From the NCBI GenBank assembly GCA_963971225.1, contig OZ020269.1, forward strand, positions 35,795,264-35,859,263: a stretch of 64,000 bases of DNA, read 5' to 3'. A program made the position numbers and the translations under genes. The DNA is from Melieria omissa (Eukaryota; Arthropoda; Insecta; Diptera; Ulidiidae). Below, piece by piece: positions 1 through 64,000 of this stretch; the stretch's first letter is position 1; each line of letters opens with the position of its first letter. Under the pieces are notes generated by a model. The model was not told the DNA's origin. It was given only the letters and a program-made list of their open reading frames with translations, and did no database searches.

Positions 1-350
1 AATATTGATATTTGCTGTTTTAGTGAATCCTTTGACATAAATGGAAAAAATCAGAGGAAACTAATTAATTTTAACACAATTATCATAAACATGAGTGATG
101 GCTATGGCGGAGTGGGCATAGCCCTGAACAAATCCAAAAAGTTAAAAAAATCAAGCGTAACTGACCATGATACCATTATTGCTGAAACCATTAACCTTAA
201 ACCAAACTTAGTCATCTGCTTAGTATATTTCCAACCAAGCATGGCAAGTGCCGACTTCCAATATGAAATGGAAAAAGTCTTCAACTTTCTTGATAGGTAC
301 AAAAATGTTTTGATTCTGGGCGATTTTAATGCTCGTTCGGCTCTCTAGCG
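1..350 (+). pseudogene. Non-LTR retrotransposon, endonuclease part (5' piece)
   Basis: An open frame from base 1 to about 346 reads as the first half of an apurinic-type endonuclease domain of a non-LTR retrotransposon. The block ends with the family motif GDFNAR, preceded by a hydrophobic strand (NVLILGDFNAR). In intact elements this nuclease nicks target DNA to prime reverse transcription. The frame is cut at the left window edge and at 350, where a MITE has inserted; homology resumes at 486. Further parts of the same element lie at 486-827, 2262-2354, 2679-3550 and 41300-42015. An RNase H domain in the last part points to an I/LOA/R1-like clade. It is a dead copy. Confidence 0.75.
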
Positions 351-485
351 CAGCGGTCGGCATAGCTTACTCTTATGAGCAGTACGCTCTCTCAATCAGC
401 CGTTGTTCAGGTATAATTTACACAGTGGAGAGAAATTTCACTGCGCTCACTAACACCATATCATTTTCAATTTTGCCGACCCCTG
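351..485. mobile_element. 135-bp hAT-type MITE
   Basis: The left end reads CAGCGGTCGGCA and the right end, read inward on the other strand, CAGGGGTCGGCA, the common hAT terminal motif. Flanking 8-mers are CTCTAGCG (343-350) and CTCTAGAG (486-493), a 7/8 target duplication of hAT length. The non-LTR endonuclease frame is interrupted exactly here. There is no coding capacity. An A-box-like string near the left end first suggested a tRNA-derived SINE, but the terminal repeats explain it better. Confidence 0.6.
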
Positions 486-827
486 CTCTAGAGTGACACA
501 GTGGAATCTGCGAAAGGCAAGAAGCTCAGACTGTTGACCCAAAACTCAAATTTCTGGCATTTAAATACTGACTCCATCACATTAAAAAAGGATCTTAATT
601 CAAGTAGGAGTTCTGTCCTTGATCTCCCTTACGTGTAAGGTAGAAACTATAAGACTCATCATTTTCCCATTATCATTGAGGCTGGAATGGTTCTTTCAAA
701 AGCAATGACATTTTTTGCTAAAAAGAAATTGTATGCAGCCGTACAAAACCTAGATTTCGAGCCGCCAGTAACTAACTTCGAAGAAAAAATACGGGTTGAT
801 ATGAAAGCAGCTACATACACAGTGAGC
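486..827 (+). pseudogene. Non-LTR endonuclease, continuation
   Basis: After the MITE, the translation again resembles the C-terminal half of the endonuclease. A GKKLRLLTQNSNFWHLNT-like stretch comes near 505-570, an SSVLDLPYV stretch near 610-640, and an SSDH/PI-like stretch follows in a shifted frame near 655. The tail around 690-825 (TFFAKKKLYAAVQ onward) is the linker usually found after the nuclease. Stops and frame changes show decay. The frame runs to 827, where an 8-bp duplicated site marks the next insertion, and continues at 2262. Confidence 0.6.
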
Positions 828-1061
828 CAGGGGCGTAGCCAGAACTTGGTCATGGGAACTTTTAAAAAAATTGTTTGCCAGTTTAGTATTACATGTTTTT
901 TAAGTAAAGTGCACTTTCCAAATAGGGAATTTTGTTGTGAATTAATGCTTTAAAAACGAAATTTTTTCCCTGATTTTCAGTAAAAATTTCATGAAAATTG
1001 GTGGACTGAAAGCAAAGTTATTGCATCTGAAGTTGAAGTATGTTTGTGTCATCGTACAAAA

Positions 1062-2045
1062 ATGTGCATCGAACAAAGATCCAATATTAACTATTGTTTT
1101 AAACATGTTTAAACTTTAACCGAAGCATTTAAATTGATGGACCAAGTTTATAATGATGATTGTTTATACCGTGGTGGAGTTCATAAGTGGTATACGCGAT
1201 TTAAAAACGATTGTCTGGTCATAAATGATGGCCAACGTGTTGACCAACTGAAATCCGCGATCACCACAGATTCCATCAAAACTTGGCGGTAATTCATAAA
1301 AGATAAGCCAAAATCTTCATTGAAATTCTTGAAATTGGATTTAACCTTCGCTTCACTTATACCCACCCGGGTGATCTTTATAATATTCATGTTTAATATC
1401 TGCACAAATTTTAAGGTAATTTTCAATAACATGAAAAAATATTTTTTGAAATTTTGTGCATGTTTAAACTTGAATTTTGTCATTTTTTATACAAATGTAT
1501 CTGGGTGATCCCAGGCGCTTTCACTACCATTTTGATTAAAACTCACGATAAAATTTGTTTGCGTACCTCATTATGTGTTCAATAAACCCTCTGGAAAGAA
1601 ATCTTCTAATATTTTCCATAGTCTCAAAATAAATCAATAAAGTTAGGCTTTTTTTCGAAATAAGAACTATCGCCAGAGGAAGATATTAAATGCTGAAGTA
1701 TGAAAAAAATTTTTAATTATTATATATTTATTGTGAGTTTTACTTAAAATAGCAGCGGAAGTGCCTGGGATCATCTTTAGTAAGGCGAAGGTTAAGCATC
1801 TCAATAGCATAAATTTATTGCATTTTAACTGAACATTTGGCTATCGAAGGATGCCATCCCATCTATTGACACTTGTTTTGACTGTTTTTTTTCACATGAT
1901 GTGGCACCGTGCGAATTTCACCTTTTCAAAGAATGCATTTGCCGATGAAAAAAAGCGTTTTGAGAACGTAGAAACCATCCATAAGGCTTGTACCGACATC
2001 CTGAACGACATTCCTGTTTTTAGAACATGCAAATCGCTGCATTAA
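1062..2045 (+). pseudogene. Mariner transposase remnant
   Basis: From 1062 the translation gives the N-terminal helix-turn-helix region of a mariner transposase. An EQRSNIKYCFK-like start is followed by EAFKLMDQVYNDDCL, HKWYTRFKNDC and a KSAITTDSI stretch. The frame is interrupted at 1345-1791 by a MITE and resumes directly with SISIA, IYCILTEHL. It then jumps to C-terminal matter (KRFENVETIHKACTDILNDI, about 1951-2015). The middle, which would hold the D,D34D catalytic triad, is missing, so the copy is inactive. It lies within the hAT element at 828-2253. I could not define its own terminal repeats. Confidence 0.65.
1345..1791. mobile_element. piggyBac-type MITE (447 bp)
   Basis: TTAA stands on both sides (1341-1344 and 1792-1795). 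The ends begin CCTTCGC and finish GCGAAGG, the CC...GG ends of piggyBac elements. Inverted similarity goes further in: a GATCCCAGGCGCTTTC stretch near 1507 faces GTGCCTGGGATCATC near 1761. Deleting the MITE plus one TTAA restores the mariner frame across the site (DL then SISIA), which makes the boundaries nearly certain. No coding sequence. Confidence 0.75.
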
Positions 2046-2261
2046 GCCTAAACGTGACTATTAAAAAAACAAATTAGTTTCGGTAAAAAAGGGTTTTGTT
2101 AATATTCTTTTAAATATTTCAAGATGAAAAGACCTTTTTGCTAATGTGGGAACGTACATACGATGCATAGTGATTGAAAATGTTGACAAATTATAGGCTA
2201 TGGAGGGGGTTCTGACACCCTAACCCCCCCCCCCCCCCTTGGCTACGCCCCTGCAGTGAGC

Positions 2262-2354
2262 GATAAAAGGAAGCTTAAATTCTGGTGGGATAACTCATTA
2301 TCGAAACCATATTGACTACTTAGATGTGCTTTTAAAAAATGGAGTTATGTATCT
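2262..2354 (+). pseudogene. Non-LTR element, linker between nuclease and RT
   Basis: This continues the frame left at 827: DKRKLKFWWDNSLSKPY, then LRCAFKKWSYVS after a stop. The WWD motif is typical of the region just upstream of the reverse transcriptase in non-LTR elements. It is bounded by the hAT site on the left and the SINE on the right. Confidence 0.5.
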
Positions 2355-2678
2355 ACGGCAGTCGCCGTAGCTCAGCTGTCTAGTGCGTTGGGCTGCGAGT
2401 CAAGACTCCGCGAGTTCAACACTCCGTTGCGTTAACACCGACAAAAAAAAGAAAAACAACAATTTTTCTTTCGGCAGCTGTCCTCTCAGCAGGAAATGGC
2501 AAACCTCTGAGAGTAAAATTGCCTATGAAAAAGCTCCCAACTCGCCGTTCGGAATCAGCATAAAACTCTAGGTCCCTTCCAACCTTGTGAAAATTCGCAC
2601 GCACAACACGGTTAGTTGCGGCTAGCTAGGCCTTAGTCTCGTAGTCGGGCTGTCGTGCCAGTCAAGAAGAAGAAGAGA
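2355..2678 (+). mobile_element. tRNA-derived SINE, near full length
   Basis: The head (about 2363-2430) is tRNA-like, with an A-box-like TAGCTCAGCTGTC at 2368-2380 and a B-box-like GAGTTCAACACTCC near 2412-2425. A body with AAAGCTCCCAACTCGCCGTT (2528-2547) follows, then CGGCTAGCTAGGCC, and a GAA-rich tail ending at 2678. Imperfect 12-bp direct repeats flank it (AGTTATGTATCT at 2343 and AGTTATGCACCT at 2679). Related pieces lie at 55592 and 62410. The body resembles a SINE I associate with tephritid genomes (recollection). It is not a functional tRNA, because the cloverleaf arms do not pair well. Confidence 0.7.
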
Positions 2679-3550
2679 AGTTATGCACCTCACTAGAAAA
2701 TATTAAGGCTCTCGAATATCTACAAAAGCTGGTTAAGTAAACAAAAAAACAATCCTTTGATAAACGCATAACTGAATTAAATAGGAATCCAGGTACCAGA
2801 GATGTGTGGAACTTTGTCAGAGCTCTGAGAGGTGACCATAGGGAGTGTCAATGCTTAGTATGGAATAATGACAATAACAGCAGATATCTTCAAATGCTTA
2901 AAAATCTGCTCACAGTCTAACCATTTACAAACAGATTCATCCCAATACAGAACTCACCATAATGATAGGTATTCTCAACAACAATTTGCTGATGATTTTA
3001 TAGTAGTTTCGCACCATCCAGACACATATGTACCAAAGGACAATCTCAACTCCCAAGCCATCCAGCAGGTTTCTTCTATCAAATTTCTGGGCGGCACATC
3101 AGTGCCTCTCAGTCGCTGCAGGAGCATTATTCAACCGCCATCAGGGACTCCGACAAAAATATCAATTTATTCAAAATGATCTGTCAAAACTGGGCTAGCT
3201 AAGGTGGCTCTTAACTTGTATAAAGCATTAGTTAGATCGAAAATAGATTACTGCAGAACCTCTGCTGCAAATAGTACTAAAACAGTTGCTGAAAAAATTA
3301 CGACCTTTCAGAATATTTTCCTACGAAGAAGCTTAGGGCTCTCACCCTCCACGCCAGTGCCATTAATCTATACTTTAGCAAACGAATTTTCCCTCACGAA
3401 AGAGCTCAATGGCTTACAACCAAGATCAAAGCATCGAACCCTAGTCTTTTAAATTCAATCATGTTGAACAGCAATATCAAATCAAGTTCTACAGCCCAAT
3501 TCTTGAGGAGGATAGAACAGAAGAAATCAGAAGCAGAAGAAAACAAATAA
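2679..3550 (+). pseudogene. Non-LTR reverse transcriptase remnant
   Basis: The start (2690-2840) gives LENIKALEYLQKLVK and a KQSFDKRITELN, DVWNFVRAL stretch, the usual lead-in to the RT domain. Near 2976 comes QQFADDFIVVSHHPD, whose FADD is the catalytic box of the palm. Then comes SSIKFLG, and at 3204-3440 the thumb/connection part (LYKALVRSKIDYC, LRRSLGLSPSTPVPLIY). In a shifted frame the match goes on to about 3535 (RAQWLTTKI). Most of the fingers are missing between 2850 and 2970, and there are frameshifts. The RNase H part of the same element lies beyond the large insertion block, at 41300. Confidence 0.75.
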
Positions 3551-3551
3551 T

Positions 3552-3761
3552 TTGCCTTCGATGAGTGAAGAAGAATTCATGAAGAATTTCCGGCTGACTC
3601 GATCCTTGTGGCATCGATTAATTGGGCTATCTTTGCCCATACGCGTTCTGGCGGCATTGCATTTTTTTGGACTTGGATCTTACCAAAAATACGTTGGTAA
3701 AAACTGTAATTTACCTATGAGCCAATCATGTGTCTCACAAAATTATAAAAATTTTCAATAA
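3552..3761 (+). pseudogene. Harbinger (HARBI1-like) transposase fragment
   Basis: A 69-residue frame reads MSEEEFMKNFRLTRSLWHRL, then IRVLAALHFFGLGSYQKYVG and LPMSQSCVSQ. This is the N-terminal pattern of Harbinger/PIF transposases (acidic FRLS-type helix, LRFLATGSYQ-type helix, SQSTVSR-type end). The DDE catalytic domain is absent and the frame stops at 3761. It lies between the non-LTR RT end and a MITE and is a short fossil. Confidence 0.6.
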
Positions 3762-3854
3762 AAATCTCAAAATAATTTCAAAAATTACTTCTTCCAATTT
3801 TTTATTTGTCTTATTTTTTGACAATTTGAAGGCTATCGCATATTCACCTTATAT

Positions 3855-4089
3855 CAAGGCGAATTCATACCAGGTGATAGCGTAAGGACAGCAACAAAAT
3901 GTCAATGTATTTTGTTTTTGTTTTCTGGGTTTAGATTGTCAAAATCAGCCAATCAGAACAAAGCTTGCTTTTTCATTTTAAACTGTCAAAGTTTTACACA
4001 GGCACTTTGACAATCTAGAACTTTTCCACCACAAAAAAAAAAATCAATTCGCCTCATTTAACGCTATCACCTGGTATGAATTCGCCTTG
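3855..4089. mobile_element. 235-bp MITE with perfect 29-bp inverted ends
   Basis: Bases 3855-3883 (starting CAAGGCGAATTCATACC) are the exact reverse complement of 4061-4089. The 8-mer CCTTATAT stands on both sides (3847-3854 and 4090-4097). An 8-bp duplication fits hAT or P superfamilies, and the CAAGG start leans to hAT. The inside is AT-rich and non-coding. Perfect arms suggest a fairly recent insertion. The rest of 3762-4318 shows nothing else recognisable. Confidence 0.85.
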
Positions 4090-4323
4090 CCTTATATTGA
4101 ATTAAATGAGCTTTTTTCTTTATCAATGTTGCATCAGAATGCCAACAAAGCTTTTGCTTGATAAAAATCTTGACAAAAAACCTTGATAAAAAATTTGTCA
4201 AGAATACACAGAATCAGGCTGTTGGTGTTATATATATAACACATTTACAGATGTATTTTTAAACTGAACACTGATCACCAATTTTAACCGTACTCAAGGC
4301 CAATAGTCAAAGTTAACACACTG

Positions 4324-4362
4324 CACAGTGATTCGACTCCATACAACCGCGGGACAAAATTA
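4324..4362 (+). repeat. Transib left end: RSS-like, 23-bp spacer
   Basis: Heptamer CACAGTG (4324-4330) is identical to the consensus heptamer of V(D)J recombination signals. A 23-bp spacer follows (4331-4353), then ACAAAATTA (4354-4362), which matches the start of the nonamer consensus. The outside is the duplicated CACTG. Confidence 0.8.
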
Positions 4363-5116
4363 GAAGGAGTGGTCTGTTCTTCATAAAATTTGGTATACTA
4401 GTTAATCATGGTCTGCTGAACTGAAATATCCATTTTTTTTTCTTAAACTTTTGTAGTTTAGCAATGCCAGGGTCTTGAATTTTCAAATTTCGTCATTTTT
4501 GGAGAGCTATAGTACCAAGTGTGTTGGCTAGATTTTTCAGATTTTACATTTAATCGGTAACGCCAACATTGATTATTCCAAAGAGTAACAGAAATTGTTT
4601 TAGGACCCTCTGGTTTTGCAATAAAAACGATAATAATAGATGTATGTTTTGCTTTTTTGCAGTTTTCTCAATTTTTCATGCTGATTGCATACTTTTAGGG
4701 ATGAATAAAATTTATTTTTGTTTTTCATGTTTCATAATTTATTTTGGTTACAAAGAGAAATAAACTTACACCTATGATTGAAGCTGTTTTGGCTTACAAT
4801 ACATATTTTATAGTAAACGCTATGAGTAAAATAATGAAAGTATAAATATTTGCCGATTACAAGAGTGTGTGTAGATAACTTAAAACTGGTTTAGATTTTG
4901 TTTTTTTGTTTTTTATGAGGAGTAAAAGCATCGAAAGCCCAAGTCAGTGCGAGACTTCAACCCGCTAAACATCTCCTCTTGTCCGACGGATAGTTGTTCC
5001 ATAAACTACCGCTAAGTATTTCGTCGGGAGACCGTCTAGAGCATTATAGTTCAATCGTTAGTTTTTTGGCAGTCTAGTCCGTTACCGTCAGGTGTGAAGT
5101 AGGGCCGGTTGGCGCT

Positions 5117-6641
5117 CTATCCAGCAAATTGAGTGCAATTATCATCCTTATCGCCATCATGAATGTAATAATTCACGGTTGAATCCATCGGCGACCCGGT
5201 TTTTGCTTGGATTTTTCTTCTGGATGATAACAGGGGATCCGAAGAAGTTAGCAAATGGTTAAGTAGGTCCGAATTTGTGGCCACTCGAGATGTTTTTCGT
5301 GTATGATGTAAGCGCGTGTTGCGTATGTCTTTGTGACGAGCTTCAAATGCTTCTTCAGATAAGCTTCCTTGAAAATTAAAGTATTTTATTACGTCGCATC
5401 CGTGTACCAATACTTTATGCACAGAACTTGGCATATTGTACCAGCTGGAGTGTTGTATGTAGTCATTTCTGGTCTTGTCCAGCAACTCCGAAAAGCGGTC
5501 CGTAATAATGTTTCTGCAGCACGACAAGACTCTCAATATTATTGAAAAATTAAAGAGTAAGTTTTTATTGAGGCCAGTTATTTCAGCTGCAACCTCAATA
5601 TTTGCGAAGAATTTGCGAGCGGTATTTCCGTCGTTCATGTTGCCGCCGCTTGGCTTGACGTGATCTACCAATAAACCCATTTTGACTCTGAATTCGTTTT
5701 GAATTCGCTTCCTGTTTTCCAAATATATGGCTTTATTTTCGGCACGAACTTGCCAGCATTTGAATTGCAGTCGATATGAAATGTGAAGGCAGCACTCAAA
5801 AAAACGAATCCAACAGTGAAGAGTAGATAACCCATACTCGTAATTGTTAACATTTGGAGTTTTGACCAAATCAACGCGATTCATTTCTGTTGGGTTGGCC
5901 TTGCAAATGAAACACTTACTGCATGCTCTCGTGTCCGTCAAAGCATTAGCAACTGAGCCGTCAATCATGGTGCAGTGCATCACGTAGGAGACATCCACTG
6001 CATTCCTATGATCCTCAAATATATCAGGCTGCAACTTTGCTATATTGCTTTTCATTATGTCGTTTTCGTGAATAATAACACTTTTATTTTCTTTTGCCAT
6101 TATGATTTTTACTGGTCTACAAAACAATGTTGAGCAAGGCCTTTTGTTTGTCCACACATCCATTTTTGTTGCTGAATCAACAAGCCTATGACAAATGAAT
6201 AACGGAAATATAACTAAATAGAAATGTTATAATGTGTATATAATTTGAAACTAACTTTATCGGAACCATTGCCACAAGAAACATAAACTCATCCGACTGC
6301 TCTTCAGAGGAGAACTTCTGTTTATACTGGCTATGACCAGAGCTGCCATCCATACCCCATTTGCATATGAGGGTGGTTTTTTGAGGCAGATTTTCTTTGT
6401 CGGAAAGCTTCAGCACACTGCTTGCCGTTGTTCTCAGTAGTTCTTGTAATTCTACTTGTGCTGAGCATTCTGTAGCTGAAACTTCTGGGACTAATGACTT
6501 CGTTAAATTTCGCAATGCATATAATGTCGGAAAACAGTTTTCGTGAACTTTATTCACAACATTTCGCAAAACAGTGTAAAACTCTGTTTTGACGTTTGAA
6601 CACGTTTTACGTCTTCCAGCTTTCGTGCTAGTACTCTGTTG
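5117..6641 (-). CDS. Transib/RAG1-like transposase, catalytic core
   Basis: This is a DDE recombinase of the RAG1/Transib family, which cuts and joins transposon ends. Two exons are visible: 6641-6256 and 6185-5117. The 70-bp intron between them (6186-6255) has GT..AG ends and joins VPIK to LVDSATK in frame. The catalytic residues stand where the family has them: Asp in KWGMDGSSGHSQYKQ (6348-6350), Asp in CTMIDGSVANALT (5960-5962) and Glu in GSLSEEAFEARHK (5354-5356). Zinc ligands C-x2-C (KCFIC) and H-x4-H (VHKVLVH) and the GNMNDGNTARKFF motif are also kept. About 484 residues are open without a stop. The N-terminal 150-200 residues are not identified. A splice acceptor (TATAG) at 6642 suggests the upstream exon lies across the LTR array, but I found none. 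Confidence 0.8.
6186..6255 (-). other. 70-bp intron in the Transib transposase
   Basis: The donor GTTAGT starts at 6255 and the acceptor CATAG ends at 6186. Unspliced, the frame runs into a stop just past VPIKLV; spliced, it continues into a region matching the family (DVWTNKRPCSTLFCRP). Confidence 0.75.
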
Positions 6642-6816
6642 CTATAATGCTTGTGAATATTACCACTCAGATAGACTTTAGTGCTAATACAACTTTTTAT
6701 AACAATGCATATTGTTACGAAATTCCCCAGTTCGTTATCGACGGTTCGTTTTGATTGTATTTGAAAATAAAACAACTTCAGTTATCCGGCGCAACGTAGT
6801 CAAAACTAGCAATCGC

Positions 6817-6822
6817 TTTATT
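6817..6822 (-). terminator. LTR polyadenylation signal
   Basis: AATAAA on the minus strand, about 90 bp downstream of the TATA box, present in each LTR. It sets the likely end of R in the retroviral-type transcript. Confidence 0.5.
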
Positions 6823-6908
6823 TACAGAATTCACACTTCGCTTGTATCTACACTTGTCACCACTTTGCTTGCTTAACACAGACTCGACCCCTTGCGCTGC
6901 CACTGCTG

Positions 6909-6916
6909 CTTTTATA
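6909..6916 (-). promoter_or_regulatory. LTR TATA box
   Basis: TATAAAAG on the minus strand inside LTR 1. It recurs in every LTR at +5,510-bp steps. Transcription would start roughly 25-30 bp further along the minus strand, near 6880. Confidence 0.6.
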
Positions 6917-7154
6917 CCACTTTTCTTATCGCGCCGAAGTTTCTTGCAACTTCTAATTGGAAAGCGCTCGACCATTCTCGCACAGCCCATTTCGAGAACC
7001 ATCCCTGCCATATCGGACTATACCAAGCGAATTTATAACAGTTTTGCTGTACTTCACAGTGCATGCCTAAAAGTATGCTTGGAAAACATTCGTGCGGAGA
7101 AGGCATTCCCGTACACTGCGGCACAGAATTTCTCATCGTATCACTGCCCATCAC

Positions 7155-8614
7155 TTAGACTTGTTCGTCCCGAACAAGTACCGAGGCTTCGCCGGAGTAA
7201 GACGCCAGGCGCTCCAAATGGACTACTTTCAGCCTGGCGTTTCCATTGCAGCAGCGTTGAACCCTGTACACCACGTCATTAATCCTGGTCACGACTTTGT
7301 ACGGTCCTTCCCATGACGTTTGAAGCTTTGGAGACAAACCTTTCCTGCGCTGCGGGTTGTAAAGCATTACCAGATCGCCTTCTTGGAACCCCGCTGTGTT
7401 AGCTCGTAGATCATATCTGGCTTTCATCTTATCGCTGACCAGTTGGATACGGTCCCTTATAAACTGGTGGATTTCTTCCAGCTCCGATCGCTTATTAACT
7501 GCGTAATCAGTCTTAGCGCCTTCCGTCGTGCTGACCACTCCGAACTTCAAGTCAGCAGGCAATCTCAGCTCTGTGCCGAACACTGCTCGGGCTGGAGTGA
7601 GTGATGTCGTATCGTGCGGGGCTGACCTATACGCCATCAAGAACAGCGGAATATGCGTGTCCCAATCCTTTTGGTTCCTGCCTACTACTTTCCGCAGATA
7701 TTCCTCCAGTGTTCGATTGAATCGTTCCACCATGCCGTCGGACTGGGGATGCAAAGGACAGGTGCGAGTTTTCCTTATTCCTAGTAGCTCACACACTTCT
7801 TTTAATATAAGAGACTCGAAATTCCGGCCTTGATCCGAGTGCAACTCCAGTGGAACTCCAAATCTGGCCACCCAGTTGTTTACCAACATTTCCGCGACCG
7901 TGGTGGCCTCCTGGTTAGGAATAGGATACACTTCGGGCCATTTGCTGAAATAGTCCATCACCACCAGCACATATTTGTTGCCTTGAGTGCTAAGTGGGAA
8001 TGGCCCGGCGACGTCCATGGCAATTCGCTCAAAGGGCGCTCCCATGTTGTACTGCTGCATGCGGCCCCGAGATCTTCTTGTTGGCCCTTTCGCAGCCGAA
8101 CATCGATCACAGCTCTTAATCCAATCGGCGACAGACTCCTGGCATCCTACCCAGTAGAATCGCCTTTTTATTTTGGCGACAGTTTTTGTGATGCCTAGGT
8201 GCCCTCCGCTAGAGTCGTTATGGTATGCCTCGATCACCTCGTTGATCCTGCATTTCGGGACTAAAATTAGGGAATTGCTGGTCCGGCCATCCTCACTCTC
8301 CCACTCGCGGTATAGGCAACCATCAGACAGCCGCAGACTTTGCCACTGCGCCCAGCCTTCGCGATCGGGCTCTCACCGGCCATCTCCTGCCAGTCTGGAC
8401 GTGCGCCTTGCTCCTTGCCTTCAATGATTTTTTTAAGATCCGTATCCTCGCGCTGGTCCTTTTGTATCCTCTCCGCAGACCACTCCTCCTCTGGCAGAAC
8501 GCTGACCAATCGTACGTCCACTATCTGCTCTTTGCTTTCGGCTCGCGAACAATGCCTGCATTCGGTTTTGCACGGACGGCGTGACAAGGCATCGGCATTT
8601 CCATGGCTGCTACC
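7155..8614 (-). CDS. Pol, linker plus integrase (unit 1), frame-broken
   Basis: The integrase inserts the cDNA into host DNA. The N-terminal zinc part has the H-x-H/C-x2-C pattern (AYHNDSSGGHLG, SCDRC). The catalytic triad is Asp in MDVAGP, Asp in LHSDQGRNFES and Glu in SDGMVERFNRTLEEYL, and a C-terminal WEGPYKV module of the GPY/F type follows. The linker begins right after an in-frame TAG (8615-8617) with the family motif HGNADALSR. It runs to a 1-base frame change near 8368, where the integrase frame takes over (that frame has a stop at 8373-8375). Both breaks recur in all six units. Unit 1 alone has Gly in WVGCQES (C at 8147); the others have Arg. Confidence 0.85.
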
Positions 8615-10747
8615 CTAGCGATGCTCTACCGTGTAGTCGTAGCTCTGCAGCCGCTCGATCCACCGCGCCAATTGGCCTTCCGGATCTTTAAAGTTCAGTA
8701 GCCATTTCAATGCCGCATGATCTGTGCGCAGGCGAAACTTTTGCCCATACAGGTATTTATGGAAGTGTTTCACGCATTCCAGTACTGCGAGCAACTCCCT
8801 TCGGGTCACACAGTAGTTGCGTTCAGGCTTTGACAAAATTTTGCTGTAGTACGCTATCACTTGTTCTTGGCCATCTATTATCTGTGACAGCACACCGCCA
8901 ATACTATGCCCACTTGCATCTGTATCCAGCACAAACATCTCTCCAGGAACGGGGAAGGCCAGAATTGGAGCAGTGCACAGTTTTTCCTTCAGTCGTGCAA
9001 AAGCCTGCTCCTGCTCTTCACCCCACGCGAAGGCTTGATTCTTTTTCGTCAGTTTGTGCAAGCTGCCAGCTATGTTCGCAAATCCTGGAACGAATCTTCG
9101 GTAGTATGTGCACAGGCCCAGGAAACTGCGGAGTTCGTGTAGATTGCGTGGCCGGGGCCACTCCTTCACCGCCGTGATCTTGCCTTCGTCCGTATGTACT
9201 CCGCGAGCGGAAACCGTGTGACCCAAATACTTGACCTCTTTTTGGAACAGCGAGCACTTCTTTGGGTTGAGTTTAAGCCCGGCTTTCTGTATTCGCTCAA
9301 ATACCTCCTTCAGCTTTTCCAGGTGGTCGTCGAAGCTTTTGCCCATCACGATTATGTCGTCGAGGTATACCAGACACGTCCGCCAATGCAGCCCTTTCAG
9401 CACACGCTCCATTAGCCGCTCGAATGTTGCTGGTGCGTTGCAGAGTCCAAACGGCATGCCGGTGAACTGCCACAAACCGTCGCCAACACTAAAAGCCGTT
9501 TTCTCCTTGTCCTGGTCTGCAAGTTCCACCTGGCAATAGCCGCTGCGTAAGTCGAGTGTGGAAAACCACTGTGTGCCTGACAGTGTGTCCAGGGTGTCAT
9601 CGATCCGAGGTAGTGGATAGCTGTCCTTCTTGGTCACGTCATTGAGCTTCCGATAGTCCACACAGAATCGGGTACTGCCATCCTTTTTCTTGACTAGCAC
9701 GACCGGCGAGCACCAAGGACCTGACGAAGGCTCTATGACCTTTTCTGTATGCATGTTTTCAATCAAATTTGCGACCTCTTCCCTCTTGGCCAGAGGAACT
9801 CGTCTTGGCGGTTGGCGGATTGGTTTCGCATTTCCGGTGTCGATGTTGTGCTTCACTATGGCTGTTCTTCCGCCCGCTTCCGTCGCAAATATTGACCCAT
9901 AGTGCTGCAGGAGTGACCGCGCCTTCTGTTTCTGCTCGGCTGTCAATTCGCTGCTCCACTGGTTCTGCGGTATGGCGTCCATGTTAGAACCGCTTTTCTT
10001 ACTTCCTCCGGGTGGACTGCTTTCGCAATTGACAACTGCTTCAGCCTCTCTACACTCGCCAATGACCGCATCTTTTTCGACATATCTGGGTGTGTTCAGT
10101 GGGTTGAGTATCCTTACTGGTATTTTGCCATTTTTGGGTTCCACTAATGTACGTCCGATTATTATGTTGTCGTATCCTTGTTTTTGCGCTTCCACAACCC
10201 ACAGCCGGCTTGTCCCATCGTCCTCGTCCACTTTCGCCCACACGATCGCCTCGGAATTCGCTGGTATCTTCTGATGTTGACACGAGACAACTCTCCTTAC
10301 CGCCACGCTTCGCTCATAGCCAGTGTGCAGGGGGAATTCAACGTTGGCATACTTCAGCACATTTTCTTTCAGGTCCAGCGTAAAACCATGCCTAATCATG
10401 AAATCGACGCCGATAATCACGTCGTCCATTATGTCCGCGACGATGAACTCATGTTCCAGGCTGCTGGTGCCGATAGCAATTGTTTTTGTTACTTTCCCTC
10501 TTACCGGCGCACGCTCGCCAGTCGCAGTCCTCAGCTGTATGCCATGCAGTGGTTCCCAGTTCTTCAGAAGCTTCCTTTTTATGATCGAATATGACGCTCC
10601 AGTATCCAGTGTCAACACGAACAACTTTCCATCTATCTTTCCTTCAATCGTCAAGCTGCTGGGTTGTCGTTTCAACTGCGAGACAAGGACGGTGGGGCAG
10701 CAGGTTGTGGGGATCAGCTCACGCCCCTTTGGGCTGATCCGTTTTAG
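8615..10747 (-). CDS. Pol, protease-reverse transcriptase-RNase H (unit 1)
   Basis: An aspartic protease (LTLDTGASYSII) is followed by a reverse transcriptase, with CVDYRKLN, the catalytic VYLDDIIVMG box and FGLCNAPATF. RNase H follows (LDTDASG, RRELLAV, LRTDHAALKWL). The frame has no ATG at its start. It is open from the end of gag in the -1 frame, so it is probably made as a Gag-Pol fusion by frameshifting at 10747-10753. It ends at a TAG (8615-8617) directly after YDYTVEHR, where related elements read on into HGNADALSR. The enzyme would copy genomic RNA into cDNA in virus-like particles. Confidence 0.88.
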   Translation of the reverse strand, partial: LKRISPKGRELIPTTCCPTVLVSQLKRQPSSLTIEGKIDGKLFVLTLDTGASYSIIKRKLLKNWEPLHGIQLRTATGERAPVRGKVTKTIAIGTSSLEHEFIVADIMDDVIIGVDFMIRHGFTLDLKENVLKYANVEFPLHTGYERSVAVRRVVSCQHQKIPANSEAIVWAKVDEDDGTSRLWVVEAQKQGYDNIIIGRTLVEPKNGKIPVRILNPLNTPRYVEKDAVIGECREAEAVVNCESSPPGGSKKSGSNMDAIPQNQWSSELTAEQKQKARSLLQHYGSIFATEAGGRTAIVKHNIDTGNAKPIRQPPRRVPLAKREEVANLIENMHTEKVIEPSSGPWCSPVVLVKKKDGSTRFCVDYRKLNDVTKKDSYPLPRIDDTLDTLSGTQWFSTLDLRSGYCQVELADQDKEKTAFSVGDGLWQFTGMPFGLCNAPATFERLMERVLKGLHWRTCLVYLDDIIVMGKSFDDHLEKLKEVFERIQKAGLKLNPKKCSLFQKEVKYLGHTVSARGVHTDEGKITAVKEWPRPRNLHELRSFLGLCTYYRRFVPGFANIAGSLHKLTKKNQAFAWGEEQEQAFARLKEKLCTAPILAFPVPGEMFVLDTDASGHSIGGVLSQIIDGQEQVIAYYSKILSKPERNYCVTRRELLAVLECVKHFHKYLYGQKFRLRTDHAALKWLLNFKDPEGQLARWIERLQSYDYTVEHR

Positions 10748-10753
10748 TTTAAC
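10711..10753 (-). promoter_or_regulatory. Probable -1 ribosomal frameshift signal at gag/pol
   Basis: The heptamer GTTAAAC (10753-10747, minus) is phased G-TTA-AAC and overlaps the last gag codons before its TAA. After a 6-nt gap comes an 8-bp stem: GGATCAGC (10740-10733) pairs with GCTGATCC (10718-10711). GGGG in the loop (10727-10724) could pair with CCCC downstream (10697-10694), giving a pseudoknot. Pol is open in exactly the -1 frame. The same layout recurs at 16221-16263, 21731-21773, 27241-27283, 32751-32793 and 38261-38303. Confidence 0.7.
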
Positions 10754-12162
10754 GACTCGTCGTCCTCAGCCCTGCGCTTGTTGGCTGGGCCTCTACTGTC
10801 AGTATTACTCGCTTCAGGCGATTGCGAACGAGAACGGGAACGCCTCTTTCGTTGGCGGCAGTCTCGTGCTATGTGACCCTGCTTGCCACATGTCCAGCAA
10901 ACAACCTTAGAGGAGACAACCCGTGGCCTGCCCGGTGTCTCAGAGCTTATGGCCTGGATCGAAATTTCGCTGTCTGGCTGGATTTGGCGTATCCTTGCAG
11001 GTGCATACCGAGTGGCTCCAATCCATGTCGCCTCATATGTCATCGCGCTGGTCACCGTTTCCTTGTATGTCGCCTTGCCCATCATCAACGCACTGCGACG
11101 TGTCTCGGGGTCATGAAGACCTTCAATGAACGACTCAATCTTCATCCTCTCGAGATCATCAGCCCCGAATTTTGGGTAGCACAACTGTACGAGCCGCTCA
11201 ATATCTGCTGCATATGTCTGCAGCGCCTCGCTGGCTCTCTGCCTGCGGTTCTTCAGCTCACAGTAGTACAGCGTATGGTTGTGCTCGTTGCTGTACTTCA
11301 CTGCCAACGCTCTCATGACGGCCTCGTAATCACTTCTCGAACATTCCGGAACTGATTTCATTACCTCAGCCGCAGGACCTTTCAGCGCCAGAGCCAATCT
11401 CCGACCCTTCCTGATATCGGTCCACTGATTTTCCAAAGCAGCTAAGTCGAATTGCAGTTTAAATGTATCGAACGGCGTAGCACCATCATAAGTAGGCACT
11501 TCTGTTCGGGTGGCGAAACTTTCCGGAACCGGCGGCAAACATTCTCGTGGCTGTACTTCTCTAAGCCGCTCGTCGATTTTTCTGTTTACCGAATCCTCCA
11601 GACTGTCAACTCGTTTGTCTAAATGTTCTACTCGCGTCTCCAGGTGCTCAACTTTCACATTAATCCTGTTCGAAATCTCTTCCACTTTCTGCTCCAAGCG
11701 CGCAGAATTTTCCTGAAGCTTGGTTTCCATTCGCTCTGCTACTTCTCGGTTCGTAGTTTCGATTTTTGCCGAAAGTTCCTGATTCGCGGTTTCCAGTTTC
11801 GTTGCCATTTGCGCCGACATTTCGCGATTTTCATTTTCCATTTTGGCTGCCATTTCACGGTTGGAAGTCTCAAACATGCCTTTAAGTGCAACCATTAACT
11901 GGCTCATGTCCATTGCTTGTGGTGGCGTAGCCGCTGCAGCTGTACTTTGCATCGACGCAGCACCAGCAGGCGATTCCTCCACCTTGGCCGACGCCTCTTG
12001 TTCCTGCGTTCCTAACTCGTGTGCAGCCCAATCAATGCCTCTTGATTCACACGCTTCTCGCAAACGCAGCTGCAACTCCACCTTACCGCCAGCAGTCGGC
12101 AAATTCCAGGCAGCCAGCTCCTTCTTCAGCTGGTCAACCTTCAGCAGCTCCAGTTTAACCAT
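10744..12162 (-). CDS. Gag (unit 1), 472 aa
   Basis: This is the structural protein of the particle. Residues 1-45 look like a SAP fold (LKVDQLKKELAAWNLPTAGG, then KVELQLRL), a DNA-binding helix pair unusual in Gag but known in some insect gypsy elements. Residues about 95-215 are a long heptad-rich coiled coil with repeated ET-NRE(M/V) units. About 235-385 is a retrotransposon-gag capsid-like region, and a zinc knuckle CWTCGKQGHIARDC follows near 428-441, then an RS-rich basic tail. It starts at the ATG at 12162, 40 bases past the primer site, and stops at TAA 10744-10746 inside the frameshift signal. Confidence 0.88.
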   Translation of the reverse strand: MVKLELLKVDQLKKELAAWNLPTAGGKVELQLRLREACESRGIDWAAHELGTQEQEASAKVEESPAGAASMQSTAAAATPPQAMDMSQLMVALKGMFETSNREMAAKMENENREMSAQMATKLETANQELSAKIETTNREVAERMETKLQENSARLEQKVEEISNRINVKVEHLETRVEHLDKRVDSLEDSVNRKIDERLREVQPRECLPPVPESFATRTEVPTYDGATPFDTFKLQFDLAALENQWTDIRKGRRLALALKGPAAEVMKSVPECSRSDYEAVMRALAVKYSNEHNHTLYYCELKNRRQRASEALQTYAADIERLVQLCYPKFGADDLERMKIESFIEGLHDPETRRSALMMGKATYKETVTSAMTYEATWIGATRYAPARIRQIQPDSEISIQAISSETPGRPRVVSSKVVCWTCGKQGHIARDCRQRKRRSRSRSQSPEASNTDSRGPANKRRAEDDESLN

Positions 12163-12201
12163 GTTTCCGTTTTTATAATTTTATTTTACTTTCAGTAATA
12201 C

Positions 12202-12220
12202 AATCCCACTTCTGACACCA
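12202..12220 (-). other. Primer binding site (tRNA-Leu type)
   Basis: Two bases inside the LTR end, the minus strand reads TGGTGTCAGAAGTGGGATT. This is complementary to a tRNA 3' end ...AATCCCACTTCTGACACCA. The acceptor-stem half fits tRNA-Leu (5' GTCAGAA). It primes minus-strand cDNA. It recurs at 5,510-bp steps beside each LTR except the left-most. Confidence 0.7.
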
Positions 12221-12222
12221 AA

Positions 12223-12653
12223 TGTTACGAAATTCCCCAGTTCGTTATCGACGGTTCGTTTTGATTGTATTTGAAAATAAAACAACTTCAGTTATCCGGC
12301 GCAACGTAGTCAAAACTAGCAATCGCTTTATTTACAGAATTCACACTTCGCTTGTATCTACACTTGTCACCACTTTGCTTGCTTAACACAGACTCGACCC
12401 CTTGCGCTGCCACTGCTGCTTTTATACCACTTTTCTTATCGCGCCGAAGTTTCTTGCAACTTCTAATTGGAAAGCGCTCGACCATTCTCGCACAGCCCAT
12501 TTCGAGAACCATCCCTGCCATATCGGACTATACCAAGCGAATTTATAACAGTTTTGCTGTACTTCACAGTGCATGCCTAAAAGTATGCTTGGAAAACATT
12601 CGTGCGGAGAAGGCATTCCCGTACACTGCGGCACAGAATTTCTCATCGTATCA
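12223..12653 (-). repeat. LTR 2, shared by units 1 and 2
   Basis: 431 bp and apparently identical to LTR 1. It serves as the 5' LTR of unit 1 and the 3' LTR of unit 2. No target duplication surrounds it, because internal sequence abuts both sides. Confidence 0.9.
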
Positions 12654-12664
12654 CTGCCCATCAC

Positions 12665-14124
12665 TTAGACTTGTTCGTCCCGAACAAGTACCGAGGCTTC
12701 GCCGGAGTAAGACGCCAGGCGCTCCAAATGGACTACTTTCAGCCTGGCGTTTCCATTGCAGCAGCGTTGAACCCTGTACACCACGTCATTAATCCTGGTC
12801 ACGACTTTGTACGGTCCTTCCCATGACGTTTGAAGCTTTGGAGACAAACCTTTCCTGCGCTGCGGGTTGTAAAGCATTACCAGATCGCCTTCTTGGAACC
12901 CCGCTGTGTTAGCTCGTAGATCATATCTGGCTTTCATCTTATCGCTGACCAGTTGGATACGGTCCCTTATAAACTGGTGGATTTCTTCCAGCTCCGATCG
13001 CTTATTAACTGCGTAATCAGTCTTAGCGCCTTCCGTCGTGCTGACCACTCCGAACTTCAAGTCAGCAGGCAATCTCAGCTCTGTGCCGAACACTGCTCGG
13101 GCTGGAGTGAGTGATGTCGTATCGTGCGGGGCTGACCTATACGCCATCAAGAACAGCGGAATATGCGTGTCCCAATCCTTTTGGTTCCTGCCTACTACTT
13201 TCCGCAGATATTCCTCCAGTGTTCGATTGAATCGTTCCACCATGCCGTCGGACTGGGGATGCAAAGGACAGGTGCGAGTTTTCCTTATTCCTAGTAGCTC
13301 ACACACTTCTTTTAATATAAGAGACTCGAAATTCCGGCCTTGATCCGAGTGCAACTCCAGTGGAACTCCAAATCTGGCCACCCAGTTGTTTACCAACATT
13401 TCCGCGACCGTGGTGGCCTCCTGGTTAGGAATAGGATACACTTCGGGCCATTTGCTGAAATAGTCCATCACCACCAGCACATATTTGTTGCCTTGAGTGC
13501 TAAGTGGGAATGGCCCGGCGACGTCCATGGCAATTCGCTCAAAGGGCGCTCCCATGTTGTACTGCTGCATGCGGCCCCGAGATCTTCTTGTTGGCCCTTT
13601 CGCAGCCGAACATCGATCACAGCTCTTAATCCAATCGGCGACAGACTCCTGGCATCTTACCCAGTAGAATCGCCTTTTTATTTTGGCGACAGTTTTTGTG
13701 ATGCCTAGGTGCCCTCCGCTAGAGTCGTTATGGTATGCCTCGATCACCTCGTTGATCCTGCATTTCGGGACTAAAATTAGGGAATTGCTGGTCCGGCCAT
13801 CCTCACTCTCCCACTCGCGGTATAGGCAACCATCAGACAGCCGCAGACTTTGCCACTGCGCCCAGCCTTCGCGATCGGGCTCTCACCGGCCATCTCCTGC
13901 CAGTCTGGACGTGCGCCTTGCTCCTTGCCTTCAATGATTTTTTTAAGATCCGTATCCTCGCGCTGGTCCTTTTGTATCCTCTCCGCAGACCACTCCTCCT
14001 CTGGCAGAACGCTGACCAATCGTACGTCCACTATCTGCTCTTTGCTTTCGGCTCGCGAACAATGCCTGCATTCGGTTTTGCACGGACGGCGTGACAAGGC
14101 ATCGGCATTTCCATGGCTGCTACC
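12665..14124 (-). CDS. Pol linker plus integrase (unit 2), frame-broken
   Basis: As in unit 1, with the same frame change near 13878 and the TAG at 14125-14127. It has Arg in WVRCQES. Confidence 0.83.
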
Positions 14125-16257
14125 CTAGCGATGCTCTACCGTGTAGTCGTAGCTCTGCAGCCGCTCGATCCACCGCGCCAATTGGCCTTCCGGATCTTTA
14201 AAGTTCAGTAGCCATTTCAATGCCGCATGATCTGTGCGCAGGCGAAACTTTTGCCCATACAGGTATTTATGGAAGTGTTTCACGCATTCCAGTACTGCGA
14301 GCAACTCCCTTCGGGTCACACAGTAGTTGCGTTCAGGCTTTGACAAAATTTTGCTGTAGTACGCTATCACTTGTTCTTGGCCATCTATTATCTGTGACAG
14401 CACACCGCCAATACTATGCCCACTTGCATCTGTATCCAGCACAAACATCTCTCCAGGAACGGGGAAGGCCAGAATTGGAGCAGTGCACAGTTTTTCCTTC
14501 AGTCGTGCAAAAGCCTGCTCCTGCTCTTCACCCCACGCGAAGGCTTGATTCTTTTTCGTCAGTTTGTGCAAGCTGCCAGCTATGTTCGCAAATCCTGGAA
14601 CGAATCTTCGGTAGTATGTGCACAGGCCCAGGAAACTGCGGAGTTCGTGTAGATTGCGTGGCCGGGGCCACTCCTTCACCGCCGTGATCTTGCCTTCGTC
14701 CGTATGTACTCCGCGAGCGGAAACCGTGTGACCCAAATACTTGACCTCTTTTTGGAACAGCGAGCACTTCTTTGGGTTGAGTTTAAGCCCGGCTTTCTGT
14801 ATTCGCTCAAATACCTCCTTCAACTTTTCCAGGTGGTCGTCGAAGCTTTTGCCCATCACGATTATGTCGTCGAGGTATACCAGACACGTCCGCCAATGCA
14901 GCCCTTTCAGCACACGCTCCATTAGCCGCTCGAATGTTGCTGGTGCGTTGCAGAGTCCAAACGGCATGCCGGTGAACTGCCACAAACCGTCGCCAACACT
15001 AAAAGCCGTTTTCTCCTTGTCCTGGTCTGCAAGTTCCACCTGGCAATAGCCGCTGCGTAAGTCGAGTGTGGAAAACCACTGTGTGCCTGACAGTGTGTCC
15101 AGGGTGTCATCGATCCGAGGTAGTGGATAGCTGTCCTTCTTGGTCACGTCATTGAGCTTCCGATAGTCCACACAGAATCGGGTACTGCCATCCTTTTTCT
15201 TGACTAGCACGACCGGCGAGCACCAAGGACCTGACGAAGGCTCTATGACCTTTTCTGTATGCATGTTTTCAATCAAATTTGCGACCTCTTCCCTCTTGGC
15301 CAGAGGAACTCGTCTTGGCGGTTGGCGGATTGGTTTCGCATTTCCGGTGTCGATGTTGTGCTTCACTATGGCTGTTCTTCCGCCCGCTTCCGTCGCAAAT
15401 ATTGACCCATAGTGCTGCAGGAGTGACCGCGCCTTCTGTTTCTGCTCGGCTGTCAATTCGCTGCTCCACTGGTTCTGCGGTATGGCGTCCATGTTAGAAC
15501 CGCTTTTCTTACTTCCTCCGGGTGGACTGCTTTCGCAATTGACAACTGCTTCAGCCTCTCTACACTCGCCAATGACCGCATCTTTTTCGACATATCTGGG
15601 TGTGTTCAGTGGGTTGAGTATCCTTACTGGTATTTTGCCATTTTTGGGTTCCACTAATGTACGTCCGATTATTATGTTGTCGTATCCTTGTTTTTGCGCT
15701 TCTACAACCCACAGCCGGCTTGTCCCATCGTCCTCGTCCACTTTCGCCCACACGATCGCCTCGGAATTCGCTGGTATCTTCTGATGTTGACACGAGACAA
15801 CTCTCCTTACCGCCACGCTTCGCTCATAGCCAGTGTGCAGGGGGAATTCAACGTTGGCATACTTCAGCACATTTTCTTTCAGGTCCAGCGTAAAACCATG
15901 CCTAATCATGAAATCGACGCCGATAATCACGTCGTCCATTATGTCCGCGACGATGAACTCATGTTCCAGGCTGCTGGTGCCGATAGCAATTGTTTTTGTT
16001 ACTTTCCCTCTTACCGGCGCACGCTCGCCAGTCGCAGTCCTCAGCTGTATGCCATGCAGTGGTTCCCAGTTCTTCAGAAGCTTCCTTTTTATGATCGAAT
16101 ATGACGCTCCAGTATCCAGTGTCAACACGAACAACTTTCCATCTATCTTTCCTTCAATCGTCAAGCTGCTGGGTTGTCGTTTCAACTGCGAGACAAGGAC
16201 GGTGGGGCAGCAGGTTGTGGGGATCAGCTCACGCCCCTTTGGGCTGATCCGTTTTAG
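14125..16257 (-). CDS. Pol PR-RT-RNase H (unit 2)
   Basis: Same domains as unit 1. The variant A at 14823 (G in units 1, 4, 5 and 6) is shared only with unit 3. T at 15703 replaces the C of unit 1 and is silent in pol. Confidence 0.85.
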   Translation of the reverse strand, partial: LKRISPKGRELIPTTCCPTVLVSQLKRQPSSLTIEGKIDGKLFVLTLDTGASYSIIKRKLLKNWEPLHGIQLRTATGERAPVRGKVTKTIAIGTSSLEHEFIVADIMDDVIIGVDFMIRHGFTLDLKENVLKYANVEFPLHTGYERSVAVRRVVSCQHQKIPANSEAIVWAKVDEDDGTSRLWVVEAQKQGYDNIIIGRTLVEPKNGKIPVRILNPLNTPRYVEKDAVIGECREAEAVVNCESSPPGGSKKSGSNMDAIPQNQWSSELTAEQKQKARSLLQHYGSIFATEAGGRTAIVKHNIDTGNAKPIRQPPRRVPLAKREEVANLIENMHTEKVIEPSSGPWCSPVVLVKKKDGSTRFCVDYRKLNDVTKKDSYPLPRIDDTLDTLSGTQWFSTLDLRSGYCQVELADQDKEKTAFSVGDGLWQFTGMPFGLCNAPATFERLMERVLKGLHWRTCLVYLDDIIVMGKSFDDHLEKLKEVFERIQKAGLKLNPKKCSLFQKEVKYLGHTVSARGVHTDEGKITAVKEWPRPRNLHELRSFLGLCTYYRRFVPGFANIAGSLHKLTKKNQAFAWGEEQEQAFARLKEKLCTAPILAFPVPGEMFVLDTDASGHSIGGVLSQIIDGQEQVIAYYSKILSKPERNYCVTRRELLAVLECVKHFHKYLYGQKFRLRTDHAALKWLLNFKDPEGQLARWIERLQSYDYTVEHR

Positions 16258-17672
16258 TTTAACGACTCGTCGTCCTCAGCCCTGCGCTTGTTGGCTGGGC
16301 CTCTACTGTCAGTATTACTCGCTTCAGGCGATTGCGAACGAGAACGGGAACGCCTCTTTCGTTGGCGGCAGTCTCGTGCTATGTGACCCTGCTTGCCACA
16401 TGTCCAGCAAACAACCTTAGAGGAGACAACCCGTGGCCTGCCCGGTGTCTCAGAGCTTATGGCCTGGATCGAAATTTCGCTGTCTGGCTGGATTTGGCGT
16501 ATCCTTGCAGGTGCATACCGAGTGGCTCCAATCCATGTCGCCTCATATGTCATCGCGCTGGTCACCGTTTCCTTGTATGTCGCCTTGCCCATCATCAACG
16601 CACTGCGACGTGTCTCGGGGTCATGAAGACCTTCAATGAACGACTCAATCTTCATCCTCTCGAGATCATCAGCCCCGAATTTTGGGTAGCACAACTGTAC
16701 GAGCCGCTCAATATCTGCTGCATATGTCTGCAGCGCCTCGCTGGCTCTCTGCCTGCGGTTCTTCAGCTCACAGTAGTACAGCGTATGGTTGTGCTCGTTG
16801 CTGTACTTCACTGCCAACGCTCTCATGACGGCCTCGTAATCACTTCTCGAACATTCCGGAACTGATTTCATTACCTCAGCCGCAGGACCTTTCAGCGCCA
16901 GAGCCAATCTCCGACCCTTCCTGATATCGGTCCACTGATTTTCCAAAGCAGCTAAGTCGAATTGCAGTTTAAATGTATCGAACGGCGTAGCACCATCATA
17001 AGTAGGCACTTCTGTTCGGGTGGCGAAACTTTCCGGAACCGGCGGCAAACATTCTCGTGGCTGTACTTCTCTAAGCCGCTCGTCGATTTTTCTGTTTACC
17101 GAATCCTCCAGACTGTCAACTCGTTTGTCTAAATGTTCTACTCGCGTCTCCAGGTGCTCAACTTTCACATTAATCCTGTTCGAAATCTCTTCCACTTTCT
17201 GCTCCAAGCGCGCAGAATTTTCCTGAAGCTTGGTTTCCATTCGCTCTGCTACTTCTCGGTTCGTAGTTTCGATTTTTGCCGAAAGTTCCTGATTCGCGGT
17301 TTCCAGTTTCGTTGCCATTTGCGCCGACATTTCGCGATTTTCATTTTCCATTTTGGCTGCCATTTCACGGTTGGAAGTCTCAAACATGCCTTTAAGTGCA
17401 ACCATTAACTGGCTCATGTCCATTGCTTGTGGTGGCGTAGCCGCTGCAGCTGTACTTTGCATCGACGCAGCACCAGCAGGCGATTCCTCCACCTTGGCCG
17501 ACGCCTCTTGTTCCTGCGTTCCTAACTCGTGTGCAGCCCAATCAATGCCTCTTGATTCACACGCTTCTCGCAAACGCAGCTGCAACTCCACCTTACCGCC
17601 AGCAGTCGGCAAATTCCAGGCAGCCAGCTCCTTCTTCAGCTGGTCAACCTTCAGCAGCTCCAGTTTAACCAT
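16254..17672 (-). CDS. Gag (unit 2)
   Basis: 472 aa, and the protein appears identical to unit 1. Confidence 0.87.
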   Translation of the reverse strand: MVKLELLKVDQLKKELAAWNLPTAGGKVELQLRLREACESRGIDWAAHELGTQEQEASAKVEESPAGAASMQSTAAAATPPQAMDMSQLMVALKGMFETSNREMAAKMENENREMSAQMATKLETANQELSAKIETTNREVAERMETKLQENSARLEQKVEEISNRINVKVEHLETRVEHLDKRVDSLEDSVNRKIDERLREVQPRECLPPVPESFATRTEVPTYDGATPFDTFKLQFDLAALENQWTDIRKGRRLALALKGPAAEVMKSVPECSRSDYEAVMRALAVKYSNEHNHTLYYCELKNRRQRASEALQTYAADIERLVQLCYPKFGADDLERMKIESFIEGLHDPETRRSALMMGKATYKETVTSAMTYEATWIGATRYAPARIRQIQPDSEISIQAISSETPGRPRVVSSKVVCWTCGKQGHIARDCRQRKRRSRSRSQSPEASNTDSRGPANKRRAEDDESLN

Positions 17673-17732
17673 GTTTCCGTTTTTATAATTTTATTTTACT
17701 TTCAGTAATACAATCCCACTTCTGACACCAAA

Positions 17733-18163
17733 TGTTACGAAATTCCCCAGTTCGTTATCGACGGTTCGTTTTGATTGTATTTGAAAATAAAACAACTTCA
17801 GTTATCCGGCGCAACGTAGTCAAAACTAGCAATCGCTTTATTTACAGAATTCACACTTCGCTTGTATCTACACTTGTCACCACTTTGCTTGCTTAACACA
17901 GACTCGACCCCTTGCGCTGCCACTGCTGCTTTTATACCACTTTTCTTATCGCGCCGAAGTTTCTTGCAACTTCTAATTGGAAAGCGCTCGACCATTCTCG
18001 CACAGCCCATTTCGAGAACCATCCCTGCCATATCGGACTATACCAAGCGAATTTATAACAGTTTTGCTGTACTTCACAGTGCATGCCTAAAAGTATGCTT
18101 GGAAAACATTCGTGCGGAGAAGGCATTCCCGTACACTGCGGCACAGAATTTCTCATCGTATCA
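17733..18163 (-). repeat. LTR 3, shared by units 2 and 3
   Basis: 431 bp, same ends and signals as the other LTRs. Confidence 0.9.
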
Positions 18164-18174
18164 CTGCCCATCAC

Positions 18175-19634
18175 TTAGACTTGTTCGTCCCGAACAAGTA
18201 CCGAGGCTTCGCCGGAGTAAGACGCCAGGCGCTCCAAATGGACTACTTTCAGCCTGGCGTTTCCATTGCAGCAGCGTTGAACCCTGTACACCACGTCATT
18301 AATCCTGGTCACGACTTTGTACGGTCCTTCCCATGACGTTTGAAGCTTTGGAGACAAACCTTTCCTGCGCTGCGGGTTGTAAAGCATTACCAGATCGCCT
18401 TCTTGGAACCCCGCTGTGTTAGCTCGTAGATCATATCTGGCTTTCATCTTATCGCTGACCAGTTGGATACGGTCCCTTATAAACTGGTGGATTTCTTCCA
18501 GCTCCGATCGCTTATTAACTGCGTAATCAGTCTTAGCGCCTTCCGTCGTGCTGACCACTCCGAACTTCAAGTCAGCAGGCAATCTCAGCTCTGTGCCGAA
18601 CACTGCTCGGGCTGGAGTGAGTGATGTCGTATCGTGCGGGGCTGACCTATACGCCATCAAGAACAGCGGAATATGCGTGTCCCAATCCTTTTGGTTCCTG
18701 CCTACTACTTTCCGCAGATATTCCTCCAGTGTTCGATTGAATCGTTCCACCATGCCGTCGGACTGGGGATGCAAAGGACAGGTGCGAGTTTTCCTTATTC
18801 CTAGTAGCTCACACACTTCTTTTAATATAAGAGACTCGAAATTCCGGCCTTGATCCGAGTGCAACTCCAGTGGAACTCCAAATCTGGCCACCCAGTTGTT
18901 TACCAACATTTCCGCGACCGTGGTGGCCTCCTGGTTAGGAATAGGATACACTTCGGGCCATTTGCTGAAATAGTCCATCACCACCAGCACATATTTGTTG
19001 CCTTGAGTGCTAAGTGGGAATGGCCCGGCGACGTCCATGGCAATTCGCTCAAAGGGCGCTCCCATGTTGTACTGCTGCATGCGGCCCCGAGATCTTCTTG
19101 TTGGCCCTTTCGCAGCCGAACATCGATCACAGCTCTTAATCCAATCGGCGACAGACTCCTGGCATCTTACCCAGTAGAATCGCCTTTTTATTTTGGCGAC
19201 AGTTTTTGTGATGCCTAGGTGCCCTCCGCTAGAGTCGTTATGGTATGCCTCGATCACCTCGTTGATCCTGCATTTCGGGACTAAAATTAGGGAATTGCTG
19301 GTCCGGCCATCCTCACTCTCCCACTCGCGGTATAGGCAACCATCAGACAGCCGCAGACTTTGCCACTGCGCCCAGCCTTCGCGATCGGGCTCTCACCGGC
19401 CATCTCCTGCCAGTCTGGACGTGCGCCTTGCTCCTTGCCTTCAATGATTTTTTTAAGATCCGTATCCTCGCGCTGGTCCTTTTGTATCCTCTCCGCAGAC
19501 CACTCCTCCTCTGGCAGAACGCTGACCAATCGTACGTCCACTATCTGCTCTTTGCTTTCGGCTCGCGAACAATGCCTGCATTCGGTTTTGCACGGACGGC
19601 GTGACAAGGCATCGGCATTTCCATGGCTGCTACC
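18175..19634 (-). CDS. Pol linker plus integrase (unit 3), frame-broken
   Basis: Same shared defects, with the TAG at 19635-19637. No unit-specific change seen in this part. Confidence 0.83.
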
Positions 19635-21767
19635 CTAGCGATGCTCTACCGTGTAGTCGTAGCTCTGCAGCCGCTCGATCCACCGCGCCAATTGGCCTTC
19701 CGGATCTTTAAAGTTCAGTAGCCATTTCAATGCCGCATGATCTGTGCGCAGGCGAAACTTTTGCCCATACAGGTATTTATGGAAGTGTTTCACGCATTCC
19801 AGTACTGCGAGCAACTCCCTTCGGGTCACACAGTAGTTGCGTTCAGGCTTTGACAAAATTTTGCTGTAGTACGCTATCACTTGTTCTTGGCCATCTATTA
19901 TCTGTGACAGCACACCGCCAATACTATGCCCACTTGCATCTGTATCCAGCACAAACATCTCTCCAGGAACGGGGAAGGCCAGAATTGGAGCAGTGCACAG
20001 TTTTTCCTTCAGTCGTGCAAAAGCCTGCTCCTGCTCTTCACCCCACGCGAAGGCTTGATTCTTTTTCGTCAGTTTGTGCAAGCTGCCAGCTATGTTCGCA
20101 AATCCTGGAACGAATCTTCGGTAGTATGTGCACAGGCCCAGGAAACTGCGGAGTTCGTGTAGATTGCGTGGCCGGGGCCACTCCTTCACCGCCGTGATCT
20201 TGCCTTCGTCCGTATGTACTCCGCGAGCGGAAACCGTGTGACCCAAATACTTGACCTCTTTTTGAAACAGCGAGCACTTCTTTGGGTTGAGTTTAAGCCC
20301 GGCTTTCTGTATTCGCTCAAATACCTCCTTCAACTTTTCCAGGTGGTCGTCGAAGCTTTTGCCCATCACGATTATGTCGTCGAGGTATACCAGACACGTC
20401 CGCCAATGCAGCCCTTTCAGCACACGCTCCATTAGCCGCTCGAATGTTGCTGGTGCGTTGCAGAGTCCAAACGGCATGCCGGTGAACTGCCACAAACCGT
20501 CGCCAACACTAAAAGCCGTTTTCTCCTTGTCCTGGTCTGCAAGTTCCACCTGGCAATAGCCGCTGCGTAAGTCGAGTGTGGAAAACCACTGTGTGCCTGA
20601 CAGTGTGTCCAGGGTGTCATCGATCCGAGGTAGTGGATAGCTGTCCTTCTTGGTCACGTCATTGAGCTTCCGATAGTCCACACAGAATCGGGTACTGCCA
20701 TCCTTTTTCTTGACTAGCACGACCGGCGAGCACCAAGGACCTGACGAAGGCTCTATGACCTTTTCTGTATGCATGTTTTCAATCAAATTTGCGACCTCTT
20801 CCCTCTTGGCCAGAGGAACTCGTCTTGGCGGTTGGCGGATTGGTTTCGCATTTCCGGTGTCGATGTTGTGCTTCACTATGGCTGTTCTTCCGCCCGCTTC
20901 CGTCGCAAATATTGACCCATAGTGCTGCAGGAGTGACCGCGCCTTCTGTTTCTGCTCGGCTGTCAATTCGCTGCTCCACTGGTTCTGCGGTATGGCGTCC
21001 ATGTTAGAACCGCTTTTCTTACTTCCTCCGGGTGGACTGCTTTCGCAATTGACAACTGCTTCAGCCTCTCTACACTCGCCAATGACCGCATCTTTTTCGA
21101 CATATCTGGGTGTGTTCAGTGGGTTGAGTATCCTTACTGGTATTTTGCCATTTTTGGGTTCCACTAATGTACGTCCGATTATTATGTTGTCGTATCCTTG
21201 TTTTTGCGCTTCTACAACCCACAGCCGGCTTGTCCCATCGTCCTCGTCCACTTTCGCCCACACGATCGCCTCGGAATTCGCTGGTATCTTCTGATGTTGA
21301 CACGAGACAACTCTCCTTACCGCCACGCTTCGCTCATAGCCAGTGTGCAGGGGGAATTCAACGTTGGCATACTTCAGCACATTTTCTTTCAGGTCCAGCG
21401 TAAAACCATGCCTAATCATGAAATCGACGCCGATAATCACGTCGTCCATTATGTCCGCGACGATGAACTCATGTTCCAGGCTGCTGGTGCCGATAGCAAT
21501 TGTTTTTGTTACTTTCCCTCTTACCGGCGCACGCTCGCCAGTCGCAGTCCTCAGCTGTATGCCATGCAGTGGTTCCCAGTTCTTCAGAAGCTTCCTTTTT
21601 ATGATCGAATATGACGCTCCAGTATCCAGTGTCAACACGAACAACTTTCCATCTATCTTTCCTTCAATCGTCAAGCTGCTGGGTTGTCGTTTCAACTGCG
21701 AGACAAGGACGGTGGGGCAGCAGGTTGTGGGGATCAGCTCACGCCCCTTTGGGCTGATCCGTTTTAG
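19635..21767 (-). CDS. Pol PR-RT-RNase H (unit 3)
   Basis: Carries A at 20265 (private to this unit) and A at 20333 (shared with unit 2). The pol protein appears unchanged. Confidence 0.85.
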   Translation of the reverse strand, partial: LKRISPKGRELIPTTCCPTVLVSQLKRQPSSLTIEGKIDGKLFVLTLDTGASYSIIKRKLLKNWEPLHGIQLRTATGERAPVRGKVTKTIAIGTSSLEHEFIVADIMDDVIIGVDFMIRHGFTLDLKENVLKYANVEFPLHTGYERSVAVRRVVSCQHQKIPANSEAIVWAKVDEDDGTSRLWVVEAQKQGYDNIIIGRTLVEPKNGKIPVRILNPLNTPRYVEKDAVIGECREAEAVVNCESSPPGGSKKSGSNMDAIPQNQWSSELTAEQKQKARSLLQHYGSIFATEAGGRTAIVKHNIDTGNAKPIRQPPRRVPLAKREEVANLIENMHTEKVIEPSSGPWCSPVVLVKKKDGSTRFCVDYRKLNDVTKKDSYPLPRIDDTLDTLSGTQWFSTLDLRSGYCQVELADQDKEKTAFSVGDGLWQFTGMPFGLCNAPATFERLMERVLKGLHWRTCLVYLDDIIVMGKSFDDHLEKLKEVFERIQKAGLKLNPKKCSLFQKEVKYLGHTVSARGVHTDEGKITAVKEWPRPRNLHELRSFLGLCTYYRRFVPGFANIAGSLHKLTKKNQAFAWGEEQEQAFARLKEKLCTAPILAFPVPGEMFVLDTDASGHSIGGVLSQIIDGQEQVIAYYSKILSKPERNYCVTRRELLAVLECVKHFHKYLYGQKFRLRTDHAALKWLLNFKDPEGQLARWIERLQSYDYTVEHR

Positions 21768-23182
21768 TTTAACGACTCGTCGTCCTCAGCCCTGCGCTTG
21801 TTGGCTGGGCCTCTACTGTCAGTATTACTCGCTTCAGGCGATTGCGAACGAGAACGGGAACGCCTCTTTCGTTGGCGGCAGTCTCGTGCTATGTGACCCT
21901 GCTTGCCACATGTCCAGCAAACAACCTTAGAGGAGACAACCCGTGGCCTGCCCGGTGTCTCAGAGCTTATGGCCTGGATCGAAATTTCGCTGTCTGGCTG
22001 GATTTGGCGTATCCTTGCAGGTGCATACCGAGTGGCTCCAATCCATGTCGCCTCATATGTCATCGCGCTGGTCACCGTTTCCTTGTATGTCGCCTTGCCC
22101 ATCATCAACGCACTGCGACGTGTCTCGGGGTCATGAAGACCTTCAATGAACGACTCAATCTTCATCCTCTCGAGATCATCAGCCCCGAATTTTGGGTAGC
22201 ACAACTGTACGAGCCGCTCAATATCTGCTGCATATGTCTGCAGCGCCTCGCTGGCTCTCTGCCTGCGGTTCTTCAGCTCACAGTAGTACAGCGTATGGTT
22301 GTGCTCGTTGCTGTACTTCACTGCCAACGCTCTCATGACGGCCTCGTAATCACTTCTCGAACATTCCGGAACTGATTTCATTACCTCAGCCGCAGGACCT
22401 TTCAGCGCCAGAGCCAATCTCCGACCCTTCCTGATATCGGTCCACTGATTTTCCAAAGCAGCTAAGTCGAATTGCAGTTTAAATGTATCGAACGGCGTAG
22501 CACCATCATAAGTAGGCACTTCTGTTCGGGTGGCGAAACTTTCCGGAACCGGCGGCAAACATTCTCGTGGCTGTACTTCTCTAAGCCGCTCGTCGATTTT
22601 TCTGTTTACCGAATCCTCCAGACTGTCAACTCGTTTGTCTAAATGTTCTACTCGCGTCTCCAGGTGCTCAACTTTCACATTAATCCTGTTCGAAATCTCT
22701 TCCACTTTCTGCTCCAAGCGCGCAGAATTTTCCTGAAGCTTGGTTTCCATTCGCTCTGCTACTTCTCGGTTCGTAGTTTCGATTTTTGCCGAAAGTTCCT
22801 GATTCGCGGTTTCCAGTTTCGTTGCCATTTGCGCCGACATTTCGCGATTTTCATTTTCCATTTTGGCTGCCATTTCACGGTTGGAAGTCTCAAACATGCC
22901 TTTAAGTGCAACCATTAACTGGCTCATATCCATTGCTTGTGGTGGCGTAGCCGCTGCAGCTGTACTTTGCATCGACGCAGCACCAGCAGGCGATTCCTCC
23001 ACCTTGGCCGACGCCTCTTGTTCCTGCGTTCCTAACTCGTGTGCAGCCCAATCAATGCCTCTTGATTCACACGCTTCTCGCAAACACAGCTGCAACTCCA
23101 CCTTACCGCCAGCAGTCGGCAAATTCCAGGCAGCCAGCTCCTTCTTCAGCTGGTCAACCTTCAGCAGCTCCAGTTTAACCAT
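21764..23182 (-). CDS. Gag (unit 3), one Arg-to-Cys change
   Basis: A at 23086 turns an Arg of the SAP-like segment into Cys (LQLCLRE instead of LQLRLRE). A at 22928 is shared only with unit 4 and is silent in gag. Confidence 0.87.
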   Translation of the reverse strand: MVKLELLKVDQLKKELAAWNLPTAGGKVELQLCLREACESRGIDWAAHELGTQEQEASAKVEESPAGAASMQSTAAAATPPQAMDMSQLMVALKGMFETSNREMAAKMENENREMSAQMATKLETANQELSAKIETTNREVAERMETKLQENSARLEQKVEEISNRINVKVEHLETRVEHLDKRVDSLEDSVNRKIDERLREVQPRECLPPVPESFATRTEVPTYDGATPFDTFKLQFDLAALENQWTDIRKGRRLALALKGPAAEVMKSVPECSRSDYEAVMRALAVKYSNEHNHTLYYCELKNRRQRASEALQTYAADIERLVQLCYPKFGADDLERMKIESFIEGLHDPETRRSALMMGKATYKETVTSAMTYEATWIGATRYAPARIRQIQPDSEISIQAISSETPGRPRVVSSKVVCWTCGKQGHIARDCRQRKRRSRSRSQSPEASNTDSRGPANKRRAEDDESLN

Positions 23183-23242
23183 GTTTCCGTTTTTATAATT
23201 TTATTTTACTTTCAGTAATACAATCCCACTTCTGACACCAAA

Positions 23243-23673
23243 TGTTACGAAATTCCCCAGTTCGTTATCGACGGTTCGTTTTGATTGTATTTGAAAATAA
23301 AACAACTTCAGTTATCCGGCGCAACGTAGTCAAAACTAGCAATCGCTTTATTTACAGAATTCACACTTCGCTTGTATCTACACTTGTCACCACTTTGCTT
23401 GCTTAACACAGACTCGACCCCTTGCGCTGCCACTGCTGCTTTTATACCACTTTTCTTATCGCGCCGAAGTTTCTTGCAACTTCTAATTGGAAAGCGCTCG
23501 ACCATTCTCGCACAGCCCATTTCGAGAACCATCCCTGCCATATCGGACTATACCAAGCGAATTTATAACAGTTTTGCTGTACTTCACAGTGCATGCCTAA
23601 AAGTATGCTTGGAAAACATTCGTGCGGAGAAGGCATTCCCGTACACTGCGGCACAGAATTTCTCATCGTATCA
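23243..23673 (-). repeat. LTR 4, shared by units 3 and 4
   Basis: 431 bp, same ends and signals as the other LTRs. Confidence 0.9.
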
Positions 23674-23684
23674 CTGCCCATCAC

Positions 23685-25144
23685 TTAGACTTGTTCGTCC
23701 CGAACAAGTACCGAGGCTTCGCCGGAGTAAGACGCCAGGCGCTCCAAATGGACTACTTTCAGCCTGGCGTTTCCATTGCAGCAGCGTTGAACCCTGTACA
23801 CCACGTCATTAATCCTGGTCACGACTTTGTACGGTCCTTCCCATGACGTTTGAAGCTTTGGAGACAAACCTTTCCTGCGCTGCGGGTTGTAAAGCATTAC
23901 CAGATCGCCTTCTTGGAACCCCGCTGTGTTAGCTCGTAGATCATATCTGGCTTTCATCTTATCGCTGACCAGTTGGATACGGTCCCTTATAAACTGGTGG
24001 ATTTCTTCCAGCTCCGATCGCTTATTAACTGCGTAATCAGTCTTAGCGCCTTCCGTCGTGCTGACCACTCCGAACTTCAAGTCAGCAGGCAATCTCAGCT
24101 CTGTGCCGAACACTGCTCGGGCTGGAGTGAGTGATGTCGTATCGTGCGGGGCTGACCTATACGCCATCAAGAACAGCGGAATATGCGTGTCCCAATCCTT
24201 TTGGTTCCTGCCTACTACTTTCCGCAGATATTCCTCCAGTGTTCGATTGAATCGTTCCACCATGCCGTCGGACTGGGGATGCAAAGGACAGGTGCGAGTT
24301 TTCCTTATCCCTAGTAGCTCACACACTTCTTTTAATATAAGAGACTCGAAATTCCGGCCTTGATCCGAGTGCAACTCCAGTGGAACTCCAAATCTGGCCA
24401 CCCAGTTGTTTACCAACATTTCCGCGACCGTGGTGGCCTCCTGGTTAGGAATAGGATACACTTCGGGCCATTTGCTGAAATAGTCCATCACCACCAGCAC
24501 ATATTTGTTGCCTTGAGTGCTAAGTGGGAATGGCCCGGCGACGTCCATGGCAATTCGCTCAAAGGGCGCTCCCATGTTGTACTGCTGCATGCGGCCCCGA
24601 GATCTTCTTGTTGGCCCTTTCGCAGCCGAACATCGATCACAGCTCTTAATCCAATCGGCGACAGACTCCTGGCATCTTACCCAGTAGAATCGCCTTTTTA
24701 TTTTGGCGACAGTTTTTGTGATGCCTAGGTGCCCTCCGCTAGAGTCGTTATGGTATGCCTCGATCACCTCGTTGATCCTGCATTTCGGGACTAAAATTAG
24801 GGAATTGCTGGTCCGGCCATCCTCACTCTCCCACTCGCGGTATAGGCAACCATCAGACAGCCGCAGACTTTGCCACTGCGCCCAGCCTTCGCGATCGGGC
24901 TCTCACCGGCCATCTCCTGCCAGTCTGGACGTGCGCCTTGCTCCTTGCCTTCAATGATTTTTTTAAGATCCGTATCCTCGCGCTGGTCCTTTTGTATCCT
25001 CTCCGCAGACCACTCCTCCTCTGGCAGAACGCTGACCAATCGTACGTCCACTATCTGCTCTTTGCTTTCGGCTCGCGAACAATGCCTGCATTCGGTTTTG
25101 CACGGACGGCGTGACAAGGCATCGGCATTTCCATGGCTGCTACC
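23685..25144 (-). CDS. Pol linker plus integrase (unit 4), frame-broken
   Basis: Carries a private C at 24309 (T in other units), silent in the integrase. The TAG is at 25145-25147. Confidence 0.83.
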
Positions 25145-27277
25145 CTAGCGATGCTCTACCGTGTAGTCGTAGCTCTGCAGCCGCTCGATCCACCGCGCCA
25201 ATTGGCCTTCCGGATCTTTAAAGTTCAGTAGCCATTTCAATGCCGCATGATCTGTGCGCAGGCGAAACTTTTGCCCATACAGGTATTTATGGAAGTGTTT
25301 CACGCATTCCAGTACTGCGAGCAACTCCCTTCGGGTCACACAGTAGTTGCGTTCAGGCTTTGACAAAATTTTGCTGTAGTACGCTATCACTTGTTCTTGG
25401 CCATCTATTATCTGTGACAGCACACCGCCAATACTATGCCCACTTGCATCTGTATCCAGCACAAACATCTCTCCAGGAACGGGGAAGGCCAGAATTGGAG
25501 CAGTGCACAGTTTTTCCTTCAGTCGTGCAAAAGCCTGCTCCTGCTCTTCACCCCACGCGAAGGCTTGATTCTTTTTCGTCAGTTTGTGCAAGCTGCCAGC
25601 TATGTTCGCAAATCCTGGAACGAATCTTCGGTAGTATGTGCACAGGCCCAGGAAACTGCGGAGTTCGTGTAGATTGCGTGGCCGGGGCCACTCCTTCACC
25701 GCCGTGATCTTGCCTTCGTCCGTATGTACTCCGCGAGCGGAAACCGTGTGACCCAAATACTTGACCTCTTTTTGGAACAGCGAGCACTTCTTTGGGTTGA
25801 GTTTAAGCCCGGCTTTCTGTATTCGCTCAAATACCTCCTTCAGCTTTTCCAGGTGGTCGTCGAAGCTTTTGCCCATCACGATTATGTCGTCGAGGTATAC
25901 CAGACACGTCCGCCAATGCAGCCCTTTCAGCACACGCTCCATTAGCCGCTCGAATGTTGCTGGTGCGTTGCAGAGTCCAAACGGCATGCCGGTGAACTGC
26001 CACAAACCGTCGCCAACACTAAAAGCCGTTTTCTCCTTGTCCTGGTCTGCAAGTTCCACCTGGCAATAGCCGCTGCGTAAGTCGAGTGTGGAAAACCACT
26101 GTGTGCCTGACAGTGTGTCCAGGGTGTCATCGATCCGAGGTAGTGGATAGCTGTCCTTCTTGGTCACGTCATTGAGCTTCCGATAGTCCACACAGAATCG
26201 GGTACTGCCATCCTTTTTCTTGACTAGCACGACCGGCGAGCACCAAGGACCTGACGAAGGCTCTATGACCTTTTCTGTATGCATGTTTTCAATCAAATTT
26301 GCGACCTCTTCCCTCTTGGCCAGAGGAACTCGTCTTGGCGGTTGGCGGATTGGTTTCGCATTTCCGGTGTCGATGTTGTGCTTCACTATGGCTGTTCTTC
26401 CGCCCGCTTCCGTCGCAAATATTGACCCATAGTGCTGCAGGAGTGACCGCGCCTTCTGTTTCTGCTCGGCTGTCAATTCGCTGCTCCACTGGTTCTGCGG
26501 TATGGCGTCCATGTTAGAACCGCTTTTCTTACTTCCTCCGGGTGGACTGCTTTCGCAATTGACAACTGCTTCAGCCTCTCTACACTCGCCAATGACCGCA
26601 TCTTTTTCGACATATCTGGGTGTGTTCAGTGGGTTGAGTATCCTTACTGGTATTTTGCCATTTTTGGGTTCCACTAATGTACGTCCGATTATTATGTTGT
26701 CGTATCCTTGTTTTTGCGCTTCTACAACCCACAGCCGGCTTGTCCCATCGTCCTCGTCCACTTTCGCCCACACGATCGCCTCGGAATTCGCTGGTATCTT
26801 CTGATGTTGACACGAGACAACTCTCCTTACCGCCACGCTTCGCTCATAGCCAGTGTGCAGGGGGAATTCAACGTTGGCATACTTCAGCACATTTTCTTTC
26901 AGGTCCAGCGTAAAACCATGCCTAATCATGAAATCGACGCCGATAATCACGTCGTCCATTATGTCCGCGACGATGAACTCATGTTCCAGGCTGCTGGTGC
27001 CGATAGCAATTGTTTTTGTTACTTTCCCTCTTACCGGCGCACGCTCGCCAGTCGCAGTCCTCAGCTGTATGCCATGCAGTGGTTCCCAGTTCTTCAGAAG
27101 CTTCCTTTTTATGATCGAATATGACGCTCCAGTATCCAGTGTCAACACGAACAACTTTCCATCTATCTTTCCTTCAATCGTCAAGCTGCTGGGTTGTCGT
27201 TTCAACTGCGAGACAAGGACGGTGGGGCAGCAGGTTGTGGGGATCAGCTCACGCCCCTTTGGGCTGATCCGTTTTAG
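25145..27277 (-). CDS. Pol PR-RT-RNase H (unit 4)
   Basis: Matches the majority sequence, including G at the site where units 2 and 3 have A. Confidence 0.85.
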   Translation of the reverse strand, partial: LKRISPKGRELIPTTCCPTVLVSQLKRQPSSLTIEGKIDGKLFVLTLDTGASYSIIKRKLLKNWEPLHGIQLRTATGERAPVRGKVTKTIAIGTSSLEHEFIVADIMDDVIIGVDFMIRHGFTLDLKENVLKYANVEFPLHTGYERSVAVRRVVSCQHQKIPANSEAIVWAKVDEDDGTSRLWVVEAQKQGYDNIIIGRTLVEPKNGKIPVRILNPLNTPRYVEKDAVIGECREAEAVVNCESSPPGGSKKSGSNMDAIPQNQWSSELTAEQKQKARSLLQHYGSIFATEAGGRTAIVKHNIDTGNAKPIRQPPRRVPLAKREEVANLIENMHTEKVIEPSSGPWCSPVVLVKKKDGSTRFCVDYRKLNDVTKKDSYPLPRIDDTLDTLSGTQWFSTLDLRSGYCQVELADQDKEKTAFSVGDGLWQFTGMPFGLCNAPATFERLMERVLKGLHWRTCLVYLDDIIVMGKSFDDHLEKLKEVFERIQKAGLKLNPKKCSLFQKEVKYLGHTVSARGVHTDEGKITAVKEWPRPRNLHELRSFLGLCTYYRRFVPGFANIAGSLHKLTKKNQAFAWGEEQEQAFARLKEKLCTAPILAFPVPGEMFVLDTDASGHSIGGVLSQIIDGQEQVIAYYSKILSKPERNYCVTRRELLAVLECVKHFHKYLYGQKFRLRTDHAALKWLLNFKDPEGQLARWIERLQSYDYTVEHR

Positions 27278-28692
27278 TTTAACGACTCGTCGTCCTCAGC
27301 CCTGCGCTTGTTGGCTGGGCCTCTACTGTCAGTATTACTCGCTTCAGGCGATTGCGAACGAGAACGGGAACGCCTCTTTCGTTGGCGGCAGTCTCGTGCT
27401 ATGTGACCCTGCTTGCCACATGTCCAGCAAACAACCTTAGAGGAGACAACCCGTGGCCTGCCCGGTGTCTCAGAGCTTATGGCCTGGATCGAAATTTCGC
27501 TGTCTGGCTGGATTTGGCGTATCCTTGCAGGTGCATACCGAGTGGCTCCAATCCATGTCGCCTCATATGTCATCGCGCTGGTCACCGTTTCCTTGTATGT
27601 CGCCTTGCCCATCATCAACGCACTGCGACGTGTCTCGGGGTCATGAAGACCTTCAATGAACGACTCAATCTTCATCCTCTCGAGATCATCAGCCCCGAAT
27701 TTTGGGTAGCACAACTGTACGAGCCGCTCAATATCTGCTGCATATGTCTGCAGCGCCTCGCTGGCTCTCTGCCTGCGGTTCTTCAGCTCACAGTAGTACA
27801 GCGTATGGTTGTGCTCGTTGCTGTACTTCACTGCCAACGCTCTCATGACGGCCTCGTAATCACTTCTCGAACATTCCGGAACTGATTTCATTACCTCAGC
27901 CGCAGGACCTTTCAGCGCCAGAGCCAATCTCCGACCCTTCCTGATATCGGTCCACTGATTTTCCAAAGCAGCTAAGTCGAATTGCAGTTTAAATGTATCG
28001 AACGGCGTAGCACCATCATAAGTAGGCACTTCTGTTCGGGTGGCGAAACTTTCCGGAACCGGCGGCAAACATTCTCGTGGCTGTACTTCTCTAAGCCGCT
28101 CGTCGATTTTTCTGTTTACCGAATCCTCCAGACTGTCAACTCGTTTGTCTAAATGTTCTACTCGCGTCTCCAGGTGCTCAACTTTCACATTAATCCTGTT
28201 CGAAATCTCTTCCACTTTCTGCTCCAAGCGCGCAGAATTTTCCTGAAGCTTGGTTTCCATTCGCTCTGCTACTTCTCGGTTCGTAGTTTCGATTTTTGCC
28301 GAAAGTTCCTGATTCGCGGTTTCCAGTTTCGTTGCCATTTGCGCCGACATTTCGCGATTTTCATTTTCCATTTTGGCTGCCATTTCACGGTTGGAAGTCT
28401 CAAACATGCCTTTAAGTGCAACCATTAACTGGCTCATATCCATTGCTTGTGGTGGCGTAGCCGCTGCAGCTGTACTTTGCATCGACGCAGCACCAGCAGG
28501 CGATTCCTCCACCTTGGCCGACGCCTCTTGTTCCTGCGTTCCTAACTCGTGTGCAGCCCAATCAATGCCTCTTGATTCACACGCTTCTCGCAAACGCAGC
28601 TGCAACTCCACCTTACCGCCAGCAGTCGGCAAATTCCAGGCAGCCAGCTCCTTCTTCAGCTGGTCAACCTTCAGCAGCTCCAGTTTAACCAT
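27274..28692 (-). CDS. Gag (unit 4)
   Basis: A at 28438 is shared with unit 3 only. The protein is as in unit 1. Confidence 0.87.
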   Translation of the reverse strand: MVKLELLKVDQLKKELAAWNLPTAGGKVELQLRLREACESRGIDWAAHELGTQEQEASAKVEESPAGAASMQSTAAAATPPQAMDMSQLMVALKGMFETSNREMAAKMENENREMSAQMATKLETANQELSAKIETTNREVAERMETKLQENSARLEQKVEEISNRINVKVEHLETRVEHLDKRVDSLEDSVNRKIDERLREVQPRECLPPVPESFATRTEVPTYDGATPFDTFKLQFDLAALENQWTDIRKGRRLALALKGPAAEVMKSVPECSRSDYEAVMRALAVKYSNEHNHTLYYCELKNRRQRASEALQTYAADIERLVQLCYPKFGADDLERMKIESFIEGLHDPETRRSALMMGKATYKETVTSAMTYEATWIGATRYAPARIRQIQPDSEISIQAISSETPGRPRVVSSKVVCWTCGKQGHIARDCRQRKRRSRSRSQSPEASNTDSRGPANKRRAEDDESLN

Positions 28693-28752
28693 GTTTCCGT
28701 TTTTATAATTTTATTTTACTTTCAGTAATACAATCCCACTTCTGACACCAAA

Positions 28753-29183
28753 TGTTACGAAATTCCCCAGTTCGTTATCGACGGTTCGTTTTGATTGTAT
28801 TTGAAAATAAAACAACTTCAGTTATCCGGCGCAACGTAGTCAAAACTAGCAATCGCTTTATTTACAGAATTCACACTTCGCTTGTATCTACACTTGTCAC
28901 CACTTTGCTTGCTTAACACAGACTCGACCCCTTGCGCTGCCACTGCTGCTTTTATACCACTTTTCTTATCGCGCCGAAGTTTCTTGCAACTTCTAATTGG
29001 AAAGCGCTCGACCATTCTCGCACAGCCCATTTCGAGAACCATCCCTGCCATATCGGACTATACCAAGCGAATTTATAACAGTTTTGCTGTACTTCACAGT
29101 GCATGCCTAAAAGTATGCTTGGAAAACATTCGTGCGGAGAAGGCATTCCCGTACACTGCGGCACAGAATTTCTCATCGTATCA
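28753..29183 (-). repeat. LTR 5, shared by units 4 and 5
   Basis: 431 bp, same ends and signals as the other LTRs. Confidence 0.9.
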
Positions 29184-29194
29184 CTGCCCATCAC

Positions 29195-30654
29195 TTAGAC
29201 TTGTTCGTCCCGAACAAGTACCGAGGCTTCGCCGGAGTAAGACGCCAGGCGCTCCAAATGGACTACTTTCAGCCTGGCGTTTCCATTGCAGCAGCGTTGA
29301 ACCCTGTACACCACGTCATTAATCCTGGTCACGACTTTGTACGGTCCTTCCCATGACGTTTGAAGCTTTGGAGACAAACCTTTCCTGCGCTGCGGGTTGT
29401 AAAGCATTACCAGATCGCCTTCTTGGAACCCCGCTGTGTTAGCTCGTAGATCATATCTGGCTTTCATCTTATCGCTGACCAGTTGGATACGGTCCCTTAT
29501 AAACTGGTGGATTTCTTCCAGCTCCGATCGCTTATTAACTGCGTAATCAGTCTTAGCGCCTTCCGTCGTGCTGACCACTCCGAACTTCAAGTCAGCAGGC
29601 AATCTCAGCTCTGTGCCGAACACTGCTCGGGCTGGAGTGAGTGATGTCGTATCGTGCGGGGCTGACCTATACGCCATCAAGAACAGCGGAATATGCGTGT
29701 CCCAATCCTTTTGGTTCCTGCCTACTACTTTCCGCAGATATTCCTCCAGTGTTCGATTGAATCGTTCCACCATGCCGTCGGACTGGGGATGCAAAGGACA
29801 GGTGCGAGTTTTCCTTATTCCTAGTAGCTCACACACTTCTTTTAATATAAGAGACTCGAAATTCCGGCCTTGATCCGAGTGCAACTCCAGTGGAACTCCA
29901 AATCTGGCCACCCAGTTGTTTACCAACATTTCCGCGACCGTGGTGGCCTCCTGGTTAGGAATAGGATACACTTCGGGCCATTTGCTGAAATAGTCCATCA
30001 CCACCAGCACATATTTGTTGCCTTGAGTGCTAAGTGGGAATGGCCCGGCGACGTCCATGGCAATTCGCTCAAAGGGCGCTCCCATGTTGTACTGCTGCAT
30101 GCGGCCCCGAGATCTTCTTGTTGGCCCTTTCGCAGCCGAACATCGATCACAGCTCTTAATCCAATCGGCGACAGACTCCTGGCATCTTACCCAGTAGAAT
30201 CGCCTTTTTATTTTGGCGACAGTTTTTGTGATGCCTAGGTGCCCTCCGCTAGAGTCGTTATGGTATGCCTCGATCACCTCGTTGATCCTGCATTTCGGGA
30301 CTAAAATTAGGGAATTGCTGGTCCGGCCATCCTCACTCTCCCACTCGCGGTATAGGCAACCATCAGACAGCCGCAGACTTTGCCACTGCGCCCAGCCTTC
30401 GCGATCGGGCTCTCACCGGCCATCTCCTGCCAGTCTGGACGTGCGCCTTGCTCCTTGCCTTCAATGATTTTTTTAAGATCCGTATCCTCGCGCTGGTCCT
30501 TTTGTATCCTCTCCGCAGACCACTCCTCCTCTGGCAGAACGCTGACCAATCGTACGTCCACTATCTGCTCTTTGCTTTCGGCTCGCGAACAATGCCTGCA
30601 TTCGGTTTTGCACGGACGGCGTGACAAGGCATCGGCATTTCCATGGCTGCTACC
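29195..30654 (-). CDS. Pol linker plus integrase (unit 5), frame-broken
   Basis: Majority sequence with the shared frame change and the TAG at 30655-30657. Confidence 0.83.
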
Positions 30655-32787
30655 CTAGCGATGCTCTACCGTGTAGTCGTAGCTCTGCAGCCGCTCGATC
30701 CACCGCGCCAATTGGCCTTCCGGATCTTTAAAGTTCAGTAGCCATTTCAATGCCGCATGATCTGTGCGCAGGCGAAACTTTTGCCCATACAGGTATTTAT
30801 GGAAGTGTTTCACGCATTCCAGTACTGCGAGCAACTCCCTTCGGGTCACACAGTAGTTGCGTTCAGGCTTTGACAAAATTTTGCTGTAGTACGCTATCAC
30901 TTGTTCTTGGCCATCTATTATCTGTGACAGCACACCGCCAATACTATGCCCACTTGCATCTGTATCCAGCACAAACATCTCTCCAGGAACGGGGAAGGCC
31001 AGAATTGGAGCAGTGCACAGTTTTTCCTTCAGTCGTGCAAAAGCCTGCTCCTGCTCTTCACCCCACGCGAAGGCTTGATTCTTTTTCGTCAGTTTGTGCA
31101 AGCTGCCAGCTATGTTCGCAAATCCTGGAACGAATCTTCGGTAGTATGTGCACAGGCCCAGGAAACTGCGGAGTTCGTGTAGATTGCGTGGCCGGGGCCA
31201 CTCCTTCACCGCCGTGATCTTGCCTTCGTCCGTATGTACTCCGCGAGCGGAAACCGTGTGACCCAAATACTTGACCTCTTTTTGGAACAGCGAGCACTTC
31301 TTTGGGTTGAGTTTAAGCCCGGCTTTCTGTATTCGCTCAAATACCTCCTTCAGCTTTTCCAGGTGGTCGTCGAAGCTTTTGCCCATCACGATTATGTCGT
31401 CGAGGTATACCAGACACGTCCGCCAATGCAGCCCTTTCAGCACACGCTCCATTAGCCGCTCGAATGTTGCTGGTGCGTTGCAGAGTCCAAACGGCATGCC
31501 GGTGAACTGCCACAAACCGTCGCCAACACTAAAAGCCGTTTTCTCCTTGTCCTGGTCTGCAAGTTCCACCTGGCAATAGCCGCTGCGTAAGTCGAGTGTG
31601 GAAAACCACTGTGTGCCTGACAGTGTGTCCAGGGTGTCATCGATCCGAGGTAGTGGATAGCTGTCCTTCTTGGTCACGTCATTGAGCTTCCGATAGTCCA
31701 CACAGAATCGGGTACTGCCATCCTTTTTCTTGACTAGCACGACCGGCGAGCACCAAGGACCTGACGAAGGCTCTATGACCTTTTCTGTATGCATGTTTTC
31801 AATCAAATTTGCGACCTCTTCCCTCTTGGCCAGAGGAACTCGTCTTGGCGGTTGGCGGATTGGTTTCGCATTTCCGGTGTCGATGTTGTGCTTCACTATG
31901 GCTGTTCTTCCGCCCGCTTCCGTCGCAAATATTGACCCATAGTGCTGCAGGAGTGACCGCGCCTTCTGTTTCTGCTCGGCTGTCAATTCGCTGCTCCACT
32001 GGTTCTGCGGTATGGCGTCCATGTTAGAACCGCTTTTCTTACTTCCTCCGGGTGGACTGCTTTCGCAATTGACAACTGCTTCAGCCTCTCTACACTCGCC
32101 AATGACCGCATCTTTTTCGACATATCTGGGTGTGTTCAGTGGGTTGAGTATCCTTACTGGTATTTTGCCATTTTTGGGTTCCACTAATGTACGTCCGATT
32201 ATTATGTTGTCGTATCCTTGTTTTTGCGCTTCTACAACCCACAGCCGGCTTGTCCCATCGTCCTCGTCCACTTTCGCCCACACGATCGCCTCGGAATTCG
32301 CTGGTATCTTCTGATGTTGACACGAGACAACTCTCCTTACCGCCACGCTTCGCTCATAGCCAGTGTGCAGGGGGAATTCAACGTTGGCATACTTCAGCAC
32401 ATTTTCTTTCAGGTCCAGCGTAAAACCATGCCTAATCATGAAATCGACGCCGATAATCACGTCGTCCATTATGTCCGCGACGATGAACTCATGTTCCAGG
32501 CTGCTGGTGCCGATAGCAATTGTTTTTGTTACTTTCCCTCTTACCGGCGCACGCTCGCCAGTCGCAGTCCTCAGCTGTATGCCATGCAGTGGTTCCCAGT
32601 TCTTCAGAAGCTTCCTTTTTATGATCGAATATGACGCTCCAGTATCCAGTGTCAACACGAACAACTTTCCATCTATCTTTCCTTCAATCGTCAAGCTGCT
32701 GGGTTGTCGTTTCAACTGCGAGACAAGGACGGTGGGGCAGCAGGTTGTGGGGATCAGCTCACGCCCCTTTGGGCTGATCCGTTTTAG
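30655..32787 (-). CDS. Pol PR-RT-RNase H (unit 5)
   Basis: Majority sequence. I saw no private change. Confidence 0.85.
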   Translation of the reverse strand, partial: LKRISPKGRELIPTTCCPTVLVSQLKRQPSSLTIEGKIDGKLFVLTLDTGASYSIIKRKLLKNWEPLHGIQLRTATGERAPVRGKVTKTIAIGTSSLEHEFIVADIMDDVIIGVDFMIRHGFTLDLKENVLKYANVEFPLHTGYERSVAVRRVVSCQHQKIPANSEAIVWAKVDEDDGTSRLWVVEAQKQGYDNIIIGRTLVEPKNGKIPVRILNPLNTPRYVEKDAVIGECREAEAVVNCESSPPGGSKKSGSNMDAIPQNQWSSELTAEQKQKARSLLQHYGSIFATEAGGRTAIVKHNIDTGNAKPIRQPPRRVPLAKREEVANLIENMHTEKVIEPSSGPWCSPVVLVKKKDGSTRFCVDYRKLNDVTKKDSYPLPRIDDTLDTLSGTQWFSTLDLRSGYCQVELADQDKEKTAFSVGDGLWQFTGMPFGLCNAPATFERLMERVLKGLHWRTCLVYLDDIIVMGKSFDDHLEKLKEVFERIQKAGLKLNPKKCSLFQKEVKYLGHTVSARGVHTDEGKITAVKEWPRPRNLHELRSFLGLCTYYRRFVPGFANIAGSLHKLTKKNQAFAWGEEQEQAFARLKEKLCTAPILAFPVPGEMFVLDTDASGHSIGGVLSQIIDGQEQVIAYYSKILSKPERNYCVTRRELLAVLECVKHFHKYLYGQKFRLRTDHAALKWLLNFKDPEGQLARWIERLQSYDYTVEHR

Positions 32788-34202
32788 TTTAACGACTCGT
32801 CGTCCTCAGCCCTGCGCTTGTTGGCTGGGCCTCTACTGTCAGTATTACTCGCTTCAGGCGATTGCGAACGAGAACGGGAACGCCTCTTTCGTTGGCGGCA
32901 GTCTCGTGCTATGTGACCCTGCTTGCCACATGTCCAGCAAACAACCTTAGAGGAGACAACCCGTGGCCTGCCCGGTGTCTCAGAGCTTATGGCCTGGATC
33001 GAAATTTCGCTGTCTGGCTGGATTTGGCGTATCCTTGCAGGTGCATACCGAGTGGCTCCAATCCATGTCGCCTCATATGTCATCGCGCTGGTCACCGTTT
33101 CCTTGTATGTCGCCTTGCCCATCATCAACGCACTGCGACGTGTCTCGGGGTCATGAAGACCTTCAATGAACGACTCAATCTTCATCCTCTCGAGATCATC
33201 AGCCCCGAATTTTGGGTAGCACAACTGTACGAGCCGCTCAATATCTGCTGCATATGTCTGCAGCGCCTCGCTGGCTCTCTGCCTGCGGTTCTTCAGCTCA
33301 CAGTAGTACAGCGTATGGTTGTGCTCGTTGCTGTACTTCACTGCCAACGCTCTCATGACGGCCTCGTAATCACTTCTCGAACATTCCGGAACTGATTTCA
33401 TTACCTCAGCCGCAGGACCTTTCAGCGCCAGAGCCAATCTCCGACCCTTCCTGATATCGGTCCACTGATTTTCCAAAGCAGCTAAGTCGAATTGCAGTTT
33501 AAATGTATCGAACGGCGTAGCACCATCATAAGTAGGCACTTCTGTTCGGGTGGCGAAACTTTCCGGAACCGGCGGCAAACATTCTCGTGGCTGTACTTCT
33601 CTAAGCCGCTCGTCGATTTTTCTGTTTACCGAATCCTCCAGACTGTCAACTCGTTTGTCTAAATGTTCTACTCGCGTCTCCAGGTGCTCAACTTTCACAT
33701 TAATCCTGTTCGAAATCTCTTCCACTTTCTGCTCCAAGCGCGCAGAATTTTCCTGAAGCTTGGTTTCCATTCGCTCTGCTACTTCTCGGTTCGTAGTTTC
33801 GATTTTTGCCGAAAGTTCCTGATTCGCGGTTTCCAGTTTCGTTGCCATTTGCGCCGACATTTCGCGATTTTCATTTTCCATTTTGGCTGCCATTTCACGG
33901 TTGGAAGTCTCAAACATGCCTTTAAGTGCAACCATTAACTGGCTCATGTCCATTGCTTGTGGTGGCGTAGCCGCTGCAGCTGTACTTTGCATCGACGCAG
34001 CACCAGCAGGCGATTCCTCCACCTTGGCCGACGCCTCTTGTTCCTGCGTTCCTAACTCGTGTGCAGCCCAATCAATGCCTCTTGATTCACACGCTTCTCG
34101 CAAACGCAGCTGCAACTCCACCTTACCGCCAGCAGTCGGCAAATTCCAGGCAGCCAGCTCCTTCTTCAGCTGGTCAACCTTCAGCAGCTCCAGTTTAACC
34201 AT
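32784..34202 (-). CDS. Gag (unit 5)
   Basis: Majority sequence, 472 aa. Confidence 0.87.
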   Translation of the reverse strand: MVKLELLKVDQLKKELAAWNLPTAGGKVELQLRLREACESRGIDWAAHELGTQEQEASAKVEESPAGAASMQSTAAAATPPQAMDMSQLMVALKGMFETSNREMAAKMENENREMSAQMATKLETANQELSAKIETTNREVAERMETKLQENSARLEQKVEEISNRINVKVEHLETRVEHLDKRVDSLEDSVNRKIDERLREVQPRECLPPVPESFATRTEVPTYDGATPFDTFKLQFDLAALENQWTDIRKGRRLALALKGPAAEVMKSVPECSRSDYEAVMRALAVKYSNEHNHTLYYCELKNRRQRASEALQTYAADIERLVQLCYPKFGADDLERMKIESFIEGLHDPETRRSALMMGKATYKETVTSAMTYEATWIGATRYAPARIRQIQPDSEISIQAISSETPGRPRVVSSKVVCWTCGKQGHIARDCRQRKRRSRSRSQSPEASNTDSRGPANKRRAEDDESLN

Positions 34203-34262
34203 GTTTCCGTTTTTATAATTTTATTTTACTTTCAGTAATACAATCCCACTTCTGACACCAAA

Positions 34263-34693
34263 TGTTACGAAATTCCCCAGTTCGTTATCGACGGTTCGTT
34301 TTGATTGTATTTGAAAATAAAACAACTTCAGTTATCCGGCGCAACGTAGTCAAAACTAGCAATCGCTTTATTTACAGAATTCACACTTCGCTTGTATCTA
34401 CACTTGTCACCACTTTGCTTGCTTAACACAGACTCGACCCCTTGCGCTGCCACTGCTGCTTTTATACCACTTTTCTTATCGCGCCGAAGTTTCTTGCAAC
34501 TTCTAATTGGAAAGCGCTCGACCATTCTCGCACAGCCCATTTCGAGAACCATCCCTGCCATATCGGACTATACCAAGCGAATTTATAACAGTTTTGCTGT
34601 ACTTCACAGTGCATGCCTAAAAGTATGCTTGGAAAACATTCGTGCGGAGAAGGCATTCCCGTACACTGCGGCACAGAATTTCTCATCGTATCA
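34263..34693 (-). repeat. LTR 6, shared by units 5 and 6
   Basis: 431 bp, same ends and signals as the other LTRs. Confidence 0.9.
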
Positions 34694-34704
34694 CTGCCCA
34701 TCAC

Positions 34705-36164
34705 TTAGACTTGTTCGTCCCGAACAAGTACCGAGGCTTCGCCGGAGTAAGACGCCAGGCGCTCCAAATGGACTACTTTCAGCCTGGCGTTTCCATTGCA
34801 GCAGCGTTGAACCCTGTACACCACGTCATTAATCCTGGTCACGACTTTGTACGGTCCTTCCCATGACGTTTGAAGCTTTGGAGACAAACCTTTCCTGCGC
34901 TGCGGGTTGTAAAGCATTACCAGATCGCCTTCTTGGAACCCCGCTGTGTTAGCTCGTAGATCATATCTGGCTTTCATCTTATCGCTGACCAGTTGGATAC
35001 GGTCCCTTATAAACTGGTGGATTTCTTCCAGCTCCGATCGCTTATTAACTGCGTAATCAGTCTTAGCGCCTTCCGTCGTGCTGACCACTCCGAACTTCAA
35101 GTCAGCAGGCAATCTCAGCTCTGTGCCGAACACTGCTCGGGCTGGAGTGAGTGATGTCGTATCGTGCGGGGCTGACCTATACGCCATCAAGAACAGCGGA
35201 ATATGCGTGTCCCAATCCTTTTGGTTCCTGCCTACTACTTTCCGCAGATATTCCTCCAGTGTTCGATTGAATCGTTCCACCATGCCGTCGGACTGGGGAT
35301 GCAAAGGACAGGTGCGAGTTTTCCTTATTCCTAGTAGCTCACACACTTCTTTTAATATAAGAGACTCGAAATTCCGGCCTTGATCCGAGTGCAACTCCAG
35401 TGGAACTCCAAATCTGGCCACCCAGTTGTTTACCAACATTTCCGCGACCGTGGTGGCCTCCTGGTTAGGAATAGGATACACTTCGGGCCATTTGCTGAAA
35501 TAGTCCATCACCACCAGCACATATTTGTTGCCTTGAGTGCTAAGTGGGAATGGCCCGGCGACGTCCATGGCAATTCGCTCAAAGGGCGCTCCCATGTTGT
35601 ACTGCTGCATGCGGCCCCGAGATCTTCTTGTTGGCCCTTTCGCAGCCGAACATCGATCACAGCTCTTAATCCAATCGGCGACAGACTCCTGGCATCTTAC
35701 CCAGTAGAATCGCCTTTTTATTTTGGCGACAGTTTTTGTGATGCCTAGGTGCCCTCCGCTAGAGTCGTTATGGTATGCCTCGATCACCTCGTTGATCCTG
35801 CATTTCGGGACTAAAATTAGGGAATTGCTGGTCCGGCCATCCTCACTCTCCCACTCGCGGTATAGGCAACCATCAGACAGCCGCAGACTTTGCCACTGCG
35901 CCCAGCCTTCGCGATCGGGCTCTCACCGGCCATCTCCTGCCAGTCTGGACGTGCGCCTTGCTCCTTGCCTTCAATGATTTTTTTAAGATCCGTATCCTCG
36001 CGCTGGTCCTTTTGTATCCTCTCCGCAGACCACTCCTCCTCTGGCAGAACGCTGACCAATCGTACGTCCACTATCTGCTCTTTGCTTTCGGCTCGCGAAC
36101 AATGCCTGCATTCGGTTTTGCACGGACGGCGTGACAAGGCATCGGCATTTCCATGGCTGCTACC
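34705..36164 (-). CDS. Pol linker plus integrase (unit 6), frame-broken
   Basis: Majority sequence with the shared frame change and the TAG at 36165-36167. Confidence 0.83.
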
Positions 36165-38297
36165 CTAGCGATGCTCTACCGTGTAGTCGTAGCTCTGCAG
36201 CCGCTCGATCCACCGCGCCAATTGGCCTTCCGGATCTTTAAAGTTCAGTAGCCATTTCAATGCCGCATGATCTGTGCGCAGGCGAAACTTTTGCCCATAC
36301 AGGTATTTATGGAAGTGTTTCACGCATTCCAGTACTGCGAGCAACTCCCTTCGGGTCACACAGTAGTTGCGTTCAGGCTTTGACAAAATTTTGCTGTAGT
36401 ACGCTATCACTTGTTCTTGGCCATCTATTATCTGTGACAGCACACCGCCAATACTATGCCCACTTGCATCTGTATCCAGCACAAACATCTCTCCAGGAAC
36501 GGGGAAGGCCAGAATTGGAGCAGTGCACAGTTTTTCCTTCAGTCGTGCAAAAGCCTGCTCCTGCTCTTCACCCCACGCGAAGGCTTGATTCTTTTTCGTC
36601 AGTTTGTGCAAGCTGCCAGCTATGTTCGCAAATCCTGGAACGAATCTTCGGTAGTATGTGCACAGGCCCAGGAAACTGCGGAGTTCGTGTAGATTGCGTG
36701 GCCGGGGCCACTCCTTCACCGCCGTGATCTTGCCTTCGTCCGTATGTACTCCGCGAGCGGAAACCGTGTGACCCAAATACTTGACCTCTTTTTGGAACAG
36801 CGAGCACTTCTTTGGGTTGAGTTTAAGCCCGGCTTTCTGTATTCGCTCAAATACCTCCTTCAGCTTTTCCAGGTGGTCGTCGAAGCTTTTGCCCATCACG
36901 ATTATGTCGTCGAGGTATACCAGACACGTCCGCCAATGCAGCCCTTTCAGCACACGCTCCATTAGCCGCTCGAATGTTGCTGGTGCGTTGCAGAGTCCAA
37001 ACGGCATGCCGGTGAACTGCCACAAACCGTCGCCAACACTAAAAGCCGTTTTCTCCTTGTCCTGGTCTGCAAGTTCCACCTGGCAATAGCCGCTGCGTAA
37101 GTCGAGTGTGGAAAACCACTGTGTGCCTGACAGTGTGTCCAGGGTGTCATCGATCCGAGGTAGTGGATAGCTGTCCTTCTTGGTCACGTCATTGAGCTTC
37201 CGATAGTCCACACAGAATCGGGTACTGCCATCCTTTTTCTTGACTAGCACGACCGGCGAGCACCAAGGACCTGACGAAGGCTCTATGACCTTTTCTGTAT
37301 GCATGTTTTCAATCAAATTTGCGACCTCTTCCCTCTTGGCCAGAGGAACTCGTCTTGGCGGTTGGCGGATTGGTTTCGCATTTCCGGTGTCGATGTTGTG
37401 CTTCACTATGGCTGTTCTTCCGCCCGCTTCCGTCGCAAATATTGACCCATAGTGCTGCAGGAGTGACCGCGCCTTCTGTTTCTGCTCGGCTGTCAATTCG
37501 CTGCTCCACTGGTTCTGCGGTATGGCGTCCATGTTAGAACCGCTTTTCTTACTTCCTCCGGGTGGACTGCTTTCGCAATTGACAACTGCTTCAGCCTCTC
37601 TACACTCGCCAATGACCGCATCTTTTTCGACATATCTGGGTGTGTTCAGTGGGTTGAGTATCCTTACTGGTATTTTGCCATTTTTGGGTTCCACTAATGT
37701 ACGTCCGATTATTATGTTGTCGTATCCTTGTTTTTGCGCTTCTACAACCCACAGCCGGCTTGTCCCATCGTCCTCGTCCACTTTCGCCCACACGATCGCC
37801 TCGGAATTCGCTGGTATCTTCTGATGTTGACACGAGACAACTCTCCTTACCGCCACGCTTCGCTCATAGCCAGTGTGCAGGGGGAATTCAACGTTGGCAT
37901 ACTTCAGCACATTTTCTTTCAGGTCCAGCGTAAAACCATGCCTAATCATGAAATCGACGCCGATAATCACGTCGTCCATTATGTCCGCGACGATGAACTC
38001 ATGTTCCAGGCTGCTGGTGCCGATAGCAATTGTTTTTGTTACTTTCCCTCTTACCGGCGCACGCTCGCCAGTCGCAGTCCTCAGCTGTATGCCATGCAGT
38101 GGTTCCCAGTTCTTCAGAAGCTTCCTTTTTATGATCGAATATGACGCTCCAGTATCCAGTGTCAACACGAACAACTTTCCATCTATCTTTCCTTCAATCG
38201 TCAAGCTGCTGGGTTGTCGTTTCAACTGCGAGACAAGGACGGTGGGGCAGCAGGTTGTGGGGATCAGCTCACGCCCCTTTGGGCTGATCCGTTTTAG
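36165..38297 (-). CDS. Pol PR-RT-RNase H (unit 6)
   Basis: Majority sequence. I saw no private change. Confidence 0.85.
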   Translation of the reverse strand, partial: LKRISPKGRELIPTTCCPTVLVSQLKRQPSSLTIEGKIDGKLFVLTLDTGASYSIIKRKLLKNWEPLHGIQLRTATGERAPVRGKVTKTIAIGTSSLEHEFIVADIMDDVIIGVDFMIRHGFTLDLKENVLKYANVEFPLHTGYERSVAVRRVVSCQHQKIPANSEAIVWAKVDEDDGTSRLWVVEAQKQGYDNIIIGRTLVEPKNGKIPVRILNPLNTPRYVEKDAVIGECREAEAVVNCESSPPGGSKKSGSNMDAIPQNQWSSELTAEQKQKARSLLQHYGSIFATEAGGRTAIVKHNIDTGNAKPIRQPPRRVPLAKREEVANLIENMHTEKVIEPSSGPWCSPVVLVKKKDGSTRFCVDYRKLNDVTKKDSYPLPRIDDTLDTLSGTQWFSTLDLRSGYCQVELADQDKEKTAFSVGDGLWQFTGMPFGLCNAPATFERLMERVLKGLHWRTCLVYLDDIIVMGKSFDDHLEKLKEVFERIQKAGLKLNPKKCSLFQKEVKYLGHTVSARGVHTDEGKITAVKEWPRPRNLHELRSFLGLCTYYRRFVPGFANIAGSLHKLTKKNQAFAWGEEQEQAFARLKEKLCTAPILAFPVPGEMFVLDTDASGHSIGGVLSQIIDGQEQVIAYYSKILSKPERNYCVTRRELLAVLECVKHFHKYLYGQKFRLRTDHAALKWLLNFKDPEGQLARWIERLQSYDYTVEHR

Positions 38298-39712
38298 TTT
38301 AACGACTCGTCGTCCTCAGCCCTGCGCTTGTTGGCTGGGCCTCTACTGTCAGTATTACTCGCTTCAGGCGATTGCGAACGAGAACGGGAACGCCTCTTTC
38401 GTTGGCGGCAGTCTCGTGCTATGTGACCCTGCTTGCCACATGTCCAGCAAACAACCTTAGAGGAGACAACCCGTGGCCTGCCCGGTGTCTCAGAGCTTAT
38501 GGCCTGGATCGAAATTTCGCTGTCTGGCTGGATTTGGCGTATCCTTGCAGGTGCATACCGAGTGGCTCCAATCCATGTCGCCTCATATGTCATCGCGCTG
38601 GTCACCGTTTCCTTGTATGTCGCCTTGCCCATCATCAACGCACTGCGACGTGTCTCGGGGTCATGAAGACCTTCAATGAACGACTCAATCTTCATCCTCT
38701 CGAGATCATCAGCCCCGAATTTTGGGTAGCACAACTGTACGAGCCGCTCAATATCTGCTGCATATGTCTGCAGCGCCTCGCTGGCTCTCTGCCTGCGGTT
38801 CTTCAGCTCACAGTAGTACAGCGTATGGTTGTGCTCGTTGCTGTACTTCACTGCCAACGCTCTCATGACGGCCTCGTAATCACTTCTCGAACATTCCGGA
38901 ACTGATTTCATTACCTCAGCCGCAGGACCTTTCAGCGCCAGAGCCAATCTCCGACCCTTCCTGATATCGGTCCACTGATTTTCCAAAGCAGCTAAGTCGA
39001 ATTGCAGTTTAAATGTATCGAACGGCGTAGCACCATCATAAGTAGGCACTTCTGTTCGGGTGGCGAAACTTTCCGGAACCGGCGGCAAACATTCTCGTGG
39101 CTGTACTTCTCTAAGCCGCTCGTCGATTTTTCTGTTTACCGAATCCTCCAGACTGTCAACTCGTTTGTCTAAATGTTCTACTCGCGTCTCCAGGTGCTCA
39201 ACTTTCACATTAATCCTGTTCGAAATCTCTTCCACTTTCTGCTCCAAGCGCGCAGAATTTTCCTGAAGCTTGGTTTCCATTCGCTCTGCTACTTCTCGGT
39301 TCGTAGTTTCGATTTTTGCCGAAAGTTCCTGATTCGCGGTTTCCAGTTTCGTTGCCATTTGCGCCGACATTTCGCGATTTTCATTTTCCATTTTGGCTGC
39401 CATTTCACGGTTGGAAGTCTCAAACATGCCTTTAAGTGCAACCATTAACTGGCTCATGTCCATTGCTTGTGGTGGCGTAGCCGCTGCAGCTGTACTTTGC
39501 ATCGACGCAGCACCAGCAGGCGATTCCTCCACCTTGGCCGACGCCTCTTGTTCCTGCGTTCCTAACTCGTGTGCAGCCCAATCAATGCCTCTTGATTCAC
39601 ACGCTTCTCGCAAACGCAGCTGCAACTCCACCTTACCGCCAGCAGTCGGCAAATTCCAGGCAGCCAGCTCCTTCTTCAGCTGGTCAACCTTCAGCAGCTC
39701 CAGTTTAACCAT
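38294..39712 (-). CDS. Gag (unit 6), first in transcription order
   Basis: Majority sequence, 472 aa. It lies next to the right-hand outer LTR, which would act as the 5' LTR for transcripts entering the array. Confidence 0.87.
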   Translation of the reverse strand: MVKLELLKVDQLKKELAAWNLPTAGGKVELQLRLREACESRGIDWAAHELGTQEQEASAKVEESPAGAASMQSTAAAATPPQAMDMSQLMVALKGMFETSNREMAAKMENENREMSAQMATKLETANQELSAKIETTNREVAERMETKLQENSARLEQKVEEISNRINVKVEHLETRVEHLDKRVDSLEDSVNRKIDERLREVQPRECLPPVPESFATRTEVPTYDGATPFDTFKLQFDLAALENQWTDIRKGRRLALALKGPAAEVMKSVPECSRSDYEAVMRALAVKYSNEHNHTLYYCELKNRRQRASEALQTYAADIERLVQLCYPKFGADDLERMKIESFIEGLHDPETRRSALMMGKATYKETVTSAMTYEATWIGATRYAPARIRQIQPDSEISIQAISSETPGRPRVVSSKVVCWTCGKQGHIARDCRQRKRRSRSRSQSPEASNTDSRGPANKRRAEDDESLN

Positions 39713-39772
39713 GTTTCCGTTTTTATAATTTTATTTTACTTTCAGTAATACAATCCCACTTCTGACACCAAA

Positions 39773-40203
39773 TGTTACGAAATTCCCCAGTTCGTTATCG
39801 ACGGTTCGTTTTGATTGTATTTGAAAATAAAACAACTTCAGTTATCCGGCGCAACGTAGTCAAAACTAGCAATCGCTTTATTTACAGAATTCACACTTCG
39901 CTTGTATCTACACTTGTCACCACTTTGCTTGCTTAACACAGACTCGACCCCTTGCGCTGCCACTGCTGCTTTTATACCACTTTTCTTATCGCGCCGAAGT
40001 TTCTTGCAACTTCTAATTGGAAAGCGCTCGACCATTCTCGCACAGCCCATTTCGAGAACCATCCCTGCCATATCGGACTATACCAAGCGAATTTATAACA
40101 GTTTTGCTGTACTTCACAGTGCATGCCTAAAAGTATGCTTGGAAAACATTCGTGCGGAGAAGGCATTCCCGTACACTGCGGCACAGAATTTCTCATCGTA
40201 TCA
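39773..40203 (-). repeat. LTR 7 (right edge of array)
   Basis: 431 bp. Its right neighbour is Transib DNA, and the target duplication ATAT follows at 40204-40207. It appears identical to LTR 1, which implies a recent insertion or homogenisation. Confidence 0.9.
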
Positions 40204-40207
40204 ATAT

Positions 40208-41270
40208 GATTTGTTTAATTTGTCTAACAGTAGACGGATACATTTTTTATATACAGCTGCCGATATTCAGCAAAAAGCTAATTCGCGATTTGTAATTACT
40301 TCAGCCATTTCAAACGATTTCACCAAACTGCTCTTTTGCGAATGAATTCTGACATTGCCAAACAAACAAATTGTTCAAAATTCACGACTTTTTCCGTTAG
40401 CTACTTTTAGGGTGTTATATTTTTTAACCTCCTAAAACCCTAACCGAAATTTTTTTTAAATTTTCAGTTTCGTACCTAAAAAATTTACACTGAACACTTT
40501 AAAAACTATGAGATGAGTCGCTAATCACATTTCATTCATTTATATGTGTATATAATTTTTAGGTACATTCGATTTGTCTTCGAGGAAGCAAAAGTAAACG
40601 TATAATTGAGTAGTTCCTTCACAATTCATATCGATGACAAAATATTTGAATGGGTTAAAAGGGAAAATATGTGAAGAATGATTTGTTTTTTATACTTTTA
40701 GGCTACCGAATTTAAATACATTTTTTGTCGAAAAATAGGTGTTTAGACCACTTTTCAAATTGAATTATTTTCTGAGATCGGAAGATATCGGAGGATGTGA
40801 ATACATTTTCCGACAAAGAAAGAGTGCTTCTTAAAATAAGCCAAAATCCAGGAACATACTTTCACATACTTTTTAGATATTTTCCTCTCAATTTTGCCAA
40901 TTTTCAGATTTTTAATTTTAAAAAATATTTTAAATTAAAAGTGAAGTAAAAGCCGATGCTTTGCAAATTTTGAGAAAACATTAAAAGCGAAAATGCCCAC
41001 ACCAATTTTTATGTTGAATTTCTATTTTATTTCTATGTTGAAAGTTTCAGAAAGTTTTTGTTAAACATGTATTTTTACGATTTTTTTTACTCAATACACA
41101 AAAAACAGAAAATATGTGTTGCATTTTTTCGAGAAAAAAGTTTCAACTTTGAGCAGCTTTTGCAGCCACACTAATTAATTTTTTGCACAGATTTTTTGGG
41201 GTTTTCTTAGTTGGAGTTTTACCTTTCGAATGACATCAAAATCGTTAAATTCTGAGACCATACATTTTTT
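40208..41270. other. AT-rich 5' part of the Transib element
   Basis: This is upstream DNA of the transposase on the minus strand. I looked for its missing N-terminal exon and found only short frames broken by stops (one begins MSEFIRKRAVW near 40349 and stops at once). It is probably untranslated or intronic sequence, or a decayed 5' part. Confidence 0.45.
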
Positions 41271-41299
41271 GAATTTTGTCTATGGAACGAATCACTGTG
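41271..41299 (-). repeat. Transib right end: RSS-like, 13-bp spacer
   Basis: Read on the minus strand: heptamer CACAGTG (41299-41293), a 13-bp spacer (41292-41280), then ACAAAATTC (41279-41271). The duplicated CACTG stands outside at 41300-41304. The first five spacer bases, ATTCG, match the left end. Confidence 0.8.
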
Positions 41300-42015
41300 C
41301 ACTGCCCGAGAGGGGAAAAAGTGTCTCTGCAGCAACCATCAAGGAAACTAATGCTTGCATCATTAGTGACTACCAAAGCCAGGGTTTCTCGATATTTGCC
41401 ACAGATGCTTCGGTCTGCGAAGAATCAACAGGTTGCCGAATAGTTAACTTGCGTAGCAATTCGGAACATTCCTTCAAAATTGAGTGCTCTACATCTTCCA
41501 GCTTTGGAGAGCTCTGTGCCATAAACATAGCTATAGACTCGCTATGCAAGAACAGTACTTTAACGAAAATGACCTCTCTAAGTTCGTACCCGGATTGTGA
41601 AAGTGAAAAGTACTTTAATTATTCAGCGCAAAACGCAGTCAGAAACCAACCATCACTTTATTTACGAATTTACACTTGTTACTACTTTACACTACTACTA
41701 TTGCATGTTTTCCCTTTTCTTGCTCGAATCAGAATAGTTTCCCTGCGCTACACACTGCTGTCTTTTATACTTGTTTAGTTTATCGCGCCGATGGTTCTTG
41801 CACATTCCATTGCCTTTCGCGAACCATCCTTGCCATATCGGAATTATAGCATGCCGGCCGTACTTCAAAGTGCATGCCTAAGAGTATGCTCGTAAAAGCA
41901 TTCATGCATAGCACACCAACAGAGTGCCTCTTCGTTACAGTGCGATAAAGTAGCCATTTTCACAGGCAGTCTGATTGCCTGCAAATTACTGGCAAAAAGC
42001 ACCACCAAGAATTAC
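41300..42015 (+). pseudogene. Non-LTR retrotransposon, RNase H part
   Basis: From 41305 the frame gives FSIFATDASVCEES, then SSSFGELCAINIAIDSL, the DxS and E..A boxes of the RNase H domain found at the C-terminus of I/LOA/R1-like elements. The frame breaks at about 41558, where an LTR is inserted. It resumes near 41941 with KVAIFTGSLIACKLLAKS, the third conserved block (usually DS.SA). It is the last part of the element whose nuclease and RT lie at 1-3550. The strand and domain order agree, so 37 kb of later insertions separate the halves. Confidence 0.65.
41559..41939 (-). repeat. Solo LTR related to the array family
   Basis: About 381 bp align in patches to the array LTR in the same orientation: ACTTTATTTACGAATT, TTTATCGCGCCGA, GAACCATCCTTGCCATATCG, GTGCATGCCTAAGAGTATGC. 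It is clearly a diverged relative. The ends look like ..TTAACGAAAA and TTCGTTACA. Flanking 4-mers are GTAC (41555-41558) and GTGC (41940-41943), an imperfect duplication. No internal region is present, the usual result of LTR-LTR recombination. Confidence 0.65.
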
Positions 42016-42828
42016 ATACTGACCAAGTGCACAACAAATTAAATTGCTCCAGTCTTTCTGCGGTACACGAACCAAACTGCAGTAAATTCAAACAAACCCA
42101 CTCACTCCCACGCAATATTACGCGCAATTATACGCTGTGCGGCTGTAAAAAGAAAACAAATTTACAACTACACGGTGCAATAGCAACACCTGCAAGGGGA
42201 AGCGGACAATTGCGAAAACAGCACACCAAATTGATCTAGCGAGGTCCCCAACCATTCTGCTGTAACCTCCTCACACAACAGATGGCGGTACGAGCGGTAG
42301 CTCGTGGTTTGAGTTAAAGTTAAAAGTTTTTGCTAAATCACTTAGCGGCATATTTGTTTTGTGTTTTAGAACGTTTAGCAACTTCTTTTCTAAAAATTTA
42401 TTTTTCTCAACTTTTCAAATTGTTTTTACATATTCTCGTGTTATATACATTCGATTATTTTATTTTGTTGCCCTTCTGTCAATACGAAAAACTTCCACCT
42501 ATCATCAATACGAAGGTAATGGGGTACCTTCACACAATTTGTATGGGAAAAATGAAAATAATAGCGCATAAACTTCAAAAATCGTTATGGGCTTTTAAAA
42601 CCAAGCGTTATTTGTTTGTATTAATAGTGCAATAATTGCAGGATTTTCGTGTTTTACGTAGATCGGAGCTGATATAGCACAAGTCTTGGACTTAGTCGGC
42701 TGCCGAAATCCAGAACTCAAAGGTGTGTGTGCTTCAAAACAGTTTTTAGTGTATATATTATGATAACAAGGGCATTGATTGTAATTTTAGGGGGAATTCT
42801 ACATTCACATTTTGAGCCCAATATCACA
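42016..42828. other. No gene recognised
   Basis: AT-rich DNA between the non-LTR tail and a piggyBac remnant. A 101-codon open stretch at 42330-42635 is rich in Phe, Leu and Tyr and matches no family I know. I treat it as chance. Confidence 0.4.
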
Positions 42829-43413
42829 TCAAATCAATGATCGTCCATAATTGTAACTAATGTTGTAACAGATATTTAGGCCTTTAGAACCAAGAATACC
42901 CCCTTGCCTTATCCTCTCAAGATATTTTCCACGGCCTCTGTTTTTCTTTGTGGTTGCCAAGCTGTAAATATTCAGCTTATTAGTCACGACTAGCCACTTT
43001 ACCGTACCACGTTTACTAATAAAATGGATCAACATTTGAGTCATAACGTCTGCCGACCTTTGTACTATTGTAAATGCGATTGATGTTTGGTTTGGGGTTG
43101 TCACCTGACACTGCTTTGCCGTGTTAGGTGACATGGTTGAAAGAATCACCATAGCTTCATTGTTCTTTAGAAGGTACACCTCCAAATTTGTTTTTGCCGT
43201 GAAATGGAATCTCAATGACTTCAAGGGGCGAGGTTTTTTAGCATGAAAATGATATCTTTTTGCGAATAGCTTTTCCACCAGTGTCTCCGAATAAGAAAGG
43301 TTATCCACTGCAATATTACGGCCTAAGCCTTCAAAGCTGTAATACTTGTACTCCTACTTGGGGTCTTACATACGAAGGCAATTGGTTAGTCTTCCGGAGT
43401 AAATTTCTCTTTT
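42829..43413 (-). pseudogene. piggyBac-like transposase remnant
   Basis: The minus strand reads EIYSGRL near 43410, then after a break IAVDNLSYSETLVEKLFAKR from about 43315. This resembles the piggyBac sequence around its second Asp (iYtGk ... vDNffTS..l...L). Next come KTNLEVYLLKNNEAMVILST and RSADVMTQMLIHFISKRGT, which fit the later ST and GVD..dq...s..rkt.kW blocks. Stops and frame changes upstream, and the loss of the first Asp region, mark it as dead. Family placement rests on motif spacing, so it is moderate. Confidence 0.5.
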
Positions 43414-44322
43414 CAAAGGGCAAAACATCTTAGAGCCACACGCCCGTGAAGTCTATGACTTTGATCAGATGTACTGAATTCAATTTACCTTTTAGTCAGA
43501 TCTCAAATTTGGTCCACTACTTGTTTGAATATGCTTGCTTTAATTTGGATTCGCACAAGTGAGTTTCCACTGAAGCAATATTGTTTTAACGTATTTTGTA
43601 TGAACGTACCCCGGGTACCTTTCATATAGAACAAAGAGGTAGAGTTCAAAAATCGATCCAAAAAGTTATCCAGTAAATAGTTAATTGATTTTTAGAAATA
43701 TACCAAAAATATCACCATAACGTTTCTTGGCCGAAAGTAAGATATTTTTACTTACAAAATCTAAAAGTACCTTAGTATAGACAGAAGGGTTACGCTCGGG
43801 CGATGTAATTAAAACTAATCAAGCTAGAAAAATTGTATGTCCTAAAAAGACAATGCTGCTATAACGGTTACTTTGCGGAGTCTATCACTTGCACACTTAT
43901 GTGGCCAATTTTTTACAAGAAAATTCAAATAAAACTGCAGATTTAGATATGAACCAAAAATTACGGGCTGTACACGGCAATGCAAATGTTTTGCTATATG
44001 AAATAAGAGTTCCGTTAAAAAGCATTATTGTCTCACTGTCGACTGCAGCATTTTGCATACGTATTAATGTAAAAAGCTTCGTATTCTTGAATTTAATTTC
44101 AGTCAATTTATTTCTTTTATTTGTATTTCTTCATTTTTTAACCTTTATTCTCACGTGTAAGCAAACAAATGTTGATTCAAATAAATAAATCACAATGGTG
44201 AACAGGAAGTAGGCAGATTCAAACATTGACCTGGGCATAGTGTGTCAAATTTCCCAAACTCTTTCAGAGCAATTCAGATGAAGCCTAGAGATCCACTAAT
44301 GGCGGTAGCACACATTGAGAAT
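43414..44322. other. Intergenic, with the probable Opa1 3' UTR
   Basis: No coding match. The minus strand has AATAAA-type signals near 44104-44122, 200 bp past the Opa1 stop, likely its poly(A) site. An open stretch at 43889-44188 (+) has no recognisable content. Confidence 0.4.
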
Positions 44323-47300
44323 TCACTTCTCCTGATTAAGAGAATTGATGAATTCTTCTAGCTTCTCTTGAATGTGCCGAACTTTTACTGCAGAGCAGAA
44401 ATAATAAATATGAGTGATTTCCTTGCAACTTTAGATTGATATTGCAAAATATACTTAGTTCCTCCGCCAGTGTAACGCGCTTTCCAGTTAAAAGTTGTGC
44501 CTTTTTCTCCTCGTCGTCACTGAACTCATCTAAGACTTCCTTGATTTCCTTATCCAGGCGACGCGCCTCACGATTGATCACCTGCTGTCTTAATGCGTTG
44601 GCCGTCACTTTGATAACTTGTTGAATGCGCCAGAAAAGAACCACGTCGCTGCAGCTTATCTGCATTGAATCCAGTCAATTTGAGTTAGTTAGTTAGTCCT
44701 ATAGTTCGCGTGAAAACGTAAACATAAATACCTCGCATTCTGCACCTTGTTGGCTGTAGAGATAATAGGCCTTACGACAATCGTTGGCACGATTTATTGC
44801 CTGTTTTAAGAAATGCCTGAAAACAAACGAAAGAGTTGTTGGCATCAGCACTGCAATTCACAGATAGAACAATTTGAGCACTACCGTCTATAAATAGGAA
44901 ACCATGTTTGTCTTATATAATCGGTATCCACCTCCACACCTTCACGTTGCAAATTCTTCCTAACTGTTGTCAATTCGTCGTATGTCAGCGAGGGCAAATG
45001 TTTCTGGCAATGAAATGCAAAGTCAATTAACTGTTAACAGCTGCCCTCCATTTTTGTATTATACTTACTTCGTCGTTCTTAAGAATTTTATCAAGTTCTG
45101 TTTTTACGTTACGACGTTTTGCTTGATCCTCTGTGAGGGATCTCCAGTGCGTAATGCGTGAAAATTGTCCTGGACCAAGCATTTCATTCAGAGTTTCCTC
45201 TGTTTGTGCAAGTTTTGCTTTGACAGAGCTCTCCAAAAACTTCACCGCCTGATCCCATTCTGTTTTGTCGTGCACAAACCGATCCTCCAGCGTGTTTAGC
45301 TGAATAACACGCAGCATATCGATGGCCTTATCCTCCCACGAGTGCCGGCGGATGGCTTCATCTACCACAGCAGCCTTTAGATTATCAAAGATATTATCAT
45401 GATCAGGTGATTTTTTTGCTTTCTCCATGAGGGTTATGAACTCCTTTTGTAGTGCTTCCCAGCCTAGAACAGAGACACACTTATATATGTTAAAGCACAA
45501 ACAACGAAATATAGTGTTACCCGCTTCAACGGATTTCGCTGGCAAAGCTTGTTCCGCCCATTGACGCAGTTTAATATCGACCATTGTGTTGAAAGAGTCT
45601 GCAAGATATCCAATAGCAGCGTTATTACGTTTGTTGTGCAATGTGTTCAGAAGCATGGAAAACATAAGCCAGAAGGATCACTTTAGGAACAAACTTGATT
45701 CCGAAATACATATGTTAATACAAATATTAAACTGCATACATATAAGTAGTTTTAACTGTCATCACGATAAGCTAGTTTGGGAATATGTGAAGTTGGCAAT
45801 TTCTTAAGTCGTCTCATTTAAAGTTAGTAAATTCTACATGTTAAGTCAGCTTTATGCAACATACATGGAAAGTGCAGTAAGGGGATCTTCCTTCTAAGGA
45901 ATTTCTGCTTTATATTTACATAATATTACTTTGAGAACCTGACTGAGCAGCCGGCAGGTAGATGTTCTCGAAAACGTAGTTGGACAGTTTTTCCCATATC
46001 TTCTCATTAAGGGCCTCCTCCCATTTCTTAGCAGATATTTGAGAGAGCGTTACCACTTCGTCCAGGATTTCGCCCTTTGCTTTGTCGAACAGCTCATCAC
46101 GCCCCGATTCCCGCAGCCTTAATAAAGTCAACGAACGTTAGTCTATATAAACTTTCACAAGGTATATGAACTAAATCACCTTGGGAAGTTGTTTTTCCAT
46201 TCAGTTTCTAAATTGAATCGCGTTGCTTTAAATGCGTCCGCCTGCTGCTCGATGGTCTCCCGCACCATTTTCCAGAAACGATCGGACACAGCTAGGCTGA
46301 GATTTCTGCTAGTCACTTGGTGTGGCATTATGACCCCACGACGACTACCATTGAAAAAGAACGAATTAAGATCACATACACGCCATATTATTGCCGCCTG
46401 CTTACTGAAAAAGTTTCGAGTTTTTGAAAAAGTCCTCTTCATATTGCCGGATCGCATCGATGCTATCATCCTTCCGACCGCGGCCAGTCACTACTGCGTA
46501 GTAACCCAGAGCTTTCATTGGAAACAGTTTGCCCGAAAGTATCTTTCTAATCTAAAAAAAATTATGAATATATGAAATTACACAAAACAGGTAAATGAGG
46601 GTAGACGTTGCGATTACGTACTCTGTCCGGATCAGCCAACTCCTCCGCTAAATCCACTTTGGTCAGGACAAATATCGTACGCCTGCCCAATGGATCGCAC
46701 TGCATAACCAGATCTGTTACGTTGCTACGCTCTGCATCCACCGACCCATCCTGAATGCACAATATGATCGCATTCGGGTTGCTCATGTAGTGCTTGGTCA
46801 TTTGGTGTATTGAATCTTTGGTGTCCGCAGCCATATCAACAGTCATGGTCTGTTTGAGGAATAGAGTGTTAATTGTGTGGGCAACTAACAGAGATTAAAT
46901 TTAATCTGACCGATATAATACCAGGAAGGTCCACCAACACCATACGCTGCAGGCCTGGCCCCTTGACAGTCATCGAAATAACGTCATTGCTGACCGTTTT
47001 ACCCCCACGCACAGAAGCCCGCATCCGAAATTCGACCTCACGTCGAAGCTCCGATAAGTCCGACTCCTTGTTTAAGTCGTATTCCCGATCTGAATCACGA
47101 AATTGCGCAACATGATAGGGCCCTTCGGCAAGCGTCACCTTCACCGGGGCGCGTGTCATCATCTCGCCACTACCGCGCGGAAAAATACGCGCCTTTGCAA
47201 TTGACTCAAGCACGGACGTTTTTCCACTGCTTTGGTCGCCGACGACAACGACGCGCGGCAGGTGATCGGCCATGGAGTAACTCGTGTCGTAGCCGGACAA

Positions 47301-49262
47301 CTCGTCCAGCACTTCCGAGTACATGTCGATAAGGGACTTTTTGATCTTTTTTGCAGTCGTTTTTTTATTTGTTTTTAGTATTAGGTACTGCTGTCTGAGT
47401 TCGCGGTTCTCCCGCTCCATCTTCTCCAATTCCTTTTGATATTTTATTTGTACATTCATTATTTCTGTCTGCAGTGTCTCCACTTGCGACTGCAACGTTT
47501 CTAAAACATAACACAACAACTTATTGGCTGTCAGAACTTCACACTTCGACAAGTGTAATTACCGTATTTTTTGCGACTGTCATCTGTGGACAATCCTAAC
47601 GCCGATACAGAAGTCTTCGACTTGATGTCTTCTTTAGCTGCAAATTAAATACCACATTAATTATTACTCAATAATAACGTTGTTCAGTTCAGACGCATTT
47701 GAAATTCTCTCACTTTCAATGCAAAATAGGTTAAGTGTTTAGCTGTGCGGTGAGTAGAAGTATACATATAAACCTACATTCAATAATATTATTTCCTTGA
47801 TAATCGGCAGCCTCAATTGCATCATCCAGGCGACTATCGAACCACATTTTCCACTCAGCTATCTTCTCTTCTCCGAGTTGTTTTAGCTTCGGATCTAGAT
47901 GCGAAGACAAGACCCATAAAAAAATTACGTGTTATTAATGCATTTAAAATTTTCTTAAACAACCGTAATGTTTAATTCATTAATTAAAAATTTTAACTTT
48001 CCCCTTTCATAGTTTAACCGCCACTGCTCTACACATATTAATAAACCCCAAACAACGAATACGAGTTATATATGTATATATAAACTATTTTTACTTTTGC
48101 TCTCGCGCCGGTTATGTTAGCAAATTAGTCAGTAAATAAAAGTTATTCAATTTCTGTATACTAGCCATCAATATTCGTTGAAATGTTCACTTAAACTTCA
48201 ATAAATTCATTGAAGAACCATGCCACAAAGTCTTGAGCTCGAAAACTGCAAAGCGAAGAATGTGGATCAATAGGGTAAAACGAAAAAAATTATAATCGCA
48301 TTTATAATTGTTCGCCAGTACATAGCACTTGGGGGACTCACTAACAATTGGAGTGCATTTAATATTTCGCTATTTCACAGCACAGCTGTTCTCGGATATC
48401 TTCTTAGTGCATTTATACTTGCAAATTCGAAGTAGCCACAACTACGATCAGCGAAATATAAAACAACAATGCGTATCCATTCATCAATACCCATTATCAG
48501 ATACATGTAATGTACGTGTACGAGTATGTACATATGTATACAAATGAAATGTTAGAATGGACCATCGAGTTGCATCCTATTAAGCATTTTCGAAGTGAGA
48601 GAAACTCAAATTGCAGCTTTTACTCGAACCCTTACCAATTTGCACGCTATCCTTGACGGCGCTGCCGACATCGATCAACTTTTGCGAGAATTGACTCCAT
48701 TTTTCTCCTTTTGGTAAGGCGTCCTCCAACCATTTCAAGTCCGGTAGGCCTTCCTTCCAGTCCTCATATTTCTGCAGGCACAACAAAATCATTATTAATT
48801 TTAACTGAAGCATGTGAAACACGTGCTGGCAATGGCCCACCTTACTGAGCGAGACACCTCCGCCAATTGCCCCTCCCAGCACAAGGTAGCGCAATTTTAG
48901 TGCACCACGTAGTATACGCGCAACTAACATTCCATAACTACGTGATGGGGGTACACTCCAGCCAAATTGGCCACCATGCGGACTAAGAAACTCAATTGGG
49001 GGACGCCGGTGGCCGTGCTGCTGCCGCTGTCCTCCATCAACCGGCTGTCGATGAACTGCTTTGCTGCACAGCGTGGAATGATTAGAACAAATCACCTTGG
49101 TACAAAGGTACGTCACCCGCCGAGTGTTCTCGCTTCAAGGAAACAAGTAAAAGAAATTACGTGATGACGACACGCTCGCCTATAGCACACAGGCTACTGT
49201 TTCATAATCCCAATAGGCCATGATTCTTACCGGCATGAGTTATTGAACGCCACACGCAACAT
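44323..49262 (-). CDS. Opa1: Opa1, mitochondrial inner-membrane dynamin-like GTPase
   Basis: It fuses mitochondrial inner membranes and shapes cristae. Sixteen coding exons (minus strand): 49262-49231, 49063-48841, 48771-48636, 47894-47778, 47637-47563, 47500-46911, 46849-46622, 46551-46406, 46344-46180, 46117-45930, 45598-45521, 45463-45069, 45003-44885, 44816-44732, 44659-44455, 44387-44323. Phases add up to 948 codons plus stop, close to the family length (about 960). It starts [11 protein letters not shown] mitochondrial leader and a membrane segment (about 66-82, [12 protein letters not shown]) come first, then a coiled coil (about 195-240). GTPase motifs are GDQSSGKT (about 282), DLPG (385) and TKVD (454). 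Middle and GED regions end FINSLNQEK. All introns have GT-AG ends. It looks intact. Confidence 0.95.
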
Positions 49263-50592
49263 CCTGGCACTGATCTTGATGTTGCGCTCCGCCTCCTTGC
49301 GATCTCGCTTGGATCAGCCGTAATATTAGAACTCCAATTAAAAGCAATATCAGCCCGGAGATGAAAATTGCTTTACAAGGATGACATTAGAACAAGGCTG
49401 CCAGATGGCGGATGGCGAATTCGATTGAACAGAGTTGCCGTAAGTCTTCTAAGACTTAAGAAAGACAAAGCAAGGTAACCTTATGTAAGGTTCAGATTAC
49501 AATTATTTATTGAAAACTTTGAAAATTTCGAATACACGACAATTATTGAACGAACCATTTTATAAACATATGCATTGTATCGATTTTTTTGCAGTGATCA
49601 TCGATTACAATAGAAATCGAAAATACGTGGCTTGGCTAATATCCACAAATTCATGTTTCTTTCACAAGTTTTTCATTGAATATTTCAAAATAATAAATCT
49701 TCCATAGCTTAGTAACTATAACTTCTCTTTAAAAAATAAAAAAATTTGTCTAACTAAAATTTTATATAAATACGGTAGGGATGTATTGAATTTTTGTAAG
49801 TGAATCAAATATTGTGATGAAATACAGTCAAACATCGATTTTGCGGGATTGTCGTTATCGATTTTTCCGGTTGTTTGAGGCACAATTTGATGTAGGCTTT
49901 TAAATAAATTTGCAAACTAAAGTTTTGTGAGTGACTAAAAGCCACAACAGAACGTTCTTACATATTTTTTAATTAATATTGAAACTGTAAACCGAGGAAA
50001 AAATTACCTTGGCTTATCGTTCCCGAATAATTAATATCCTGCTTAATCGTTGACTTAATGGGAAATTTTTTCAAAGAGTTCAGATCGGGTTGGCTTAAAT
50101 TATGAAGAAATAGTGGCAAAAGCTCAAAGTAAATTAAAAATACTAAAATTATCAGTCGCAGATCGAGGTAAACGTTCAATAGTCAATTACCCGACACGCA
50201 ATCTTACCCGACACCTCCACAGTGCACAGTAAAAAAAACATTTAGCGCTTTCAAAACTTTGTGGTTTCCAAAGAAAATCACGAAACATCCAAATGTTTTC
50301 ATCCGTATTTTAGCTTGGCCACGGCAAATCAAACTGCAACGATTACACGTTTTGAGCGCAGCTTAATATTTAAACAGTCAATGTGGGGAAACTGTGCAGC
50401 TGCCTTTTAACTGTAAAAACTGTATTTATGGTGGATTTTCACATAGTATGATTTATTTATAACTACTAATCGAATATTGCATTGAATAGTGGATTATACT
50501 TAATTTAATTTAATTAAAATATCTAGTCATATTACTCAAGAATGCGACTATTCGCTGAGTAGTTTTTGTTGACGTCGCAAGCACTTACATCA
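49263..50592. other. Intergenic, Opa1 5' side to SNRK 3' side
   Basis: Contains the Opa1 leader next to 49262 (a purine-rich GGAGGCGGAGCG stretch) and, at the other end, the SNRK 3' untranslated part. The middle is AT-rich. No gene or repeat recognised. Confidence 0.4.
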
Positions 50593-53500
50593 TTAAGAAA
50601 AGTTTACTACGGGAAAATATTTGCCTAGTTTACGAATTTTCTTCATCGTGACAAAACACTTTGAGCCAGTCATTTGAATCGACTTTGTCAGGCTTTTCTC
50701 TTCGAGGATCAGATCGATTTCCTCTATGGAATTTAACTTGCAAATGTTGCTATTGTGTTTTAACTGTATCGGGTTTTCGGCCGCTGAGATATTGCTCTTC
50801 ACTTGGTCGGGTTCACTAGGAACCGCCTCCTCGTCGTACTCTTCCTTTGTTTCGGCTACGGAAAAGGAATTCAAATTGCAGAGCGAATTTCTCAGATCAA
50901 TATGTGTGTCCATGACGAGACATCGGTGGCGCAGCTCGTACTCTTGCGCCTCGGTTATGCGATCTAATGACTGACTCTCGCGAACTCGTCGCCGTCCCAC
51001 ACTAAACAACGGCTCTGATTTCATGCCAGACCGGCTGCTTTTCTCCACACTATCCTTGGGTTGCTTCTTGTGCTTTTGCGAATGACTATGCGAATGTGAG
51101 TTCTTTCGGGTTTCTTCACCTTTGTTTTGCTGTGGGAAGATATTTTAGTAAATACAGTTGGAAACACTCAAGCTGCTAAAGGTTTCGCGGATATCCAATT
51201 ATACTTACATCCTTGTTTTGCTTCTGTCCGTCTTTCTTTCCACCCACATTCGAGTTGTTGCTAGCAACGATCTGTGTCGCCGGTGCCTGCGACCCAGAAG
51301 ATGGACACGTTTGGTCTTGCGAGTCACTCGAGTCGTCGTGCGAGTCACGACGATGCATATGAAAGCGTGTCGGCGTATCGCCAACAAACTTGTTGATCTT
51401 TTTCTTGCTGCGGGCTTTCGTGTCATCGTCCGAAGCCTCTGAACTGCTACAAGATGGTGTGCGTATTTTACTCAGCTTGCTGCGACGGTGGGTTAGCACG
51501 GGGTTCTTGTTACCAGCCATAAGTGGGTTCACCTTGCTGATCTCCAGCTCCTTTAGTCCCTGCAACGTGTCTTGCATGGCCAGCGATTTGTTGCCCAAAG
51601 GTGCCACCTTCTTTGCACCGGTATCATACTCGGCATGATTTTCGATTTGATTAAGTTTCTGAACTAGTGCAGCGTCCACAGACACGACCATTTTTGGTCG
51701 TGAATCAATTGGCACCATGGAGGCAGGGTTCGCACGCTCCTGCACCGACCGATTCAAACGTCCGTCTGAAATCGATTCGCGACGCGTTACAGCCACTCTC
51801 AGTTCATTGCCTTCAACAGCATCCTCGTAAACAGTCTCCTCCTCATCCTCCTCTCGCACAATGCTGCACTTTCTGCTGCGTTTGTCCTGTTCAGCAAAAT
51901 ACATAATGCCCACATTCAAAATTCGCTGGATGGCTGTAAATGATCTACCCACCGTTTTTATGTCAGTGGTATTCTGCGCTGACCCGCTAACAATCAGATT
52001 AATGGGCAACGCCACTTTATTGCCTTCCACAGGTTTTATTTTAATATCTGGCACCTGATCTCGCCGCAGATCACTATAGTTTACTCTGCAATATGAAAAT
52101 ACATTAAGAACCTGTACCTATTCAACAGGGTACGACTTACCTCCCTCCACCGCCATCAGCCAGTGGAAACTGCGCATGCTTTTTGGGATCTTTCTCTTCA
52201 CGCCGCTTACGAAGCCGAAGTTCCGCCAGCAGGAAATACGTGGCCGTAATGTGATTGTACTTGTTTTTATCCAGAGCTCTGTAAAATCGTTTCGAAACAA
52301 ATGGTTAATTTTAGGACCAGCTTATTTGGCTAAGGTGCTCACTGTAGGATCTCTTCTTTGGACGCAATGTTTCCGTTGATCATTTTTTGTATGACAAACG
52401 TGTGATCTTCGTCGCTCAGCTGCTGTCGGCTAACCAGTGGTAAATTGTCGCTTGCATCGAACTCGGCCGTTTCATTCAGCCATGGATGAGCAGCAATTTG
52501 CTCCAGTGTTGCACGCTTCTTTGGATCCCGAACCAGCATCGAACTTATGAGCTTTTTACAGTTTTGCGTGATCTGTGGCGGCACTGTGTATTTGCAATCC
52601 ATAATCATGGTCAGCGTTTCGGAATCGTTTGCTTTCTCAAACGGAGGCTGGCCGCATACCAGCATGTACAGTATCACGCCCAAAGACCATATATCTACAA
52701 GAAAGTCCAAATATTTTGATCAGTTCGCGCGTTTAATGAACCTTTTTTTTTTGTACAATTACCCACTGCTGGTGCGTCATACGAGTCACCGAGTAAGATC
52801 TCTGGAGCCGAGTACGCCAAGCTACCACAAAATGTTTCCAACTTCTGGCCTGGTGAAAATTTGTTACTGAAACCGAAGTCCGTTAGCTTCACCACACCAA
52901 GTTTCTCAAAAAATACCACATTCTCCGGCTTCAGGTCCCTGTAGAAAGTACTCACTTGTTATAGTTATCAAATTTGTTTCAACGAAGTTTAGAAGAATGC
53001 ATCTGGCAAACTGCTTCCCTCATAGTTAGTTTACTCAGCCAACTGATATAAACCAGTCAGAATTCTTACAATGTTTTGAAATATCAGTGTCACATCACTT
53101 GACTAAATCCTAAAAATTATTCATGCTAAATTTTTGTTTATAGTTCAACGAACTTAGCCGATTGCGTAGTGTATACAGTATTTTACCCTTCTTTTGCTTC
53201 AATAACTTTGGCTTAAATTTACTTATTTAAAATTCCCCTTCAATTTGAAGTAACTGTTTACAAGCTGAACCCGAGAAATTGCGTTTTTTATGGATTACTT
53301 TGCATATTCTGCATTTTTCCTTCATCGACGGGCAGCCGGTCCATCGTAAGTTGGATCGTTAGAATGTCGGTTCGAACCCAAGCTTATGCAACAATTCAAA
53401 AAAATTAAAACTTACAAATATTTTTAGTCACATTAGTTTAGGAAAATTAGCTGCTGCTGCAGTATTATAAATATACTTTCGTTCGAAATTGGTTTGTATA

Positions 53501-54447
53501 TAGGCTTAAAATAACAAGAAACTCGTGACTGATTACGCCATGAGGGCACAGTACCTAATGCAATTTCTAAGTTTATGCGAACAACGGTCAACGATACAAA
53601 CATGACATATATTCGTAGATTCGATAAGAAAACTTAGGGTAGAGCTATGTGATCTTTATATTTGTAACAGCTTCATTTGTTATACACAGTCTGAACCGCG
53701 CTTAACGTCTTGCCCACATTAAATGGGCTAATGCGAACCCTGTTATTACTGCTTGTTAATCTTTAAACTTAACTTAACTCATATGATGACACTTAAGTAC
53801 ACTTTCATAGAATAAAACAGACCACTTCCAGCCGAGCAGATAATTAACTTTTTCTATAACACTAAGTTTGTTTGGTTACGCAGTTTATTGTCTCACCTAT
53901 GAACGACATGCAACTGGTGACAGTAGGTGATGGCCCGCAAAATTTGCCGAAAATATTTGCGAGCCAGTTCTTCGCTTAGGCCACCTTCGTGCTTCATTAT
54001 GTAATCATACAAGTCACCGCCATCGCCCAGCTCCAGGACCAGATAGAGTTTGGTCTGCGTGTCGATCACTTCGTACAATCGCACCACATTCGGGTGCTGC
54101 ACCAACTTCATACACCTGTAAGCATTGGCCAAGATTGAAGATAATTTTGTGATTAGTATTATTACATAGTTGGACTTCACTATAATTTTAACTAAATCAT
54201 ACCGGACTTCTTGAAAGAGGTGTGCCCTTGAAACCTCGTCCAGCTTGGTCTTATCCACTACTTTTACTGCCACTTTTGCGCCCGTAAAAACGTGTCGTGC
54301 TAACTTCACAACAGCGAAGTGCCCTGAACCCAACGTCTCCTCCAAGTCGTAAAGACCGGCGATTTTACCATCGTATCCGCTGCCACTAGACATCGACTGC
54401 ATCGGTGCTGCTGCTGCTCCGAAGGTCATACCCTCTGCGGAATGCAT
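50593..54447 (-). CDS. SNRK: SNF-related serine/threonine kinase (SNRK; fly CG8485)
   Basis: An AMPK-related kinase. Seven coding exons (minus): 54447-54203, 54115-53897, 52938-52763, 52694-52343, 52278-52141, 52085-51209, 51129-50593. Phases add to 847 codons plus stop. Kinase motifs: LGSGHFAVV (39-47), the VAVK lysine (62), HRDLKPEN (154-161), DFG (175-177), Thr in KLETFCGS (190, the usual LKB1 site) and APE (199-201). A UBA-like segment follows ([17 protein letters not shown], about 305-345), then a long acidic/serine-rich tail with [14 protein letters not shown] and HSHSHSQKH stretches. The first ATG is at 54447; ATGs at residues 7, 16 and 19 are alternatives, and [10 protein letters not shown] at 19 may be the conserved start. 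The 3' end could hide one more exon. Confidence 0.92.
53328..53400 (+). repeat. tRNA-like remnant in the large SNRK intron
   Basis: The 958-bp intron (52939-53896) holds GGTTCGAACCC at 53369-53379, a perfect B-box. An A-box-like GGGCAGCCGG lies about 40 bases before it. No full cloverleaf is seen, so it is probably a SINE head. The rest of the intron is AT-rich and empty. Confidence 0.3.
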
Positions 54448-54763
54448 AGTGCATTGAGCCCTTACTGCGGACGCTGGTTTGTTTGAAACCGACGCTGCAG
54501 AAATTTTCCGCAGGTACCTCCTCACTGCCTTCAATTCGAGCAAGGGCTAAGCATGCCCAGCAATCGCTCCTAGCAGTTTTTTTAGGTTGATTAACTTCTT
54601 GCAGTAAATGCCAGTCGAGGAACCCTTCGCCGGTAGAACCACTCCTGACCTCAAAATCAGGAGCTCGATGACTAGCGTCCAACAACGTAGCACAAGTGGA
54701 AAATCGGATCTATCTCAGCAAACTATGTATCCATTGTTGTAATTAAATTAGAACGATACTTTA

Positions 54764-54958
54764 TTAGTTAGAAGCACTCATCTTTCCCCACTCGCGAAAT
54801 AACTCTTTCAATTCACACTTTGGGGAACCTTTTACATTTACAGCAAGGAACTTAAATGTTTTCCAATTTGATAGTTCTGTATGCTCTGCCTCGCGACGTG
54901 GTATTACCAGCTCAATGAAAACAGAAAAATCCACTGTTGCCACCGCAACAATTTCCAT
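54764..54958 (-). CDS. Short open frame, 64 aa, unrecognised
   Basis: From the ATG at 54958 it reads MEIVAVATVDFSVFIELVIP, then a charged half ending in REWGKMSASN. The frame stays open about 16 codons upstream without an ATG. Composition looks protein-like (mixed, no low complexity), but I know no family. It lies between the divergent SNRK and Usp20/33 starts, so it might be a 5' exon of SNRK, a small gene or chance. Confidence 0.25.
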   Translation of the reverse strand: MEIVAVATVDFSVFIELVIPRREAEHTELSNWKTFKFLAVNVKGSPKCELKELFREWGKMSASN

Positions 54959-55833
54959 TGCACACCGAATCTCAGAGAAATGGAAATCTAGAAATTCTCT
55001 CAGCAAGTAACCGTTATCAAATAAATTTCACATTCCTCAATTCTTTTGTAATTCAAACTGAGTTATGAGGCTCAATGCATTCGGATTAACCGTTAAAGCC
55101 GTTTTTGAGGTACTGGGCTGAGTAATATAATAAAATATTTATTTAAAATATGATACACATATGATAACGACGTTTCAGAGGTTGAGAGGTTGACTTATGA
55201 TTAACACATCGCTCGTTTTTCTGAATAGTATCATAACTAAAAACAAATTTGTAAGCTAAGTGTACAAAAATAATTATCTTTTTATACTTTATCTTGTATC
55301 ATAACGATATCTTTTAAACTCTTCTTTGTTATTGTGTCGTCATATTTTACTTAACTGAAAGCGTTTCTCTCCATTTTTATGTTTTTTGAGTTATACACTA
55401 TTCAGGAAAACGATATGTACTCGTATTTCCTTTACTGGTGGATGATGCATACACTTAGTCTCGATTACTTATAATATAGGTTGTCTCTGCAAATCTATCT
55501 CCAGTTTAGGAAACCACAAAAGTACTTGTTATAATAATAAGTACTTTTTTAATAACCTTCGGTTGTGGTACATGCACTATTTATAATATATGGTTGCGGT
55601 CAGCTAGGCTTTAGCCTCGTAATCGCGCAAGTTATTAGTGTGGGTATGTAAGTTCGGGTTTTGTTGGTACTTAAATACTTAAGAGTCTGTGAAATCAATT
55701 AAAACTTTCCAGTAAACTTGTTGACACTTCAAATTGACAACCCGCGAAGTTTTGTGCGAGGCAACGATAAAAATGTGAGTGTGGCATCACTAGCGAGTGT
55801 TTCTTGTGTTTTTGCAGTTTCTGATATGTAAAT
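54959..55833. other. Intergenic between divergent SNRK and Usp20/33
   Basis: AT-rich, with no gene seen. It should hold the promoters of both genes, which read away from each other, but I could not place core elements with confidence. It includes a short SINE tail (55592-55630). Confidence 0.4.
55592..55630 (+). repeat. SINE 3' fragment
   Basis: GGTTGCGGTCAGCTAGGC, then TTTAGCCTCGTAATCG, matches the segment of the 2355-2678 SINE near 2612-2648 with a few changes. The head and body are missing. Confidence 0.45.
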
Positions 55834-58800
55834 ATGGCACAAAGGGGGAAGATGTGCCCGCACCTTGGAAGCCAGCATGTTCTGGAGATAAAGAAGCTCG
55901 AAAAGGTATTTACGGATACTGGTTTAATTATATTTTATTGCCTGAGTCCATAGCTGTGTAGAGGATGTGAAAATATGAAGGATTATTTGGAGACAGGCAC
56001 GACTTGGTCGTTGCCGCAGTCAGGGTAAATTGTGTCACCGTAGCGGCACACTTGTCAGAAATTTTCGTTGGTCAACATTTTTACCCTGATTGCAGCAATG
56101 TCTACAGACCTTGGTCCTGACAGTTTCCGCCGCACACACATATACAAACAATTCGGAGCTAGACAGTTTCATTTTCTCTGATAGGTTAAGTCCTGTTCAG
56201 ACTGCGACTATGAGGGTCCCAATTTGTGGGTCTGTCTGCAGCGAAACTGTTTACGCGTGGGATGCTCCGAGCAGGCCAGTGACCACAGCACGGAGCACTT
56301 TCGGCACAACAACAGCCACTGTCTTCACCTCAACATGTCCTCCCAGCGATTGTGGTGCTATCTGTGCGAGCGCGAGGTGTTCATCGAAGCACAACCTTCG
56401 CTTCTACAGGACCCGTTCAGGTCGGCCCTCCACTCGGTGGTAGCATTGTCGAAGGAGGATGCGGACTTTGACGCGGTTACCGGAAGCGCAACGGGGCTGG
56501 TGGGTCTACAAAACATTGCCAACACGTGCTATATGAATTCGGCATTGCAAGCGCTAAGCAATCTCCAGCCCATGACGCACTATTTTCTCAACTGCAGCGA
56601 CCTGGTAGAGTACATTGTGGAGCAAGGATCACACCGTAGCAAGGTTGGCTTAGCCAAAAGTTACCAGCGGCTGGTGCATGACATCTGGCGCAACGATAAT
56701 GGCAGAGGTAAGCGAATAGCTTGAGCAATCTTACCCCATTACTCTGACAACCACGATGCTAACTTTTAGACTACATCGCGCCGCGGGGTATTTTGTACGG
56801 CATTCGCAGTGTGCACCCCATGTTCAGGGGTTTCCAGCAGCACGACACCCAGGAGTTTCTGCGCTGTTTCATGGACCAGTTGCACGAGGAGCTAAAAGAG
56901 TTGAGCCCGACGATGACAGTGGCAATGGGAGCAAAACAGCAATGTGAGGAACTTGCTAGCCCAACAACAGTTGTCTCAGCGTCGCAGTCCAGCTCGGCCT
57001 CAGACTCAGAGTATGAGACGTGCGACAGTAGTGTGTCACAGCGTTCCAGCTCATTGGCCGGGCAGGGACAGCTACGTGCAGGGGGCTCCGATCGGGGACG
57101 GCGGTTCCGGAAGAGTGTACATATGGGGTCGGCTCAACCACAGGCAGTAGCGCACTCTATTATCAGCGACGTTTTCGACGGCAAGCTTCTGTCATCTGTG
57201 CAGTGCCTCACTTGCGATCGCGTATCGACGCGCGAAGAAACATTTCAGGACCTGTCGCTACCCATCCCGAATCGGGACCACCTTAACATGTTGCACCAGA
57301 CACATGGGCTAAGTGCACAGAGCCTGAGCTCAATCGATACTTTGGCAGGAAGTGGGGGTGACGGCTGGCTTGCCTGGTTGATGAAGCTATTCCGCTTGTG
57401 GTTGTGGGGACCGTCAGTAACGCTACACGACTGCATGGCTAGTTTCTTCAGCGCCGATGAGCTCAAAGGGGACAACATGTACAGGTAGGTGGTCCTGAAT
57501 ATTTCTGCGTGCTTGGCGCTTATCATTCTTCATTTAACAGCTGCGAGAAATGCAACAAACTTCGGACGGGTGTGAAATATTCGCAAATCCTCGACTTGCC
57601 CGAAGTGTTATGCATACACTTAAAACGCTTTCGGCACGACCTCTCCTACAGTTCCAAGATATCGTCGCCAGTGCACTTTCCTCTAGAGGGGTTTGATATG
57701 CGTCCTTACCTGCACAAGGACTGCAAGTCACAGGTGACACTATACAACCTAGTGTCGGTGATCTGCCATCATGGCACTGTGGGTGGGGGCCACTATACGT
57801 GCTTTGCACGCAATGCGCTCTCTGGGCGCTGGCACCAGTACGACGACCAGTACGTGAGCGAGGTGTCGGCCGGCGCAGTGCAGACTTGCCAGGCCTATGT
57901 GCTGTTCTACCGGAAGCATAACCCTCAAATGGATTTGTTGCGGGCTGAGGCCAGCGAGATATCGGCGCTGAACCCTGTGCACACGGCTGAGATTCGGTTT
58001 TATATAGCGCGTGAGTGGTTGTCGCGGTTCAGTACATTCGCCGAGCCAGGGCCCATCAATAACTGGACTATTTTGTGTCCCCACGGCGGTTTACTGCAGT
58101 CGAAGAGCGCGCTGCTTGAACAGATCGCCGTACCGATTTCGCAGCCGCTGTGGGACTTCTTGTACCGCAAGTTTGGTGGTGGACCTGCCGTCAACATGCT
58201 TTTCGAGTGCGAGGTGTGCAAGCGCGCCGCCGAGGCGTTGACGCGGCGCCAGTATTATGAGTTGTCTGTGTTCACCAAGTATAACGGTATCGATGCAGAT
58301 GTCGATTCTAGTGCTATCTATGCGATCTCGATGCCGTGGTTGCGCAAGTGGCAGCAATTCGCGCACGGCGTCACCCACAAGGAACCCGGCCCCATCACCA
58401 ACACGGATATCGTGAGCAAGGACGCAGTACAAACGTCGGCGCCCATGCGGCACGTGCGCCCTGGATCCGATTATGCGCAGCTCAATGCGATTTTATGGCG
58501 CTTCCTGGTCGGAATTTACGGCGGTGGCCCAGAAATCATGCTCAGGGATGCAGTGGCAGAAGAAGTTTGTGTTCCTTTGCAAGCATATTACAGTGTCCTC
58601 TTAATAATTCGCATTTTTCGCTAGATTGAGATCATCGATCAGGACGATCAAAACTGCGCTGATAACTTCCTCGCGAGTATAGATCTTTCCGACACAGAAA
58701 GCAATATTGGTAACGTCAATACGCTCGGTTCTAATGAGTCCAAGCCGCCGCAAGACACTAAGATCCTAGATAACATGCTCTTCGAAGGCGGCCATAAATC

Positions 58801-59363
58801 TAAGCCGCTGCGGATACCATATGGTAGCGGCAAGGAATCCAGGCTTATAAAATACTACAGTGGCGGCAGCAAAAGGCCCAAGCCGCCATCGTTGCGTAAT
58901 ACCCTGAGAAAGAAGAGTATCAAGGGCCGAAGTGGCATGAAGGGCGTCGACTTTTTTGGTCCTAAAGGTAAGAGAGTTCGGTCTGTTGGTCGAAAATAAT
59001 TTCCAACCATGCATATTGCTGATTACAGGCAACTACAGTCTGCGAAAAAACTGTGATGGCATTGAGAACGCCTCAAATCAACCCAACCAAATGATTGATA
59101 CACATTCCGGCGATGATGTCGAAAGCAAACTAAGTGCATTTAAAAAGGGTCAAAAGCATTCATTCCATGGTGGCGAGCGAAAGCGACGATCGCATTCGAA
59201 AAACAGTTTTGCTGATAGCACCGATACACAATTGGCTGAAAACTGCATGCCGCGAATGCATGCCAGTCACATAAAGTCTAAATTGAAGAACAGAGATGGA
59301 GTCACCCTGCAAAAATTTGTACAACTAACCGAATCCAGTGAATCCACCGAAACTGATATTTAA
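55834..59363 (+). CDS. Usp20-33: Ubiquitin-specific protease Usp20/33
   Basis: A cysteine protease that removes ubiquitin from proteins. Six coding exons: 55834-55905, 56185-56707, 56770-57484, 57541-58564, 58625-58967, 59029-59363. Phases add to 1003 codons plus stop. A ZnF-UBP domain comes first (about 8-100; CPHL, CSDCDYEGPNLWVCL, RLWCYLCEREV). The USP domain follows, with the Cys box GLQNIANTCYMNS (Cys 139), QQHDTQEFLRCF, a Ser-rich insert, a CEKC zinc pair, and the His box GGGHYTCFARN (His 521) with YDD (Asp 538). Two DUSP domains lie near 587-670 and 700-790 (REWLSRF and MPWLRKW starts). The basic, low-complexity tail is less conserved. The end of exon 4 uses donor GTTTGT, the weakest join. 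Confidence 0.93.
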
Positions 59364-59556
59364 GAAGTGCGATATTCGTTAGTGTAGCGCTTTGTATCGG
59401 TTGAGTTTCCATGTTAAACTTTTTGATAGTGTTAAGAGTTTGTATCATATGATCTGTGTGTTGCAGTAAAAATGTCGATTAGGTAGAGGCTACTCTGTGA
59501 AATGGTCTAATATATGTATATGAAAATATTAGTATTTATTATTATTACGTAGACAC

Positions 59557-59562
59557 AATAAA
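59557..59562 (+). terminator. Usp20/33 poly(A) signal
   Basis: AATAAA about 195 bases after the stop codon of Usp20/33, in AT-rich DNA. Confidence 0.55.
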
Positions 59563-60752
59563 ATGCTTTTAGTTTAGTGAAAGATAAAAATGAGAAGCAA
59601 GGGTATAGGACCATAGCAATGAATTGTTTAAAGTCATGGTGTGATGTTATTTACACCAAAATCATCAATCACATACTCTTAGCTCTGAACCAATTTTTTT
59701 TTTTAATAATTCCCTTGAGTAATTTTTTTTAAGTACAGAGTTATTTCATATGAAATATTTTAAGGTAAAAAGTTATTCGATTAGCGGATTTATTGTTACT
59801 AAGCGAAAAAATGCTTTTTCAGGATTACAAAAAAATTAAAAAGATGTACGTGAATATATTTATAGCATTGCTGCCGTTGTCAGAAATTTTGCACCACTAA
59901 CTTTTGGCCTTTTCGGGTAAGCTGTTGTATCAGTCAGAAGAAACTTGTGTTGTTGCTCCCAAAACAGAATTTTTTTTTGTTCATGGCAGCTGGTCCAGCA
60001 TATCAATTCAAACTTAAACACTGTCGAAGTAAACACGTGTATGTTTCGATATAACGGATTTTATGTTTAAAATTATAGTAAATTCGAATGGTTTTATTTT
60101 GTCTGATTTTTGCGATATTTGTCTTAATTGCGAAACAGTTATGTTTTGCGTTCATTTTTTTGAATCATTTGCGCTGCCGGTCTTTGAAAGGCACATCTGC
60201 ATTGTGTGCGCGACTTTATACGAGAATGAAAGAAACCCACATATTTATACGGTTTTTAAATGACTGATTGGACATTTTTTCATAAGTAACTATTTTACCA
60301 TACGTTGGAATGCATGAAAATATCTTTCAAGTTTTTATATTTTCGCCTGAGTTTCTTTTCATATGTTCTCAGCTAATAGGAAAGACAGAACTATAACTTA
60401 AACTGCGATTTTAGGTTATCGCTCGGGTAACAATTGCTGCTTGTGCTCACCTTAAAGTTCCTATTCGCTAGTCTGCGGTATGACAGGATGTGTATCTATG
60501 TAGCGCTCACGTATGCCGCCATTCACAGATATATTCATGCAGTTGTTTCTCTTCTCTTACCCACAAGTGCCTTTGCTACAATCTCTTCGCCGGATCTATT
60601 TTTGGAAGCGTTGAATTCTTTTCACAATTAGTGCACAAATCAGGTCCATCTTGGCGACATACAGCACATTTCGGTGTAGTCTGACTTCGAAGTTTTATAA
60701 TTTGTAGGTTACTTTGGGGTTTGTGCGAAGCCTGTTCGATAATTAAAGTTTA
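59563..60752. other. Intergenic, nothing recognised
   Basis: AT-rich DNA with only short chance frames. The last few hundred bases should include the promoter and leader of the MYND/SET gene. Confidence 0.4.
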
Positions 60753-62112
60753 ATGATGACCCCCTGTACTATTTGTGGTGAGCTGACGAAAAACAAGTGC
60801 TCCAACTGCAACCAGGCGTTCTACTGCTCCGAGCAGCATCAGAAACAAAATTGGAAAGTGCACAAAGTCAACTGCCATCCGTTCAAGGTGTTTGATGCAG
60901 CATTGTGTGTAAACGGAATATATGGAACTCTTTTGATTTGTAGATCGAGTACAATGAGGAATTGGGTCGCCACTTGATCGCGACGCGTAGCATAAAGCCG
61001 TTTGAAATAGTGCTGAAGGAAGCCCCGCTTGTGTGTGGTCCTTCGCAAATCACGAGCCCTGTGTGCTTGGGGTGCCTCAATGCAATAGAGCCCTCTGACT
61101 ATATTGATTGCGATAAATGTGGTTGGCCTCTATGTGGCATCGAATGTCAGGGCAAGGCTGTTCATAAAGCTGAGTGCGAATTTACGGCGAAAAGAGGGCA
61201 GAAGGTGAGTGATCTTTTGTATGTTGTGGAGGTATAGACGAAGTCGGCGTGTTTATACAAAATGGGCAATGTGCATTATGTTTTGAAAATCAGTAATTTT
61301 CGATCATGTGAACTAATTTAAAAAGTGTCGGTATTATGGAAATCACTGTCCTGAATATAATGTATACAATCACTTTGAACGCAATGTATATACATACATA
61401 TTATTTGTGTTAAGGTGTCCGTGCGTGACTTCACGAATCCTCATCCATTGTATCAATGTTTGGCAACTGTGCGGTGTCTGCTTCTGTCAAAAACGGACCA
61501 GGAAAAATTCAAGAAATTTCAAGAACTAGAATCATTGGAAAACCAACGCAGAGGATCCATGCAGTGGAAGGCGGATCTGGAGAGCATTGGCAAATTCATA
61601 CCCAAGTACATATATACATAAAACGAGTACTAAAACTTTCTCCACATTTACTTATGTCCCTGCTTAAATTTTTAACTATTTAGATACTTTAAATCCAGTG
61701 ATTTTACGGAAAAAGAAATAATGAAAACAATTGGTATATTACAAATAAATGGCCATGAAGTGCCTGTGACGGATCCAGCCCATGTAGCGATATTTCATAG
61801 TGCCTCGTATTTGGAACATTCCTGCACTCCGAATATTGCTAAAAGCTTCACAAAGGATGGCCAGCTGGTGCTGTGGGCACCGAAGGGCATTAAGAAAAAT
61901 TCTCACTTGAGCATTTGCTACTCGGATGCGGTGTGGGGCACTGCCGACCGGCAGCACCACCTAATGCACACCAAACTCTTCAAATGCGGTTGCCCAAGGT
62001 GTGTCGATGTAACTGAATTCGGAAGTAACTATGATGCTTTGCACTGTGAAGAGGCTAACTGTGACGGGATGCTGTTGCCCGTCAATTTAAAGGAGTGGAA
62101 GGCCAATTGGAG
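60753..62112 (+). CDS. SmydA-type MYND/SET protein, 5' four exons (partial)
   Basis: This belongs to the arthropod-expanded SMYD group, likely the orthologue of fly CG8503. SMYD proteins are lysine methyltransferases or their inactive relatives. Exons: 60753-60887, 60944-61204, 61415-61605, 61684-62112, giving 338 codons plus two bases. The MYND zinc finger comes first (Cys 5 to Cys 42; CTICGELTKNKCSNC, FYCSEQHQ). A split SET domain follows, with GRHLIATRSIKPFE (about 52-65), LEHSCTPNI (239-247, where classic SMYDs have NHSC) and a CYSD stretch (274-277). Post-SET cysteines are KCGCPRC (296-302). The last exon ends in a clear donor (AG then GTAATT), so about 150-200 C-terminal residues lie beyond the window or behind the repeats. 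Confidence 0.88.
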
Positions 62113-62409
62113 GTAATTATATTGCTTGGTGTACTCAAACGTGTCAAAAAAAAAGTTAAATTTTTTGTGCGATGTTTGATAACTTATTTTTGGTCGATGG
62201 ACAAGCGAAACAAGTAACCGTTATAAAGTGAGTTTTTGCAAATTACCATGACTGTTTCAACCCCTTGTTTTGTGAACAACTTGATAACAATAGATATTTC
62301 ATTCGTGAATCATTTGATACGGCCTCAGTTGCACTCCGAGTCTGATCAAGTCGATCATCTGCCATAGATAACATTAAAATATAGAAACAAAAATTTTGCC
62401 TCAGCATGA

Positions 62410-62540
62410 GAGACAAACCCCCTGAAATTAAAAATGTTTATGTTAAAGCTCGCTACTCGCCGTTCAAAATGTAAAACTCAAAGCACCTCACATTTTTATC
62501 AACTCACACGCGCACCACAAATGGTTGCGGGCAGCCAAAG
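62410..62540 (+). repeat. Diverged SINE copy
   Basis: Similar to the body of the SINE at 2355-2678 in the same order: GACAAACCCCCTGAAATT, TTAAAGCTCGCTACTCGCCG, CACACGCGCACCACAAATGG, TTGCGGGCAGCC. The tRNA head is not seen. A 20-bp near-identical direct repeat (AGTAACCGTTATAAAGTGAG at 62213 and its one-mismatch copy at 62645) brackets this region. The rest of 62113-62645 is AT-rich. Confidence 0.5.
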
Positions 62541-62729
62541 TGTATTAAACGAGGCAAAATAATATTGGACGTACGCTTATTTGACAATGTGAGAAAACCC
62601 AATTCCTGGATTTATTCACTTTAACCCGATGCATCGCGATGACGAGTAAACGTTATAAAGTGAGCATTAAGAATAGGAGCAAGACATACAAGGTAAAGTC
62701 TCTGACTTGTTCCGATCCTTGTTCCTTTT

Positions 62730-63577
62730 CAATCCAAATTGATCTCTATACGGAAGGTGCCTCTATTCAACTGGCGGAAGCTCTTAGAAAATGTAAAGCT
62801 GAAATCACTGGCATCCGGGAAATGTCATGGACTGGACAAGGTTGTTCCATGCGAGCAGACTGCGACATCTACTACAGCTGCCATGCGGAGAAGTGCGAAT
62901 GTGGCTGCGGATTCGTGGTCAGCAAGAGACTTCGCCACCACGTCTCTCGGTTCCTGGCCCGATTGAAGAGGATGATGCCACCAAATATGCCTTCTATGCG
63001 AAGCTAGAGGACGTCTACGACCGGTGTCCGGCCCATGACCCTAAAATTGTACTTGGTGACTTCCGTACAAAGGTCAGGCAAGAAGATGCGACCACTTCAA
63101 ACAATGGTCTGAGGCTGATCGATTTCGCTGCGGCACAAAACACCAGATTTCAGCACATCGACATCCATTAGGCCACCTGGTTATGTGCGATCAATCCGCC
63201 CGCAACCCGCAAAGATTGATCATATTGTGATTGATAGAAAGCATGCTTCTAGCATTTTAGCGCCTGTTCCGAAGGCCGAACATCCACTCGGACCACTACC
63301 TTATCGCAGCGAAGAAGGCTGGCCATCAGTATCGAGCTATATCAGCTCTGTCGCTAGCCCACTCCACCTGCTGACATCTGCTGGTTATGGGCTCACATAT
63401 CCCAGTCTATGCCCGCCACCAAGATACCAATTGTACGATGAAATTGTAGCCACTATAGCGAAGAATGCTGCCTACAAGAAGACCATGCAGTCGGCTGCTA
63501 CGCGAGCCGTACGGAAAAAATATCGGAAGAAAAGGAAGAAAGAGAGGTGCATTTTTAGACGCAAGAAACGGAAGTAA
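62730..63577 (+). pseudogene. RTE/BovB-type retrotransposon fragment (endonuclease)
   Basis: Three frames in turn give the RTE endonuclease. IQLAEALRKCKAEITGIREM, then SWTGQGCSM, CDIYYSCHAEKCECGCGFVV and SKRLRHHVS lie at 62765-62950. FYAKLEDVYDRCPAHDPKIV, LGDFRTKVRQE and SNNGLRLIDFAAAQN lie at 62990-63160. KIDHIVIDRKHASSIL lies near 63210. The segment around 63440-63575 (NAAYKKTMQ, TRAVRKKYRKKRKKE) is the linker before the RT. These match proteins often labelled craniofacial development protein 2. Frameshifts and deletions show decay, and the RT is absent. Confidence 0.75.
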
Positions 63578-64000
63578 TAATCTATGTTCCCTTTGTTTTT
63601 TTTATTTGTGTGATTAAAATTTTAAAATTTATTTTTCAAACCAAAAACTTGTATTTTGATAAGAAAAAGGGTGAAACGATGATACACATGTCAAAGAAGC
63701 GATCAATCATGCAATATATTAAATACTGATTTTACTATGTTTTATGCACTTAACGGGAACATGGGGCCTTATTCTCTTAATTGTGTCAGGAATGTACATA
63801 CACACATGTGGCGATGCATATGAATAACTTGATAACAATGAATACTTATGTATTCATCTTCTTCAAAAAGAAAAGGCGTTATTTTTATATTAACGATGAA
63901 TGCCGCTTTGGCGATTGTTGACTACCACATTCTGTATATACTATACCACAAATACAATATATACTATATGTAGAATAATTATTGCATTAGTCCATTTTTA
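63578..64000. other. Nothing recognised to window end
   Basis: AT-rich sequence. No exon of the MYND/SET gene could be found here. Confidence 0.4.

What the first reader, a model, noticed from the sequence alone, without database searches (positions are those of the whole stretch)
4324..41299. Transib element whose ends mimic 12/23 V(D)J recombination signals
Both ends carry CACAGTG, the exact consensus RSS heptamer. The left end then has 23 bp before ACAAAATTA and the right end 13 bp before ACAAAATTC; counting GACAAAATT as the distal box gives 22 and 12. The 10-bp difference is one helical turn, as in 12/23 signals. A perfect 5-bp duplication CACTG confirms the boundaries. Transib ends are known to resemble RSSs, but I recall that most have similar spacers on both sides, so this asymmetric pair is a good candidate for study of how the 12/23 rule arose.
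Basis: partly seen in the sequence, partly recalled or inferred. Interest (0 to 1): 0.9.

Follow-up and report, generated by a model that had tools for sequence, protein, structure and literature searches.

The report
Jumping gene with antibody-gene-like ends
This is a damaged copy of an abundant, recently active Transib jumping gene whose two unequal ends resemble the 12/23 signals that vertebrates use to assemble antibody genes; such ends were already known in some Transibs, but this genome holds over a thousand of them, so ideas on the origin of the 12/23 rule could be tested here.

Summary
Window 4324 and 41299 are the ends of a Transib DNA transposon: CACAGTG-23 bp-ACAAAATTA and CACAGTG-13 bp-ACAAAATTC, inside a perfect CACTG duplication. 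A Transib transposase lies between (E 2e-82 to HzTransib). But only about 3.5 kb of the 37 kb is Transib; the rest is a 33.5-kb head-to-tail array of a Gypsy-type retrotransposon nested in it. This copy is broken by three deletions.

The asymmetry is a family trait. In the same genome the end pattern occurs 1,488 times (reversed control 0); all 100 listed places have spacer 13 or 23, and 21 of 21 inward pairs are 13/23. Of 39 fetched loci, 35 gave 36 pairs, all mixed; four had no partner in view. A second Transib family there has 12/23 ends in 19 of 19 listed pairs.

Asymmetric 12/23-like Transib ends, and a nonamer-binding-like domain in Transibs, are already published (PMC8355894; PMC9435367; passages seen). 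So this is a new member of a known kind. Its worth is a recently active, two-family natural test of the 12/23 rule without RAG2. Whether the transposase enforces that rule is untested.

The parts
4319..4323 (.). left copy of the 5-bp target-site duplication CACTG
4324..4362 (+). 3' end of the Transib: heptamer CACAGTG, 23-bp spacer, ACAAAATTA
   Evidence: conserved in fetched copies
4324..6712 (-). left (3') arm of the Transib; relative to full-length copies it lacks about 47 bp near 5386 and about 171 bp near 6579-6595
5117..6185 (-). C-terminal transposase coding part (open frame 5117-6226, 369 aa) with the second catalytic D (TMIDGS) and the E (SEEAFEARHK)
6186..6255 (-). probable 70-bp intron (GTTAGT...CATAG) joining the two frames
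   Evidence: sequence, read by eye; frames and homologues
6256..6641 (-). remnant of the transposase exon with the first catalytic D (KWGMDGSSGHS), in the open frame 6186-6641; most of its nonamer-binding-like part is deleted
6709..6712 (.). 4-bp duplication ATAT made by the nested retrotransposon (second copy 40204-40207)
6713..40203 (-). nested head-to-tail array of a Gypsy/Ty3-type LTR retrotransposon: 7 identical 431-bp LTRs, 6 internal regions, period 5510 bp; not part of the Transib
40204..41299 (-). right (5') arm of the Transib; about 791 bp, including most of the first coding exon of the full-length copies, are missing near 40256
41271..41299 (-). 5' end of the Transib: heptamer CACAGTG, 13-bp spacer, ACAAAATTC
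   Evidence: conserved in fetched copies
41300..41304 (.). right copy of the target-site duplication CACTG

Best explanation
A non-autonomous deletion copy of a high-copy, recently active Transib cut-and-paste transposon. Shown: the family's ends are unequal in a fixed way, with a 13-bp spacer upstream of the transposase gene and a 23-bp spacer downstream, and both carry the same heptamer, ATTCG and GACAAAATT boxes. Inferred: a dimer of the RAG1-like transposase made by intact copies elsewhere binds one end of each type, with the catalytic part on the heptamer and the N-terminal nonamer-binding-like domain on the A-rich box; the one-turn difference is taken up by a hinge, as in RAG. It nicks at the heptamer, forms hairpins on the flanks and inserts with a 5-bp duplication, often at CANTG. 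The window copy itself can move only in trans, if at all, and carries a 33.5-kb nested retrotransposon array.
For: Transposase E 2e-82 to HzTransib. 1,488 exact end patterns, reversed control 0; 100 of 100 listed are 13 or 23, although 28 of the 100 carry spacer substitutions (counted by eye; only adds up my counts). 21 of 21 and 36 of 36 pairs mixed, one pair being in both sets. 15 full-length copies differ by 0.16-0.90% from their majority; 12 of 18 copies have open frames holding all the exon motifs searched for (three of the 12 are duplicates of one insertion). In the short copies the ATTCG and GACAAAATT boxes are the least variable stretches. The model of a homologue aligns with RAG1 from about the GRP motif onward in 5 of the 30 RAG1 rows shown.
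Against: No biochemistry. Fixed mixed pairs are also expected from common descent. Copies with a 22-bp spacer (L019) or ACAAAACT (L028) have perfect duplications, so they or their parents moved, unless the changes came later. HzTransib, described as functional (PMC8355894 passages), aligns only after the N-terminal domain. In short copies the heptamer varies more than the boxes (3 of 126 and 7 of 119 cells), and in full-length copies the 30 bp beyond the left box vary as little as the core (1 of 600). By variable positions the left core is not more conserved than its flank (P 0.39), nor the right core in full-length copies (P 0.54). In the structure comparison 13 of 18 RAG1 chains of 600 residues or more were not aligned from the start of their nonamer-binding domain. 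Loci were picked by similarity to the left end.
Confidence: 0.8

Rival explanations
1. The unequal spacing is only inherited history: the transposase reads the outer 12-17 bp, and the distal box and spacing matter little, so no 12/23-like pairing exists.
For: Invertebrate RAG-like transposons are thought to rely on about 15-17 terminal bp and to be insensitive to asymmetry (PMC7204232 passages). HzTransib aligns only from the domain after the nonamer-binding part. L019 and L028 deviate yet have duplications. Common descent alone would give mixed pairs. The left core does not stand out from its flank by variable positions.
Against: In short copies GACAAAATT is nearly invariant while the next 30 bp vary (1 of 162 and 1 of 153 cells against 34 of 540 and 47 of 510). 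A second family, about 47% identical in transposase, keeps its own 12/23 pair in 19 of 19 listed pairs, with the same polarity in the 4 copies where it could be read.
Confidence: 0.3
2. The distal box is a chance A-rich word and the RSS likeness is coincidental.
For: The nonamer match is only 6 of 9 and 7 of 9, and 6.1% of random places have a 6-of-9 word at such distances.
Against: Box and spacing recur at over a thousand sites, control 0. Separate pattern CACAGTG-N8-28-ACAAAAATC: 118 hits against 7 in the control; of 100 listed places 42 have spacer 12, 10 have 13, 29 have 23 and 19 anything else; these are repeats of a few families, so not independent places.
Confidence: 0.04
3. The ends belong to two different insertions, or the true ends lie further out.
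For: The two ends are 37 kb apart in the window.
Against: Perfect duplication in the window; 15 fetched copies of 4.43-4.48 kb have the same two ends, and in 28 of 36 pairs the 5 bases just outside match each other.
Confidence: 0.01

Closest known systems
Transib5 (Drosophila melanogaster) and Transib2/N1/N2/N3 (Anopheles gambiae), as cited in PMC8355894 from Kapitonov and Jurka 2005
   Same: Transib with 12/23 (+/- 1 bp) asymmetric RSS-like ends (figure legend and passages).
   Different: What the present genome adds is the copy number and a second family with exact 12/23 ends.
HzTransib (Helicoverpa zea; PDB 6pqn, 6pqx)
   Same: Transposase homologous over the catalytic core; CAC-type heptamer and 5-bp duplication (PMC8289069 and PMC1852546 passages).
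   Different: HzTransib's solved chain aligns only after the N-terminal GRP region; its ends are described as symmetric with little or no nonamer (PMC8289069 passages). The present family has the region, written GRR, in full-length copies and unequal ends.
V(D)J recombination signals (12-RSS and 23-RSS) with RAG1/RAG2
   Same: Heptamer identical to the consensus; A-rich box; spacers 23 and 13 here, 12 and 23 in the second family.
   Different: A mobile element. Nonamer only 6 and 7 of 9 in the window family; 8 and 7 of 9 in family B, counted by eye. RAG2 was not searched for; the 12/23 restriction itself is untested.
ProtoRAG (amphioxus) and other RAG-like transposons
   Same: RAG1-type enzyme, 5-bp duplications, bipartite ends, asymmetric in amphioxus (27/31, PMC8355894 passages).
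   Different: The transposase here is far closer to HzTransib than to RAG1L (E 2e-82 against 0.34).

Membership tests
Transib superfamily | RAG1-core-like DDE transposase related to known Transibs | tested here: met
   E 2.2e-82 to HzTransib over residues 22-341; both window frames match full-length homologues at 42-53%
Transib superfamily | catalytic D, D, E kept | tested here: met
   D in KWGMDGSS, D in TMIDGS and E in SEEAFEARHK align with HzTransib or homologues, taking the catalytic positions from PMC6941560 passages; but the window gene as a whole is broken
Transib superfamily | 5-bp target-site duplication | tested here: met
   window CACTG; 28 of 36 fetched pairs with a perfect 5-bp duplication
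Transib superfamily | terminal inverted repeats opening with a CAC heptamer | tested here: met
   CACAGTG at both ends
Transib superfamily | no RAG2-like gene in the element | not tested
   no RAG2 model was run on the elements
12/23 RSS-like ends (as in Transib5) | one spacer 23 and the other 12, each +/- 1 bp | tested here: met
   23 and 13 in the window; 21 of 21 pairs and 33 of 36 pairs exactly 23/13 (exceptions L019 22/13, L038 23/11 in a badly aligned end, second element in L041 undetermined)
12/23 RSS-like ends (as in Transib5) | heptamer CACAGTG and nonamer ACAAAAACC | tested here: inconclusive
   heptamer 7 of 7 at both ends; nonamer 6 of 9 and 7 of 9
12/23 rule | enzyme cleaves or joins only mixed pairs | not testable with these tools
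   needs a biochemical assay; mixed pairs in the genome do not prove it
RAG nonamer-binding domain in the transposase | GRP/GRR-type N-terminal helical region collinear with the RAG1 NBD | tested here: inconclusive
   28 of 33 homologues of 560 aa or more have a G-R-[PL] hit before the catalytic part (counted by eye, leaving out the false hit in P0053); model P0006 aligns from residue 88-98 with RAG1 391-408 in 5 of the 30 RAG1 rows shown, rmsd 8.6-12.7 (which warns that residues outside 140-600 are barely tested); the sequence profile alone does not find RAG1
RAG-like (RAG1L/RAG2L) transposon | transposase closest to RAG1L | tested here: not met
   6b40 RAG1L E 0.34 against HzTransib 2.2e-82; a RAG2L partner was not searched for

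The most novel reading that the evidence does not exclude
A real 12/23-type pairing restriction already operates in Transib transposases without RAG2: the enzyme synapses only one short-spacer and one long-spacer end, through its own nonamer-binding-like domain. At least two families in this one genome (13/23, and exact 12/23 with the same polarity) would be living examples of how the rule of antibody-gene assembly arose before RAG2.
Probability: 0.3. Interest if true: 0.88.

Novelty: new member of a known kind. Interest (0 to 1): 0.58.

Why it matters
How the 12/23 rule arose is an open question, and one published view holds that the asymmetry is recognised only when RAG1 is bound to RAG2 (PMC8355894 passages). 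Here is one genome with a recently active 13/23 family (over a thousand ends, near-identical long copies with open frames, short derivatives) and a second family with 12/23 ends and the same polarity where it could be read: short spacer upstream of the transposase, long spacer downstream. That gives candidate intact enzymes, many natural end variants and their partners, so pairing rules can be tested directly, both by census of unusual pairs and in vitro.

Tried and rejected
Relatives in other collections: viral contigs and genome contigs gave none; these collections hold viruses and prokaryotes, and may leave out the window's own genome. The nonamer-binding-like region was not found by a profile search of solved structures (HzTransib's next helix at E 0.0016, then chance rows); the case rests on the structure model and on PMC9435367. 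The N-terminal part of the transposase was sought in the window with a profile and gave no significant match; the fetched copies showed deletions there (by eye a short start of the first exon remains, ending in a stop). Rejected: a 37-kb Transib; chance boxes; CACAGTG hits inside the retrotransposon as signals. Not achieved: the 5' end of a third family, whose 23-bp-spacer ends lie about 300 bp downstream of several transposase hits; its pattern did not complete. The 20-bp-spacer class (21 of 100 places) was not followed. The right-end DNA search did not complete. Repbase was not on hand and Kapitonov and Jurka 2005 is not held, so what they contain is cited at second hand or recalled.
Full report
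What is there. The ends described are in the sequence at the stated bases. The left end reads CACAGTG, 23 bp, ACAAAATTA; the right end, on the minus strand, CACAGTG, 13 bp, ACAAAATTC. Both share CACAGTGATTCG, then a stretch ending TCCATA, then GACAAAATT; the left end has 9 extra bases in one place and one extra base in another (alignment). The flanks are a perfect CACTG duplication. Twelve identical terminal bases in inverted order were not reached in 200,000 random place pairs (best 10 of 12). The nonamer likeness taken alone is modest: 6 and 7 of 9, and 6.1% of random places have a 6-of-9 word at such distances.

The inside. Two frames on the minus strand (5117-6226 and 6186-6641) encode a Transib transposase. 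The larger matches HzTransib at E 2.2e-82, and both match full-length homologues at 42-53% identity across a probable 70-bp intron, 6186-6255. The gene is on the minus strand, so the right end, with the 13-bp spacer, lies upstream of the transposase, and the left end, with the 23-bp spacer, downstream. The N-terminal 120 or so residues seen in homologues gave no significant match.

Most of the span is something else. From 6713 to 40203 lies a head-to-tail array of a Gypsy/Ty3-type LTR retrotransposon: seven identical 431-bp LTRs and six internal regions with gag (SAP and zinc-knuckle domains), protease-RT-RNaseH and integrase. It sits between 4-bp ATAT duplications. The Transib itself is about 3.5 kb.

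Other copies. The window lies in an unnamed 490-Mb eukaryotic genome. A search with the left 200 bp scored 40 of 1,691 candidates. The 39 places other than the window were read: 20 and 19. Thirty-five of the 39 loci gave 36 element pairs; all 36 have one 23-type and one 13-type end, 33 with spacers measured as exactly 23 and 13. The exceptions are L019 (22/13), L038 (an end that aligned badly, 23/11) and the second element in L041 (one spacer undetermined). Four loci had no partner in the stretch read: L016, L025, L029, L033. Twenty-eight of 36 pairs have a perfect 5-bp duplication, 18 of these CANTG; some loci are duplicates of one insertion (L009/L010/L012, which lack a matching duplication; probably L031/L032/L039 and L044/L045), so these are not all independent.

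Fifteen full-length copies (4.43-4.48 kb) differ from their majority by 0.16 to 0.90%, which points to recent activity. Twelve of 18 examined copies keep open frames holding the motif searched for in the first exon, those of the exon with the first catalytic residue, and those of the other two catalytic residues; splicing was not tested, and three of the 12 are duplicates of one insertion. Against the majority the window copy lacks about 47, 171 and 791 bp, the last including most of the first coding exon and the middle one most of the nonamer-binding-like part (frames). So it is a deletion derivative that also received the retrotransposon.

Genome-wide. The pattern CACAGTGATTCG-N4-22-GACAAAATT has 1,488 exact matches; the reversed control has none. 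Of the 100 places listed, 56 have spacer 13 and 44 spacer 23, none any other length, although 28 of the 100 carry substitutions in the gap (my count by eye). Of inward-facing neighbours, 21 of 21 are 13/23; two further close neighbours are same-strand 13-type pairs. One of the 21, C1:25237860, is also L036. This pattern requires intact boxes, so it cannot see ends whose boxes are hit, and most listed ends had no intact partner nearby.

Conservation. In the short copies the five bases after the heptamer (0 of 90 and 0 of 85 cells changed) and the GACAAAATT box (1 of 162 and 1 of 153) vary least, against 34 of 540 and 47 of 510 cells in the 30 bp beyond; the heptamer itself varies more than the boxes (3 of 126 and 7 of 119). 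In full-length copies the 30 bp beyond the left box vary as little as the core (1 of 600). Counted as variable positions, the right core of the short copies differs strongly from its flank (7 of 28 against 133 of 172, P 1e-7), but the left does not (6 of 38 against 38 of 162, P 0.39), nor does the right core in full-length copies (P 0.54). Cells are not independent events and the loci were chosen by left-end similarity.

A second family with 12/23 ends. A protein search of the same genome gave 132 matches, 111 of 2,076 candidates being scored. Twenty-one rows, the window's own included, are 96% or more identical; the 13 rows next in rank, at 46-48% identity, look like another family (9 with frames of 560-569 aa). 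Two copies of it (99.8% alike over 982 bp) start with CACAGTG, 12 bp, ACAAAAATC. One of them ends, inside a CGCCG duplication, with 23 bp before ACAAAAATA; its own 3' heptamer is CGCCGTG, not CACAGTG. The pattern CACAGTGTCGCG-N2-30-ACAAAA has 233 matches, control 0. Of 100 listed, spacers are 12 (43), 23 (33), 20 (21), 35 (2) and 10 (1); 19 of 19 inward pairs are 12/23 (lengths taken from coordinates). Where a transposase hit lies inside such a pair (3 of the 9 hits tried), and in the copy read directly, the 12-type end is upstream of the gene, the same polarity as in the window family. The 20-bp class was not explained. A wider pattern, CACAGTG-N8-28-ACAAAAATC, has 118 matches against 7 in the control; of 100 listed, 42 have spacer 12, 10 have 13, 29 have 23, and 19 something else; most of these are repeats of a few families.

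How it probably works. Catalysis should follow HzTransib and RAG (nick, hairpin on the flank, 5-bp staggered insertion); that is inference from homology. For the distal box, homologues have an N-terminal region with a GRP motif and basic helices, which HzTransib's solved chain lacks. A model of homologue P0006 (mean pLDDT 87) aligns with RAG1 from about the GRP motif (residue 89), residues 88-98 against RAG1 391-408, in 5 of the 30 RAG1 rows shown, at large rmsd (8.6-12.7). The other 25 begin later, among them 13 of the 18 chains of 600 residues or more, and the tool warns that residues outside 140-600 are barely tested. The window family's full-length copies carry the region with GRR. PMC9435367 already reports an equivalent nonamer-binding domain with GRP in both Transib subgroups (passages). 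That this domain holds the A-rich box, and that its hinge measures 13 versus 23 bp, is inference.

What is known. PMC8289069 (passages) says most Transib families have symmetric ends. PMC8355894 (passages and legend) lists Transibs with 12/23 asymmetry, credited to Kapitonov and Jurka 2005, which I could not read. PMC9435367 (passages) reports asymmetric ends in all Subgroup I and some Subgroup II Transibs. So the kind is known.

Verdict. Observation confirmed; interpretation supported; novelty of the asymmetry itself overstated. What goes beyond the finding is the family-wide constancy, the young long copies, and the second family with 12/23 ends and matching polarity in one genome.

Noticed in passing
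window 6713-40203: Head-to-tail array of one Gypsy/Ty3-type retrotransposon: seven identical LTRs, six internal regions, only seven variable sites among units, one outer ATAT duplication. Could be LTR-LTR unequal exchange or an assembly effect.
   Followed up: partly
window 7155-12180 and its repeats: In the array units RT-RNaseH (716 aa) and integrase (405 aa) lie in separate open frames of the same lengths in all six units; the gag frame has an N-terminal SAP domain (one unit scanned).
   Followed up: no
L009-L047: Target preference: 18 of 28 perfect duplications are CANTG (CATTG 9, CACTG 5, CAATG 4); a few loci are duplicates of one insertion.
   Followed up: partly
L009, L010, L012 (C1 76.4-76.8 Mb): Three full-length copies share the same 40-bp flanks and the same mismatched outer bases, so they look like duplicates of one insertion.
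   Followed up: partly
own genome: Many further Transib-like matches, most at 36-58% identity to the window's transposase and some with long open frames (up to 839 aa): a Transib-rich genome.
   Followed up: partly
own genome, (e.g. C1:85423103, C1:132862943): A third family shows CACAGTG-23 bp-ACAAAAATC about 300 bp downstream of transposase matches; its other end was not found.
   Followed up: partly
own genome: A class of ends CACAGTGTCGCG...ACAAAA with a 20-bp spacer (21 of 100 listed places) that formed none of the 19 inward pairs.
   Followed up: no
window 45027-58624: Host genes beside the element: exons of an OPA1-like dynamin, a protein kinase, and a ubiquitin hydrolase with UCH and DUSP domains.
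   Followed up: no
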